This document shows, piece by piece, positions 1 to 64,000 of a DNA stretch of 64,000 bases. Under the pieces are notes generated by a model, which was given only the letters and a program-made list of their open reading frames with translations, did not search any database and had not been told where the DNA came from. The stretch lies in assembly GCF_000003815.2 (NCBI RefSeq), contig NC_049996.1:3457144-3521143 (forward strand). Direction: 5' to 3'. Both the position numbers and the translations under genes were made by a program. Numbering within the stretch: the stretch's first letter is position 1; each line of letters opens with the position of its first letter. The stretch is from Branchiostoma floridae (lineage: Eukaryota > Chordata > Leptocardii > Amphioxiformes > Branchiostomatidae).

Positions 1-262
1 GAGCTTACCCTTATATGGGCAGTCAGGCGTTGGAATATTAATGAGCTTACCCTTATATGGGCAGTCAGGCGTTGAGAATCGGGCGTAGGAGGATGGTGCT
101 ATGTAAGACGTAACATGATTGGCTGATAGCTTCCCAGCGGCCTTTGCGAGACAGCTTTCGACAACAAAAAGCCCAATACCTGGGGGTAGGGCCTGGGATA
201 GCAGGGCCCAATAGGCTGAGCAGTCAGCTAGCCGTTGGGACCGTGCGTAGGAGGATGAGGTA
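1..262 (+). repeat. Interspersed repeat, copy A
   Basis: It holds a 42-bp partial tandem (GAGCTTACCCTTATATGGGC at 1 and 43), then GGGCGTAGGAGGATG, GCTGATAGCTTCCCAGCGG and a second GTAGGAGGATG. An inverted copy is at 6225-6500. Confidence 0.85.
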
Positions 263-264
263 AA

Positions 265-1135
265 CTAGCGTTACGCCGTTTCGTTACGTATGATTTCAGT
301 CTTATTAACTCTTCAGTATCAGTTCATCTATCATAGGTGAATGACAAACTAACTTTGTGCAGTTTTCTTTAAAAAGTAAGCTGTAACTTACTGTTACTTT
401 CTGCGCCGAAGACGCCAATGACGCAAATTAAAACTGTACATAACGTTAGAATTTTGTCTCGTTGACTTAGTCTACTTCATCTATTAACATGTGGGTTAAT
501 TAATGCAAACATTTCAACAATTTCGGCGTGCTCGTTTCCGTCTTTTTGTACAACTTGATATAGCAACAGTATAATGCAATTTTATTCTCGGACGACTGCC
601 AATATTATTCATATTTATTGGCAATGATTTGCTCGGTCACTGTTGTTGTCTACCACCTTGCGATACATTGTAAAATTACCGACAGGTGTTACATATTCAC
701 GAGTATAACATTCCTACGGTTTCTTTTCTTCCTTGCTCCGTCCTGGCTACACAATAAATCAACTTGATGGTGTTACATGAAAATATAGAAAACCTGTTAA
801 ATCAGCCAGCTAAACCTAGAGAAATGAGTCATTCATGATGAACACGTGAGCCTGTATACCCCTGTGAAACAATGGACTGTTCCATATGACAGAGGACTCG
901 GGCATTTGAGGCCGGCTATGCCTAAATACACTAGTAGTCTATTCTGTTATACCAAACACTATTTTTGTCACAAGAAGTCTAAGACGCAGGGTAAGGTACA
1001 CGCATACCTGCGTAATCGACGCCAAGTCTGTCTTGTTTTTTGTCAGTCCTTCAGTGTCTTGTGTGAAACATTACAACATTGTTTTTGGAGTGTTTGTATG
1101 TTCTATGTGTGCGCGCACGCGTGCATGCGTGTATG
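265..1135 (+). repeat. Long diverged direct repeat, copy 1
   Basis: It begins TTACGCCGTTTC and shares ordered blocks with 38869-39640: TCTATCATAGGTGA, CAAATGACGCAAAT-like, GGCAATGATTTGCTCGG, CACCTTGCGATACATTGT, then CACAAGAA-TAAGAC-CAGG. No intact coding frame. May be an old segmental duplication or an unknown interspersed repeat. Confidence 0.7.
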
Positions 1136-1264
1136 TATGATTTTTGCTGTAATATGATTCTGAAGAAGAAAAAACTTTGATATTTGATAGATGTAAGAAT
1201 CTTAAGTTATATGCTATGAAGATTAGGTAGCGTGTGCAGGTTGACAACGCGAATAAAGAGAAAT

Positions 1265-1555
1265 ATCTAAAGTATTTCATACAAATCGACAAATGTACAT
1301 ATATTTCATACAAATCGACAAATATACAGTCACATATATTTCATACAAATCGACAAATGTACATGTATTTCATACAAATCGACAAATGTACATATATTTC
1401 ATACAAATCGACAAATATACAGTCACATATATTTCATACAAATCGACAAATGTACATGTATTTCATACAAATCGACAAATGTACATATATTTCATACAAA
1501 ATCGACAAATGTACATATATTTCATACAAATCGACAAATTTCATACATGTCGACA
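1265..1555 (+). repeat. Tandem array of ATTTCATACAAATCGACAAAT units
   Basis: About ten short units built around TTTCATACAAATCGACAAAT, with alternating spacers TGTACATAT, TGTACATGT and ATACAGTCACAT. This gives a higher-order unit of about 93 bp repeated twice. Long open frames here are a by-product. Confidence 0.95.
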
Positions 1556-3390
1556 TTTTTTAGATACTGATATTGAAATGTCATCTGTTATATCAGTCCT
1601 TCCGCTAATGTGATGTATTTCAAAGAAGAAAATGTAGAAAAACAAAACGTTATGCATATATTTTCCGTTCTGTGAATTATGAACACATTCTTAGCAATCA
1701 GTTTATGTCTTGAGAGAACTTAACAGCATTTTCTCATTCGTCTGGCCGGAACATTCTTAATAGCACAAGTATTTACAAAAAGTAACGATATCTGTCTTTT
1801 AACGACATTTATCTGAAAGAGAGTTGTACTCGGTACACTTGCGAATCACCAATTTACAATATATTTGTCCTTACAAGATACTTCAGCGCTTATAAAATCA
1901 TGTGGTGTGTATTAAAATTTACCCTTGGCAAAATCTAAAGGGTCTGTTGTGCGCTTTTGAAGAGCGCTTATTGGAGATTCTTGACGGAGAGGAGCAAGGC
2001 GTAAGCACTAAAGCTAAGGGCACTACCCGTCATACGTGGAAATACGTGCTGTCTACGTGCCAGAGCGTGGGCAATCTTTGGGGATCCGTAAGTGGTAAGT
2101 ACCGCCTCCGTACGAATCCGTAGGGAATCCGACGGATTTTGGAGCACGCAAACTCGCCGTAGAACTTTAGATTTAGTGCAGGCAAAACTTTGTGTGCCAT
2201 AGGGCTGCGAATTCGCCTCCCGTTCGTATACATACGTGCCAGTACGGGCGACGCGCCTGCCTGTACAGCCTGAAGGTTTTCAGAAATGCGTGGCGGACGT
2301 GGCCTCCCAAAAAACGTATGGACAAATTGCACATACGGCGGGTTGTGCCCTTACCTTTAAGCAAGTAGGCAGGATCGCTTGGCTGTATCATTTTCACAAT
2401 TCTCTGCATTTCTCTGTATCTGCATTCGATACGGACGTTGGACATCTGCTAGTTTGATGTGGTGGCTCAAAAGTTATTGTAACAGTGGGATTAATTCAAG
2501 TACCGCCAAACGACCATGCCAAATGGCTGTCAGTCTTCCGTAGCGTAGTGGTTTGCGTTGCTGGGTTTGTGATCTAACGGCTGTTGACGTGGTCAGTTTG
2601 GCAGCGCTTGAACCCCACCGTTACACTATCAATGATTCTTTATCATCTTTTATGTGTAGAGTCACCGAAGTCACTCGAAGATTCCCGCTAGTCTGAGGTA
2701 TCTGAGGAGAGGAAATGGTGACAATTATTGTATCAAAAACAAACCTTTTATAAACAATGGCCGCCATGTTTTGACCAGGGAGTAAAACAACAGTAAAATC
2801 GACAGCTCTACTTCAAATAACCAGCAAACTATCAAAAGGTATCTCAAAGATTATAATGCATTGCTGTTATCTAACAGCCAGTATTAAATCTACGGACAAT
2901 AGGTGTGAAATATTCCTCCCTGCCCCTCGCGTGCCACCAGTTTAGTGTTAATTAGTTACTCTGCATCTGAAAGAACCGACTTCATGGGCGTTGACCTCGC
3001 TAGAAATCTAGTTCATGGGGTTTAGAGCTGAGCCTCCCCCCCCCAAAGAAATTGCTTGAAAAAGTTTGAAAGGCATGAACAAGTTGTGACTGACATACCT
3101 TTCAACCATCCGAAGATTCTGAAGAGTCTGAAACGACAAGATGGTGAAATTTATTAAAATTATTTCATCATAATCATTTCATAGAAATTGAAAACCATGT
3201 TCTGACGCAGGCATTAATTAAAAAACAAATCAGAACAAAAGAAGTGTTCTATCTGCATAACGTGACGTCACGACAGCAGTAGATTGTTCATTCCTTGACA
3301 AAGACTGATGCTGTGCAGTCGAAAATTTGGGTGAGTCCAATTTTCGTGTTGGAAATTACAGTTCAACTATTTCAAGGAAATGTGTGTTTT
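1556..3390. other. No gene seen apart from the inverted repeat
   Basis: AT-rich non-coding sequence 3' of the ROCO Death exon. The missing last ROCO exon could be here, but I see no acceptor plus conserved frame that convinces me. A reverse-strand AATAAA near 3148-3154 is a possible poly(A) signal. Confidence 0.4.
2014..2355. repeat. Imperfect inverted repeat, MITE candidate
   Basis: TAAGGGCACTACCCG near 2014 faces the reverse complement of CGGGTTGTGCCCTTA near 2340, with CATACGTG-like sequence inside both arms. The arms are about 40 bp and the interior is not clearly coding. Confidence 0.5.
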
Positions 3391-3426
3391 GTTAGTATAT
3401 AACAGCTGCAGGTCCAAAGGGCTTAC

Positions 3427-3675
3427 CTTCCAGTGTCTCCGCAACGCGCCTTTGTTCGATTTTGACGAGAGCTTTCTTCAGGGCCTGAAGAGTTGCAGCT
3501 TCTCCATCCCTGTTCCTCCATCTCCTCAGCATCTCCCAACACCTCCGGTCCTCATCTTTCTTCTTCCGCTCTATTCCATCTATCTGGTTCTCACTGAAGT
3601 TCAGCTTTCGAGCCAAGTTGTCCCAATGGGAACTGGCTCCATCAACAACTTTGTCGAAATACTTGTCCACATCAA
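3427..3675 (-). CDS. Death-domain exon
   Basis: A 249-bp exon with acceptor TTCTAG and donor GTAAGC. It reads DVDKYFDKVVDGASSHWDNL, ARKLNFSENQIDGIERKKKD, CWEMLRRWRNRDGEAATLQA and LKKALVKIEQRRVAETLEG. The WDNLARKL, I-D-x-I and CWEMLRRWR blocks are the signature of a Death domain. This is a homotypic interaction module for apoptosis or NF-kB adaptors. The donor at its end shows that at least one more exon lies to the left, perhaps holding only a short tail and the stop. Confidence 0.9.
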
Positions 3676-6600
3676 CTAGAACAAAAAACCATAAAACTCA
3701 GACAGTGGAAATTATAAGACGTTGTTCTCGAGATTCACATATTATTAACCTTTTCCGGGTTATCAAAAGAAAATTCTGATTTTTTAGGTGTTTGAAGAAT
3801 AAACAGATTAAAGTAGCTGCAATAGGTCTTCTTATTTGAATGTAAGTTCATCTGCGACGGTAGTTAACATAATGATATAATTCTTTAGACTTTATATGCG
3901 TACACAAAATAAAGCGCTTACCAACAAGCTTTCGACCAGTCTTCTTATTTGGTTAATACTAGGTCATCGCGATTTTCATGGGCTTTATTTATGTGCTGTT
4001 TGGTTTGGTTTTATTTGGATCTCCATTAGTGACTAATATGTCACTAGTCCGGGTAAATGATGTAAATCACCAAATGTCTGATACGAGACGGAGGTTCGCC
4101 AGGCCTCCATCCGGGTGATTTAATTTGTAGTGAATCATCAACTCCAGACAGAAGGATTTGTACCATCGCACACCGGGGCATTTCACAAACCTCCTTCATC
4201 CATAATTTTTTAAAGTGTGATGGATCTAATTCCTTGAAACATTCATTGTTCAAGGTCCAAAACAATTTTGTTGTTGCATGTATAGATTGTACATATTCAT
4301 TGAGATACGTATATAAGTATCGTGCTTACTTAGTTAACATGACTTTATCAATACCTTGCTTTGGTGGTTTCGAGGATGGGCCACTGTTGCTGAGCTGTCT
4401 TCCACGTCGCCTTTGGCTTGTCTTCGTTTCACCTGTTATCAAGGAAAGGTGACAAAGGTAATTAAGTACAACAATTTAAAGCGTTCACTCCGGTCGTGAT
4501 AATTAGATAAATCATTTTTCAATAGCACGTTTCTATTTTGACCTTTGTACTTACTCTACTTTTTGTGGTTTGGCCTTCTTTACTAAGGATACGTTTCTCC
4601 TAATAAAGATGTGCGAAAAATTGCAAATGCCCAATCTAATAATAGCATCTGATCTAGCTTTCCCGTTACTCAATATGCCTTCTAAGATTCTATGCTATTT
4701 CTGTAATGACAGTTCTTCACCGCATCTTCATGACACAAATACCGGTACAAAACCGTTTTTTTCCAGAAAAAACGGACCTGAAAAAACCGGTGGACAGGAT
4801 GTTGGACCTATTGGAAAATGAACATATTATATGAACAGGCATTCAGATTTTTTGGGGGGGGGGGGCTACCTGTCGACGAAAATGACAGCGAAGTAGAGTA
4901 GAGTCTATTGCCATTTCTACCAACTTTTACAGTCAATTGTACGGAGGCAGTTAGCTTTGTAGGATTTCAAAACGCCAGTGGGAGTGGAATACTACACAAA
5001 TCAGATTTCTTTGTAGCTAATTGGACCATTGTTTTAAGTATTGTTCATTCACAAGTTTTCATATACTAAATCAGGTCCAGGTCCAGGTCCAGGTTCAGGT
5101 CCGGACCTGGACCTGAACGTCTGGACCTGAACCGGACCTGGACCTGAATTTCTGTACCGGTACCCACCCCTAGTCTTTACACTAAACACAAAAATTAGAA
5201 AATCGTCGTAGTCGCCGGAAAGGAAATGATAGGCCAATGATGTACCTTCGTCGAAGTAGAGGTACACGGCTGCTGATGGGATCCGGCGTCGGGGTTCAGT
5301 GACTGGTTCTCCGGACTCAGCATGATGTCGGCTGAAATGGACGACTCCTTGGCTGTACATCTTCTTGGCTGGATACGGAGGCTTCCAAATCAGCCCAACG
5401 GTGCACCTGTTGCAGTCAGCCGGCGGGAAGTAGAAGTTGATACCACCTGAAACATCTAGGGGGACGCCAATCACTTCTTGACTTTCGTCAAACTTGGCAT
5501 CTATCCTTTCTTCCTTGCCCATGACGATGCGTTGTTGAAACGGCGCAACCTTCAACATGTTGGCAGCTTGGAAAAATTCTGTTGGATCATCGTCCTTGTG
5601 AACACACATGAGGTGGATGTTGTTGTTGTCTGTTGTTGCCTTGTTTGGGTTTATGATGAGGAACACTTTGTCTTCGGTGTATCTATTCCAACATACCTGG
5701 AATGCCTCAGTTGCGTCTGCAGATGCGGATGTTGATGAAACTCTCGAAGCACTTTCTTCTGCTACCTCTTGTTTGGATGCCTCATCCTGCTGGTGACCTG
5801 GTTTTCTTGAGATACTTTCTTCTGCCGCCGCCTCATTGGCTGTCTCATCAGGGTTCCCCGATTTTGTTGTCTCATCAGGGTTCCCCGATTTTGTTTCTTC
5901 TGCTAACCACTGACTTGCTGCGTTACCCTGGTTCCATTGACCTCTTATGATGCCTTCATCTGCTGCTCCCTGGTTGTCTGACTCATCACGTTTCACCAGT
6001 TCTGTTAGGTTATTTTCTTCAGCTACCTCCTGATTGGCTGGCCCCTCCTGGTTTCCTGGACCGTCGCCACTAGAGGTAGAATTTTCGCTATCATTTCCAC
6101 TTTCTTTGGCACCGGCAATCCTAACGAAGAAAAACGAAATCAAACAAAACAAGGCGAATTATTAGATAAAGCCTATCAACAATCACATACATAGTTGCAT
6201 GAATGTATAAAAAGATTGCTGTCTATTACATCCTCCTACGCCCGGTCCCCAACGGCACTAGCCTATTGGGGCCCTGCTATCTAGATGCCTACTGGCGGTT
6301 ACTGTGATTGTCGCCACAAACTAGCTGTCAACCAACCAGAGAATAGGCCTAGCTTTCTTGGGCTTTATGTTTACGAAAGCCATCTCGCAAAGGCCGCTGG
6401 GAAGCTATCAGCCAATCCTGTTACGTGTTACATAGCTCCATCCTCCTACGCCCGATCCCCAACGGCTGACTGCCCATATAAGGGTAAGCTCATTAATATT
6501 CATAAGCAGGGCGGTCAGTAACTCATCTGAGTGCACGAGACAGCAGAGGTGACCACAAGGATCTTCGACACGACTGTGGTCCCTCTGCGTAGGAGAATGG

Positions 6601-9600
6601 TCTATTAAGGAGCATGCCTTACCCGCAGAAGTGTCTTGTTGTGAATGTAACTGCGTCTTCTGTCTCTTGAAAATCCAGCCTCAGTGAAGTCCACTGGGGA
6701 TGATGTGGCTTTCTCTCCATCAGGACGACTTTGTCTGCGTTGCAATCTTTCGTCCTCCATGCCCACGGCAGGGTAACTCTCACGGACTGTAAGAAATCTT
6801 CCTCCTGTTCCTGGTGCACGGTAAGTACCGGCGTCACAGCTGAGAAAGCGTTTGTTAAGCAGTCGTCAATGGGCAGCGTCTCGACCTTACAAAAAGATAA
6901 AACGAAATTAGTACAGCTTCTTGTCAGATTTGGAGTGACATGCAACTAAGTACATGTCATTGTAACAAAACTACACAATTGTTTATAGTTTGTACATCTC
7001 TTACCTACATATAAACCAACAAGACCTGCAACGCCTGAGTGCCATAGGCAAAATTATCATGAAGACACAAAGTAGACCAAAAGTTTACCTCCAAGGACAG
7101 GGACCTTTCCGTCTCGACGCATCCTTCTGGAAACACGAGAGTGACACCGTCCTCTTCGAGCGTGCAACCATCTGGTTTGATTGTGTACGTGTTCAGCATA
7201 ACAGAGGACGATGCCTGTTGAAACGAAAGTGATATTATGCAAAATGCCACAAAATATGTATGAGAACATGTGATCGTAATGGACGTTGCATTGTATCCAC
7301 GTACCTTCCTTAGGATTTCTGCAGCAGTAAGACTGATTTTAGTACAGGACAGGGGTTCTTCGGTCATCGGTACTTTTGTAGATGGCATATCCAGCATCCC
7401 CGCGCAGCGTCTGCCGAGCACCTTCAGCAAACGCTCCCTAGTCCCTTCAGGATAAGCGAGGACGGGAAAGACCATGTTCTTGTTCTGCACGGGGAACTCG
7501 TACCCGAGCGCGGACCAGTGTCTGCCGTGGAGAGCCTGTGGCGTGATGATTGGTACGACCATTCTGGCGTTACGTTTGAGAAGATGATCCAAGATCTTGT
7601 CAGTGATGTCATCCCCTGATTTGATGACGTCTTCGCAAACCGTGACACCGTACCTGCTGGACGACTTGACCATCTGCTCCACCAGTGGCTGTACGAGCTT
7701 GTCATCGTAGTTTTCAACGTGTAGGATAACAATGTCATTACCTAGAATTCAGAAATTGAACCATGAATACTAGTATTTGATCAATGTCTAAATAAAGTGT
7801 TAGGAAAATAAGCTGTTAATCAAGACAAAGTTAGCTATTGAATATAGAAATGGGGAATAAATCGGAAATTGTAGCAACAGAAGATGAGTTTGAAGCAGTC
7901 ATTATTACCTCTCTCTTCTCTGAGGAACATAGGTGCTCTCTCTGGTAGGCAAACTTCTACAGACGCGCCCAGCAAGCGACGACACACGTCTCCAGCATCG
8001 TTGACGGTAGCAACCAACTCTTGGAACCTGCTGACGAATGTGAGCTCGTGTCTGATTCGATCACAGTCCGCCAGATTCAGCGCTCTGCATGTCTCCATAC
8101 AGTCCAGGACTGGACCGATCGTGCGGACTGCACTGATGTCAGCTGGGCTCGTTGTGGGCTTTATCATCACTAGTCCGTCACCACCTGAGTTCTCTGCAAG
8201 TGCAAAGTGTTTCCATTAGTTAGGTAGTCTCAGGCCAGTCCTTTATCAAAGCAAACAGAATGTGTCATGCAAAATGAGAAAACAAACATGGTGTACCTGC
8301 ATGGGACATCCTTAGTGCACCGCTACCACGCATCCAGACGGCGTTAAAGTCTTCTGGAATACTGATGTTAAAACTTTCAGTTAGCAACAGTACAAATAGT
8401 ACAGTAATAGGACAGTACACAGAAAGTGATCACCCTCTTGCATGTATGGGCTGATCAATGAAAGGGTATGATTTACTAAAAAAACATGTATAATTGGCCT
8501 CACCGACTGGATCCCATTGCCGTTTCTTGCTCGATGTCAGAGAGCGGATGGAATGATAGTTTGCTCGCTCCTTCATCTGACTCCTCTCCGAAGCACCAGT
8601 CATACTGGATGGAGGGAATCCACTTCTCCTTGATCTCGAAGAGACAGCTGCTGAGAAACTTTCGAACGGGAAGTCCCTGTGTGAACACTGCCTTGTCTTC
8701 AGCTTCAGACGACAGAAGCTCCACCTTCAGGTAGTGCTTCACCTTGGTCACCACGAACTGTTGCTTTGCATCATCGGTAGGAAAGCGGCCGCAGCCTGCA
8801 AACACCTGGGACACCTCAAGACCAAACCTGCGCACACAGATCGCTTGTAGACGGTAGAACATGCCGCTGGGGAGAAACATGTTGTCGAATACAACATGCA
8901 GAGGGTACCGGAATCTGCTCATGTGCCCAGGATACAAGGTGCTGTCGTCAGACTTTGCGGCCAGAAGAGATGGTACGAAGTAGAGCTCTTCTTTCTCAGG
9001 CTCCTGCGTTGTGGCATCAAACCCACTGATCGGCGTGGCGTTGCAGATGAGGTAGTACTTCTCCATCAGTCGCTTTAGGAAGGGCTTGTTCCGGAGTAGG
9101 TAGGGTTTCTGCATCTTCTGATCTGCTTTGGTCCAGATGATTGTCAACAACCTGTCGCTGAGGATGCCTTCGTTCTCCAGCCTCCTCCACATCTCGGCGA
9201 CCTCCCCACCCATGCTCCTGTCTTGTTGGTACTTAGGGACGGTAATGATGGTCTTGAAGACGTCAACCATCACCTGGGGTCGAAGGGCCACGTGATCACG
9301 GAGGATGTGTTCGTTGATGAAGATGATGTCACCAAGGTCGTGCAGGAAGGTCAGGATGTCGGCAACATGACTGTCATCAGTGATGCCCACGTCACGGGCC
9401 AGTTCTACGGCATCTTGGAAAGGGCAGAATGGGTCGTCTTCTCCCCTCTTGTCCATCAGTTTGGACTTCAGATGAAGCCAGGTTATAGGCACTTCCTGAC
9501 CCATGTACCACTGAGACTTCGCCACCTCACGGAGGTACTCTCGGAGCTCGTCAATGTCGCTGTTATCCTCGCTGAAGTTGTCGATGACAAAAATCTTTGG

Positions 9601-12600
9601 TAAGACGTGTTTGCCGGCAGCCTTACCACTGATGTGATCAAGTATGTCTTTCTTGTACTCCTCAATCTCCGACTGAAAACCAAGAGCATAGACTCAGCTG
9701 ATGAAGAAATATTGATTGATTTAAATAAGTAATAAAAAAAGGCCAATTCTTTTAGCCATTGATGCGGCAAAGTGATAGCCTCCATAGCAGCTCTCTATGC
9801 CNNNNNNNNNNNNNNNNNNNNNNNNNNNNNNNNNNNNNNNNNNNNNNNNNNNNNNNNNNNNNNNNNNNNNNNNNNNNNNNNNNNNNNNNNNNNNNNNNNN
9901 NCATGAAAATCCGCGATGACCTAGTATTACCCAAATAAAGAAGACTGGTCGAAAGCTTGTTGGTAAGCGCTTTATGTTGTGTACGCATATAAAGTCTAAA
10001 GAATTATATCATTATGTTAACTACCGTCGCAGATGAACTTACATTCAAATAAGAAGACCTATTGCAGCTACTTTAATCTGTTTATTCTTCAAACACCTAA
10101 AAAATCAGAATTTTCTTTTGATAACCCGGAAAAGGTTAATAATATGTGAATCTCGAGAACAACGTCTTATAATTTCCACTGTCTGAGTTTTATGGTTTTT
10201 TGTTCTAGTTGATGTGGACAAGTATTTCGACAAAGTTGTTGATGGAGCCAGTTCCCATTGGGACAACTTGGCTCGAAAGCTGAACTTCAGTGAGACCCAG
10301 ATAGATGGAATAGAGCGGAAGAAGAAAGATGAGGACCGGAGGTGTTGGGAGATGCTGAGGAGATGGAGGAACAGGGATGGAGAAGCTGCAACTCTTCAGG
10401 CCCTGAAGAAAGCTCTCGTCAAAATCGAACAAAGGCGCGTTGCGGAGACACTGGAAGGTAAGACAAAAGGCCATAGAGAGCCTGCTATGGAGGCTAGCAA
10501 AGTGAAAGCTTGCTAGAAACACAAGCGCACCCCCTATCCGTGTCTAATTGAACAAAGACGAGTGACAAGACCTCAGAGTAAGTTGTGATTTCTTCTAATG
10601 CATAAACCAAAGGTTGGATCTACTTTGAAATCAGGAATATATGATCTAGGAAAACACAGGTTCAAGTCATAGTTTTAGATTGAAGAATTTCATGTAGGGT
10701 TAAGTTGAAAATAAATTAACGACGTGCTAGATACCTCGGTGACCATATCCTTGTGTGTGAGGACCAAGACGATAGGTGGCTTGTCCTTCCGTCCGTGCAC
10801 CAGACCGTGTGTGCGGACTGAGTTCAGCCAGTGGTCCAGGTAGTCTGAACAGGTACGCAAACGCTTATATCAGTCTCACCATTTCAATAATCATACACCA
10901 GGCAGGCTACGAAAGGTAATTCAAGTTCAATTTCAGTGCCTATGCTCGGGCAAATTTAAGCTTTCACAGTCTAACGGTACCGGTAAGCTCTCGTTTACCG
11001 TCATAAAATGACATTCAACAGAAGGGGTACCTACCTCTTCCAGTGACGAGGTTGTCCGCAGCTGCCTTGTAGTCCTGATCAGGAACTGGGTCTGACAGCT
11101 TCTGCAGCAGTGACATGACCAGGATGTAGATCCCGCGGGGGGTGAAGAAGCACTGGTGCGAGCCGTAGTACGTGGCCTGGCCGCCGAAGTCCCAGATGGA
11201 GAGACGCGGGTGTTCGGCTGTTCCTAGCTGCTCCTCGGTTACGCCACCTTGGAGTCGCTCTTTGGCCTTTGTTATGACGTCATCAGGAATGTCTTGTGTT
11301 TGCTGCTGTACTGTGTCATCTTGTAGTCGCTGTTGGTGCTGTGATTGATGTGATGTACCCTTGCCTGCACTTTCTGCTCTACCTGGAAAGAAATCTTTTA
11401 TGTTTTAATTGATCTTACTCGAAATGCAAAGAATGTGCCTGGACGATCTTCAGCTAGCCCCTTTCAAGGTGGTAACTTCTGGTTTTCCTGTAGGAACTAC
11501 CGCTCGAGTATTTGGCTCGAGACCAAGAGGTCGCGGGTTCGAATCCAGCTGCCGTGTCACCGATCTTGTGCTCTTGGGAAAAGCACTTTACACGACTTTC
11601 CTCACTATACTCAGGTGAAAATGAGTACCAAGCTTCGGCTAGGGCCGTCCCATAGATAGGACGTTAAATGGAGGTCCTGTGTCTGGGAAGAGCCATACCC
11701 CGGGCACGTTACAAAAACCCCACACGTGCGATGGTGCGGTGTGAGATGGTGCAAATCTTTCCGTCTAGAATTGGTGATTCTCCACAAATCACCCGGACTC
11801 CAGGAAGAATAGTGACATATAGTCACTAATGGAGATCTGTATAACCAAATCCAAATCAAACCAAACCAAACTACCAACTCAATCTGCTACTGGTGAACGT
11901 CGTTAAGCCTCAAAGGCAGAAAACATATCGAAGAACAACATTGAATATTAACAACTTATTTTAAACTACACTGTCCAGGTCTATGTTTCTATTGTGCATT
12001 TCTAACTAATTGAGAAATGTAGATAAAAAAGTTTCTTACTACTCTCTTCCAGCGTTTCAGTCTGTTGATTTTGTGTCTGTTCCTTACTATCTTCCATATT
12101 TGCTGTCTGTAGACTTCGTGACGGTGTCTCCTCTTTTAGTGGTTCATTTTTCTGCGTCTGAAACGTCTGCTCTCCTGTTTCTTCCTTTGGTTTTTGAATC
12201 CCAGCATCTTATGTGAACAAGATGAAACCAGTAAGACATCAATGGTACTCTAAGTCTTCCAATGTTCCTAAAAATCGAACCATACCAATGCGAATGACCA
12301 TGCGAATGTAGCTGCCATCCTTCTTGTCCTATATAGCTATACATACAGTATATGTGGACTATCAAGCTTTTATGGTTCGTCTTGTCGCTTGCTTGATCCT
12401 CTACGTTGACATTAGTGCTCTGTGTACAAATCATGCTATGATAGACGTCAGCGTCATTACATACCCGTTGGGGTTTTGCTGTCACTCTGCTGCTGGACTA
12501 CTTCTTGGGGTTGTGACATTGTCAGCCTGAGGGTTACTGATTTGTCCCGTTCTTGTTGCTCCGCTAAGCGTTCTGCCATGGTTTCCTTGAACTCGTCTGG

Positions 12601-15600
12601 CTCCTCTGTAATCAAAACGTTGTGTATTGCACATTATCATATAGCCAGGGGACGTTGACAAATCAGAAGTCCCCATTTCATGTTGGTTATGACGTCATAA
12701 CACATGGAAAATAATTTAACAGCATTAAATAGTTTCATTAACACACGTGTGTTAATGATTTCGGAAAGCTTGAGCCAATCAGAAAGACAGACACGCAGGA
12801 CTCAATCAGAATGAGAGATACATGAATCAGAATAGCACAGAGCTAGGAGGAAAGACCTGACCCCGGAGGGAGGAATGATCATGAATACAGTTAATGAATA
12901 CAGGAGTTTGCAAGTTTGTGTAGGCTATATAATAATAACGTTAATGACACGCCTGTTCCTCGGTGTACATGGTGTCATAACGCCTGGCCCTTTGCTATAA
13001 CCACCTAATAAAACAAGGTGGATTCATTCGATGGTTATGGCAAAGGACCAGGCGTTATCACACCATATACACACCTCGGGGCGGGTCATTAACCCTTAAT
13101 TGTTGTAGCTGAGGCTATTTTAATAATTTCATTTCCAACTATGACATTTTAAGACCCAATGTTTTGTAATATACAGTTTTCAAGAATTTGTAAGATATCT
13201 GAAAAAAAAACGAGTACCTATCATGGCATAGCATGTGTTGATATGTCCATACAGCAATCAAATTTCGGACCTTTTGCCTTCTGCCAAGTTGTGGTCATCA
13301 CGCTCGGTGAAATCTCGATGCCGTCTGTTATCGGTTCATCCTCCACAGCCTCCTCTCCTGTCAGCCTCCTGACGACGCAAGTCTTCCCGGATCTGTACTG
13401 ACCAACCACGAGCCCGCGCGTGCTGTGCACCGGTCGCGCCCCCTGGCGGCAGGCCTGGGAGTACAGCTGTTGCATGCCAGGACCACGCAGCTGTATTTCC
13501 AGTGGAACACTGCTGTCTTCTGTTTGTCTGCTGTTTCCCTTCATGATAATACAAACTGGTTAACGTTCTTAACATGATAAAAGCTGTTTAAAGCGTACGC
13601 CATACACACATGTATGATAATCTCCAAGCAGTAGCATATACGTACCTGATTTTCCCACAAAAAATACATGGAGTATGTATACACTGTATATAGAGCACCT
13701 GAACATGATAGTTACAGCTGCAAAGCACGCGTAGTGGAAAAATGGTACACGGTAGTGTGCTAGTATGGATATATATCAGAACATACGGGCCCTGCTTTTT
13801 CGGAGTCAAGAGCACTCAGCGGAGTTTGTGTGAACAGAAATTCAGAGTACTTATCTACCCTACTCCTGGATTTGACTTGAGTAACTTCGAAATCATACTT
13901 CTCGCTCTTGGGGTGATGTCAAGTAGCGTTTTCTTATGTCCAACTTCGAGCCGCAACTCCCGTTGAGTTAAGTAAGCTTCAGCGGAGTGTACTCCAAGTC
14001 GACTGGAAACACACTCTCACTCACTCACTCACTCACTCACTCACTCACTCACTCACTCACTCACTCACTCACTCACTCACTCACTCACTCACTCACTCAT
14101 TGAATCAATCAGAGAGAAAGAGAGAGAGAGATGGTTTATTGCCCTTGACATTAAAAACTCTTGCAGCACATTAAAAAAGGCTGAATTGTCGTTTTCTTTA
14201 CAGTCAGTATTTCAACCTCTAACTAGTTAACGCAATTAAAAGGATTGAGTGACAAAATAACATCCACTTGTTTACAATAACTGGTCAGTTATTACACAAA
14301 GAAACATTCACTACTGATTACAAATTACCCGTCTTGGTTCAGCAGCTTTACACAGTACGGTAATGGGCTATTAGCGAAACGAGCAGTTCTACACCGGAAG
14401 TGGGAGAGTTTGTCTTTGTTTCTTAGTGACCTGTCATGGGTATCCCCTCGTCTAGATGGAAGCCAATTACTGAATTTTTCAGAGTTGACAAGAGTTCGTG
14501 CAAACACTCTCTAAATCACTCAGCCACACACCCACACAATCACTCACTCACTAAATCACTCACTCACTCACTAAATCACTCATCCACTCACTAAATCACT
14601 CATCCACTCACTCACTCACTCACTCACTCACTCACTCACTCACTCACTCACTCACTCACTCACTCACTCACTCACTCACTCACTCAGAAAGTCACTCAGA
14701 AGGTCACCGCAGTGGTCGTATGGGCTTCACGAAAGCAGGCAGTAGTGATCCATCGAAAATCGAAAACTCAGCCTATTATAATTGTGCGTGACGTTTAACA
14801 CCCAACATGTCAAACGTCTATAGTATTCATCAACCCTTATATCTAAACCCTTACCTCATCCCTACTTGCCGCCTCTGCACCAGCCTTCATGAGAAGTTCA
14901 GCAACACCAACATGTCCTCTTGAAGTTGCCTTGTGAAGTGGCGTGGCTCCAGACTGTAACAATAAGGAATACAGACGATGTACAATAGCAAGTGAACTCA
15001 TTATCATAATAAACATGAATGTGAAGTTTAACACTCAAATATACCAGTCACCAGTACTTAAGCAACCACCCTTACCTGATCCTTACTGTCCACATCTGCT
15101 CCAGCCTCCAGGAGGAGTTCGACAACACCAGCATGTCCTCCTGAAGCTGCCTCGTGAAGTGGTGTGGCTCCAGACTGTGAATGTAAGGGATAGAGATGAT
15201 GTTAGGTAGCAAGTGAAGCTTTTCCATGATAAAAAAATAAGGTAAATTTGCGTGACGTCACCAGTAGGAATTAGGAATCCTTACCTCATCCGTACTGTCC
15301 ACCCGTGCTCCAGCCTTCAGGAGGAGTTCAACAACACCAACATGTCCTTCTGAAGCTGCCTTGTGAAGTGGCGTGCGCGTGGCTCCAGACTGTAACAGTA
15401 AGGAATAGAACAACAACAAGCATGGGCGGATCCAGGATTTTGCAAAGGGGGGGGGGGGCGCATATGCTGTTGTAGCTCAGGTCGTGGGCTGAACATTTGA
15501 TATAACGTTAATAAACGAACGAACACTGATTTTTATAGTTAGCAATCACATTCAACAATCATATTTTTGGCCTGGGGGAACGGCCATCGAAACATTTTTT

Positions 15601-18600
15601 TTGAGCCGGGGGGAGAGCCATTTGAAAAAAAATTGCCTTAGGGGCCTTAAAAATACAAGCAAAATGTGCCCCTGAAATGCAGGAAATGAAGTTTCATGTG
15701 GTCAAGATTTCAATTTTTCTTTGGACGTCTCTAGCGACGGCTTGCGCCTCCGGCGCCCACGACGCTCCGGTGCTCGTCGCCATCAAAAATCTTTTCCCCT
15801 GACAGAAATGTCATTACATTTAGCATAGTCTACCAGCAAAGTTTATCCCTCAAAGTGCAGAAAATCCTGTTTCAGAGGGTCAAATTTCAACATTTTTCTC
15901 CAAACCTACCTTTGAAATTCTACTAGAAAGGCTATTAAACTTAGCTTAGTCTGCCAGCAAATTTGTCTGTCAAAAGTTAGGAAAGATCGTTTCAGATAGT
16001 CAAGATTTCAAAATTTTCACGGGAGAGCATGACCCCGGATCACCTAGTATTACGTCAATATAGTTCGCCCTCCCCATAAGAAATTTGCTGCAGCCGCCTC
16101 TGTCGTGTGATCCCATGTTCGCACGAAGTTTACGTTGGCTATAAAAAACAAAATTGGTATCAAATATCAATCCTGCGTGCATCGGTTCTTTGTAAACGGA
16201 ATGGTTCACGGACGGCAACGGGATAAAACATTACGATGTTCACTTTCGTGACAGCGGGCTCTCTGCTGCATGCCACGTTCGGCAAGTTTGTTGGTTGGCC
16301 GAAATAACTCCAGTTTTGGAATGATTACAGCAGTATTGAAGCGGTTTTCGTTACGATATCGCTAAAATGTACCCAAGTCTCTTCCAAGTAGAACATTAAC
16401 TTATTTTCTTTTGTGTAAATATCGTACATGTGTGGTGGAAAAGATCGCCGTTTTTTTTTTACCTGACCCATTTTGCACCAGCCCTCCCCCCGGTAAATAT
16501 CGTCAAGTCCCTTAGCGGAGACATATCGTAAGTCTGACATTAAATTTTCAGTATGAATGAATGAATGAATGTTAAAAATTGTATATTGCGTCGCTCAGCC
16601 CACATGGGCTAATAGGGCAACAAAATAACAAATATAACGTTAATAACAATATTAGAGTCAGACAGAACATAAGCGAGTTCCGAAGGAGGGCGGGAGTATT
16701 GCCAACGTCCTGGTTACGGAACATTTTGGCTATGCCCGCAAAGACCGACGCAATGTTCAATGAGGAAGTAAAAGCGAGAGGAGTGCGCCTTGGCATTGTT
16801 GGTTAGCGGCTTTGTATTGTCGCTGCAACTTTCGCTGATTTTCTTGATTTCTTTGTGGAATTCCTTTTTTTTGTGGTCCAGCCGAATTTTTTTTTGTCCA
16901 GACAAAGGGGGGGGGGGCGCCCCCCACCCCTAAATCCGCGGATGACAAGCTTTATTGACACGACAGAAAGTACAGTGACGTTTGTATGGTCAAATATACA
17001 CGGTGGTACGGTGCGATGCTTTTGTCCGCTTTGTCAGGGGAATTTACCCGCCCAAGGCACGGCGGGGTGCCGGCAGTGGCCCTGTATTCATGTCTACAGG
17101 GCAATGACCCTAATTGAAGCAGCTGCAGAATGCATTTTAGCCTATTTTCACTTTTTAGCAGGAAAATGTATTAGCCTATTTTCAACTTTTAGCAGGAAAA
17201 TGTAAGAAATATTTCATATTGGTGAGACAGTGTAGGTTGCAGATGTTCAGATTAGGCAAAAAAACAAGGTTTTGGTTCATTTGTTAGGCCTGTGCTGACC
17301 CCTAATTTGAAGTGGTCAGTCCCTAAAAGGCCAGATGGCGGCAGATTTGACAGCTGCGATATGTTTCGCTGGTCAGAAAGTTTAAGAATTAGACTTTTGG
17401 ACACTTGAGATAGCGGGCTGCTGTGTGGGGTGAGTTCTTATGGCCTGGAATGTTCACGGATGAGATTATGACACCCTGAACTTGCTAGTTTTTATATTAT
17501 CGCCAATACAGATTTCCATTAGTGTTCACTGCTCTGCCAGAGTTTGAGTCTGAGGGCAAGAGAGCCTTTAGGGCTAATATTTCCCCTGAAACTGGTCATT
17601 TAGGTAAGAAGCAGGTTTCTGCAGACTCACTTGACTCAATATTTTTCAGTTTCTTCAATTTTAGTGTCTTTTGGCCGTTTTTGTTAGTTTTTGTATTCTT
17701 GAGGTGTACTGCAGTATGTACTCTCCTCAAATCCTTACAGGTGACTACTCCAAATATCATTTTGGTACAGATTTAGGCCCCTAAATGAAGGAAGAGTAGT
17801 CTTGTTAAGCCAGGGTGAGCAGGTTTTATAGTCGCTTACAAAGAGGATACGTTGACTTTTCAAATTCATACAAGTATAAAAGTTACACTTATACACTGCT
17901 GCTTTCAAAATACCCTATTAAATCAGACGAACGTAAGAAAGGTTACTATTGGTGACCGAACTTTGAACTTTGCAAATTTTCCTCATGGAATATTTTTCTA
18001 ATTTACGTACTAAACATTTGTTGAAGTTGTAGTCAATGTTCATAGGGATAACTTTTTAGATATTCCTCTTTCGCCGATGTCTGTGAAATTTAAGATTATT
18101 CTCCAAATTTTGGGTCACATTTCCTCACATTTTCCTTTCGTATTTCCCGTGAGCCTGATTGGAGCGAACAGACGACGTCATCAAAATGGCGGCGAAGTTT
18201 CGCTCTCCAGGTCCATTGGAAGTACAGTGTGAGTAATATCCCACCTGCTTGATGGCTCCTCCATCTGCCGTGCCTTTCGGCACCTGAGTAGCTGTGATCT
18301 TCAGCCAGAGCTCCACCCTTCATTGTACGTTTCGTCCCTTCCCTCTGGTACGCCTCTGGGTGGGGGGACGACAGGGGAGACGTCTCTCCTCTGCCTCACT
18401 GCTACTCTTACTCTTCATGCTGTTTCTTTCCTACCTCAGCTCTTGTCTTTTCTTCTCATCCAGAGCCAGAAACTGGCTTTCTCCACCTCTTCAGCCATCT
18501 TTCTCATTAGTTTTTTTACCGATTGACAGTTCTTTACACATGCGAGCTAAGGATCTTCCTGCAAATCCTCTGCAACCCACTTATACGGGGTACAGTGTCG

Positions 18601-21600
18601 CATTCCATCCGTTCTGCTTACACTGCTCTCTGAGATCTTCGTACTTGAGCTTTTTCCTTTCAAAGGCATGCTGAATGTTTTCCTCCCAAGGGACGGTAAG
18701 TTCAATGATAAACACTGTCTTCTGGGAATCTGACCACAGGAAAAGATCTGGTCTTAATGTTGTGAAACAGATGTGTCTTGGGAAGCATAGCTGGCGTTCG
18801 AGGTCTACTGACATCTTCCACAGTCAGGATGCCTCCTTCTGGGTTGTCTCTAGTTCTTGTTGCAGCTTTCTGCCCCTGTTTGACGAAAGGTATGGAACTT
18901 TGGGCTCGTGTTAAGCTTACTCCCTCCTCTACTTTGCCTCGTTTCTCTTCCAGGGTGGCTGCTAGTAATGTTGTTTTCGTCAAGATATTCCATGACGATC
19001 AAAAGATAATATAGGCCAAAAGATTAACCTTGTGCTCTATTCGGACAGTGCACATGGCTGAACGAGTTTGTTTGGGACTTATAATGAGTTGTGTCATTCT
19101 CCATCAAAGCAGACAAGATAAACAAGATGCAACCCAATGCCACCCAATCCAGATAATTGCACGCGATTTTTAACTGAACGAGTTCGACAGTAATTTTTTT
19201 ATTCAATCCTCGGAAACAAGATTCAGAAGCTGCTGTAGTTTTCAAGTTTCTTGTACATTGGCACCCCCTTCCAGCTTGTACAGTTGTAGCGCATTATGTA
19301 ATATTCCGGCTAACCTATGATCGTTGGAAGCAAGACGCTTTTATCAGATAAAGCTCCTTGCTGGGAGGATCTCAGGAAATTCACGAAAAATTTGTGTCGG
19401 CACGAGGAATTGAAACACAATCGACCGGTTCACGGGCCAGGAGAATTTGTAAAGATAGATACGTTGCAAAGTGCTTGAATAACACACGTTTGGGCCGTAC
19501 CACTTGGGATTAGAAATGCATGCATGTCGGTTGGTAAATACATCATGGATGCCTTCAAACCTCCGCTCACCTGCTGGGATGATTGGAGTGCTGTCGCTTC
19601 GGGAGGACGCGGATGTCATCAGACGGAGCAGCGGTCCTTAGATGTTTCAGCCCTCATCCGTTACATCCTCTCGCTGTCGGGCCCGGCAGTGGTGGCCAAT
19701 CCACTACCCATCCGCTCCTCCCGGCTTCCAGCCTGCTTCTTCCCTCGTCTTCCACAGCCAACATGAGGCAGCCTCTGCTGCTTCCCCTATCCTGTGCACT
19801 GCATTCTTTCTCGCTATTCCTGTTACTCCTACTGCTGTTAGTAACTTCCATGTTGATTGGGCTGGGAAGCCCCGGGACCCTACTTCTACCGGAAACAGCC
19901 AGGACTGCCATCCCTTCTCTTTGCAACTCTGCAGCAGTTCCTGGTACTTGCTAGCTTTCCTCTCATGTGCTTCTTCACATCTCTCCTCCCACGGAACTGT
20001 GAGCTCGATCACTATGATCTTCTTCCTCTCCTCTGACCATATTACCATGTCTGTCCTCAGGTTCGTCTGAACTACTTGGAAGTACAGCCTTCTTCCTAAG
20101 TCCACTCTCATTTCCCACGAGCTCGCCTTCTGCAATATGCTAGTTGCTGCTCTAGCTGATGCTTCTCCCCCTCTTTTAGAAATGCAATAGCTGGCATGTG
20201 CCTTGTTTCAACTTGGCGTTTCTTTCTCCTCTCGACCTCAAGGATGCTTGCTAGTGTTGAGAGCACCTTGTCATGGCGCCACCGATATCTCCCCTGGGAC
20301 AGCGCTACTTTGCAACTGGAGAGAATGTGCGCCATCGTACCCCTGTCGCCACATAGCTTGCACGCTGGATCGTCTCTGAGTTTCCACCTGTAGAGGTTTG
20401 TGGGTGAGGGAAGTGTATCGTACACCGATCTCAGTAGGAACGATATTCGGAATGGTTCAAGGTTCCACAGATTTGCCTAGGTGGCCTTTCTGCTTGGTAA
20501 GTTCCATCTAGTCCAGGCTCCCTGTGCTGCTAGTTCAACGGCTTTGGCTCTGCGCCCTTCTTCCTCCAGGTGTCTCACCTGCTCCTGGATCATGGCTCTC
20601 CTCTCTTTTCTATCAGCCTTGCCCCACTGCTGAAAGTGGGAGGCCCCTAGACCTTGTCGTCCGATGTTTGTAATTCCAATTATGTCTCGCAGGATCAGCA
20701 TCCCTTCTGCCTGTGTGACAAGGGAGTCGGGTTTAAACTTTCTGCCTGCTCTAGTTACCACTCCTGCCTGGTTAACCTGCTTGTCCTGTGAGTCTCTAAA
20801 CATCATGGCAGTTCTGCACTTTGCTACCTTGTACTCCTCCACTACCGATGACAGTGGGAGCTGTAACTGACTTGATTTGGAATAGAACCCCAGTGCGGTA
20901 AAACTCGGAGGGACACCTAGCCACTTTCTCAGGTGCTTATTGACTTTCCTTTCCACTTCAGCTACACTTGTCAGGGGAATGTCGTACACTGACAGCAGCC
21001 ACATCAGCCGTGGAAATAGACCATGCTGATACAACCATGCCTTGAACTTCCCTGGCAACCCAGACTTCTCAATCCTTCTTAACCACTCCTCTGCCTGCCT
21101 TACAGTGCTGCTGACATTCTTCTTGTCTGTTAGGGACTCGTCAAACCACTTTCCCAGGCACTTGATTGGGTTGCCCACAATTGTTGGAATGGGTTCACCT
21201 TGTACCTCGAGCTAGAACCTGCTGGTTACCTTCCCTCGTCTGATCACCATGCATCTAGACTTCTTTGGTTTGAACCTCATTCTTGCCCAGGTGGCCATGT
21301 GATCCAGCTCTGACAGCATCCATCTTGCTTCTACATGAGAAGTGGTTGTTAGTGTTATGTCGTCCATGAATCCCCTCAATGGGGTCTGTCTTATTCCTGA
21401 CTTCATTCTAGGTCCTTTAGCTTTTAACTTGCTGCTGCTTCAATGATGAGATTCATTCCCATGATGAAAAGGTTTGGAGAGATGGTGCAACCAGTCACTA
21501 TTCCCTTCTCTAACCGCTGCCACTGTATTGTGAAGTCTGCTGTTCTGAACCGCATCTGGATGCCGCCAAAGTAACTGCTGATCATCCCCTTCACTTTTGC

Positions 21601-24600
21601 TGGGATGTGGTAGTGGTCTAACGCCACCTGGATCAGGCCGTGGGGGATGGAGCCATAGGCGTTTGCTAAATCCAACCACACTATTGTCAGGTCACCGTTG
21701 CTTGCTTTGGCCTCTCTGATCAACTGGGAAGGACCCCTGTGTGTTCCAGGCAACCGGAAAAACCTGGAATCCCGCATTTTTGAACAGAAGTGTCCACATA
21801 GTTGTTCTCTGTCACATAGGTTACCATTCTCCTAGCCAGTATCGAGAAGAAAATCTTACACTACACGCTCAGTAGTGAAATTGTTCTGAATTGGTTGATT
21901 ACAGTCGAATTTTCTTCTTTTGGTACGAAACACCCTTCTGCCTTCTTCCAGCTGGCCGGTATGCTGCCCTTAACCCAAATTCGTCGGAGCAACCTCCACA
22001 GTCTTCGCAAGAGCAGGGGACATTTCGGGCCTGGAGCTGACGCTGCTCTGGCTTTCCTTACGACTTCCTGCACTTCCTTCCATGATGGTTCGCTAATGTT
22101 GAGAGGCTTCTCTGGTTTGTCTGCCACTTCTATGCTTGGATTAGCTTCAAGGGCTGCGTCTTTGAGCTCGTCGTTGTGTGTACTACTCAAAAACTCCTCG
22201 ACTTCATCTTTGGAACTGGTCAGCTGCCCTGACTTAGCTTCACCCAACAGGGTCTTTGTGAATTTGAATGGGTCTTTGATGAACTGCGCCCTCCTATTCA
22301 TCCTCTCTTTCCTGTTCTTTCTTATGCTTTCTGCTTTTCGTAGTTTGCACAGACGGTAGCGGAGCCTCTCTAGGCACCTTCTGTACTGCTTGTTCAAACC
22401 CTTAATCTCCTTCCTTAATCGCTGGATTTCACGCTCCCTTCTGTTTGGCTGCTTTGCAGTGCAGGGCTTCTTCTTTTTCCCTTCCACAAAAAATATAATG
22501 TCACAAACGGGAAAGTGGCGTCGGTTGTATAAAAGACAAAGGATCCCGGTCTGCTGTCAAACAACAACACTCACTTTAACCCCTACTTCACCAACTTTGA
22601 TTTATTTCTGTGTGTTTTAGTAAAATTTAAATCTTTTCTGTAATTTTCAAGTAAAGAACTCCAGACGTTTACCGCGTATATAAATCCGATACATTCGGCA
22701 CATTGATTCAAACAGGGCGTCGGTTTGTAAACAAACTGGAGGGCCGACCAGTCTAATCCAGCTTCCCCGTCAAATAATCCCCTTTCTTCCCAAGAGTTTG
22801 ATTTACATTATCTGCTTTATTACAAGTTGCATTTATAGAGATGTGGCTTTTTTATTTCAATTTTCTTATCAAAGATGCCAGAACTGGCGGAAGGTTAACG
22901 TTACCATGCATGTCGAACGCAAGCCGACACATTTAACAGCGGCTTGTGCTCTGTTACCGCCCGTATTGAATCACACGAACTGTAGTTCATTGTAGAACAT
23001 GGGTGTAAGGAGTTATCAGAAAGAATACGTCATTGAATCGGAAAGCGAAGGTTGATATTTCCGAGGCGTTGATTATTGATAGAACAGGACAGGGCCAGAG
23101 TCAAGCCGATAATTTAACAGACGAGTACAGTTCTCAATGAAGGGCGCAAATATGTAGCAAGAGGAGTGTTGCTTCCATGGATGTGTTTTGAAAACAAAAT
23201 GTATACAAATAGTCGACTTCCTCGACAAACTATCCGTACTCTGTCGGTTAATTTTATGTGTGTTTAGCGCAGATATAATGTACGTAGGGAAGAACGGATT
23301 TTGTTTACAAATGGCGACGTGTTCCGCGCGATCTCGGCGACCGCGCGGGGAAGGCCCCGGGAATGTCGGAAATTGATATTTCCTTGCATGACTCAGTTTC
23401 GGTATTTTATAAATATTGGTGGCAGAATACACAAAAATACAGCAAAGAAGGGACTGAGAGGGCTGTGTCCGTAAGACGCGTCATCGTGGGAATGACTTTG
23501 AAAGCTTGGGTATTTTTTACTGTGCTGAGATAGGCGTGCATTTGAAAGGGGAGTTCGCGGGAAAAATTCTGCTGGTCTAAGTGCGAATAAAACATTTCTA
23601 GTTTCCGCCCGCAAAGGTGTGAACCAATCAGCTACTGTTGCCATTAGTGAAATGGGTGATTGACATTGATTCTGCATGAATATGCATGCTTTTAAGATAG
23701 AATTTTTAGGGCCTTTTTAGACCATCGTGATAACCTAAAAAAGTGGATACAGAATAAATCTTAAAACTCTTCTAATTAAACAACATACGATAATAAGAAA
23801 ACATCCATACAATCAGGTGGGGTTTAACATGCGTGTCACTATCTTTTCTAATCACAAAGCAACCTTTTATGTATTTACCTATCTTAGCATTATGAGGGCT
23901 GTCGGGTCTAAAGACATTGTCAAATCTACTTCTATCAAGTATCGTAAGATCTGTAATGTTTAGACATAGGAATGTGAATAACTTATCTCGTAACATAATG
24001 GAGATGATGTTAGATATAAAATGAAGTCTTTTCAAGTAAATTTGCGTGAAGTTTAACTCTAAACATGTCATCAACAGTAGTAAGCATCAACCATTACCTC
24101 ATCCCAACTGTTCACCGGTGCTCCAGCCTCCAGGAGGAGTTCAGCAACACCAACATGTCCTGCATAGTGAAGTGGCGTGGCTCCAGACTGTGAAAGTAAG
24201 GAATAGAGATGATGTTAGAGAGCAAGTCATATCGTCACACTATGTGTGTGGCGTTTAACACCCAAAAATATCAATCACCAGTAGAAATCATTAACCCTTA
24301 CCCGATCCCTACTGTCCACCCGTGCTCCTGCCTTCAGGAGGAGTTCAGTAACACCAACATGTCCTCCTAAAGCTGCATAGTGAAGTGGCGTGACTTCAAA
24401 CTGTGACAGTCAGGAATAGACGTGATGTTAGATAGCATTATCATAATACAATTGGCATGCATAACTTTTAACATTCAAGCACGCCAAACACCCTTATCAT
24501 ATGGTCGTCTTTGTTTGGATCATAATGCACTTTTACTGGGTCGCTTGACCGGGGCCAATTCTCAAAAAGAAATTACCAGCAAAAATGTATTATGAACCCA

Positions 24601-25689
24601 AAAAAAGACGGAAGAAGGCCCCAAAGGGTCTGCTACGAAGGCTAGTAATAGGCTAACCCCAACATACTTAACACTAAACATGCGTGGCGATAGATACTCA
24701 GATAAGCCTTGGAGATCGCGTGGTGCAGCGGCAGCGTGTTTGGCTCAGGATTTTTTTTGCATAGAAGTGCACTTCACAAATGCACACATGGATTCAATAA
24801 CACTGTTGGCATACAGTACAACAAAAGGCGTAATTTTGAGATTTTATTGCGATTTGTTGACAAAAAAAAGGACACTTTTGGCTCCTGTGCATTAGTTTTG
24901 CAACCAAATGACCTAAACTTTGGTACAGGGGTGCACTAGATATTCATTCAAGTGACCCCTGTATTATATATGGCATGAACCACTTCAAAACGATTTTGGG
25001 GTCATTTTCCGATGGCCACAGAGGGTCAATGACCTCAAGGTCGTTGACCCATTTTAAGGCTTTCTGACTTGCATATCTGTATGCCAATGTAACTTAATTA
25101 AAAAGGTAACCAATCGCATAGCCCGAATCAATATCGTGAGGAGGATTTGGCTGCCAATCAGTGAGCTCGGTGTTATGTGGAAGAGTCCATTGTTACACGG
25201 AGGGGTTCATTTAAAAAAAATATTCATCTTTGGACTGGGGATTATGGAAAGTCTTTCAATGGGTGTATTTTTGGACTGGCATATTTGCAGTTTTACATGG
25301 TGGGGGCTGGAAGAGTCCATTCTTGCACGGAGGGGTTTTTTTTTAAAAGTCATATTTTGGACTTTAGTATGTCAAAGTCATTAGTAAAAGTGATTTTCCA
25401 AATGGGTAATTTTGTTGTTGCACATGGAGGGAGATGGCTGAAATATGCTGTATTTGCTCTCAAGCAGGTTTTGATTTTCATTGCAACGACCCTACGTTTT
25501 TTTACCACCATATATGAACAAAACATCAATCATTGCTTTCATTTGTTGGAGTAGAGCTAGCTAGCCCAAACAGATTATCAGACAACGGAAGACACATACA
25601 AACAAGAAGCGATCATTAGGATTGACCCCCTCCGCTAACAGCTGCTTCACTCTGTCCGTGTCTCCTTCCCCTGCAGCCTCCCACAGATC
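3427..25689 (-). CDS. ROCO-family signalling gene: ankyrin-Roc-COR-TIR-ZU5-UPA-Death (19 exons placed, both ends incomplete)
   Basis: Exons, listed 5' to 3' on the minus strand: 25600-25689, 24302-24400, 24098-24187, 15285-15389, 15076-15174, 14855-14953, 13271-13490, 12465-12605, 12040-12207, 11035-11382, 10735-10844, 8504-9672, 8297-8361, 7909-8193, 7305-7741, 7089-7214, 6623-6885, 5183-6120, 3427-3675. Each has AG before and GT after, and every internal junction matches in phase. That is strong evidence for a single transcription unit of about 1,700 residues. Family knowledge: ankyrin-Roc-COR-Death resembles the non-kinase part of DAPK1, and ZU5-UPA-Death is the tail of PIDD, UNC5 and ankyrins. 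The TIR between COR and ZU5 is unusual. Likely a cytosolic GTPase-regulated adaptor in immunity or cell death (inference). No start codon exon was found, and the Death exon ends with a splice donor, so both ends are missing. Two junctions (13271 donor, 5183 donor) use weak sites. Confidence 0.8.
3996..4195 (-). mobile_element. SINE 3' fragment
   Basis: The reverse complement matches the 3' half of the SINE at 11490-11870, including GTCACTAATGGAGATC and the (CCAAAT/CAAACC)-rich tail. Its head is missing. Confidence 0.75.
4738..5170 (+). mobile_element. Short element with GGTACCGGTAC ends and GGTCCAGGT palindromes, copy 1
   Basis: Left end has ACCGGTACAAAACCG, right end TGTACCGGTACCCAC. Near the right end GGTCCAGGT/ACCTGGACC units repeat on both strands. 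A homologous copy is at 47551-47990 with the same internal order (GGACCATTGTTTTAAGTAT shared). It overlaps the downstream tail of the ROCO UPA open frame. Confidence 0.8.
5183..6120 (-). CDS. Linker and UPA-like domain exon
   Basis: A 938-bp exon. The first ~150 residues are low-complexity, acidic and Ser/Asn/Gln-rich, with repeated NQEVAEE-type and KSGNPDET units (a 27-bp DNA duplication near 5845-5900). The second half reads VFLIINPNKATTDNNNIHLM, LKVAPFQQRIVMGKEERID and RRIPSAAVYLYFDEGTSLAY. That layout, and its place between ZU5 and Death, fits a UPA domain. The open frame continues to 5049, but that tail is made of GGTCCAGGT repeats from an inserted element, so I end the exon at 5183, where the phase fits the Death exon. 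Confidence 0.75.
6225..6500 (-). repeat. Interspersed repeat, copy B (inverted to 1-262)
   Basis: The reverse complement matches 1-262 along most of its length, including ends and interior. An ATTAATATTCATAAGC motif lies at its end, and the same motif recurs near 34570 and 35195. Located in the ZU5-UPA intron of the ROCO gene. Confidence 0.85.
6623..7214 (-). CDS. ZU5 domain (two exons)
   Basis: Exon 7089-7214 reads TIKPDGCTLEEDGVTLVFPE GC, the entry strands of ZU5 (compare the G-x-L-x-x-x-G-V-x-L-x-x-PEG pattern of UNC5 and PIDD). Exon 6623-6885 continues with NAFSAVTPVLTVHQEQEEDF, SVRVTLPWAW and WTSLRLDFQETEDAVTF. This is the second half, with the conserved SPVL and proline-ending strand. 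ZU5 in these families packs against UPA and Death domains. Confidence 0.82.
7305..7741 (-). CDS. TIR-domain exon
   Basis: A 437-bp exon starts GNDIVILHVENYDDKLVQPL, then YGVTVCEDVIKSGDDITDKI, RNARMVVPIITPQAL, HWSALGYEFPVQNKNMVFPV and LAYPEGTRERLLKVLG. The order of the first strand, the acidic/Gly-rich BB-loop region, the helix-IITP strand and the W-E segment follows TIR domains. TIR domains either recruit other TIR proteins or cleave NAD+. The catalytic Glu normally follows W by four positions. Here the E is six after W, so enzymatic activity is doubtful. The call rests on pattern only. Confidence 0.7.
7909..8361 (-). CDS. Post-COR linker exons
   Basis: Two exons, 8297-8361 and 7909-8193. 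The first (65 bp) reads IPEDFNAVWMRGSGALRMS. The second (285 bp) is helix-rich (PVLDCMETCRALNLADCDRI and on to DAGDVCRRLLG) and matches no domain I know. Phases are right on both sides, so they are part of the ROCO transcript. The second may fold as a small helical domain ahead of TIR. Confidence 0.75.
8504..9672 (-). CDS. Large exon: end of Roc plus COR domain
   Basis: This 1,169-bp exon starts SEIEEYKKDILDHISGKA, continues with the final Roc strand (KIFVIDNFSEDNSDID), and then carries the COR domain. Landmarks are PITWLHLKSKL, LTFLHDLGDIIFINEH and EGILSDRLLTIIW. They are followed by the COR-B portion with the conserved YFVPSLL. COR is the dimerisation and GTPase-coupling module that always follows Roc. 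No stop or frameshift is seen. CAG acceptor at 9673, donor GTGAGG. Confidence 0.92.
9802..9901. other. Assembly gap (100 N)
   Basis: Exactly 100 N, a placeholder length. It lies between the COR exon and the inverted Death-exon copy, so the local order is not secured. Confidence 1.
10209..10457 (+). pseudogene. Inverted duplicate of the Death-domain exon
   Basis: The plus strand carries an almost identical copy of the Death exon, including its TTCTAG acceptor and GTAAG donor. One visible protein difference is N to T in FSE(N/T)QIDG. Homology with 3420-3982 covers the upstream intron too, from about 9902 to 10462, and stops abruptly six bases into the donor. It lies in the intron between the THKD exon and the COR exon, opposite to the host gene. 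It is bounded on the left by the 100-N gap at 9802-9901. It could be a real inverted duplication, part of a second gene, or an allelic misassembly. Confidence 0.75.
10735..10844 (-). CDS. Roc GTPase exon with THKD (G4)
   Basis: A 110-bp exon encoding DYLDHWLNSVRTHGLVH, then KPPIVLVLTHKD. THKD is the G4 base-recognition motif, with T in place of the usual N, as in many Roc domains. Donor GTATCT. Phase 0 out, matching the COR exon. Confidence 0.88.
11035..11382 (-). CDS. Roc GTPase exon with DFGGQ (G3)
   Basis: A 348-bp minus-strand exon. After a further Gln-rich lead-in (SHQSQHQQRLQDD) it contains LSIWDFGGQATYYGSHQCFF. That is the Walker B/G3 DxGGQ motif of Roc, followed by the FFTPRGIYILVM strand. 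CCAG acceptor and GTAGGT donor. Confidence 0.9.
11490..11870 (+). mobile_element. tRNA-derived SINE
   Basis: A perfect B box, GGTTCGAATCC, sits near 11537 after CTCGAGACCAAGAGG. Then come CTTGGGAAAAGCACTTTACA and a tail with GTCACTAATGGAGATC. A tRNA-like head plus unrelated body is the SINE plan. In a ROCO intron. Confidence 0.8.
12040..12605 (-). CDS. Roc insertion exons (Gln/Glu/Thr-rich)
   Basis: Two exons, 12465-12605 and 12040-12207, on the minus strand. The first reads EPDEFKETMAERLAEQQE, a segment typical of Roc domains after switch I, then becomes Q-rich (QEVVQQQSDS). The second is Gln/Glu/Thr-rich throughout (EETGEQTFQTQKNE, EQTQNQQTETLEES) and probably disordered. Phases match across the pair and to the next exon. 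Together with the start of exon 11035-11382 they form a long insertion between switch I and the Walker B strand. Confidence 0.75.
12941..13092. mobile_element. Palindromic MITE flanked by TTAA
   Basis: The arms TTAATGACACGCC and GGCGGGTCATTAA, and the inner GTGTCATAACGCCTGG / CCAGGCGTTATCACAC, pair almost along the whole 152 bp. TTAA occurs at both edges, as for piggyBac-type targets. ROCO intron. Confidence 0.75.
13271..13490 (-). CDS. Roc GTPase exon with P-loop
   Basis: The minus-strand frame contains LVVGQYRSGKTCVVRRLTGE, with the P-loop GQYRSGKT (G1), followed by PITDGIEI, the switch I pattern of Roc domains, and TTTWQKAK. The 220-bp exon fits phase 0 in and phase 1 out, matching both neighbours. 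The open frame extends upstream to an ATG at 13544, so the acceptor at 13490 (ATACAG) is a choice made on phase and could be wrong. The donor AAAAG/GTCC is weak. A better-looking donor 22 bases further on would create a stop at the junction. Confidence 0.75.
14010..14100 (+). repeat. (CACT)n microsatellite
   Basis: Uninterrupted ACTC/CACT tetranucleotide array of about 90 bp in a ROCO intron, followed by an AGAG tract. Confidence 0.98.
14130..14515 (-). mobile_element. Probable LINE 3'-end fragment
   Basis: ATGGTTTATTGCCCTTGACA plus AAGGCTGAATTGTCG is shared in style with 49980-50090 (GGTTTATTCAAAC, AAGGCTGAATTG). This resembles reversed CR1/L2-like 3' ends that stop in simple repeats. No coding part left. 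Confidence 0.45.
14530..14695 (+). repeat. (CACT)n microsatellite with AAAT/CCAC interruptions
   Basis: Second CACT array, same motif as 14010-14100; the two arrays bracket the LINE fragment. Confidence 0.97.
14855..14953 (-). CDS. Ankyrin exon 6
   Basis: A 99-bp phase-0 exon encodes TPLHKATSRGHVGVAELLM and KAGAEAASRDE. It is the last ankyrin unit seen before the Roc exons. The acceptor is the TTACAG at its upstream side and the donor is GTAAGG. Confidence 0.85.
15076..15174 (-). CDS. Ankyrin exon 5
   Basis: A 99-bp phase-0 exon encodes SGATPLHEAASGGHAGVVEL and LLEAGADVDSKDQ, a consensus 33-residue ankyrin repeat. Flanked by a CACAG acceptor and a GTAAGG donor. Confidence 0.85.
15285..15389 (-). 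CDS. Ankyrin exon 4 (two residues long)
   Basis: A 105-bp exon reads SGATRTPLHKAASEGHVGVV and continues as a normal repeat. Two extra residues (TR) before PLH come from a 6-bp in-frame repetition of an ACGCGC-like sequence. It lies 8.7 kb from ankyrin exon 3, across an intron carrying a LINE and other insertions. Confidence 0.8.
15424..16945. mobile_element. Element with GGGGGGGCGC ends (decayed DNA transposon?)
   Basis: The left edge GGGCGGATCCAGGATTT runs into a G-tract then CGC. The right edge reads GGGGGGCGCCCCCCACCCC then TAAATCCGCGGATG, the reverse-complement pattern. Inside are repeated short phrases (TTTCAGATAGTCAAGATTTC and variants) and an ATGA microsatellite at 16552-16570. No coding frame recognised. 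Confidence 0.5.
16950..18100. other. No gene seen
   Basis: AT-rich intronic sequence of the ROCO locus with a 30-bp direct repeat (TTTTAGCAGGAAAATGTA near 17154 and 17187). No supported feature. Confidence 0.4.
18300..22490 (-). mobile_element. Decayed non-LTR retrotransposon with restriction-like endonuclease (R2/R4/NeSL/Hero type)
   Basis: On the minus strand, in order: a basic N-part and RT start (21861-22487: KARAASAPGPK, PASWKKAEGCFVPKE); RT core (21424-21777: IVWLDLANAYGSIPHGLIQ, GIVTGCTISPNLF); the catalytic FMDD segment (21212-21406: PLRGFMDDITLTTTSH); thumb (20477-21178); a CCHC finger (CKLCGDRGTMAHILSSC, near 20330); and a PD-E-x-K-like endonuclease (19704-20135: TDMVIWSEERKK..ELTVPWEE). 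RT followed by a finger and a C-terminal restriction-like endonuclease is the plan of early-branching LINEs. Frameshifts and stops separate all pieces, so it is dead. It sits in the ROCO ankyrin intron. Confidence 0.85.
18581..18983 (-). pseudogene. Second, diverged restriction-like endonuclease fragment
   Basis: Minus strand, two overlapping frames. One has SSIPFVKQGQKAATRTRDN. The other has LRPDLFLWSDSQKTVFIIEL then TVPWEENIQHAFERKKLKYE. It aligns with the endonuclease at 19704-20135 but differs at many residues and even in the metal-site surroundings (RPDLFLW vs RTDMVIW). So it is a separate element of the same family, inserted in the same orientation next to the first. Confidence 0.75.
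22495..24090. other. No gene seen
   Basis: ROCO intron sequence between the LINE and ankyrin exon 3. It includes a short GC-rich patch near 23330-23360. Nothing coding is supported. Confidence 0.4.
24098..24187 (-). CDS. Ankyrin exon 3 (three residues short)
   Basis: A 90-bp phase-0 exon reads SGATPLHYAGHVGVAELLL then EAGAPVNSWDE. Compared with its neighbours it lacks three residues between TPLHYA and GHVGV, an in-frame 9-bp loss in the first helix. Flanked by CACAG and GTAATG. Confidence 0.8.
24302..24400 (-). CDS. Ankyrin exon 2
   Basis: A 99-bp phase-0 exon encodes one full 33-residue ankyrin repeat. It contains TPLHYAALGGHVGVTELLL and ends KAGARVDSRDR. Acceptor CACAG and donor GTAAGG flank it. 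One repeat per exon allows the array length to change by exon duplication. Confidence 0.85.
24670..25560 (+). mobile_element. Repeat with tRNA-like A box and GGACACTTTTGGCTCCTG unit
   Basis: TGGTGCAGCGG near 24720 fits a pol III A box. Downstream, GGACACTTTTGGCTCCTG..CAACCAAATGACCT is the same unit as the tandem repeats at 33965-34345. GGCTGAAATATGCTGTATTTGCTC near 25438 is shared with the end of the insert at 36850. Confidence 0.6.
25600..25689 (-). CDS. Ankyrin exon 1 (N-cap-like repeat)
   Basis: The minus strand reads DLWEAAGEGDTDRVKQLL, the typical first helix pair of an ankyrin array, followed by a VNPND turn. It is 90 bp, with acceptor CTACAG before it and donor GTATGT after. Because it starts at an acceptor, an upstream exon with the start codon must exist, but none was recognised between here and 41 kb. 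This is the most 5' exon I can place. Confidence 0.75.
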
Positions 25690-25800
25690 CTGTAGAGACA
25701 GCAGACAGCAGGAACAACTGTCAACACTCATTTAAACACATCATAAATCTACCTGTACATCCAAATTTCATTGTTCCATTGTTCCATATTGCGGGAACTT

Positions 25801-25899
25801 TCACAGACACACACACACACACACATACACACATAAAACACACAAAGAAAATACACACACATATAGACACACACACACACGCACATTAACACGCACAAA

Positions 25900-25932
<33 letters not shown>

Positions 25933-26158
25933 GAACACATACACGCACACAAACACGCATACACGTACACACACACACACACACACAGACACACACATAC
26001 ACCACACACACATACAGGCACGTGGGCACACACACACACAACACACACACTAGCACACGCGCACACACAACACACACACAATACACACACATACATACAC
26101 ATACAAATACATGCACGCACACACACACACACACACACACAGACATACAAATACATGT

Positions 26159-26227
<69 letters not shown>

Positions 26228-26240
26228 CAGACACACACCT
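25801..26240 (+). repeat. Long (CA)n microsatellite
   Basis: About 440 bp of CA with scattered interruptions; a pure run from about 26165 to 26224. The cysteine/valine-rich open frames here are artefacts. Directly upstream of the first placed ROCO exon. Confidence 0.98.
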
Positions 26241-26649
26241 GCCTCCGGCCCTTTCATATCTTTTATCATATGAAGACATCTAACCTACCCATTTGTCACC
26301 CATGCCTGATCAAGCCTGTGCACAGAACCTGCCCAATGACACCTTGTACCTGCTTGCCACACAAAGTCAGCTGTTTCTTTCCTGTAACGCAAACACACAC
26401 ATATTATTAGTTTGCAGCGTTGGTGGAACAGACTGGAATTACACGTACTCCTGCCAGCATACACATGTTTAGTATGATGTATAATCATGGTCTTTAAAAC
26501 GTTTCCACAAGTGGATAAAAAACAGTATTGCCAAGGGAATGAAAAGGATAAAAGACTAGACTGATTCAAGCTGTGCGCTACAGTAATTTGCCCTCTATCC
26601 TTTGATATCTGCGATGTCTCCAGTGGACGTCCCTACATTGTTCTCTTCG

Positions 26650-28460
26650 CCAAGAAGAGTATGAGATTGCTTGACTTGGGTCTGTATGTAGGTCAACAGC
26701 ATATAACTCGAGAAATTGTGGATGGAACTTTGTGATTTTTGGTAGGTGTGTAGCAGTTGTCGAAAGGAATGCCAAGTTTGAAAACGGTTTACCTGGCGTT
26801 TTCCTACGCTACTGCAGCGAGCTTGGTATGTTTTTTGCGGTTTGTTTGGGGCAGCATAAGTCAAAATCTAGCTGGGCGATTTTCACGAAACTTGGTAGGT
26901 ATGTAGCGGTTTTGGAGAGGAAGGTCAAGTGCGAAAATGGTTTACCTGGCTCTTACCTATGGTGCTGTAGCGGGATTTGTATGTAAGTGCGTTTGTCTGT
27001 AAGCAAGATAACTCGAGAACCCTTGAATGGATCCTGATTATATTTGTTAGGTGGATTGGGGTTAGGAAAACGAAGGTCAAGTTCGATAATGGGCACCCTA
27101 GTGGCTGCCTAAGGTACTGCAGCAAAACGTTTAATTTTGGCACTTCGTGTTCTGGACATGCTGTGGTCATGATTTTTGAGTGGTAGATAGCCCTTGAAAC
27201 AGAGAGTAAGTACTGTGAGTTTGGACCCCCTAGCGGCTTTTTGGGAACTGCAGGCACCGATTTCCGTTCAAACTTTGGACGAGGATAACTTGAGAACGTG
27301 AAAACAGATCATCAGGTTTTTCGGTATGTAGATAGAATGAGTGATGACTTATACAATGTAATACTAATTATGCAAATTAGTAGCTTATTTGCATAATTAA
27401 TGAGAAAAGTTCATAAATCCATGCCAACAGCATATAACTCAAGAAGCTGTGTATGGATTTTCATGATATTTAGTATTTAAGTAGCGGCTGCGGAAAGGAA
27501 GGTTGTGTTCGAAAATAGTTGACGTAGCATTTTCCGTTAGGACGGTAGCAGGCCGAGTGTGTGCGTCCTTTTGTTTGTGGAATGCATAACTCGAGAAGCC
27601 TTGAAAAAATCCTGATGATATTTGGTAGGTGGGTAGGGGTCAGGAAAACGAAGATAAATTATGATAGTGGGCCCCCTAGCGGCTTCCTAAGGTACTGCAG
27701 CAAAACTTATTAACAGAAATAAACTGTGCTCTATATATCTCATTTTGACCTATATCTATGGACACAGCTGTTATACAGATGGTTTGCTGGAGGACGCCCT
27801 TACACTGGGGACAAAGTCTAAATTGACAAGCATGAACTTCTGATTGACCAGGGATGCTACCAGGTCATCTGTCAGGTCACAGTCTGGTTTTGGTAATGTT
27901 TGTGTGTTTGTGAGGAACAAAAAGACCTTAAAGTCTTAAATAAAGGCATGATTATTTGGCGAAGAGATGGGTTCGTTGAACTCTAGTTATTATTACCTTT
28001 GCCAGAATGGCTAAGGTTATGTTTTGGGCGTGTTTGTGTGTCTGTGTGTCTGTCAACAGCATAACTCGAGAAGCCATGGATGGATCCTGATGATGTTTGG
28101 TAGGTTGGCAGGGGTCAGGCAAACGAAGGTCAAGTACGATAATGGGTCCCCTAGCGGTTTGCTAAGGTACTGCAGCGGAAACTCCATTTTTTATATCTCG
28201 TGTTCTGGACATGCTGTGGTCATGATTTTTGAGTGGTAGGTAGCCCTCGGGGCAGAAAGTAAGTGCTGTGAGTTTGGGCCCCCTAGCGGCTTTTTTGGAA
28301 CTGCAGGCACCGGTTTCCTTTCAAACTTTGGACGAGAATAACTCTACAACGTATTGACGGATCGTCATGATTTTTGGTATGTAGATGGAATGAGTGATGA
28401 CTTACATAATGGAATACCAATTATGCAAATCAACAGCTTATTTGCATAATCAATGAGGAA
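26650..28460 (+). repeat. Serial copies of an AACTCGAGAA...GATATTTGGTAGGT repeat
   Basis: At least seven diverged units read AACTCGAGAAGCC.. then TGATATTTGGTAGGTGGGTA, GGAAAACGAAGGTCAA, CCCCTAGCGGCTTCCTAAGG and TACTGCAGC. Alternate units carry GTTCTGGACATGCTGTGGTC and AATTATGCAAAT. Similar solitary copies lie at 39645-39740, 43130-43290, 46720-46850, 47190-47300, 50260-50540 and, inverted, near 58930. Confidence 0.85.
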
Positions 28461-29028
28461 AGGTGATAAATCCACTGCATTCCATGATAGGACTTTCAAA
28501 CTTGTCACATATGTAGCTGGGAAGGTCTCGGACCGGAGTTTCTTTTACGATTTCGGAGGTTGGCGGACAGCCTCAGGCCGATGGGCTACAGTTCCGCTAG
28601 TAAACGTAGGACGCGAAACTTAATCAATATGGTGGAAAGCCGTTTACTGCCTCTTTCCGACAAACCTATTGGTATCGTCTGTTGTCTCTTTATTTTGGGT
28701 AGAATATGTAGTAAAATTTTAATTTTGGACCCGAAAACTATCATTTTTTAACACTTTTTTGATCGAAGCTGCTTGGAAAAAACGAATTTTCCCAGGATAA
28801 CGGCCTACGTGGTAGAGAAGCTAAATTCTTCATGTTTGTGTAAAATGAAAATAAAAAAATTCCATGTGATAACTTTTTTGCAATCTCCGATGACGTCATT
28901 TCTTCGAAATCGCGTGAAAAACGATGCTATTTGGGTCATCAGGCGAAAAAACCGCATCATCGTTGCAGCGGACTAATACAAAAATCGTTTCGCTGGTCGA
29001 CCAACTACTCCTCGCACAAAAACAATAC

Positions 29029-29128
29029 NNNNNNNNNNNNNNNNNNNNNNNNNNNNNNNNNNNNNNNNNNNNNNNNNNNNNNNNNNNNNNNNNNNNNNNN
29101 NNNNNNNNNNNNNNNNNNNNNNNNNNNN
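29029..29128. other. Assembly gap (100 N)
   Basis: Exactly 100 N in a repeat-only region just left of the GATCTCGCC element. Confidence 1.
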
Positions 29129-29232
29129 AACGATCACCAAGCATTAGGGAACAAAAGTTAGGGAGACAACAGCGCACTTCCGGCCTATTACACCACCCTT
29201 CCGCCAACTCCGGTCAGATTTGAACTCCGAGC

Positions 29233-30381
29233 CCGGTGTGACAGCGATCTCGCCCCCCCGTGATCTCGCCCCCCCGGGGGCGAAATCACTAGCGATCTCG
29301 CCCCCCCGGGGCGAAATCACTAGCGATCTCGCCCTCCCCGGCTAGTGATCTCGCCCCCTTACCTCGCCCCCCTTTAGCGATTTCGCCCCCCCCCCCAAAA
29401 AAAACGGGTTTACATGACATTTTAGAAGTTGATTGGTATAAATCACAAAATGCAGTTTCAGAATGATATAAGTACACGAGTTTGATACATTCATAGTATC
29501 AATATTAACGTAATTACATGGTAATAAGATAGTTGAACTTGTTTCAGACAAGGAGGGTTGGGTCCCTTGTATTCCAATTATTGCATATACCTGAGTCTTG
29601 ACATAAGATGTATTTCATTGTATTCACCTGTCCTCAAGCAACCTATATATCTCCAATATGAAGTTTCTACCATGAAGTGACCACAAAATAACTATGTAAT
29701 GTCTTTATTAATTATGCAAATATTAGGTATTAATTAGAATAACGCACATTTTGGTATATGCACCTGGCCAAGGGATATCTTCACCTCCAACATGACTGTT
29801 TTTTCTAGTATTTAGGAACTGATGCATTTATCCGTGTTTCTTAAGACTGGTACTTTACCAGTGTTTGTGTAGCATTTAGCAACAGCTATATCAACTTGCG
29901 CGTAGATAGTGTTTATAATGAGAAACTATTATTCACGTGTGTTTTTGTTAGTGCTCTGGAAATGTTTCCAGCACAAGAAAGAAAACACTGTGACAAATTG
30001 AAAACATATATCTGACGTATTCCGTACCATAGACGGTGTTGATTTATACGTTCGCAGTAGCACTGTTTTTATGCCACCTCAGCTGCAAAAATTGTCTTTT
30101 TCATTTCAATGTTATGTTTGCACCGAACAATATAGTATCGACTTTCGAGGTATGACATCTTACGGTACGGTAATAAGGTGCCATATAGGTACCAGGTAAC
30201 ACACCATATACATTACTCCCCAGGTGCAGTATAGTGCCAGGTAGCGCACCTGTAATATGTAGTAACCAGCTACTTTGGGGGGGGGGGGGGGCGAAAACGC
30301 TAAAGGGGGGCGAAAACCCTAGTGATCTCGCCCCCCCGGGGGGGCGAGATCACAAGGGGGGCGAGATCGCTGTCACACCGG
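29233..30381. mobile_element. TIR element with GATCTCGCCCCCC box repeats
   Basis: The ends are CCGGTGTGACAGCGATCTCG and its reverse complement CGAGATCGCTGTCACACCGG. Next to each end are further GATCTCGCCCCCCC / GGGGGGCGAGATC or GGGGCGAAATCACTAGC units in both orientations. The interior (~850 bp) is AT-rich and non-coding. Looks like a non-autonomous DNA element with subterminal repeats. No clear target duplication. Confidence 0.8.
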
Positions 30382-30399
30382 AACCGGAAGGAGAGAAAT

Positions 30400-30760
30400 G
30401 TCAATAGATATCAATTATGCAAATGATGACCTCATTTGCATAATCAATGAGAAAATATGAATGTGTTGACGGATCATCATGTTCTTGGTATGTAGGTAGC
30501 GTAAGTGAAGACCTACATAATGAGATACCAATTATGCAAATCAACAGCTAAGTTGCATAATTAATGAGGACATTTTATAAATCTAGTACATTCCATGATA
30601 GGACTTTAAAACTTGTCACATATGTACCTGGGAAAGAGAGAAATGTCAATACATATATATCATGCAAATGACGACCTAATTTGCATAACTAATGAGAAAA
30701 TATGAACGTGTTGACGGATCGTCATGATTTTTGGCATGTAAATAGCAAGTGAAGACTTAT
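30400..30760 (+). repeat. Octamer-containing repeat, left part
   Basis: Repeats of ATTATGCAAAT.. and ATTTGCATAATTAATGAG with CATATGTACCTGGGAAAGAG and TGACGGATCGTCATGATTTT. Interrupted at 30760 by a retrotransposon and resumed at 37596. Confidence 0.8.
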
Positions 30761-31221
30761 TAGCAAGCCCAGAAGCTACTCCAGAATGTAGAGACCTCCA
30801 CAGCAAGGGTGGGCCTACAGATGAACGCAGGAAAAACCAAGTTCATGGCCTTCAACCAGCTGATACCAGTCTGCTTGAAGACCGCAGATGGAAGCATTCT
30901 TGAAGAAGTGACGGACTTCAGGTACCTGGGGTCACATATGGGAAGCACCTCCAAGGATATCAACTCCCGCAAGGCAGCAGCTTGGAGGGCCTGTAATAAG
31001 CTCAAACAAGATATGGAGGTCAGACCTGTCAAGCAAGCTGAAAGTACGTCTCTTTCTTTCAACAGTGGAGTCTGTACTCTTGTATGGCTGCGAAACTTGG
31101 ACTGTAACACCAAAACTGGAAAAAGAACTAGACGGGTGCGTTTGTGAAGATTATACATCCAGGAATATAATGAATAGATGAAAGCTCAATCTCTTCTTCT
31201 GGACAAATCAAATTTAATTCA

Positions 31222-31255
31222 GACGTTTCAAACGACATCCGTCGTTCTTCTTCAG
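31222..31255 (-). ncRNA. Hammerhead-ribozyme-like core, left arm of Penelope-like element
   Basis: The minus strand reads CTGAAGA, a stem AACGAC-GGAT-GTCGTT, then GAAACGTC. CUGANGA-stem II-GAAA is the hammerhead core, and Penelope-like elements are known to carry minimal hammerheads in their terminal repeats. This copy is in the sense direction relative to the GIY-YIG frame. Stem I/III pairing was not resolved. Confidence 0.5.
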
Positions 31256-31696
31256 TGAAATAAAAATAAAAGTTTACAACTCTGCGGAATAAGGAATACT
31301 TCTTACGTTCTAAATAAACAAAAAAGGTAACGGCTAAGGTGTTCTAAAGTAAACATGGTAGGTAACTACAGAGGTGTTCTAAACAGAGTTCTAAATAAAC
31401 AAAAAGGTAACTGACAAAGGTTCTGTGATACATTCTAGCAAAATAAGAAAAGGTAAAGAAGGGATATAAAGATAATAAGTGTCTATATATCAATAAAACC
31501 ATTATTTACTTTAAAACATCATTCCAAGCACTGGAAAGGTCAGTTCTCAGCCCCCCCCCCCTTCCGATTGAGAGATGGACGATAAATGCGCTCGTAAATG
31601 GCTTCCTTACCCCCCCCCCCCTTTCAAACCAACGTGGTTCTCTGTCTAAAATGTCTGTGGTATCTAAAGAAAACGAATGTCCGCTGTGGATGTTAA

Positions 31697-33353
31697 CCCT
31701 ATTCAGACCGGGGGGGGGGGGCTTTTGAGGCCTGCGCCAACTTCGATGTCCTATAACACCAGAACGGCTTACGCTAGAACCACCATATTTGGTGAGTTTT
31801 CCTAAAATATTGTTGGCAGCAATTTTACGAAGTTTGAAAAATTTTCCATTTTTTCGTGTTGCCATGGCAACCATTTGTTGACAGGCAGTTTTGCCAAAAA
31901 TCACTATTTTTGGTTCTAGCAATGTATTTTTCACATTTATTTGGTATATTACTGCTATTTTAATACATAAATAAAATCTTGTATTATTTAGCATATCTTT
32001 CATAATTATATATGCATAAATTATGCTAATTTGAGGACGTCATCAGCCCAAAATCCAAGATGGCGGACCGTATGGCCAGATCAAGAATAACAAGCTAATT
32101 ATCCCTTAAAATTTGTAACTACCTGGTATTTTTTCATCAAAAACCTTCTAAATGAATGAATTTAGTCTAGAGTCCATTCCAAGACACCATGAGGGTTTTT
32201 AGGCGGTATTTATAATTAGTCTGAATTATTTTGAATAAAAGAATATCTGAGCCACAATAATTAAATTATTTTCAAAAAATTGACTAAGAAAATACTCATT
32301 TATTTGAATTTCTTTGAATATTTTAGAAACATTTTGAAAGTAACTGTACAAAAATATCTTTATTTAGAATAATTGTGAAACCTCTCTGTGATTATTTAAC
32401 ATTTACAAATATTTACAAAAAATGGTAAACCTGAACAAATGGTAAAATTAGTTTATTGCCCCCATAAAAGTAAGCCCTATTGTTGCATCTGTATATTTTT
32501 AGATTACACTGCTGGGCACTGGTGGATCCTTTGTGGTGGGCCATTGTTGCATGGCACCCAACCATACTTTGCAAGGATGTGTGAATTGCTATCTTACCAG
32601 CCCACCGAACCATTTACAAAAAATGGTAGAAAATGGTAAATGATGGTAGAATGCTGTTATCATTATTTAGAAACCATTAGAAGTATCCAATTCCACACCA
32701 TGAATATTTCCAAAGTTTTACAGGACCAGGGAAATATTTATAAAGTTGAAACAGTGTTAAAAATATTTCTGAAGTATCAAATGTCCTAGACATATAATTA
32801 CAAAACTTTAAAATCAATTCTAAACAATGGCAACAAACATCCGCATGGTGTCTTGGAATGGACTCTATTTCCATTGCCCTTTGTGATTATTTGTTGCAAA
32901 AAAAGTATTTTTAAAAATTCAAGGTGGTGGATATAATATGGCGGACCCCAACTCGTATCTTAGATGTGCATGACGTCATTTTATGACGTCATTTTGACGT
33001 CATTGATGTTGCTATTGCCAACGGAAGTCGTACTTAACATTATTATTCTGTTATCTGCACTTGTTGTTACATGTTTGTAGCATAACTTGAAGTTTTCTGA
33101 GAAGACCCTTTTTTCATGGGTTCGGCCAATATAATCAAATTGATGACGTCATAATTACGTCATCTTACGTCAACGCAACGTCAAACGTCAAATACTTGTC
33201 AGATATTATGTCGACATCACGTCCTGAAAATTTGGTGGCCCTACGGCACGTCGTTCAAGAGTTATAGGACTTAGAAGTGGAGGGCCTCAAAAGCCCACCC
33301 CCCCCCCCCCCCCCCGGTCCAGGGATGACCAATAAAGCCCGGTCTGAATAGGG
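31697..33353. mobile_element. piggyBac-like non-autonomous element
   Basis: Exact TTAA on both sides (31693-31696, 33354-33357), with CCCTATTCAGACCGG at the left and its reverse complement at the right. A further shared stretch (CTTTTGAGGCC..GTCCTATAAC) extends the inverted repeats past 100 bp. CCC-starting TIRs with TTAA targets are the piggyBac signature. No transposase frame. It splits the Penelope-like GIY-YIG frame. Confidence 0.85.
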
Positions 33354-33609
33354 TTAAGATGATGCCAAATGGCTGACGAAAATTTGCTTGTGCTGGCCCT
33401 GCAGTGTTGCTTATACCTTTCCTTTAGTGGTTAGCTTGTCTCCCCGATGTAGGTCTCCTTGCACTGCGTGTCATCACATTTCAGTCTGTAAATGAGAACT
33501 GACCTTTCCAGTGCTTGGAATGATGTTTTAAAGTAAATGATGGTTTTATTGATATATAGACACTTATTATATTTCAGCCATACATAGTATGGTGAAATAT
33601 ATTGTATTC

Positions 33610-33933
33610 GTAATGTTTCTTCTTTCTTTCTCCTGTCAAATCTTCAAAGTGATTCATCTCCGCCGTTCCTGGACCGAATGACCTGAAATTTGGCACAGGG
33701 GTAGAATGGGCCAATACCTTGATGCTTTTTTCTCAGTTTTTTCATATCTGCCTCTAAAATGATTTTATTGAGTAATGTTTCTTCTTTCTTTCTCCTGTCA
33801 AATCTTCAAAGTGATTCATCTCCGCCGTTCCTGGACCGAATGACCTGAAATTTGGCACAGGGGTAGAATGGGCCAATACCTTGATGCTTTTTTCTCAGTT
33901 TTTTCATATCTGCCTCTAAAATGATTTTATTGA
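33610..33933 (+). repeat. Perfect tandem duplication, 162-bp unit
   Basis: Two adjacent copies (33610-33771, 33772-33933) beginning GTAATGTTTCTTCTTTC, identical as far as I can read. Recent slippage or unequal exchange, or an assembly duplicate. Confidence 0.95.
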
Positions 33934-33964
33934 GATTTTTTGGTCAATTTTAGACCAAAACTGT

Positions 33965-34345
33965 ATATTTTGGCCCCTGTACCCTGGTATTACAACCAAA
34001 TGAGCTGAAATTTGACAGAGATGTGCCTTGATAATGCCCCCATATAAATTCGATAACACTTTTGGTGTACAGTACAACAAAATGCTTATTTTTGCGATTT
34101 TTTGACCAATTTTTGACCAAAAAAGGACACTTTTGGCTCCTGGACCTTGGTATTGCAACCGAATGAGCTGAAATTTGACACAGACGTGCCTTGATAATCC
34201 CTTCATATAAATTCAATAATAGTTTTGGTGTACAGTGCAACAAAATGCTTATTTTTGCGATTTTTGGCCAATTTTTGACCAAAAAAGGACACTTTTGGCT
34301 CCTGTACCCTGGTATTACAATTAAATGACCTGAAATTTGGTATAG
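33965..34345 (+). repeat. Tandem ~167-bp units
   Basis: Units starting near 33965, 34132 and 34299 share TTTTGGCTCCTGTACCCTGG, TGAGCTGAAATTTGACA and TTTTTGACCAAAAAAGGACAC; the third diverges part-way. The repeated peptide frames on the minus strand are shadows of this array. Confidence 0.9.
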
Positions 34346-35657
34346 ATAGGCATTAGATACTTGGCAACAAGATTCAAGTAAAATTTTTGACATAAACAAC
34401 TTTAAATGATTAATTTTGGCACTTTTCTGAGGGGAAATTTGTTTTCTTTTGGCCTCCTGACGTGACCTTCCGTGACCCCGCACAGAGCCACACCTGTGCG
34501 CGTCAGCCGGAGAGTTAATTGAATCAAAGACCTAGCCAATCAGCAAAGAGGAGGCCAAAGGCTAATTAATATTCATAAGCGGGGCCTCATGATCCCGTAT
34601 ATAGCAGTGTTCCCGCCAGGGGGAGCGAAGCCCGCCTAAGGCTCTCGCATTTTAGACTATTCAGAAGGCTTTATATTGTATCAGTTCTTAGGGGCATATC
34701 TATGATAATCGCAGCAGTCACTTAACTTCTCTTCAGGAGTTTAGCGTAACACTATTTCAGGTCAAACCGTCAAAGGCAACTAAAAACAAACTTTAACATT
34801 ACTGAGTTCAACAGTACTTATAACTTGTTATCCGAAGTTGAAACGCTAGCGATGGTATTTTCGCTGCGCTGTTAGCTCCGTGCGACTGTTGTTGACGGTC
34901 TTATAACGGTATATTTTGCACCCCTGTACCCTGGTATGAGTAACATTTGGTATAGATAGGCATAAGATAGTTGGTAAAATGATCCAAGTAAAATTTTTGG
35001 CATAAAGTACTGTAAAAGGCTTAATTACAGCACTTTTTTTAGGGGAAATTGGTTTTCTTTCGTTCTCCATGCCATGACCTTTCGGACGTTCACCCCACAG
35101 AGCCGACATCTGCACCTGCGTCTAGCCGGCAGGAAGAGTTAATTCAATTAATGGTTCAGCCAATCAGCGAAGAGGAAAGCGAAGGCTAATTAATATTCAT
35201 AAGCGGGACCACACAATACGTTAACTTGAAGACTCAGGCCGTACAGACTTCTCGCCAGGATTTTTTCAAAGCGTCGGACAGGGGTCCGGGGGCCGCCGAA
35301 TGTCCCTGGCGGGGTCCAGGGGCAGGGCCACTGTGGGGGGGACCCAGGTGGGCGAAGCCCCCCCGGAAGCTCTTGCATTTTAGACTATCGAGAAGGCTTC
35401 TTTTATCAGTTTTTTTAGGGCCATATCTACGATAATCGTAGCAGTCACTTACTTCTCTTCAGCAGTTTGACTTTAAAATATTTCGGGTCAAAGCTTCAAA
35501 GACAACTAAAACCTCATAAACAACAAACTTTACTTAGCTCAACAGTATACAAAAATATTGTACGGGTTGCCATCCTTAGTTGAAGCGCTTATTTATAGCG
35601 CTAGTATCTTCGCTGCATGCGCCGTTAGCCGCCGTGCGACTTTTGTTGACGGTCTGA
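34299..35657 (+). repeat. Head-to-tail tandem duplication (~0.6-0.75 kb units)
   Basis: Unit 1 34299-34902, unit 2 about 34915-35657. Both contain CTGTACCCTGGTAT.., GGTATAGATAGGCAT, GCTAATTAATATTCATAAGC, TTTTAGACTATC-GAGAAGGCTT and end TTGTTGACGGTCT. Divergence is clear, so the duplication is old. Confidence 0.85.
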
Positions 35658-35659
35658 TA

Positions 35660-36890
35660 TCCCTACGTCGCCGCCTCGCTGATATTCCCACGGACATGTT
35701 TCAAGAAAAATACCCAGCAAAAAACGCTGTTCTGCGTCAAATTCTATTCTATAAAACATGTGGGACTCAGTGTTACAGTCTAAATATATTGTAGAAGCAC
35801 CGCTGTAGGAAAGAAGGTCCAAGCAATGTAAAACATCACGTAGCATGAAGTTCGCTGTCAACTGGCACACAGCACATGACTGTTTGAAACTCTAAGTCTA
35901 ATCAACAGCCGTGTTTGATTGATAGCCGGCGGTCCTTTGATGAAGTCGGCGAAAGGTGCGTTAGTTAGAAAATCTGCGTTTAGTTTTGATACGTAATTAT
36001 AAGTTAGACAGTGGCGAGAATGATTATTTTCTCATCAATATTTCTCTTCAGAATTATTTGAACTTAATTGTACATCTAAACAATTGGCTTACCTGTGCAA
36101 TGTTTATATGATTAATGATCAGTGTACTGAAATCATGTGTAACGTATGGCTCCTAGTCAATAGATCAGCATTTTCTCTATAGTGACCACCTGTCTATAGT
36201 GGCCACATTTCCTAGTGCTGTTGTTGTTTGACATAAACTTTGAACATTTAAATTGTAAGTAACTTTAAACTGCCAGAGTTTCAGCCCAATAAAACACTCT
36301 CAGCGCCAGGGTATGAACAGACTGACCAGACAGACGAAAATAAATCCTCGAACAAGGTTCAATCGTATCTTCCGGGTCTGGCAGGAAGTTGTTAAACTAA
36401 AATAAGAATAGGCTCGATGGCTGATTGCATACAAAGTAAAACAGTTTAACAGTTTTACAGCTTGAAGAAAACAAACGCTCCTACAGTACCTGCACCTGCT
36501 TGATAATTATTAAATTGTATGCCCTACTTGAATAAAAAAAGTTCACTGCAATAATAAATGTACCCACATCACAAGGAGCTTATACTTTTTTTAAACTTAC
36601 ACCTAGTTATCGTACTGAAAATTGTTAATGACATTACATGAAGTCATTCAACAATTTTCAGTCATGATAAAAATTTTCTGAATGGAAGGTGTGATTATTG
36701 TCATTTTCTGAAAAATAGAAGCAAGCTCTGTTTTTACCTGGAATCAATTCACAATACCAGTCCACTGTGGGGGATAATGTACTGTTAAGAGGATGTTCCA
36801 TTTTTGCGCAGGGGTGATTTGGAACAGTCCAACGTTGCGTGGGAAGGGGTATGGCTGAAATATGCTGTATTTGCTCTTAAGCAAATGTCG
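35660..36890. other. No gene seen
   Basis: Non-coding part of the 3.3-kb insert. Its end (GGCTGAAATATGCTG) matches 25438. Confidence 0.4.
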
Positions 36891-37121
36891 GCCTTTCTAG
36901 TTATCTTTATATCCCTTGTTTACCTTTTCTTATTTTGCTAGAATGTATCACAGAACCTTTGTCAATTACCTTTTTGTTTATTTAGAACTCTGTTTAGAAC
37001 ACCTCTGTAGTTACCTACCATGTTTACTTTAGAACACCTTAGCCGTTACCTTTTTTGTTTATTTAGAACGTAAGAAGTATTCCTTATTCCGCAGAGTTGT
37101 AAACTTTTTATTTTTATTTCA

Positions 37122-37155
37122 CTGAAGAAGAACGACGGATGTCGTTTGAAACGTC
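37122..37155 (+). ncRNA. Hammerhead-ribozyme-like core, right arm of Penelope-like element
   Basis: Plus-strand copy of the motif at 31222-31255 (CTGAAGA, AACGAC/GTCGTT stem, GAAACGTC), in the inverted arm, antisense to the element's coding direction. Confidence 0.5.
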
Positions 37156-37595
37156 TGAATTAAATTTGATTTATCCACAAGAAGAGATTGAGCTTTCATC
37201 TATTCTTTAACTAGACGGGTGCTACACAAGATTGTTGAGATGTGTACACAACGTAAACTGGATACAGCACTGCAACAACAAAGTCTTGTATGCCGGGCTC
37301 CCCAAACTATCAACCAAAATACAAACAAGACGGATGAGGCTGGCGGGACATTGCTTCAGAAACAGCAAGGAAGTGGCGTCCAGCGTAGTCCTGTGGAGGC
37401 CAGTTCACGGAAAAAGGAGTCAGGGCAGACCACCCCTTACATACCTAGATGTATTAAGCCGGGATACTGGTCTACAGGCAGACAACTTGGGAAAGGCGAT
37501 GACTGACAGAAACTTCTGGGCTGCGACTGTGGTTCGGGTGGCAGGGGAGGAGCAGCACCCGACATAAGTCAAGTCAAGTAAGTCAAGTAAGTCAA

Positions 37596-38010
37596 GAAGA
37601 CTTATAGAATGTGATACTTATTATGCAACTTAACAGCCAATTTGCATAATTAATGAGGAAAAGTTCATAAATCCACTGCATTCCATTATAGTACTTTCAA
37701 AGTTGTCACATATGTAAAGAGGGAAGAGAGTAAGAGGTGTATTTAAAGACTTTGAAAGAGAATAAGTTAAAAATGGATAAAAAAAGGATCATCATGATTT
37801 TTGGTATGCTGATAGCTTAAGTAATGCTTGATACAATTTGATATCAATTAATTGTAACTTGGGATCTTATTTGCATAATCAATGCCGAAATTTTATAAAC
37901 CAACTCCAAGCATATAATTATAAAATAAAATGAGTAACGCATTTGTCTACAGACATCATTCTACATAACAAACTTGGTTTATTTGGCAAAGGTATGTGTT
38001 CGTGGAACTC
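37596..38010 (+). repeat. Octamer-containing repeat, right part
   Basis: Starts with the second copy of GAAGACTTAT and continues with ATTATGCAACTT, ATTTGCATAATTAATGAGG and CACATATGTAAAGAGGGAAG, the same family as 30400-30760. Confidence 0.8.
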
Positions 38011-38868
38011 TAGTTTTGTATATGATTAGCCTTTTTTCAGATGATCTTTGACCTCCAAACTTGCGCAAAAAACACTTTTTGTGATACAATACAATTATGA
38101 TTTAGATTGTAGATTGTAAATGTATTGTAGACTGATTTTAGATGAGTTCGTTTTGAGTTCTTTATAATGCCAGTGTAACGTTGTAACGCTGTAGCAGAAG
38201 ACAGACGGACCTGGAGACAACTCTCCATCTCCATGTCTACCTTGTCCCGCCCAACGACCTGGAGGTCAAGGGACTAGGTAGGTAGGTAGGTAGGTAACGT
38301 TATATTACTATTCTTGTGCAACTATCAGACCCTACATGTAGACTCCAATATCAGCAACGCTGCCTGAGAGTCTGTGTAATTTGTCGCATTTCCTAATAAA
38401 TACAGTAATTTGCCAGTCTTTGTAATTGCGCACTTACGCCCAGGCGTTAGGTGTACCGTTACTCACCTTGATCTTCCGGGTTCACCTAAACTTTTCCAGA
38501 GGTGTCTTGTGAGAGACTGACTACCTTTTCCTGGTCTTGAGATCTCAGTCGGGTCCTTAAACTTACCAGGAACTAAAGCCTGTCAACTCAGACGTCCTTA
38601 GACGTCCACTTAAGGCCCAACGGCGCCGTAAAGTTCGTTACTTACGCAGGTGAGAGGGGGAAAAGTAACCAGTAGGACTCACATGATTTACCCGATGACG
38701 TATGCAGAAGCCGGGTGAATGACCTCGTGACGATTTGCCCTTTTGGTCCGTGTTTATGTTAATTTAGATAATCATTAACGTTATGTAATACTTGTGCTCA
38801 GAATGCACGCATCGAATACTCCATTACATGTGAATTGAGTCTATATCTATGCGAATATGTAAGCGAAG
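38010..38868. other. No gene seen
   Basis: Contains a short (TAGG)n run at 38274-38296. No exon or element recognised. Confidence 0.4.
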
Positions 38869-39548
38869 AAGTACGCCGTTTCTTAACGTATGACTTCTGT
38901 CTTATTAACTCTGTTTAGGTCTTCTATCATAGGTGACTGATAAATTAACTTTTGCGCGGTTTTTTCTCAAACGTTCTCTGTAACGTTCTATAACTTAATG
39001 CGCTGAATACGCAAATGACGCAAATACATTTCACACTTTCTTGCAACTTAAATTTTAATTAATTTTAAATTTTATATATATACCTCATGTATCAACAGGT
39101 GAATAATTAATTACTGCAAACGTTTGAGCAATCTCTATCTTTCTTTGTATACGGGTCGAATACTGTAGCTGCAATTTCAATGATGATATTGCCAATGATT
39201 TGCTCGGCCACTGTTGTCCACCACCTTGCGATACATTGTTAAATTACAGGCAGGTGTTGGATATTCACCTCGTCGTATTAATTATTATAGACAGTAGGTA
39301 CCCAATCTCTCAGTAATGATGTTCAATAGTTTAATGAGATTGTTAAATGTTTACCCGGGGCACGTATACTAAGCTTCTACAACACGGGACCCTCAATTTA
39401 CGTCCCATCCGAAATACGAATGCCTAGAGCATTATTTGTGTCACAAGAATTATAAGACTCAGGTTAAGGTACATAAGCGCCTATTGACGTTAACGACACC
39501 AAGACGCTTTTGTCAGTCCTTTGGTGTCCTGCGTTGTATGACAGTGTG

Positions 39549-39588
<40 letters not shown>

Positions 39589-39640
39589 GTCTATCTGTCT
39601 ATCTCTCTATTCATCTCACTCTGTATGTGTGTTTATGTGT
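38869..39640 (+). repeat. Long diverged direct repeat, copy 2
   Basis: Same orientation and block order as 265-1135, 38.6 kb away, with many substitutions. Both copies run into a dinucleotide-rich tail: GT-like in copy 1, CT-rich (39546-39600) in copy 2. The pair brackets the whole ROCO locus. Confidence 0.7.
39546..39600 (+). repeat. (CT)n / (ATCT)n microsatellite
   Basis: CTCTCT run passing into ATCTATCTGTCT units. Confidence 0.95.
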
Positions 39641-39746
39641 GTGTGTATCTAGTGGATAGGTTAGGATAGGTTGTAATGATATTTGCTATGTGGGTAAGGG
39701 TTGACAAGACGTAGGTCAAGGTTGCGCGGTTTTCCCTAAAACTGGA

Positions 39747-39830
39747 TGTCCCTGTAGCTCAACTGGTATCTCACACAGTTCCAGGTAACTTGGAGACCAC
39801 GGTTCAATCCTGGGAAGGGCGTCTAGGTTG
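39747..39830 (+). mobile_element. tRNA-derived SINE head
   Basis: TAGCTCAACTG fits the pol III A box exactly and GGTTCAATCCT nearly fits the B box, 60 bp apart. CCTGTAGCTCAACTGG and AACTTGGAGACC are shared with an inverted copy at 63175-63262. The acceptor-stem ends do not pair as in a real tRNA. Confidence 0.65.
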
Positions 39831-40131
39831 GTACTGTTACCGAATTTTGGCAGGGACGAAGCACGTTAAAAGAGAAGGGTTATCAACACTGCTACAGAAA
39901 ACCCAGCTACAGAAACAGCTAACAGACTTGTGTGCTGGCATATGTGCCACTAGGAACTACAATGGTCCCACCGAACGAATTACTGTGTACCAAAGAGCTC
40001 TTCAGGTATCGATTTCTTCTCAATCGTAATGAGAAAGCCAAACAAAGCTCGCGCGACAGTAACCTGGAGTCCAGTGTATCGTGGCTTGGGCTACGTAACT
40101 ATAGTGCAGGCTCTCTACGGGGCAGATGTAG

Positions 40132-40253
40132 CTTTCTGCCGCCGGGGTAATCGTTCGCACCCGGTAGGATTTTCACGTGGTAGGATCGAGTTTTGCCCAG
40201 TGCTCCGTGGAAAAATTCTACCGGGTGTGAAAGATTACCCCGGCGGCAGAAAG
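40132..40253. repeat. Near-perfect 122-bp palindrome
   Basis: CTTTCTGCCGCCGGGGTAAT at the left and ATTACCCCGGCGGCAGAAAG at the right, with ACCCGGTAG / CTACCGGGT further in. Arms about 48 bp, spacer about 26 bp. Probably a foldback MITE. Confidence 0.85.
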
Positions 40254-40668
40254 ATTCTCCTGTCCCGAAGGTAGTCTAGCCAATCCACGGTAGACTGGTT
40301 CCAGGTTAGCACTACAGGACAACCATTCCGCGACACGTCACAGAAACCCTACACCACCCACAGCTGCTGTGTGCCACGCGCCGCGGCCAAAAATACGGAA
40401 CTTAGACAAATAAACCGACTAACACCCGGCTTAGTCCTCTAATTCTATCATATCCCTATGCATGTGCTTTATATAAATGTTTCTAAACCCACAGAACATA
40501 CCCAACGCAACAGAATTACTTGTTAAAACAAGCAAGCAATCGGTCTTGTTTTAATACTATTAAATACATAACGCTACATGCATATCTGGGCTTTCGTAGG
40601 GTATGAAGAAATCTTGCATCATGCATGTTAAAACATAACGTTACATATGAGCTAAAATAAACCATAGA

Positions 40669-40882
40669 TTTTACACTTGTTTTTGAAACCGTCGTACGAG
40701 ACATCGCATTTTCTGAGTGTAAAGAGAAATGAAGCGAAGTCTGAAATGTACTGCAGCCTACAATTGTAAAATACACTTCTGTAGTAGACTTTACACTCAG
40801 AAAAACAGCTGTAGTCTACCTATACGGAAGAAGTAGATTACGATGTGTCGTACGACAATTTCAAAAAAACGTGTGTAAAGCC
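40669..40882. mobile_element. MITE-like inverted repeat 5' of the first coiled-coil gene
   Basis: TTTACACTTGTTTTTGAAAC and GTCGTACGAGACATCG on the left face CGATGTGTCGTACGAC and GTGTGTAAAG on the right. About 370 bp upstream of the ATG at 41254, so it could lie in the promoter or 5' UTR. Confidence 0.65.
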
Positions 40883-41253
40883 TGAATGTTAGAAATAACC
40901 TATTTTAGGTCTTGACATTTTGATATAACGTTACATGACGTAAGCAGTCAGGAAATCTCAAACTCCCGGATATTCTTCGAGTGCTTTCAAAACAATACCA
41001 TATCCTGGTGCACGGCGTCATTCGATTGGATGGAAGATAATTGTTTTAATCGAGATTTCTTCTGATTGGTCAAAATCTACTGAAAAGCTAGCAACCAGTT
41101 TGATGACCAAAACAACACAATGCCGACAATAGTTTTGCTGTGCCTCAGTAAATGTGGAAATATTGGAGATATTTAACCTTAGTCGGGGTCGTTTAGATGT
41201 TTACAAGTGTTTACTACAAGAATTCTCTCCATATTTGTTTATGATTCTGAAAA

Positions 41254-42907
41254 ATGAAAGAAAGTGAGATTCCACCGCCAGCAACGCCAGTTATTATACA
41301 ACTCTACGATGATTTGGGAGAACAATTGTTGGACATCGTTGAAGAAAAGTGTGGTGATCACAGGATAGTGTCCGGCGTGTGCCCGAACCTCACGGAAGCC
41401 AAACGGACGGCGGACGGAAAAAACGCGGGAAAACCTCTGAGGAAAAACGGACGACGTTTGCGTACTGCGACCACTGACTGCAAGCTACCGTCCATTGGAG
41501 GTGGGTTGACTCAGAAGATAGATCTAAATAATGATAAAAATGACGATTTTTCATCATCTTATGAAAAGAAGCCCTTTGAAATCCCTCCAGAAAACTTTAA
41601 GATAAAATTTACCAAAATGGAAGGCAATTTTTCGCCAAGGACAGGGTTTGACAAGAAGAAGAACGTATCCAAACCCAAAACGACTGCGCAAGTGACCGCA
41701 AGAAAGCCAAAAGGTGAGAGACGCGTTGGTGACACTTTACCAAAGATAACTGTCACACCTGAAGTCACAAAGAAAGGAAGATACAGTCTAAGAAATGGAC
41801 AACTTTCGGTCAATACAAGTGTAAGCAAATGTGAAACCGAGAAGTCGGGAACGCATCTTAACGTAACGGTACCGAATGAACACATTGAAGACAAGTGCAA
41901 CACCGTCAATAAAATGTCGCAAAGAATGGCAAAAAGTTTGGATCAAACCAAACATGTGTCACCACAAGATAGTGTAAACAATAATCGTTTGAAAGCAGAC
42001 AAAAAGGTAAACGCAAAAACAACCCCCCAAAAGAAGCAACAGAAAAACAACGATTCAAAAACCGAAGGAAAGACTTCNNNNNNNNNNNNNNNNNNNNNNN
42101 NNNNNNNNNNNNNNNNNNNNNNNNNNNNNNNNNNNNNNNNNNNNNNNNNNNNNNNNNNNNNNNNNNNNNNNNNNNNNCGAGAAAAAGGCACAAGAAGTTT
42201 CGACAAAGAAATCAAAAGATCCCAAAGACTTTACAGAGACAAACAATACAAGACCTCATGAGATGAACGAAAACTTCAAACATAACGTTACAGAATCCTG
42301 CGATGTCTCAGAGAAAAATGAAAAAGAAACCACTAGGACGAATGTTGGAGCAAATAAGCCAAGAGATGACACTACAAAAGCGTCAAGTGATGCTCCTGTA
42401 GAAACGAAAAGGACTTTGAAAGTGGAAACAAGAGGAACGCAAGAGGAAAAGAAAATCGTCTCAACAGAGAGAACAGTGGAACAGAAACAGATCGTTTTCA
42501 CAGTTGCCCCTCCCCCAAAACGACCAACCAAAGAAAGCAGAAAGGGCAAAGAAGACACAAAACCAAAGAAAAGGACGTCTACAAAACCAACAAACAATAC
42601 AAATGATGCAGCAAAGGACGAAAAATGTTGTCAAGGCGCTCAAAAGAACAAGGCAAAAACTGATGAAATAGAAGACGGTAAACCCGGTCCAGACACTCAA
42701 AAGAAAAACCTAAGACTTTGCGAGGTGCTCAAGAAGGGGGACAAGAATGTTCCGAAGTATAAAGACATTCATTTGAACGTTAAGGAGAAGAGGAATGCTA
42801 ATAAGGAAGCCTTGGAGGTGACGTCTATGCACTGTGAGGAGTTGAAGGAAGCCAACATGTACCTGACCAAGATTCTGGGGATGGAGAAAAACGCAAGGAC
42901 GATTCAG
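41254..42907 (+). CDS. Coiled-coil gene 1, exon 1
   Basis: ATG at 41254 in an AAAATG context, open to the N gap at 42078. After the gap the frame EKKAQEVSTKKSKDPKDF continues to TIQ and the donor CAG/GTAAGG at 42908. Very rich in Lys, Thr, Glu and Asn; the coiled coil begins at NANKEALEVTSMHCEELKEA. Confidence 0.8.
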
Positions 42908-45900
42908 GTAAGGGGATAGAAGGTTTGGGTGGGGGTGGGGCGAGAAAGGAGGGGGTGTAGGTCGGGAGGGTCGGAAGTAAAGGGGGAGGGGTAACAAATT
43001 TGAGACAGTTCCACCATGCAAGTACATCTTAGATTGTAGTACACTAGTTACCTCAATGAAAAATTGAGGCATTGTTTTAGGCGTATCTGTATTTTTCTAA
43101 GTATTTGTGTGCATGTTTCCGTATATTTGTGGATAGTATACGTATAACTTAAGAATATCTGGATGGATTAGTAATGATATTTGGCATGTGGGTAGGGGTT
43201 GGGAAGATGAAGGTCGAGGTCGATTTGGGGTCCCCTGGTGTGTGACCTTGGTACTGCAGTAGGAATTCCGCTTTTCTATCCTTTATGCTGGTTCTGTTGG
43301 AAAAAAGTCTTTCAGCATACAAGACCATAGCTTGCCCAGGACAAAAGATACAAAAAACGGATATTCTGATGCAGTACCAATGTCACACATCAGGGGACCC
43401 AAAATCGACCTTGACTTTCGTCTTCCCAATTAATTGCAACTCCTATCTATATGCTAGGTATCATTTATTACAATCAATCCAGAGGTTATAAAGTTATGCT
43501 GACCGCAAATACCCGGAAACAGTTTATTCATTGTCATGTTTTTATACGTCTAATGCCAGTTGACCTTTATCTGCGGGGTAACTTTTATCCGATGTCTTAA
43601 GTTTTAAAAAACTAGGTATTTAGGGATATCAAGTCGGTGGACGGTGGTTTCAAGTTGCAATAAAAAACTGTTATCCCTAATATAAATACCTTGTTGTAAG
43701 AAACAACGGATATAGGTTACCTCACGGATAAAGGTGAACTAGCGTTACATGTTCTCCTGCCTTTCACAACAGCTGATAGACCAACTACAGCGGCATCAGA
43801 AGACGCTGGAAGCTGAGCTGGAAGAGGCAAGGAGGAAGGAGGCGCATGCGCAGGAGAGGGCGGAGAAAGCGGAGAGACAGGCCAATGAAATCTCACAACA
43901 GGTTAGTCCATGCGATTTGTATATGTTATTCACCTGCGTCTCATGTAGTGTGGTACAGACCTAACGTTAGCTCACATTTATCCGTGGGGTATCCTATATC
44001 CGTTGCTTTTGAAAGCAGAGAATTGGGGGATGTCAAGAAGACGGTATTTGCAAACCGCAATATTAAAAAAAATGCTGTCCTTAAGGTGACATAATGTAAA
44101 AATAAAGCCACTGTTTTCGGTCATTTTTCTCCATTAAGAGTTGAGTCTACCTTATTACACTGTAAAGCGATATTTACAACCTATGGATACGACTTTGTTG
44201 TGAGGTGAGGACGTCTTGAAATATACGCACTTCCCTCCGCCGCTTGAGTTGTCCGCCATTTTATTCAACACTCCGACGAACCAAAGTGCACTTTAGAACG
44301 CGTTCGGTGGTTCGCGCGAATCGTTACTGAAGTTTGTCTAAAGTCCCCGCTACGCTCCGAAGATCTGCGACCGCAACGGTCGATTCGGAAATCTACGGCC
44401 GGCTTGCTTCCGGTAGGCTACCCGGAAGTAAGTGAATTTGGTCGCGGCTTACTTTGGCGTTGTTAATTATCGCTAGAAATGTGGAAAAATGACGCAAATA
44501 AGTTACAAATGGCAATCTGACTGGAGATTTTAAAGTTCGGAACATTTTGAAATTTGGCGCCAAATTTCTACATTATGTCCCTTTAAACCACCGTCTGTAG
44601 ACTTGATATTTCTAAATATCCTGTCAAATACAACGGATATAGGTTACCCCACGGATAAAGGTGAACTAGCTTACATGTAAATAATGAACACAAAAATAAC
44701 AGCCACAATGTATATCTTTAACCTAAGAGAGCGAGTAGCGTAACAGTTAGGTTGCTAGACTCAGAACCCAGAGGTCCTAGGTTCCAATCCCCTGGCATGC
44801 CATCAATGTTATGCCCTTGGGAAAGGCGCTTTGCATGACCTTCGAATTACTCACTCCTCCTCACCTCACCTCACCGGTCCCATAGCCTCACCGGCCGTAG
44901 GGGCAGCACTTCCATCAACATAAGTTTTCCACCCAGGTGTAAAAATGGGTACCTGACTTCGGTTGGGGAGGTAAAAGGCAGTGGAAGGAGAGGGATGGGC
45001 TCCACCTTCCAATACCGTACCCTAGACACAGTGGATAGCAACAAACTGTCTCTACGGCCCCGAAATGAATGTCCATGGGACTATTTTTACCTACTTTTCA
45101 CACGTTATTTGGAAGCTTTACATTATGACGTATGTTTGTGTATTCTGTAGGTGGAACAAGTGCGTAGGTCACGTGACAAGACCCTCAGCGAGAAAGAACA
45201 ACTGCTACAGCAAGTCGAGAAAGAGAGGACGGCGTTCGAAAAGGTGGGTGGTTAACGTTATCATTCAACTTTCTACCAAGAAATGTCTTTAAAGAATTAG
45301 ATCCTCTTTCGCAAATAGAAAGAGAGGACGGCGTTCGAAAAGGTGGGTGGTTAACGTTATCATTCAACTTTCTACCAAGAAATGTCTTTAAAGAATTAGA
45401 TCCTCTTTCGCAAATAGAAAGAGAGGACGGCGTTCGAAAAGGTGGGTGGTTAACGTTATCATTCAACTTTCTACCAAGAAATGTCTTTAAAGAATTAGAT
45501 CCTCTTTCGCAAATAGAATACTGTAAATGCAGAAACTTTCGCGGTGGTTTAATGTTCGCGGTTTTCGCGATAGCCGCTTCACCGCGACCTTAAAACCACC
45601 ACGAACATTTTTCTATGGCAGTAAGAGACTATGTACAGTGCATGGTGCTACCGCAAACGTAAATACATTTACAGTATTTTGCTACGATCGTTGTTGATAC
45701 GTTTGTTGTTACTGTTGCTTGAATAAATTTAGCTCTGACTAGAAATGCAACATTTTCGCGAAAATGCAGAACGATTTCCCAAAAGCCTTTTGTCAAGCTA
45801 TTCACACACAATACTATACCATTAGGCTCGCCTTATATAGCATTGTATGCGAGTAAGAAAAAGGATACATAAAAAAAGGCCACCTTATATATGCTTGTTT

Positions 45901-48900
45901 TTCGCAGGTCATTAATAAAATTATACTATTATACCATTATGCTCGCCGTATAGTATTGTGTGCAAGGCCACCCTACATCTGCTTGATTCTGTTCACTGTA
46001 CATCTACTTGGTTTTTGAGAGTGATGATGTCACTATAGCTCTAAGCTTTGATTGGTTAATGACAGAAGAAGAAGGATGGAAAAGAACACACCAGCAAGAC
46101 CAATATGTTTTTTTTCCTATCGGGGATATATAATAAGCGTGAATAACTAAGCCTAACAATAGAAACAAATCGTACTTTATTACTGAGATTCAAAAACAAC
46201 ACAGAAAGGGACTTTATAAAAAGAATCGACGTAACAGGATAGAAATGTCATAGATATTAATGATGAAGTTTGTATGTCGTTATATTTAATCTTACATCAT
46301 TACACTTGAAATCACATCCTGCTAGTATGCGTCCTCAAATTAGCGTGTCGAAGTCGAAAGAAAAGAAAACATTGTAACACTAGAAACTACATTGCATATA
46401 CTAGGTCAAGCATGTTATAACAAGTACATCCATACAATACTGGGTGTAGCAGGTCCTGCTAAAAAAGACTTTAAAACGTTCCAGTTCTATGAACTTACGT
46501 CCACATTTTCACTTAACCGTTTTCATGTAAGTTAGGCGTTTTTTAAACAACGTTTCCCAGTTTGAAAAGGTGGTTTGTATTTGTTTGTCTCTTTGTGAAC
46601 TGCGTTGCTTGTGTTCTGCGTTTGCCTTGTAGTGCAAGTCTAAATGTTTCAGACGCGTCGGCTGTTACCTTCGCAAATAGTTACTGTTTTGAGCGCCGTT
46701 TTCTGTGTGTTTCGGACAAGATAACTCGAGAAGGCGTGAACGGATTCTTATGATATTTTGTATGTGAGTAGTTGTCTGAAAAAGGAAGGTCGAGTTCGAC
46801 AATGGGCCTCCTAGAGGCCTTCTATGGTATTGTATCGGAACTTCAGGTTTTCGTATCTCCTTCTGTTCCGGGTTTTCTTTGCAGTGCAACTCGAAATGCT
46901 TGTCAGGCGCGCTGTTTGTTTTGAATGCATTGTCGAAAGGCATCTAGTAGCTCTTGTGGCGTGGTGGTGACACATATACAAGTCCCTTTCCTTTGGAACA
47001 AAATCTATCTTTTAACCGCGTCGTTCTTTTGAAAGCTTCCTGTCACCAAACAAAGCTTGCAAGTCTTCTACACTGAAAGACAGACGACCGATCGCTTATT
47101 GTAAGCTTTTCTGCGAGGTTATTACAGATTGCGACAATCAACAATCATCTACGACATAGTACAACTTTATTTACGACTGCGGAAAGACTGTCAAAAAGCT
47201 GTAGCTGGATCTTCATGATATTTGGTAGGTGGGTAGGGGTAGTAAAAACGGTCAAATTCGATGGCCCCCTAGTGGTTCTCTATATCACTGCAGCAGAACT
47301 TCTAGAATTTCATTTACCTCTTGTTTGTCTGTTTGTAGGTTCGTCAACATGTTGATACGGTTGGGAAGATGCGACAAAGGGCGCACCAAGTAAAGGAGAA
47401 TGCGCTACGCCAGAGGAACAAGCTGGCCAAGGACATAGAAGCCGAGCGCGCCAAAATGTCCGCCATGTTGTTGGCCATGAAGGAAGTCAACACGCAGAAA
47501 TTCAACGCAGAAAGACGTCGACTGAACATGGTGAGCATATATTAGGGAAGGGTACCGGTACGTTGTACCGTTACAAAACCGTTTTTTTCTTGTTGGACCG
47601 GTCCAGAAAAACTGGACCTGAAAAAAATTAGTGGACCAAATGTTGCACCTATTCGAAATGTACAGATTATACCGGCAGGCGTTCACGTGTTTTTGGGTCA
47701 AAGAAAATAAGTAGAGAAGAGTTGATAGTAATTTTACGGAGTTTCTGCAGTCAAATTTGGTATAAAACAGAAGCAGTTAGTGTTGTTTACATAAACATAG
47801 GATTCTATAACGCCAATAGACGTCGGATACTCCACCAAACAGATTCATTTGTAGCAAAATAGACCATTGTTTTAAGTATCTCCCATTCACAAGTTTTCAC
47901 AGATTATTAGGTCCAGGTTCAGGTCCGGACCTGAACCTGACCTTCTGGACCTGGACCGTACTTGGACCTGGATTTTCTGTACCGGTACCCACCACTAATG
48001 CCTACCGCAAAAATCTCATTACTTTCCTCTTCTTAGGTCCGAATGAAAAACAAGCTCGCGAAGGAGAGAGACGAAGAAAGAGCCAAGCTACGGGAACTCC
48101 ACGACACCATAGAAGAGATGAAGAAAGAAAAAGAGGAGGCCGTGAAACAAAAATACAGGGCCCTGAAACAACGCGACGAGGCCCGAACAACTTGTAGGAA
48201 GTTGAACGGCGAGTTGAAAGAACTACGTGAGTCCGTCGATTCGTTGAACGAATCAGGCTGCTTCGTTCTGGAAACTACAGAGAGGTTAGCAGTTGTTGAG
48301 AACACTCGCCGCTCAACCGCAACGAACTCAAACAAAAACCCGCGCTCTATGTTCCCCTCTATCGACAACAAGCGCTCGCAAAGGGTGCTTAGGGCTTCAG
48401 GACCACATCCGGGTGTTTCAAAGGCAAGGGTTCCCGCCAAATTACCCAAAATGAGTCAGATACAAGGGACCGTACCAACTCCTGTAAGGGGTGGGTATCC
48501 CTGCGTCCATGGAGGGAGGCCGTACGACCAATGGAGCTCCGCCTACAATCATGACGTCACAGACTCTGACGTCATGAGGGGCGGGGCTGAGCTCTACGAC
48601 TATGGTTTCTATGACGACGACCTTCCGGATCATCTGACAAGGAGCTATGTTCAATATGCTGACCTGCAGGCGACTGGTCATCAGAGGGCACTGGTCAACC
48701 GGCCCCCTCATCACGCTGGACAATGGAAAAAGTACCCCACTGGCGAAACTCTGGCCACTCACTCCCACCGTCGTCCTACGACGTTGTCAGACAACGGTTT
48801 CCATAGCAACGCAGACGTGAACTATGAGGAAAGTGATGACGTTGCGACCAGTACCACAGAGAGCGGTAGTCATGGCAACACTGTTGACAGACAGGTGTCG

Positions 48901-49143
48901 GCACACTTAGAAGGGCTGTCGAGCGATCCGCGCGCTCACGTTACTCACGGTTACCATGGCAACATGGTTGACAGACAGGTGTCCGCGCACCTCTGTCACT
49001 GGGACTGCGACTGCGCGAGAAATAGTGTCGACCAACCAGAGTCCGTGAAACTACCAATGATTAAAAGTGATCAATCATATCGCCAATCAGGAATAAACTC
49101 GTCAATAGTCAACCCTTCACGAATGAAATTCCCCGAATTGTAG
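41254..49143 (+). CDS. Coiled-coil protein gene 1 (five exons)
   Basis: Exons 41254-42907, 43773-43901, 45151-45243, 47339-47530 and 48037-49143, all phase 0. Exons 3-5 each start with a GT(G/T/C) Val codon. The product is about 1,060 residues. The first ~500 are Lys/Thr/Asn-rich and probably disordered, starting MKESEIPPPATPVIIQLYDD. A continuous coiled coil follows from late exon 1 to early exon 5 (LIDQLQRHQKTLEAELEEA, NKLAKDIEAERAKM, LKQRDEARTTCRKLNGELKE). The tail has SGCFVLETTE, MFPSIDNKRS and a repeated VDRQVSAHL unit. Exon 1 contains a gap that shifts the frame. I know no named homologue; paralogues follow at 51036 and 54534. A cytoskeletal or scaffold role is a guess. Confidence 0.85.
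42078..42177. other. Assembly gap (100 N) inside coding exon
   Basis: Exactly 100 N inside exon 1 of the first coiled-coil gene. The open frames to left and right are in different registers, so the true missing length is not 100. Confidence 1.
43112..43520. repeat. Foldback of the GATATTTGGTAGGT-type repeat
   Basis: The left arm (GGATGGATTAGTAATGATAT.. GGTCGATTTGGGGTCCCC) and the right arm (GGGGACCCAAAATCGACC.. ATTGATTGTAATAAATGATA-like) are inverted copies. Both end near GTTTCCG / CGGAAAC. Intron 1 of coiled-coil gene 1. Confidence 0.7.
43556..43750. mobile_element. MITE with TTCACCTTTATCCGTGGGGT-like ends, copy 1
   Basis: The left end GTTGACCTTTATCTGCGGGG and the right end CTCACGGATAAAGGTGAACT are inverted. 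GATATCAAGTCGGTGGACGG lies inside. Ends just before the exon 2 acceptor. Confidence 0.75.
43773..43901 (+). CDS. Coiled-coil gene 1, exon 2
   Basis: A 129-bp exon, LIDQLQRHQKTLEAELEEAR to ANEISQQ, with clear heptads. The acceptor CACAACAG lies only about 22 bp after the end of a MITE (43556-43750). Confidence 0.85.
43966..44682. mobile_element. MITE of the same family, copy 2, split by another element
   Basis: The left end TTATCCGTGGGGTATCCTAT and right end ATAGGTTACCCCACGGATAA match copy 1. Its middle is broken at CTGTCCTTAA / TTAAACCACCG by the insert at 44085-44582. Intron 2. Confidence 0.78.
44085..44582. mobile_element. TTAA-flanked MITE nested in the previous one
   Basis: TTAA at 44081-44084 and 44583-44586. 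The ends are GGTGACATAATGTA and TACATTATGTCCCT. The interior is GC-richer and non-coding. Confidence 0.75.
44724..45066 (+). mobile_element. tRNA-derived SINE
   Basis: Head with GAGTAGCGTAACAGTTAGG and B-box-like GGTTCCAATCC. The body CCCTTGGGAAAGGCGCTTTG.. TGACTTCGGTTGGGGAGGTA and ACCGTACCCTAGACACAGTG matches the SINE at 56700-57005. Intron 2. Confidence 0.8.
45151..45243 (+). CDS. Coiled-coil gene 1, exon 3
   Basis: A 93-bp exon, VEQVRRSRDKTLSEKEQLLQ to KERTAFEK, acceptor CTGTAG, donor AAG/GTGGGT. Its last 25 bases and the donor are copied twice downstream (see 45219-45515). Confidence 0.85.
45219..45515 (+). repeat. 99-bp tandem triplication across the exon 3 donor
   Basis: Three copies starting GAAAGAGAGGACGGCG at 45219, 45318 and 45417, nearly identical. 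Each carries the last 25 exon bases plus donor GTGGGT. Copies 2 and 3 are preceded by AAATAG, so each contains AG-[24 bp]-GT in frame. Confidence 0.95.
45519..45679. mobile_element. MITE with TACTGTAAATGCA ends
   Basis: ATACTGTAAATGCAGAAA at the left, TACATTTACAGTAT at the right, and an inner GCGGTGGTTT/AAACCACC pair. About 160 bp. Intron 3. Confidence 0.7.
46600..47310 (+). repeat. Copies of the AACTCGAGAA...GATATTTGGTAGGT repeat in intron 3
   Basis: AACTCGAGAAGG at 46722 with ATGATATTTTG and GGGCCTCCTAGAGGCC follow the 26650-28460 pattern. A second, partial copy is at 47205-47300 (GATATTTGGTAGGTGGGTAG). Confidence 0.75.
47339..47530 (+). CDS. Coiled-coil gene 1, exon 4
   Basis: A 192-bp exon, VRQHVDTVGKMRQRAHQVKE to FNAERRRLNM, with acceptor TTTGTAG and donor ATG/GTGAGC. 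RAHQVKENALRQRNKLAKDI aligns with RAHRIKTTAMREKHRIQQEL of gene 3 in the cluster. Confidence 0.88.
47551..47990 (+). mobile_element. Short element with GGTACCGGTAC ends, copy 2
   Basis: Begins GGTACCGGTACG, ends TGTACCGGTACCC, with the same GGTCCAGGT-rich right part as copy 1. Inserted in intron 4 of the first coiled-coil gene, between exons 4 and 5. Confidence 0.8.
48037..49143 (+). CDS. Coiled-coil gene 1, exon 5 (terminal)
   Basis: A 1,107-bp last exon: coiled coil (VRMKNKLAKERDEERAKLRE), motif GCFVLETTE, then a low-complexity tail rich in Ser, His and Gly. The TAG ends at 49143. Confidence 0.88.
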   Translation, partial: VRMKNKLAKERDEERAKLRELHDTIEEMKKEKEEAVKQKYRALKQRDEARTTCRKLNGELKELRESVDSLNESGCFVLETTERLAVVENTRRSTATNSNKNPRSMFPSIDNKRSQRVLRASGPHPGVSKARVPAKLPKMSQIQGTVPTPVRGGYPCVHGGRPYDQWSSAYNHDVTDSDVMRGGAELYDYGFYDDDLPDHLTRSYVQYADLQATGHQRALVNRPPHHAGQWKKYPTGETLATHSHRRPTTLSDNGFHSNADVNYEESDDVATSTTESGSHGNTVDRQVSAHLEGLSSDPRAHVTHGYHGNMVDRQVSAHLCHWDCDCARNSVDQPESVKLPMIKSDQSYRQSGINSSIVNPSRMKFPEL

Positions 49144-49564
49144 GCTGTTTTTTGTGCAGGAGAACAATAAGCACTGTCACCGACGATAATGCGCATTCGC
49201 AGTCAAAGGTAAATCTCCTGAGACACAAATTTTGGATATTATCATTATGGAAATCGATCAACGGAGACCAAATGTACATGTATGTGAACATGGTCGAGAC
49301 AAGAGTTTCTAAAAGTTAGGGGTCTTCACCTTTGACCTACGCATGCGCAGATGGATTAATTAAAAGGCTTATACAAACTGTATGGTAAGAAAGGAGTCAA
49401 CACTCATAGCAACATAAGGACAGAAAAATATGTTTTTAGATGTACAGTTTCTATTCATGTTCCGATTGTTTGATAACGAGATATGTGTTTTCATGTTTTC
49501 ATATTGTTTACTGAAAATGTGCGTTATGAAATATTGTGCTTAATTACAATCAGATTTCAACTTG

Positions 49565-49570
49565 AATAAA
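49565..49570 (+). promoter_or_regulatory. Poly(A) signal AATAAA for coiled-coil gene 1
   Basis: AATAAA 422 bp after the stop, the first canonical hexamer downstream. Confidence 0.6.
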
Positions 49571-49811
49571 AATGTATATATCAATATAATAAATAAGATG
49601 AAAACAAAATGTACACTGGAGTTCACTTTATATTGTATATAACTTGAGAAGAATATATCAAAAGGAATTATCTATATAAAGATGGAGGCAAATGTATGAT
49701 CCTGGCTGTTTGCTTTGTTTATATTCACTAAAATGGAATTTGAGCGAGCAAGATGTGCCGTCAATAACAATGCAAATATCTGAATCAATAGAGACGTAGT
49801 AAGGAGGTTCA

Positions 49812-49907
49812 CGTGTGTGTGTATGTGTGTGTTTGTTTGTTTGTTTGTGTGTGTGTGTGTGTGTGTATGTATGTGTGCGTGTTTGTGTGTGTGTGTTCGT
49901 GTTTGTT

Positions 49908-49938
<31 letters not shown>

Positions 49939-49955
49939 TTGTGTGCGTGTGTGTT
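49812..49955 (+). repeat. (GT)n microsatellite
   Basis: GT-rich tract with GTTT interruptions. Confidence 0.97.
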
Positions 49956-49979
49956 TAAATACAATTGTGGTCAGCATAT

Positions 49980-50230
49980 CTTGATGATGATGATGATGAC
50001 TGGTTTATTCAAACAACAATTCATATATGCATGACCCAGATAGCAGCCCTAAGGCTGAATTGATAGGCACGTTTACATTTACAATTGAAATAAAATCTGT
50101 TAAAAAAATATTTACAGCATGTCATCATTAAAACAAGAATTTTACCGAACAACACCATCAAGTAATTAAAACAACGATTCACACAGAGTCATCGTTTAGC
50201 AAGGAAACCATTTAGTTAATCGGACTTCTC
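49980..50230 (-). mobile_element. Probable LINE 3'-end fragment
   Basis: (GAT)n followed by GACTGGTTTATTCAAAC and AAGGCTGAATTG, read as the reverse of a CR1/L2-like 3' end. Non-coding. Confidence 0.4.
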
Positions 50231-50259
50231 TTGAAACGAGTAGTATTCGCTCTTAAGAA

Positions 50260-50560
50260 CCTCAGGAAGGATTGTAATGAAAGTTAGTACACGTATACGG
50301 TTAGGTATTGGGAAGACTAAGGTCAAGGTAAGTTTGTGCCCCTATGTGTGACCTTGGTACTGCAGCGGAGCTTCCAGTTTCAATATCTCGTGTTCTGAAC
50401 ATGCTGTAGTCATGATTTTTGAGTGGTAGATAGCTTTTGAAACCCCCTACCGACTTTTTTGTAACTGAAGGGACCGCAATTTTGTTTGAGACACAAAGAG
50501 AATATCTCAAAGAGGGTTAACGGATCATAATGATTTTTGGTATGAAGGTAAGCTAAGTGA
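50260..50560 (+). repeat. Copy of the GATATTTGGTAGGT-type repeat family
   Basis: GGGAAGACTAAGGTCAAGG, GACCTTGGTACTGCAGC, GTTCTGAACATGCTG and TTTTTGAGTGGTAGATAG, as in 27000-28250. Confidence 0.75.
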
Positions 50561-51035
50561 TGCTTGTTTACAATGTAACAGAAGGATTATCGTAACTTTG
50601 GCAGAAAATCCCTTACCCGTGCAACAAAGAACTGTATTGTCCATTTTTTTGTAGTAACCTGATGAAAGTATTGACTGATAAGAGCTTTGTTTACAAGTAT
50701 GCATTGTGTACCAAAATGCCAAGTGCCAGCAAATGATCCTTCTATGGTAGTCAAAGCGTGACCGAGCGCTTGCAGGTGTTTCTTTTATCACATCGACTCA
50801 TTTTTTTCTAGTTTTGTGCCGCACTTATGTTACGGATGCAGAACTTGAGTCTGACATTTGAAAAATTTGTTTACAGAGAGAAAACGCTCGTAAGTAGACA
50901 GTTATTTACACTACAGTCGACGGTCACATCGAAGGCAGTGAGTGGGTTTGTGTTCCTGGCAGCATTCTGTAACAACTACTATGTAGGGATTATCTGAACC
51001 AGGTTGTCGGGATAATATTCTTCTCTCCAGAACCA

Positions 51036-52100
51036 ATGGCGCTGAAAGGATCCACGAAGATCAAACGGAAACCTCCGAAGCGGAACGAAGACTCACGACG
51101 GCGTGTCGGAGACGCTTCGGAGCCGTTCGACGTTGAGGGACTCGGCTTGAAGGCGCCACCGACTACCCTCTTTCTCGTCAGAAACTTACGTTGCCACATA
51201 ACCGCCATGGAATCTGAACTAGAGTGCTGCAAGGTAAAGAAGGAGATGGCCGAGCGGAAAACTAAAGAAGCAGAAAAAAACGCCGCACGAAAATCACTGG
51301 AGTTAACAGACAACAGAAAATCCGTGGACAAAGCTGTCAAAGAAAAGGCAACCGCAAAAGCTCATCTAGAAAGCCAACAAAAGGCTCACATCCGCTTCCG
51401 GCGAGATCTCGACCATCTAAAATCCGTAAAAGATCTATCAGTCGAAGCCATGGAGAATGCTGTAAGGCAAACAGAAAGGATCGTCTCCGAACTGGACTCT
51501 CTGAAACAACGACTGGACTGGACTTCAGAAATGATGCAAGAACTAAAAGGTGAGAGAGATCTTGCAGAGAAAGAACGTCTTGGCGTTGTGTACGAGAAAA
51601 ACAAGCTCGCTAAAGAAAGGAAAGCTGTAAAATCAAAAACTAGCTGTCTCCAAGCAAGCAAGGATCTCTTAGCACGTGAAACTTGGGAGGCGAGAAGAGA
51701 CAAATACAAGGCCATACAAGACAGAAATGAAGCCATCAAACAATGCAGAGAGATGCGTAGCGAACTCACAGAGCTAGAAAGAAAGAAGAAGAGGATACTT
51801 AAACTCACAAGCCTTTACCAAGACCGAGTGCTATCTATGTATCCAGAGGATCATAGCTCAACAGATAAACAAAGTAGAGCGGAGTCATCCCTCTCTTGCG
51901 TTGCGAAGAAAACAAACGTGAAGTTGCCGAAAATCTACGGAAACTACACGCTGAGTAAAACCAACATGTTGGGACCAAGAGAGGAATACTATGTGCTGAA
52001 CAACACGAGGAAGGTTCCTGTGGAGAAAGACTGCGGACAAGATGGCGTTATTCTTCCAAAAGTCAACAACATAACGCTTCAAAACAAGGCCAGAAAATGA
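51036..52100 (+). CDS. Coiled-coil protein gene 2 (single long exon)
   Basis: 354 residues in one open frame. ATG at 51036 in a strong CCAATGG context, directly after TTCTCTCCAG, which looks like a splice acceptor, so a 5' UTR exon is likely. N-terminus is basic (TKIKRKPPKRNEDSRRRVGD). Residues ~55-270 are coiled coil (EKNKLAKERKAVKSK, RRDKYKAIQDRNEAIKQCRE, MRSELTELERKKKR). These align with exon 5 of gene 1 (MKNKLAKERDEERAK, KQKYRALKQRDEA, LNGELKEL). The C-tail has VKLPKIYGNY. There are no introns where gene 1 has one in the aligned part. Function unknown. Confidence 0.88.
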   Translation: MALKGSTKIKRKPPKRNEDSRRRVGDASEPFDVEGLGLKAPPTTLFLVRNLRCHITAMESELECCKVKKEMAERKTKEAEKNAARKSLELTDNRKSVDKAVKEKATAKAHLESQQKAHIRFRRDLDHLKSVKDLSVEAMENAVRQTERIVSELDSLKQRLDWTSEMMQELKGERDLAEKERLGVVYEKNKLAKERKAVKSKTSCLQASKDLLARETWEARRDKYKAIQDRNEAIKQCREMRSELTELERKKKRILKLTSLYQDRVLSMYPEDHSSTDKQSRAESSLSCVAKKTNVKLPKIYGNYTLSKTNMLGPREEYYVLNNTRKVPVEKDCGQDGVILPKVNNITLQNKARK

Positions 52101-52145
52101 ACAATCGTCATAAAGTCTTTATTACGCACAGTGTCCTTGGTTGTT

Positions 52146-52365
52146 AGGGCGCGGTCACAAAGTAGGTCGCGCGATCGTCGTACGACTTTGATGCCATAGG
52201 ATTTCCAAGCAGGCTGTGACAGAACCAACCACAGACATGGATTCAAAACAGAACTTTGTGTACCGCAAGATAGTTGAACATTACAGGGGACGTACATTTT
52301 TGTCGTACAAAATGGACGAAGTTAGCGATCGTACGACGATCGCACGACCCATGTGACCGCGCCCT
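52146..52365. mobile_element. MITE with AGGGCGCGGTCACA ends
   Basis: The left end AGGGCGCGGTCACAAAGTAG and the right end ACCCATGTGACCGCGCCCT are inverted. An inner GCGATCGTCGTACGA pair brings each arm to about 40 bp. Starts 46 bp after the stop of gene 2. Confidence 0.85.
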
Positions 52366-52379
52366 GGTTAGCCTGCAAA

Positions 52380-54530
52380 ATATGTCATAGAACATTAATA
52401 TTAATATCATAGCAAGCGTAATGTTTTGCCTTTGTTTTGCCCAACTACTTCAATGATTCACATGACGATAAATATATTTCAATCGTTGTGGCTAAGAGAG
52501 AAGTAAGAAAAGCTATCTCAAAACGACTGTAATAATATCTTGTGAATTCTCTTCACATACAAATGGTGCTTTTAATTTAGAATACGTGCTATTCAAAACA
52601 TCTAGTTTCTATGTTCGTGCACTTTTGAAATATGTGTGTGGAATTGTGTGTGTGTAAAGATGTATTCAGTGGTATGTAAATGATATGCAAAGAATTCTAA
52701 CTATAGAATTATGTTGCTACAGAGATATGAAATAAACTATTTCCCTTTCATTGGCCTCCTGTTATTGTGGTATTGTTTTGTTTTCCATTATTCTCTTAGA
52801 GCCATTATTTCGTTATTAACTCTATGTAAAATAGAGGTACTGGTATTGTTGTGTTTGTGTGCGTACGCGTGTGTTTCCGGATATTTCAAGTCAATATAAC
52901 TCAAGAACCTCGGGATGGATTGTACTGCAGAAGATTTAGATCTTCCGTTTTTTGCCTCTTCTAAGTTGTCCTAGACATGCTATGCTACTATGATGATATG
53001 GTATCTATTGACCAAGACCGTATCCATGGGCCACGGAGGTAGAAGCATATACATATAAAAAGGCTAGTGGTTAGGACCCGGGAGCTTGAGGTGGCATGAC
53101 ATAGTATTTCACCTACGGGGATTTATATGGTTAAGGACCCCAAAGTGAGGAGGTTCGACGCCTCAAAATACATAGCAGGGTGCACAAGCAATTAACAAGA
53201 ATCTAATATGTTGAAGTGCAGGGTATAGCCTACAAAATAACTAAAAATGAGCCTAGATTTAGGATCGTTCTCTTTTTAAAGCCACTTTGATTTGACCCCA
53301 GCGGAGGTCATGAAACTGCAGCCGACGTACAGACAGTATCCGGTAACAGTATCAAGGCGTAAATTCACGCCGACCGAAAAAGCATCGCACTCAACTTATA
53401 TAGTATCAAAACTGATATGTACGTATACCATTCACCACAGTTTCCACCTCGCTGTTGTGAACAGGACAATAACTAACGCCTTTTCAAGTACTGTGGCGCA
53501 CAACTTTATACCCGAACTACTATTGTGTCCCGCGACCTTGAAAAAATTGCCTCTCTATATCTGCTTGAATGTCAATAACAGATGGCCGATGGCAGAAGCA
53601 GAGCATTACGGGAGTCTGTGAGAAATGTGAAGGTCTCTAAAATGGCGGCCATTATGTTTTACATTTTGGGACACACATTGTTTATCAAGTGGTACAGCAT
53701 GATCAAATGTTACACTCATCTCGAGTGCTACTACTGTTTGTTTGTAACGGTAGTAGATTTTTTAAGTACGTTGCAAAGTCCGGGTCCTGTTTAGGTCAAG
53801 ATTAAGGTCTACTTTTGAGAGACTTTTAGATCTTTGAAAATAACAAGAATGAGTCACATGGACACGGAGCATTTCTAACATTACTATCATGTGGATACGC
53901 AAAACTGAGCGTTGATTATGAATAAAGGAATGTTCAAGTTAGATTGCGAAAAAAAGGGGGAAAAATTAAAAACAAACTCAAAGATATGCTGAGCGTTTCA
54001 AAATCAACGAAATACGTGGAAATGTTATATTGGGTGGGGCCATGTCCTTGGTATGGCATATCGGTTGGGGCTGCACCCGTATTTCGGAAGGGATGTAAAA
54101 TGGGGTTTCCATGTTCGAGGAGGTGCATCGAGCACGTTTAAAGAAGAGGGGCTAGCAACCACTCGCTGTAAAAACATAATCTGTTACTGAAAACCAAGGA
54201 TATCTGTTGCCCTGCAAGAGTCTGATATAATAAGAGTACCTTCGATGTTTCAAAATCAGCGAATAACGTGGGAATGTTGCAAAATATCTCCACATAACGT
54301 TGTGAGGCAAACTCAACAGTCCACTTGATCGAAATCAAGACCCACTCAAAAACCTAGAATACTTCAATTCGTGGTAGCCCAAGTACCAAGTTTTTCTCAA
54401 GCGTTCGCCACTTTTATTTCAGCGTTGTATCGCCTTTCATGACATCGATAAATATGTTTTGAAGTACGGTGAGCGATTTTTACCGCCAAATAACATTTCA
54501 GATCAAGCAAAATCTCTTTACAAAGTTGCC
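52380..54530. other. Intergenic stretch, no gene seen
   Basis: Contains a weak GATATTTGG-type remnant near 52890 and a diverged direct repeat (GTTTCAAAATCA.CGAA..ACGTGG near 53996 and 54247). No exon supported. A 5' UTR exon of gene 3 may lie here. Confidence 0.4.
52731..52736 (+). promoter_or_regulatory. Poly(A) signal candidate for coiled-coil gene 2
   Basis: AATAAA 631 bp after the stop, past the MITE at 52146-52365 that would lie in the 3' UTR. Confidence 0.4.
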
Positions 54531-54533
54531 AAC

Positions 54534-56255
54534 ATGGATGGCAGAATGGACGACGATGTAGCGGACACAGAACGGATCAAGCCAGACTTGCGAGAAATGC
54601 CGAGTGAAGACGAAAATACCCGACGTCAACCGAATGAGGCCGATAACAGCGCACCGTCGAGGGGTTCGGGCGACCGGAGCATACTGTCAAAGGGTGGCGG
54701 TGACGGGAGCTTTCTGACCGGGAGCCCCGGAGAAGGTGTAGCGAGGAAAATGCGGAGCGACAACGTGGTTGAAAGAGCACACAACGACGCCGTACAACGG
54801 TCCCCGAAACACGACAACTGTCTCAACCCACAAGGCATCAACAAGGACGCAAACTCCATACATGAAGCAAAACACTACGAGCAACGGAAACAACATCAAG
54901 AATTCCTAGACCACGCAAAGAAGCTACAAGAAGAGGTAAAGAAGCAATCGTCTGTCATAGAAAATTTGCTTACTGCTAAAAGACAGCTGCAAACGGAACT
55001 TGAACAGCTAGCAGTGAGAGAACACCACTACCGAGAAAGAGCAGAGTATCTCGAAGAGAAAATACAAGCCATAACTGCGGAAACCGAAGAAACGAGAGAG
55101 CAAGCGAAAGATGTTGTTTCGGTGCATGACAAGCTACAGGGGCAGATAGAATGGCTGACACAAGCAAGAGACAGAGCCCACCGCATCAAAACAACGGCGA
55201 TGCGAGAAAAACACCGCATCCAACAAGAGCTGAAGCTAGAACAGGCCAAAATGGACCAGATGACAGTCGCGCTACGAGAGGCGAAGAAACAAAAACTTGT
55301 CGCAGACAGACGACGGATAGAAATGGCAAGATACAAGGACGACTTAACCAAGGCCTTGGAAAAGGAAAGATCAAGAAGTACAACCCTTCTCGAGTCGATA
55401 GAAACGTTGAAGATTCAAATGATCGAAGCCATGAAGGTACGAGACGATGCCGTACAAAGAGAAGTTTCCTTGCAGCAACAATGCGCTCGCTTGAAAGGAA
55501 TGCTACGCCGTGACAAAGTCCAAGACTACGACAAAAAAGGTTGCGTTGTACTTGACACCACAGAATGGCAAAGAGAGACACCAGGTTTTCGACTCCCATC
55601 TATAAACAACAGACAATACTCCAACAGGTCTATTCCTCCAAGCAGTGATTCCAAAATCACACTACCCGACATATCTCCACAACAACGGAGGAGAAAGTGC
55701 CGTCCTTTTGGTAGAATCTCTCGTAAAAAGATGCCCATACCAACATCAGTTGATCATGATTCGGATATACAAGACGAGTGGACTCCTCCCGAAGAAAACA
55801 ACCTCTCGCACCAGGCAAATTCTTTGTCAAAAACCCACCATCGTTCAATACAAGAAGACAGTGCGTACTCTGGGAGTTTTGAGTCGCTTCCCTACCTCCC
55901 AAATATCAACAAAAACGGTAAAACTTCCTCCAGTACAACCTCTTACTTCGAACAACATATCCCTAACAGGACGCGGTCGAAGGTTTCTAGACATCCCAAC
56001 CAAAGCCAGAGAAGTTCTATGCCCGAATTTCCACCTAAAAGACCGACGCGTTTCCGTTCGTACTCCGAGGGGCAAGCACTTATCCAAGAGGGACCAAATT
56101 CGTCGGATATCCCGAAGGATAATAGGCTAAAACCTATTCAGAATGGTACGGTTCTACCAAGTTGTATACAGAACAAAACAACGGAAACTGTCTGCAAAAC
56201 AAACAATGGACAACAACTGAATCAGAACCACATGATGCTGAAACAAACATACTAA
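54534..56255 (+). CDS. Coiled-coil protein gene 3 (single long exon)
   Basis: 573 residues from the ATG at 54534 (CCAACATGG). The frame is open upstream to 54459 without another ATG, so a spliced extension is possible. N-terminal ~130 residues are Asp/Asn/Gly-rich. Residues ~130-340 are a strong coiled coil (HQEFLDHAKKLQEEVKKQSS, RAHRIKTTAMREKHRIQQEL, KLVADRRRIEMARYKDDLTK). It is collinear with exons 2-5 of gene 1 but without its introns. Then GCVVLDTTEW and FRLPSINNRQ, matching GCFVLETTE and MFPSIDNKRS of gene 1. The tail is Ser/Asn/Pro-rich. Function unknown; no named family recognised. Confidence 0.9.
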   Translation: MDGRMDDDVADTERIKPDLREMPSEDENTRRQPNEADNSAPSRGSGDRSILSKGGGDGSFLTGSPGEGVARKMRSDNVVERAHNDAVQRSPKHDNCLNPQGINKDANSIHEAKHYEQRKQHQEFLDHAKKLQEEVKKQSSVIENLLTAKRQLQTELEQLAVREHHYRERAEYLEEKIQAITAETEETREQAKDVVSVHDKLQGQIEWLTQARDRAHRIKTTAMREKHRIQQELKLEQAKMDQMTVALREAKKQKLVADRRRIEMARYKDDLTKALEKERSRSTTLLESIETLKIQMIEAMKVRDDAVQREVSLQQQCARLKGMLRRDKVQDYDKKGCVVLDTTEWQRETPGFRLPSINNRQYSNRSIPPSSDSKITLPDISPQQRRRKCRPFGRISRKKMPIPTSVDHDSDIQDEWTPPEENNLSHQANSLSKTHHRSIQEDSAYSGSFESLPYLPNINKNGKTSSSTTSYFEQHIPNRTRSKVSRHPNQSQRSSMPEFPPKRPTRFRSYSEGQALIQEGPNSSDIPKDNRLKPIQNGTVLPSCIQNKTTETVCKTNNGQQLNQNHMMLKQTY

Positions 56256-56598
56256 GGATGTACATAAGGTAGGAATGTGTACCTTTACAGTACAGTACAG
56301 TACAGTACAGTATAGTATGTAAGGTACGGTAAAAAATACCGGTCGGGAATATCATTGTACCTGTACTGTACCTAAATAACCTTGCACATGAAACGTTTTA
56401 GGTGAAAGCACGTTTTGTTTATGTCATCTTTGTGATTTGTTGCAACGCCATTTTGTTACTTATTCTAATTTTCATTTTCTTCGTGTATACTGCAATTCTT
56501 CGTACTCTTTGTGTATTCTTTAGACTGGGTACCACTGAATATAAACGTTTAACAATTCGCCAGAGTTGAATGGGGCTATTCAGCTGTTTGAAAACTTC

Positions 56599-56611
56599 AA
56601 TAAACAATAAA
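56599..56611 (+). promoter_or_regulatory. Poly(A) signals for coiled-coil gene 3
   Basis: Two AATAAA hexamers, 56599-56604 and 56606-56611, about 345 bp after the stop. Confidence 0.65.
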
Positions 56612-56699
56612 CTGGATTGCCAAGAAGAAGAAGAAAATGTTGTCATGACTGTGTTGAGTTTCATGTATCACATATTTGAGGATTGAAGGTAGGCGTTCA

Positions 56700-57005
56700 A
56701 TGCACGAGTGGCTAGCATAGCGGACAGGAGACCGATCAAGCTAAGATTCCAGTTTTTTTTTACTAGACGTTGTGCCATTGGGAAAGGCACTTTACACAAC
56801 TTTCCTCACTCCACCCAGGTGTAAACATACTTTGGGTAGAAGTCAGTCAAGTCAAGTCAAAGTATGGGTAATGACTTCGGCTGGGGAGGTAAAAGGCAAT
56901 GGAAGGAGTGGAATGGTCTCTTTTTTCCAATACCGTACCCTAGACACAGTAGATAACAACCCACTGTCCCTATGGTCTTGAAAAGGCTATGGGACTACTT
57001 TTACA
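56700..57005 (+). mobile_element. tRNA-derived SINE
   Basis: The body CATTGGGAAAGGCACTTTAC, TGACTTCGGCTGGGGAGGTA and ACCGTACCCTAGACACAGTA matches 44724-45066. The head is degenerate, and a (GTCAA)n insertion is in the middle. Confidence 0.78.
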
Positions 57006-58139
57006 TTTTTTGACGACGCCTCAGGGGAGTCGTCAAGTGGTATATATTGCATTCAGTCTGCAAAAATTCTAGGAATTGCACAGGCATTTTTCCAAGCATG
57101 CTAGTAATCCACAGTATGTTGGGTAAGCAAGTTCCCCCCCCCCCCCCCTAAATCTGTTCCAGATGTATCTCTGGTATGCAATGGTGGAATGTAGGTCACA
57201 CTTTTTCCCTGGGGGAATTTGTCCTTTGAAACTAGTGGTAAGACAGGGAAACTCTGCACAATGGATCACGTTGTCTTGGTTGTTATGTTATGTTATGAAG
57301 GATACATTTTCTTTTCCAGAGCTTGTTCAAGTCATACGCCACAGACAGACAGGAAATACTTTTGTAGTGCTCAGCTGTAGGTTTAGGTCACTGGCAGACC
57401 ATTGTGCTGTACCGGGGATAGTACATTTCTGCTGGCTGTAGGTTTATGTTACAGGTGGCCTAGTATATTGTGCCAGGGATAGTGCGACAGGGAAGTTCCA
57501 GTCTATTTCTGATTTCAGCTGTATTGTTGTACCCTCAATCGTCGTCATGGCAATGATACATTTTTATTTCCAGTCTTGTTTATTAGAGTGTTTAAATAAA
57601 AGCAGCCCATTTGTAAAGAAATTCTGGTTTTCAACATGTTGGTACGGCATAATACGTTGAATATCGTGAATTCACTTTTTGATCCTTCCGATCCAACATA
57701 ATGATTATTTTTACTTAAAAAAGGGACAAATAGCCACATGTACTGTGTTCCCCCTCCATAACAACATGATATGCGCTTACGTGACTTAATGGTCTCATGC
57801 TGACATATCGTGACGTCATAGCTGTCAATCATATCGCTTTTCTTCTGTGTACAAATATGTTAAGTGTTCTTGAATGTGTAAAAGAGTAAAAAAAATCGAT
57901 CGTAACAAGCTCGTGAAAAAACACACTCCATTTCTTTCGAGAATACTTGAAAGACAAAGGTACGACAGGACAAGTGCGTAGTCAAGAACGTCACATGGGT
58001 CCAAAATTCTGTCCGAACGGTCGTTGACATCATGATCATGATTCTTCTAGGGTCATCGTCCTCTGTGCATAGTTGCATTAGGTTGGTAAGTCACTGAATA
58101 AACAAATTCTTTATACACAACTAAGTGTTTTGTTCAACT

Positions 58140-58172
58140 GACGTTTCGGTGACCGTCTGTCACTTTCCTCAG
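58140..58172 (-). ncRNA. Hammerhead-ribozyme-like core
   Basis: The minus strand reads CTGAGGA, then AAGTGAC-AGAC-GGTCACC, then GAAACGTC: the CUGANGA / stem II / GAAA core is intact. Downstream minus-strand sequence TATAAAGAATTTGTTTATTC resembles Penelope-type ends. Confidence 0.5.
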
Positions 58173-58302
58173 GGCAATTCTCACTGGTCCACATTGCACT
58201 GCAGCTAATGTATGTATATATGCAAATACATTACGTTTGGGCCCGCATCTGTAAGCAGCGACACCTATGCTGCAATGCAATATATGAACCAGTCGAACCG
58301 CC

Positions 58303-58335
58303 CTGGAGAAGGTGACAGACGGTCACGAAAATGTC
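58303..58335 (+). ncRNA. Degenerate hammerhead-like core
   Basis: Inverted partner of 58140-58172, with CTGGAGA and CGAAAATGTC. The first box deviates from CUGANGA, so it is probably inactive. Confidence 0.35.
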
Positions 58336-59753
58336 GGTTTAGTATAATGCATGATTGTGGATAAAGAATCTTGTTATTCTTTCAAAGACTTTGTCCAAAG
58401 TCCAAAGAATTAAAAATCATCAGAGTAAAATAAATAAAGTGATCAAGTGAAGTGAGAGAATTTTCATTATTGAAGACACCTATCATATAATGATAGCGAT
58501 GGATTGATGCATCTTCGGAGCAAACCGCCAGGGGTCCTACGCCATTTTCCCCTGGCAACAGCTGTCTGGTAATGTCAATGACCGTTCGGACAGACTTTGG
58601 ACCCATGTGACGTTCTTAAATTAACAAAGCACTTGTGCTTTTGTATTTTGAGTACTCAGGAGTGCACTTTTTCAAGAGGTCGTTTTTGATCGATTTTCCG
58701 ACTCCTTTACACATCCAAGAATACTTTACAATTTTGTACACCAAAAAATAGCAAGATGATTGACATCTATGACGTCATGATAATTTGAGACCTTTGAGTA
58801 ATAAAAACACTAGCACTTCCAGGATCATATGAAAACGCTAGCACATACAGAAACCGGGCGTTATGTTGTAGTTCTTTTTCGTTCCTTTTCGTTCCTTTTT
58901 GTTCCTTTTCTCACTTTCGATACATCGCCAAAGAAAGGGGGTCAAAATCGACCTTGACCTTCGTCTTGCTAACATCAACCCATATATTATAAGACTCATC
59001 CAAACAACTTATCCAAATGTTGTTGCTGACCACATAAATGTCGAAACACAGATAGACAGACACAGACACATGCAGACACACAAAAACAGTGCCTCGAATT
59101 TTCATAGAGGTACGCACTGAGACTGACACATCCTCACATCTGTTTGGAGAGTATGAACGTGTAGATGTTGCAATCGGCAGAGTACCATACAACCAAGCGA
59201 CATTCTCTCATGCTTGGGTCAGATTTCAAAATCTGGGCCCCGCCGGGCTGTTTTTTGAAACGATTTTTAAACTGTTTATCAAGAAATACACACAGATCAA
59301 GCTTGACTAATTGTTCTTTCTCCTTTTCTGTGTTACGTTGCCTTGTATACCATACCTTTCGTTGCAAGGCCGCAAACAACTCGGGGGGTCGCCATTTTGA
59401 AAATGTGACCCTAACATATTTTATAACACGGGGTGCCACGATGTGTTGTGTTCGGCAACATTCCCCGACAGGGTTACATGTACGGTATATTTTGAGCGCG
59501 AGTGATTTAAAGCTTCCTTCGTCAACCTGCCAAACAAAAAATAACAGACATGCCGAACATATGTCGCCCGAAGAGTCTCCAATTCGTCTTTGTCTGACCA
59601 AATCCAAACTGTTTATAGTAAAAGGGGGTCTAACGTTACACTTCGTGCTCTGAAAGAAGACATTGTGACCTTCGTATCATAACAACATTCTTCATTGACA
59701 CAAAAAACGACTTTCGGCGACTTTCAAATAAGGTCGCTAACTGTCTCGAGTAC

Positions 59754-59950
59754 GCATGCGCGGCGACAGGAATTGTGGGTACTATGTCAAAGGTGAAGGT
59801 CCCTGACTTGTAGACAGTTCCCGTCTTGACCATTGTCTTGATTTGCATAAGAATGTCAAGACGTGTTTTGTTTACTAATCTGTTTTAGGAGTCTTTACCT
59901 TTGACATATTACCCACAATTCATGTTGCTGCTTTCTCGTGCGCACTCGGA
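59754..59950. mobile_element. MITE-like inverted repeat
   Basis: GAATTGTGGGTACTATGTCA AAGGTGAAG on the left faces CTTTACCTTTGACATATTAC CCACAATTC on the right. About 195 bp in total. Confidence 0.7.
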
Positions 59951-59959
59951 ACGACGAAC

Positions 59960-61020
59960 GCATTGTCATCACTACATGCACGAATAGAAATGTGTAAAAG
60001 AAACTATACATTGTACATAACTTTCTTTCCTCGTAGAAGCAAGACAAGGCGATACGTCCAAACCACAAAACTGATGACTTATCATTAAGGTGAATGAAAT
60101 ATGAATATGAAGATAAAAACATGAAATCATTAAAGGAATCGGGCTAAGATCAAGAAAAAATACTGCATCACTTAATCATATACGGTGTAATTATAAGAAA
60201 AGCAACATACATTATCAAAATCTCTTGAGGTAGTATACACATATTTTAAGAAAAGGGAAGAAGCATGTAAACGTTAAATATAGTGATATCATAGCTCCAG
60301 ATGTATTGTTTATCCAAGTATAATTATAAATACATGTAGTAGTACTTAGCCTTTAGTGTCCCATGTAACACAACCAAACTGTTGCATTTAGCCCATATGG
60401 GCAGGAACATATGACAATATACCAAACTACATGCGAATGCAGCAAATTAAAGGGATCGTGAGATACAGCTGCGAACAGCACAACAACGTTAACCCCAACT
60501 ACAATACTTCGTCAGAATTCGAAGGTGACCCGCCTTCTCGGAGTAAAAGAATAACATCTGGAATTCAGATATCAATTTTTAACTGTTGTATGTTGTTGAT
60601 GCTTCAAAAGGGACATATTTGGAATTGAATGGTGCATCATTTAAGGACTTCTCTGTTTAGTTATGGTCTTAAGCTCCAAAAGTAGACATGAAAGGATCTG
60701 CCATTTAGAGAGTAGACAAATACTTCGCAGTGTGCTAGATGTGTCAATGAATTAGGTTGACAAATTGATCTATTTCCCACTTTAACAGAGATGACGCAGC
60801 CTTTATTTTCTTTGGCATTAGTACTTATAATTCTTCTTCTTATACTTCATAATGTAGTTATGTTCTGTCGTCTTCCACTGTTCATTGTGCTCTAGGGGGC
60901 TTTCTCCAGTACAATGAACCTGAGTGTAAATACTGTATATAGTGTCTGACTTCTCTTTCACAATCTGTGGAAGAATAGCTCTTCAGTTAGCTAAACTAGC
61001 TCGAAATCAACTTTAATCTA
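59960..61020. other. No gene seen
   Basis: AT-rich intergenic sequence. TTAGCCCATATGGGC at 60388 recalls AGCCCACATGGGC at 16598, a possible repeat remnant. Confidence 0.35.
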
Positions 61021-61027
61021 CACTTAG

Positions 61028-61393
61028 GCCATGTCGATTTGATTATATGGATGACATCCCGTCCGCATCAATTTTCCGGCTGTTATGAAAAAAAAGTTTT
61101 CAACTATTCTATAATTCGTACAAAGCAGCTCCGAAATGAGCAAATGCATGGCGTAGATTGCAAAAATGATATCAGAAATCATATAATGTCAACGTCGATT
61201 CCAAGGTCAAATTAGAAGATGCGAAAGAATAAAAATGAATAATCTATTGTTCGGTATATCATGAATTTCATATCATCATACCTGACCACTTTGATTTCAT
61301 AATGAAGGCATTTTTTTGGGCCAAACTTTATTTTATTCGCATCGATTTGGGGTTCCCAGAAGATGCCATCCATATAATCAAATCAACATGGCC
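61028..61393. mobile_element. MITE with GGCCATGT(C/T)GATTTGATTA ends
   Basis: GATTTGATTATATGGATGAC at the left and GCCATCCATATAATCAAATC at the right form inverted ends of about 32 bp around an AT-rich non-coding interior. Confidence 0.8.
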
Positions 61394-62320
61394 AGGCTAG
61401 AAAATGAAATTTAGAAAGTTCACAGCGAATGATATTGTTGGCTGAGGCTAATATGCCAAGTTCGCATCAGCTAACTAGATTTAAAAGAAAAGACTACGTA
61501 CATTTGACTGAACACTCATAAATAAAGTAGCCTATACCAGGCTCTTTAGGATACTGAAAAAATAGCAAAAATTGGCCACATAAACCGAATAACTTGCAAT
61601 AGGAATCGACTGAATAGTTGCATATTTTGAGCTTCAACTGATCTTAGTTGGCTAATTTCTCTATCAGATTATTGGCAAATTTCTGTCATTTTTCAATCAC
61701 CCGAAGAAGCCTGATAGAGGCTACAAGGGATGAGCGAAAGTGCCGTATGTGATATATGGATTATGGCAACCCAGCAGCCGGATATGATATTTGATATCGT
61801 CCCCTAAAATAGCCAAGGTATCACTTACACAGGATTTTACCATGACGGTATGTCTGGATCAGTATAGCACCACGAGTTAGTGAAATCTGGAACCACTGGC
61901 GAAAACTAGGACGTTTGCTTTGACCATATTCTAACGTCTATTTGATACTGGGGGTCAATTTATGGCATTACCATTCCAAATAAACACGCATCCTCGCATT
62001 GGTCTCTTTGCTAATGAAATCAATCTGCTGTGTATATCATTTACACTTGTTGACAGCTATGGTATAGTATTTAGCATGTAAGTTTTCCCGCCTGTTTTTC
62101 GATACACCAATAAAATAGCAATTTTGTCGCCAAAATCCAACGTTTATTGGGATTTTATGTTCAGATTATGAAATTATGGAACGGTTTGGTACTTAACATG
62201 GTTCGGAAACCCCGCTGGTAAGAGATTTTGTAGAGCGCGTACGGAATGCAGAAACTGCCTAGGTACACAAAAAAGCACATCCAATCCGCGCCCATATACC
62301 CCGTTAATAGATAGGCATGA

Positions 62321-62653
62321 TACTCTAAGAATAACTTCGGTACATCCGAAATCTTTCCCGGTGCCGCAGCCACTAACGCCTACCCCTCCAACGAATTGAA
62401 ACACTATTACAAGAAGTACAAGAAAGAAAAGATGTCGGCGGAAACTGCAATAAAGGGACTTAACCATGACTGCGTTTTTGCAGGGGCGAGGGGAAGAAGG
62501 AAGTATTTCTGCCACGATGTGTACGTGTGTTTTCCCCCGGTTTATCATGGTGACGTGAAGCAGCCCCGTTTGCAGCAAGCCGGCAGCTATACCCCGAGTA
62601 ACTATGCCGTAAGGTTGCACCAGAATAGACTGGAGGGCGTCAGGCGTAGGTAA
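62321..62653 (+). CDS. Candidate exon of unknown gene
   Basis: An open plus-strand frame, YSKNNFGTSEIFPGAAATNA, ELKHYYKKYKKEKMSAETAI, YFCHDVYVCFPPVYHGDVKQ, ends at a good donor AG/GTAAGT near 62650. No ATG-led start, no acceptor of quality and no known domain. The opposite strand also has a long frame (62174-62620), so the coding strand is uncertain. No other exon was found nearby. Confidence 0.25.
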   Translation, partial: YSKNNFGTSEIFPGAAATNAYPSNELKHYYKKYKKEKMSAETAIKGLNHDCVFAGARGRRKYFCHDVYVCFPPVYHGDVKQPRLQQAGSYTPSNYAVRLHQNRLEGVRRR

Positions 62654-62714
62654 GTAGCAAAAATGATATTCTCAATGTTGTACTACAATGTGAGGTAGCC
62701 ATCTGAGTTATACC

Positions 62715-62942
62715 CCCTTTCTACTAAGACGGCGCTCTCGCCGCGCTCTCTCTGCGACCTATAATTTCGCAGATCGCTCAACGAATCGTATAGAAACGAA
62801 ATAAATCTTTTTATACTTTGCGTCTTTTGTAGTCTTCTCTGGCACACTTTTACATTTTGTACTCCGTATGAAATCAAAGGTTGCACATGTTCTATTTAGG
62901 TCGCAGTGAGAGCGCAGCGCGATCGCCGTCTAGTGGAAAGGG
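62715..62942. mobile_element. MITE with CCCTTTCTACTA-GACGGCG ends
   Basis: CCCTTTCTACTAAGACGGCG on the left and CGCCGTCTAGTGGAAAGGG on the right, with AGAGAGCGCGG / GAGAGCGCAGCGCG inside; arms about 45 bp. Confidence 0.82.
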
Positions 62943-63174
62943 GACCTTAGGCCTATGTCACATTTCCAAGCAAACCGGGGCCCGGCCGGGCAGCTTTCGG
63001 GAACGAAAAGTATGATATAAAAGACAACAAACTATACGCATAAGGATGGGAATTGTTTTTGTATATTTTTACGTTTTCGTTTCAACAAATGTGACGTTAG
63101 CCTACTCGAACACGGTACCGCTATTTTACACCCCTCCCTTCCGAATACATCTCCAAGCAGTATGCCCTAGCTTC

Positions 63175-63262
63175 ACAGGATTCGAACCAAGGTCTCCAAG
63201 TTACCAACTAACTGGAACCAGAAGTACAACTGTGAACCGCTACCAGTTGAGCTACAGGGACA
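63175..63262 (-). mobile_element. tRNA-derived SINE head
   Basis: The minus strand has CCTGTAGCTCAACTGG (A box) and GGTTCGAATCC (perfect B box). Same family as 39747-39830. Confidence 0.65.
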
Positions 63263-63835
63263 TATATACCCGATTCTTTAAATGCATGTGGGTCTCAGTT
63301 TGGATGCCTGTAGCAATATAACGTTATGTTTCTAAGCCTTGAAATATTTACTTGTAAACTTTTATCACGATTTAAACTCTGGAAACGTAAGATTCTCGAC
63401 TTTACGGGTCTGTGTACCCCTCTTAACCCCAGTAAAGATGAAAGTCTTAACATTTATAGTGTTTACATACCTATTATATTGATGTGACTTTACGAGTACA
63501 TATTACAGGGCCACCTACAGCATACTGTATAGTTTGGTACTTCGCTATATGGTATTTGATATACCGATGATGTAGCATGTGGAACGAAAACATCTAACAT
63601 TTTGGCACGGCAAAGTGAAACGTTCCTGTGAAACATTTTTGTTGAAGGCATATATATATATATTAGGAAATAGATATCATTTAGAAATAAAATTTCCTGG
63701 TATAGTTAGTTCTTACCAAGGTGAAAAACAAGTGATGATTTCAGATACATTTGATGTCGGAAAGAATCAATTTATCGACATCAAAAATTGGTAAAACCAC
63801 CCACAAAGTTTAGTGGATATCAAAGATTGCAGTTC

Positions 63836-64000
63836 AACAGAGAGAGAGACAGAGACAGGGACAGAGAGAGAGACAGAGTTAGGCAGAAAGAGATAGAGAC
63901 ATGCAGAGACAGAGAGAGAGAGAGAGGCGCAGAGAGACAGAGACACGTAGAGAGATAGAGAGAGATAGTTGTAGAGAGACACGCAGAGAAAGAGAGAGAG
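63836..64000 (+). repeat. (GA)n-rich microsatellite at window end
   Basis: AGAG with GACAGAGACA and GATAGAGA interruptions to the last base; the window ends inside it. Confidence 0.97.

Follow-up and report, generated by a model that had tools for sequence, protein, structure and literature searches.

The window analysed here, 64,000 nucleotides of Branchiostoma floridae DNA, carries on its minus strand a chain of exons best explained as a single real gene that is under selection and belongs to a small ROCO family. As far as sequence can establish it, a single collinear gene links ankyrin (Ank) repeats to a Roc-COR GTPase, in which the GTP-binding motifs are present, and to a Death domain. 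With the help of relatives, a CARD-like and a divergent TIR domain are well supported in the stretch after COR and before the C-terminal part, and the module which follows TIR is probably a ZU5 domain that ends in an HF-C site.

Organisation of the gene and its relatives

The exons for Ank, Roc, COR, TIR, the ZU5-like module, the module in UPA position and Death follow one another in this order from 25689 to 3427 (Table 1). The 14 exons between 13538 and 3427 code for 1527 amino acids without a stop; their phases are compatible and their borders are AG/GT. 5' of Roc, an Ank N-cap exon and five Ank repeat exons were identified on the same strand. An earlier sequence-only reading of this DNA had listed the motifs GQYRSGKT, DFGGQ and THKD, COR, and TIR-like, ZU5-like and Death signatures in order on one strand, had claimed compatible splice phases and had placed the start of the Ank exons at 25689. 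All this was re-derived. At the end of the Death exon is a phase-1 donor; therefore, the coding sequence extends past 3427. The start codon and the last coding exon of the gene were searched for and neither was located.

Table 1. Features of the gene and of its Roc-COR intron (positions in the window).
Feature	Positions	Strand	Remarks
Ank N-cap exon (DLWEAAGEGDTDRVKQLLAEGVNPND...)	25600..25689	-	also in copy C18:3.41, flanks 85% identical
Ank repeat exon	24302..24400	-	
Ank repeat exon	24098..24187	-	three residues short
Ank repeat exon	15288..15389	-	approximate ends
Ank repeat exon	15076..15174	-	approximate ends
Ank repeat exon	14855..14953	-	approximate ends
Roc exon 1	13271..13538	-	P-loop GQYRSGKT and switch I region; Roc model 4-43
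Roc insert exon (roc2)	12465..12605	-	phase 1-1
Roc insert exon (roc3)	12040..12207	-	phase 1-1; not found in C12 copy
Roc exon with DFGGQ	11035..11382	-	Roc model 57-119 together with next exon
Roc exon with THKD (roc5)	10735..10844	-	
Inverted copy of Death exon region	9902..10462	+	99.1%; inside insertion-like segment
Assembly gap, 100 N	9802..9901		in Roc-COR intron
COR exon	8504..9672	-	
Short linker exon	8297..8361	-	
CARD-like exon	7909..8193	-	
Divergent TIR exon	7305..7741	-	
ZU5-like exon 1	7089..7214	-	
ZU5-like exon 2	6623..6885	-	ends RHFC|G (candidate self-cleavage site)
Low-complexity linker and module in UPA position	5246..6120	-	
Linker exon	4355..4432	-	
Death domain exon	3427..3675	-	phase-1 donor at end

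Pfam was run on the spliced window protein from Ank to Death. It reported Ank (2.8e-46), Death (4.7e-17; 62.3 bits versus a cut-off of 22.6), COR-A (1.3e-12) and Roc (5.3e-11), with Roc preceding COR-A. The Roc domain, whose sequence contains the three GTP-binding motifs, is split: its first exon and its fourth plus fifth exons match separate parts of the model. In between lies an insert of about 145 amino acids rich in Gln, Glu, Ser and Thr, and upon its omission the Roc match improved to 7.1e-15. Two exons (12040-12605), located between switch I and DFGGQ, contribute to this insert; as both are phase 1-1 they can be skipped without a change of frame. At E up to 1 the window protein had no Pfam match for TIR, ZU5 or UPA, and the assignment of these modules thus depends on relatives. 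The proposal of a ROCO gene which joins ankyrin, Roc-COR, TIR, ZU5, UPA and Death modules was therefore borne out by Pfam for Ank, Roc, COR and Death. Through the relatives it also held for TIR and, with moderate support, for the ZU5-like module; UPA remained a matter of position, and a CARD-like exon had been overlooked.

The link of the Ank exons to Roc is seen in a tandem copy. There the cap exon recurs, its flanks conserved, and nine to ten Ank exons, depending on threshold, lead up to Roc, all within 4.6 kb. In the window the Ank exons are spread apart by an intron which contains a reverse-transcriptase-like element. Its open frames were located on the minus strand at 20108-22556 and resemble a non-LTR retrotransposon by eye. 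Elsewhere in the window three plus-strand open frames (48037-49143, 50973-52100 and 54378-56255) are coiled-coil-like and, by eye, mutually similar.

Relatives were sought in the whole genome (513 Mb, 431 contigs; contigs C1 to C19 carry matches at megabase coordinates). For Roc the best 150 of 370 candidates were scored, for Death the best 150 of 267. Seven loci, i.e. six besides the window, share COR, TIR, ZU5-like and UPA-position exons, and each has the UPA-position module next to COR on one strand. Four of these window-type copies form a tandem array on one strand of contig C18 (~3.38-3.47 Mb) with the window copy at the high-coordinate end. The others are at C18:16.19, C12:2.96 and C10:16.98 Mb. 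A Death match is near five of the seven copies; near C18:3.41 and C18:16.19 a Death exon was not found in the DNA searched, with the best 150 of 267 candidates scored. A sister group with a related arrangement has loci on C172 and C6.

The ZU5-like exons and the module in UPA position

On the window protein itself the proposed ZU5 domain had no Pfam match. A hand-made family consensus had Pfam ZU5 as its best match (0.044), and one of eight members, a distant one, matched it at E 0.013; both were below the 21-bit cut-off. A search with the ZU5-like family profile returned no match, phmmer of the ZU5 plus UPA region against the PDB returned nothing relevant, and BLASTP of the ZU5 of the C12 copy against the PIDD-like ZU5 domains gave no alignment. 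The claim was made probable by two other comparisons. First, a reference profile was built from 14 sequences of the same genome, 12 above the Pfam ZU5 cut-off and two from the sister group (16 ZU5 loci were listed, 11 of them were taken into the alignment). This profile matches the structures of ZO-1, UNC5B and ankyrin. With hhalign the ZU5-like family aligned to it at 59.9% and E 8.7e-5, in register over an IPPGA-like stretch. Second, the window module (7214-6623) could be aligned end to end with a tandem pair of PIDD-like ZU5s at the C12 copy, which are clear domains (1.3e-14 and 1.1e-5) and end in VDHFS and THFT.

The ends of the ZU5-like modules were then compared. The window module ends in RHFC. 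Of the seven window-type copies, six have HFC and one has QFS; TFS occurs at two sister loci. At two more loci, C9:17.78 and C14:2.05 Mb, the corresponding ending is HFQ; C14:2.05 has a Roc match upstream. Phe followed by Cys or Ser is thus found in nine of 11 related ends and HF followed by Gln in two of 11, in a comparison that excludes three of 12 ZU5-like matches (C9:4.76, C14:2.00 and C15:4.05 Mb). Self-cleavage occurs at HF/S behind each ZU5 of PIDD and at SF/S in NLRP1 and CARD8; Ser, Thr or Cys is able to start such reactions (PMC3210808).

In the window protein a low-complexity linker of about 140 residues follows HF-C before the next module begins. That this module is a UPA domain, as had been suggested, was not upheld by sequence. 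None of ten family members matched Pfam UPA, and hhalign with the corresponding sister-group module, the identity of which is itself unproven, gave 1.2%. The UPA label of the post-linker module comes from its position and is not supported by its sequence. The best match of its profile (E 0.0039) was a large unrelated toxin chain; it consisted of weak repeated pieces and was taken as chance. The UPA of NLRP1 and CARD8 takes part in self-oligomerisation (PMC7794386), a property which would fit here if the module were a UPA.

The gene might well be real and still not involve autoproteolysis. ZU5 and its successor would then be structural elements as in UNC5 and ankyrins, and the whole protein would be a scaffold. 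We consider this plausible, although less likely than not. The HFQ ends, the putative, position-derived UPA fold of the following module and the long linker after the motif are compatible with it; it leaves unaccounted for, however, the presence of Phe and Cys or Ser at the very same place in most related ends and the HFS and HFT of the neighbouring PIDD-like ZU5s. These features argue for a self-cleaving ZU5.

The TIR and CARD-like exons

The case for TIR is similar in kind. The claim stood up in a profile comparison with hhalign and failed with Pfam on the window exon and with a single-sequence fold model. Three of ten family members matched Pfam TIR_2 at E up to 1 (best 8.2e-4). From 19 weak genome matches, 12 were taken as a TIR reference set; all 12 of these domains match Pfam TIR_2. 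In a single hhalign comparison the family profile aligned with the 12-domain profile at 98.2% and E 5.6e-14. A bacterial TIR NADase, with two of its chains at E 0.024 and 0.04, was the best match of the family profile in the PDB; unrelated ATG7 chains came next, from 0.28, and animal TIR chains from 0.38. A direct phmmer search of the exon against the PDB yielded nothing relevant. The single-sequence AlphaFold model was poor (mean pLDDT 44.3), and a fold search with it gave no usable match.

The family differs from ordinary TIR domains at one position. The fourth residue after a conserved Trp, which from the alignment of the PDB profile we take to be the position of the catalytic Glu, is Gly in seven of seven members of the window family, Asp in three of three of the sister group and Glu in 12 of 12 ordinary TIRs of this genome. 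TIR NADases require a conserved Glu (PMC10022894). Lacking this Glu, the TIR is expected to act through binding and not as an NAD+-cutting enzyme; it is probably a scaffold rather than an enzyme. A catalytic TIR was disfavoured on account of the Gly. An active NADase effector restrained by Roc-COR, as may hold for bacterial Roc-COR-TIR proteins, would agree with the TIR effectors on bacterial Roc-COR proteins (PMC8195603), with the bacterial NADase chains as closest PDB profile matches and with an invariant Glu two residues further on in the window-family TIR. Against the uniform Gly at Trp+4 versus the uniform Glu of the ordinary TIRs, we regard it as improbable.

The CARD-like exon scored 18.5 bits against Pfam CARD, below the cut-off of 23.9. 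With Pfam CARD, five of 11 family members gave matches at E up to 1, the best of them at 2.6e-5. In the PDB the family profile matched best to an MBP-ASC construct, in its ASC part (E 0.058). A single-sequence AlphaFold model showed three long helices at a pLDDT of 68.1; a fold search with this poor model gave no meaningful match.

Variation of the family and integrity of the window gene

Across the genome the modules of the C-terminal part keep company with Roc-COR. The TIR exon matches 36 places, 17 of them at E 1.2e-14 or better. All but one of these strong matches (16 of 17) follow a same-strand COR match at a distance of no more than 5 kb; at C4:27.94 Mb the distance is about 24 kb. Beyond the seven window-type copies this gives nine strong TIR loci within 5 kb downstream of COR. 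The UPA-position module was found at 12 loci. Nine of these have COR (seven) or Roc (two, on C14) upstream within about 5 kb; for two on C9 and one on C15 no COR or Roc was listed upstream, with Roc scored for the best 150 of 370 candidates.

The set of adaptors differs among relatives. The sister-group loci on C172 and C6 continue after TIR with a DED-like exon; an exon which has a ZU5-like start and a following module comes next and Death last. The DED-like exons (L069:398-670 and L070:573-794), positioned between TIR and the ZU5-like module, matched singly at 5.9e-4 and 1.4e-4, below cut-off, and when joined across an assumed junction at 1.7e-6, with the cut-off again not reached. The ZU5-like start matched at 7.3e-4 in one locus and had no match in the other. 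Upstream, C172 has exons for Roc, COR and the CARD-like domain; the ~0.75 kb between Roc and the Death match of a possible preceding gene yielded no Ank exon. A close COR copy (84%) at C18:5.545 Mb has Roc and CARD-like exons, and the genome searches gave no TIR, ZU5-like or UPA-position match for it. From this copy and the sister-group variants we conclude that adaptor modules vary around a Roc-COR-CARD-like core. In the C12 copy the Ank exons are separated from Roc by the tandem PIDD-like ZU5 pair (L033:3326-4619), which has their orientation. The pair may belong to the ROCO gene or to a neighbour; therefore, the Ank-Roc link is weaker in C12. Similar ZU5 and Death matches recur at C12 2.90-2.94 Mb.

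The exons of the window gene are, judged by substitution patterns, under purifying selection. In comparisons with two paralogs dN/dS was below 1 (0.00 to 0.82) in 24 of 25 cases, one exon being counted as two pieces; in the remaining case it was undefined because dS was zero. The paralogs retain 44 of the 48 splice dinucleotides which conserved phases would predict. The tandem array, the Death exon undetected in two of seven copies and the insertion in the Roc-COR intron could suggest a decaying, functionless gene copy; with low dN/dS against two paralogs and 1527 stop-free codons this is very unlikely.

The 100-N gap interrupts the intron which separates COR from the last Roc exon, and the inverted copy of the Death exon adjoins the gap. 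In each of 12 COR loci examined (of 38 COR matches in the genome) roc5 is upstream of COR on the same strand, and in the 11 of these outside the window the interval from roc5 to COR is without N. As all 11 join Roc and COR free of gaps, the gap is probably harmless to the reading as one gene. The C12 copy, which is gap-free, has the first, second, fourth and fifth Roc exons, COR, CARD-like, TIR, both ZU5-like exons, the UPA-position exon, the linker and Death in this order, with Roc to Death within about 7.5 kb; roc3 and a short exon, x1, were looked for in it and not found. In two gap-free copies the COR, CARD-like and TIR exons are within about 2.7 kb with the same splice phases. The Roc-COR intron of a paralog aligns to both flanks of the window insertion and gap: the flanks meet there and the inverted Death copy is absent. 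Elsewhere, the same intron carries about 380 bases of its own.

That a scaffold joined two contigs at the gap and thereby merged two adjacent genes, Ank-Roc-COR and CARD-TIR-ZU5-Death, is hardly credible: it takes its appeal from a gap which separates Roc from COR with an inverted Death exon abutting, whereas the proposed split is between COR and TIR, where gap-free copies show the exons closely spaced in identical phases, and at the gap itself the 11 other loci have Roc before COR and the paralog intron has both flanks meeting. The split-gene or misassembly reading was thus rejected on the strength of the paralogs and the empty site.

The insertion-like segment in this intron (9776-10496) has imperfect inverted arms (TAGCCTCCATAGCAGGCTCTCTATGG and a near complement), and TCACTTTGC is repeated on both sides. 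The inverted Death-exon copy is inside, the site is empty in the paralog, and the N gap conceals a part. It could be a DNA-transposon-like element with a captured exon, or an assembly artefact.

Known systems and a possible mode of action

DAPK1 consists of a kinase, Ank repeats, Roc-COR and Death. The window gene resembles it in having Ank ahead of Roc-COR and Death C-terminal, as its identified exons end at Death; it differs by the CARD-like, TIR, ZU5-like and UPA-position modules between COR and Death. A kinase, N-terminal in DAPK1, was not among the Pfam matches of the Ank-to-Death part. PIDD1 has the plan LRR, two ZU5, UPA and Death. The likeness here is a ZU5-like module, a further module and then Death, and HF-C in the window compares with HF/S in PIDD (PMC3210808). 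Unlike PIDD1, the window gene has one ZU5-like module, a long linker after the motif, and Ank, Roc-COR, CARD-like and TIR modules in front; no LRR family was among the Pfam matches of the Ank-to-Death part. In NLRP1 and CARD8 the FIIND, i.e. ZU5-UPA, is followed by CARD. A sensor part (in NLRP1), a ZU5-like module and then a death-fold domain are shared, and possibly the logic of release is too, yet the window gene ends in Death and theirs in CARD. NLRP1 has its NACHT where the window gene has a Roc-type GTPase.

The groups of ROCO proteins distinguished in a review are the LRR-Roc-COR forms, those with a C-terminal kinase and the DAPK1 group; TIR, ZU5 and CARD do not occur in it (PMC6337361). 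In Aplysia ROC and COR occur in TIR proteins, some of which are MyD88-like; like the window gene these unite TIR and Roc-COR in one animal protein, and Death is among the domains drawn. They differ in that no ankyrin, ZU5 or CARD is named alongside in the passages on them, and ZU5 does not occur in that paper at all (PMC9334734). Bacterial Roc-COR (AP-GTPase) conflict systems also combine Roc-COR and TIR in one protein (PMC8195603); theirs have an LRR sensor and a variable C-terminal effector, whereas the window TIR is internal and probably non-catalytic. The union of ROCO and TIR is thus known already. A paper on RIP kinases describes lancelet proteins carrying ZU5, LRR, Death and kinase; the order of the window gene was not found in the passages that list them (PMC9573974). 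Shuffling of death-fold domains in lancelets is known as well from TRADD-N expansions in Branchiostoma (PMC8195603).

The sequence-only reading was aware of no characterised protein with this exact order. For the order itself this agrees with our literature searches, which covered open-licence papers and did not turn up the arrangement seen here with its CARD-like, ZU5-like and Death modules; the combination of ROCO and TIR was already known from Aplysia and bacteria. Its other proposal, a fusion of the DAPK1 and PIDD plans, we consider doubtful. A kinase and an LRR were both missing from the Pfam matches of the exons covered, and the DED-like exon of the sister group points to wider shuffling.

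How might such a protein work? We give about even chances to a selected ROCO-family gene whose product is a GTPase-gated, self-cleaving death or immune scaffold in the manner of PIDD and NLRP1 with a non-enzymatic TIR. The Ank repeats would bind a partner or ligand, and a GTP-dependent rearrangement of Roc-COR would free or cluster the tail. ZU5 would cut itself after HF with Cys as the nucleophile. The cut would leave a C-terminal piece, the UPA-position module plus Death, held non-covalently as in PIDD, NLRP1 and CARD8. CARD, TIR and Death would then recruit partners as nucleating scaffolds, the TIR acting by binding and not by cutting NAD+. The most likely physiological role is in innate immunity or regulated cell death.

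A bolder reading, which we regard as tentative and rather doubtful, extends this to a lineage-specific family of GTPase-gated self-cleaving death platforms. Each would unite in one chain an Ank sensor, a Roc-COR switch, CARD-like, pseudo-TIR and Death adaptors and a Cys-dependent ZU5 cut site; the sister group would add a DED-like nucleating adaptor. If this is true, the PIDDosome and NLRP1 would have a counterpart among ROCO proteins, and animals would possess a second way of building death-fold signalling assemblies, through a GTPase. Should the ZU5 cut itself under the control of Roc-COR, this would link the ROCO switch of LRRK2, DAPK1 and MFHAS1 to the release mechanism of PIDD, NLRP1 and CARD8 and offer a compact animal model for a Roc-COR GTPase which steers death-fold assembly. 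The tandem copies and the DED-like sister group would also show the assembly of such architectures within one genome.
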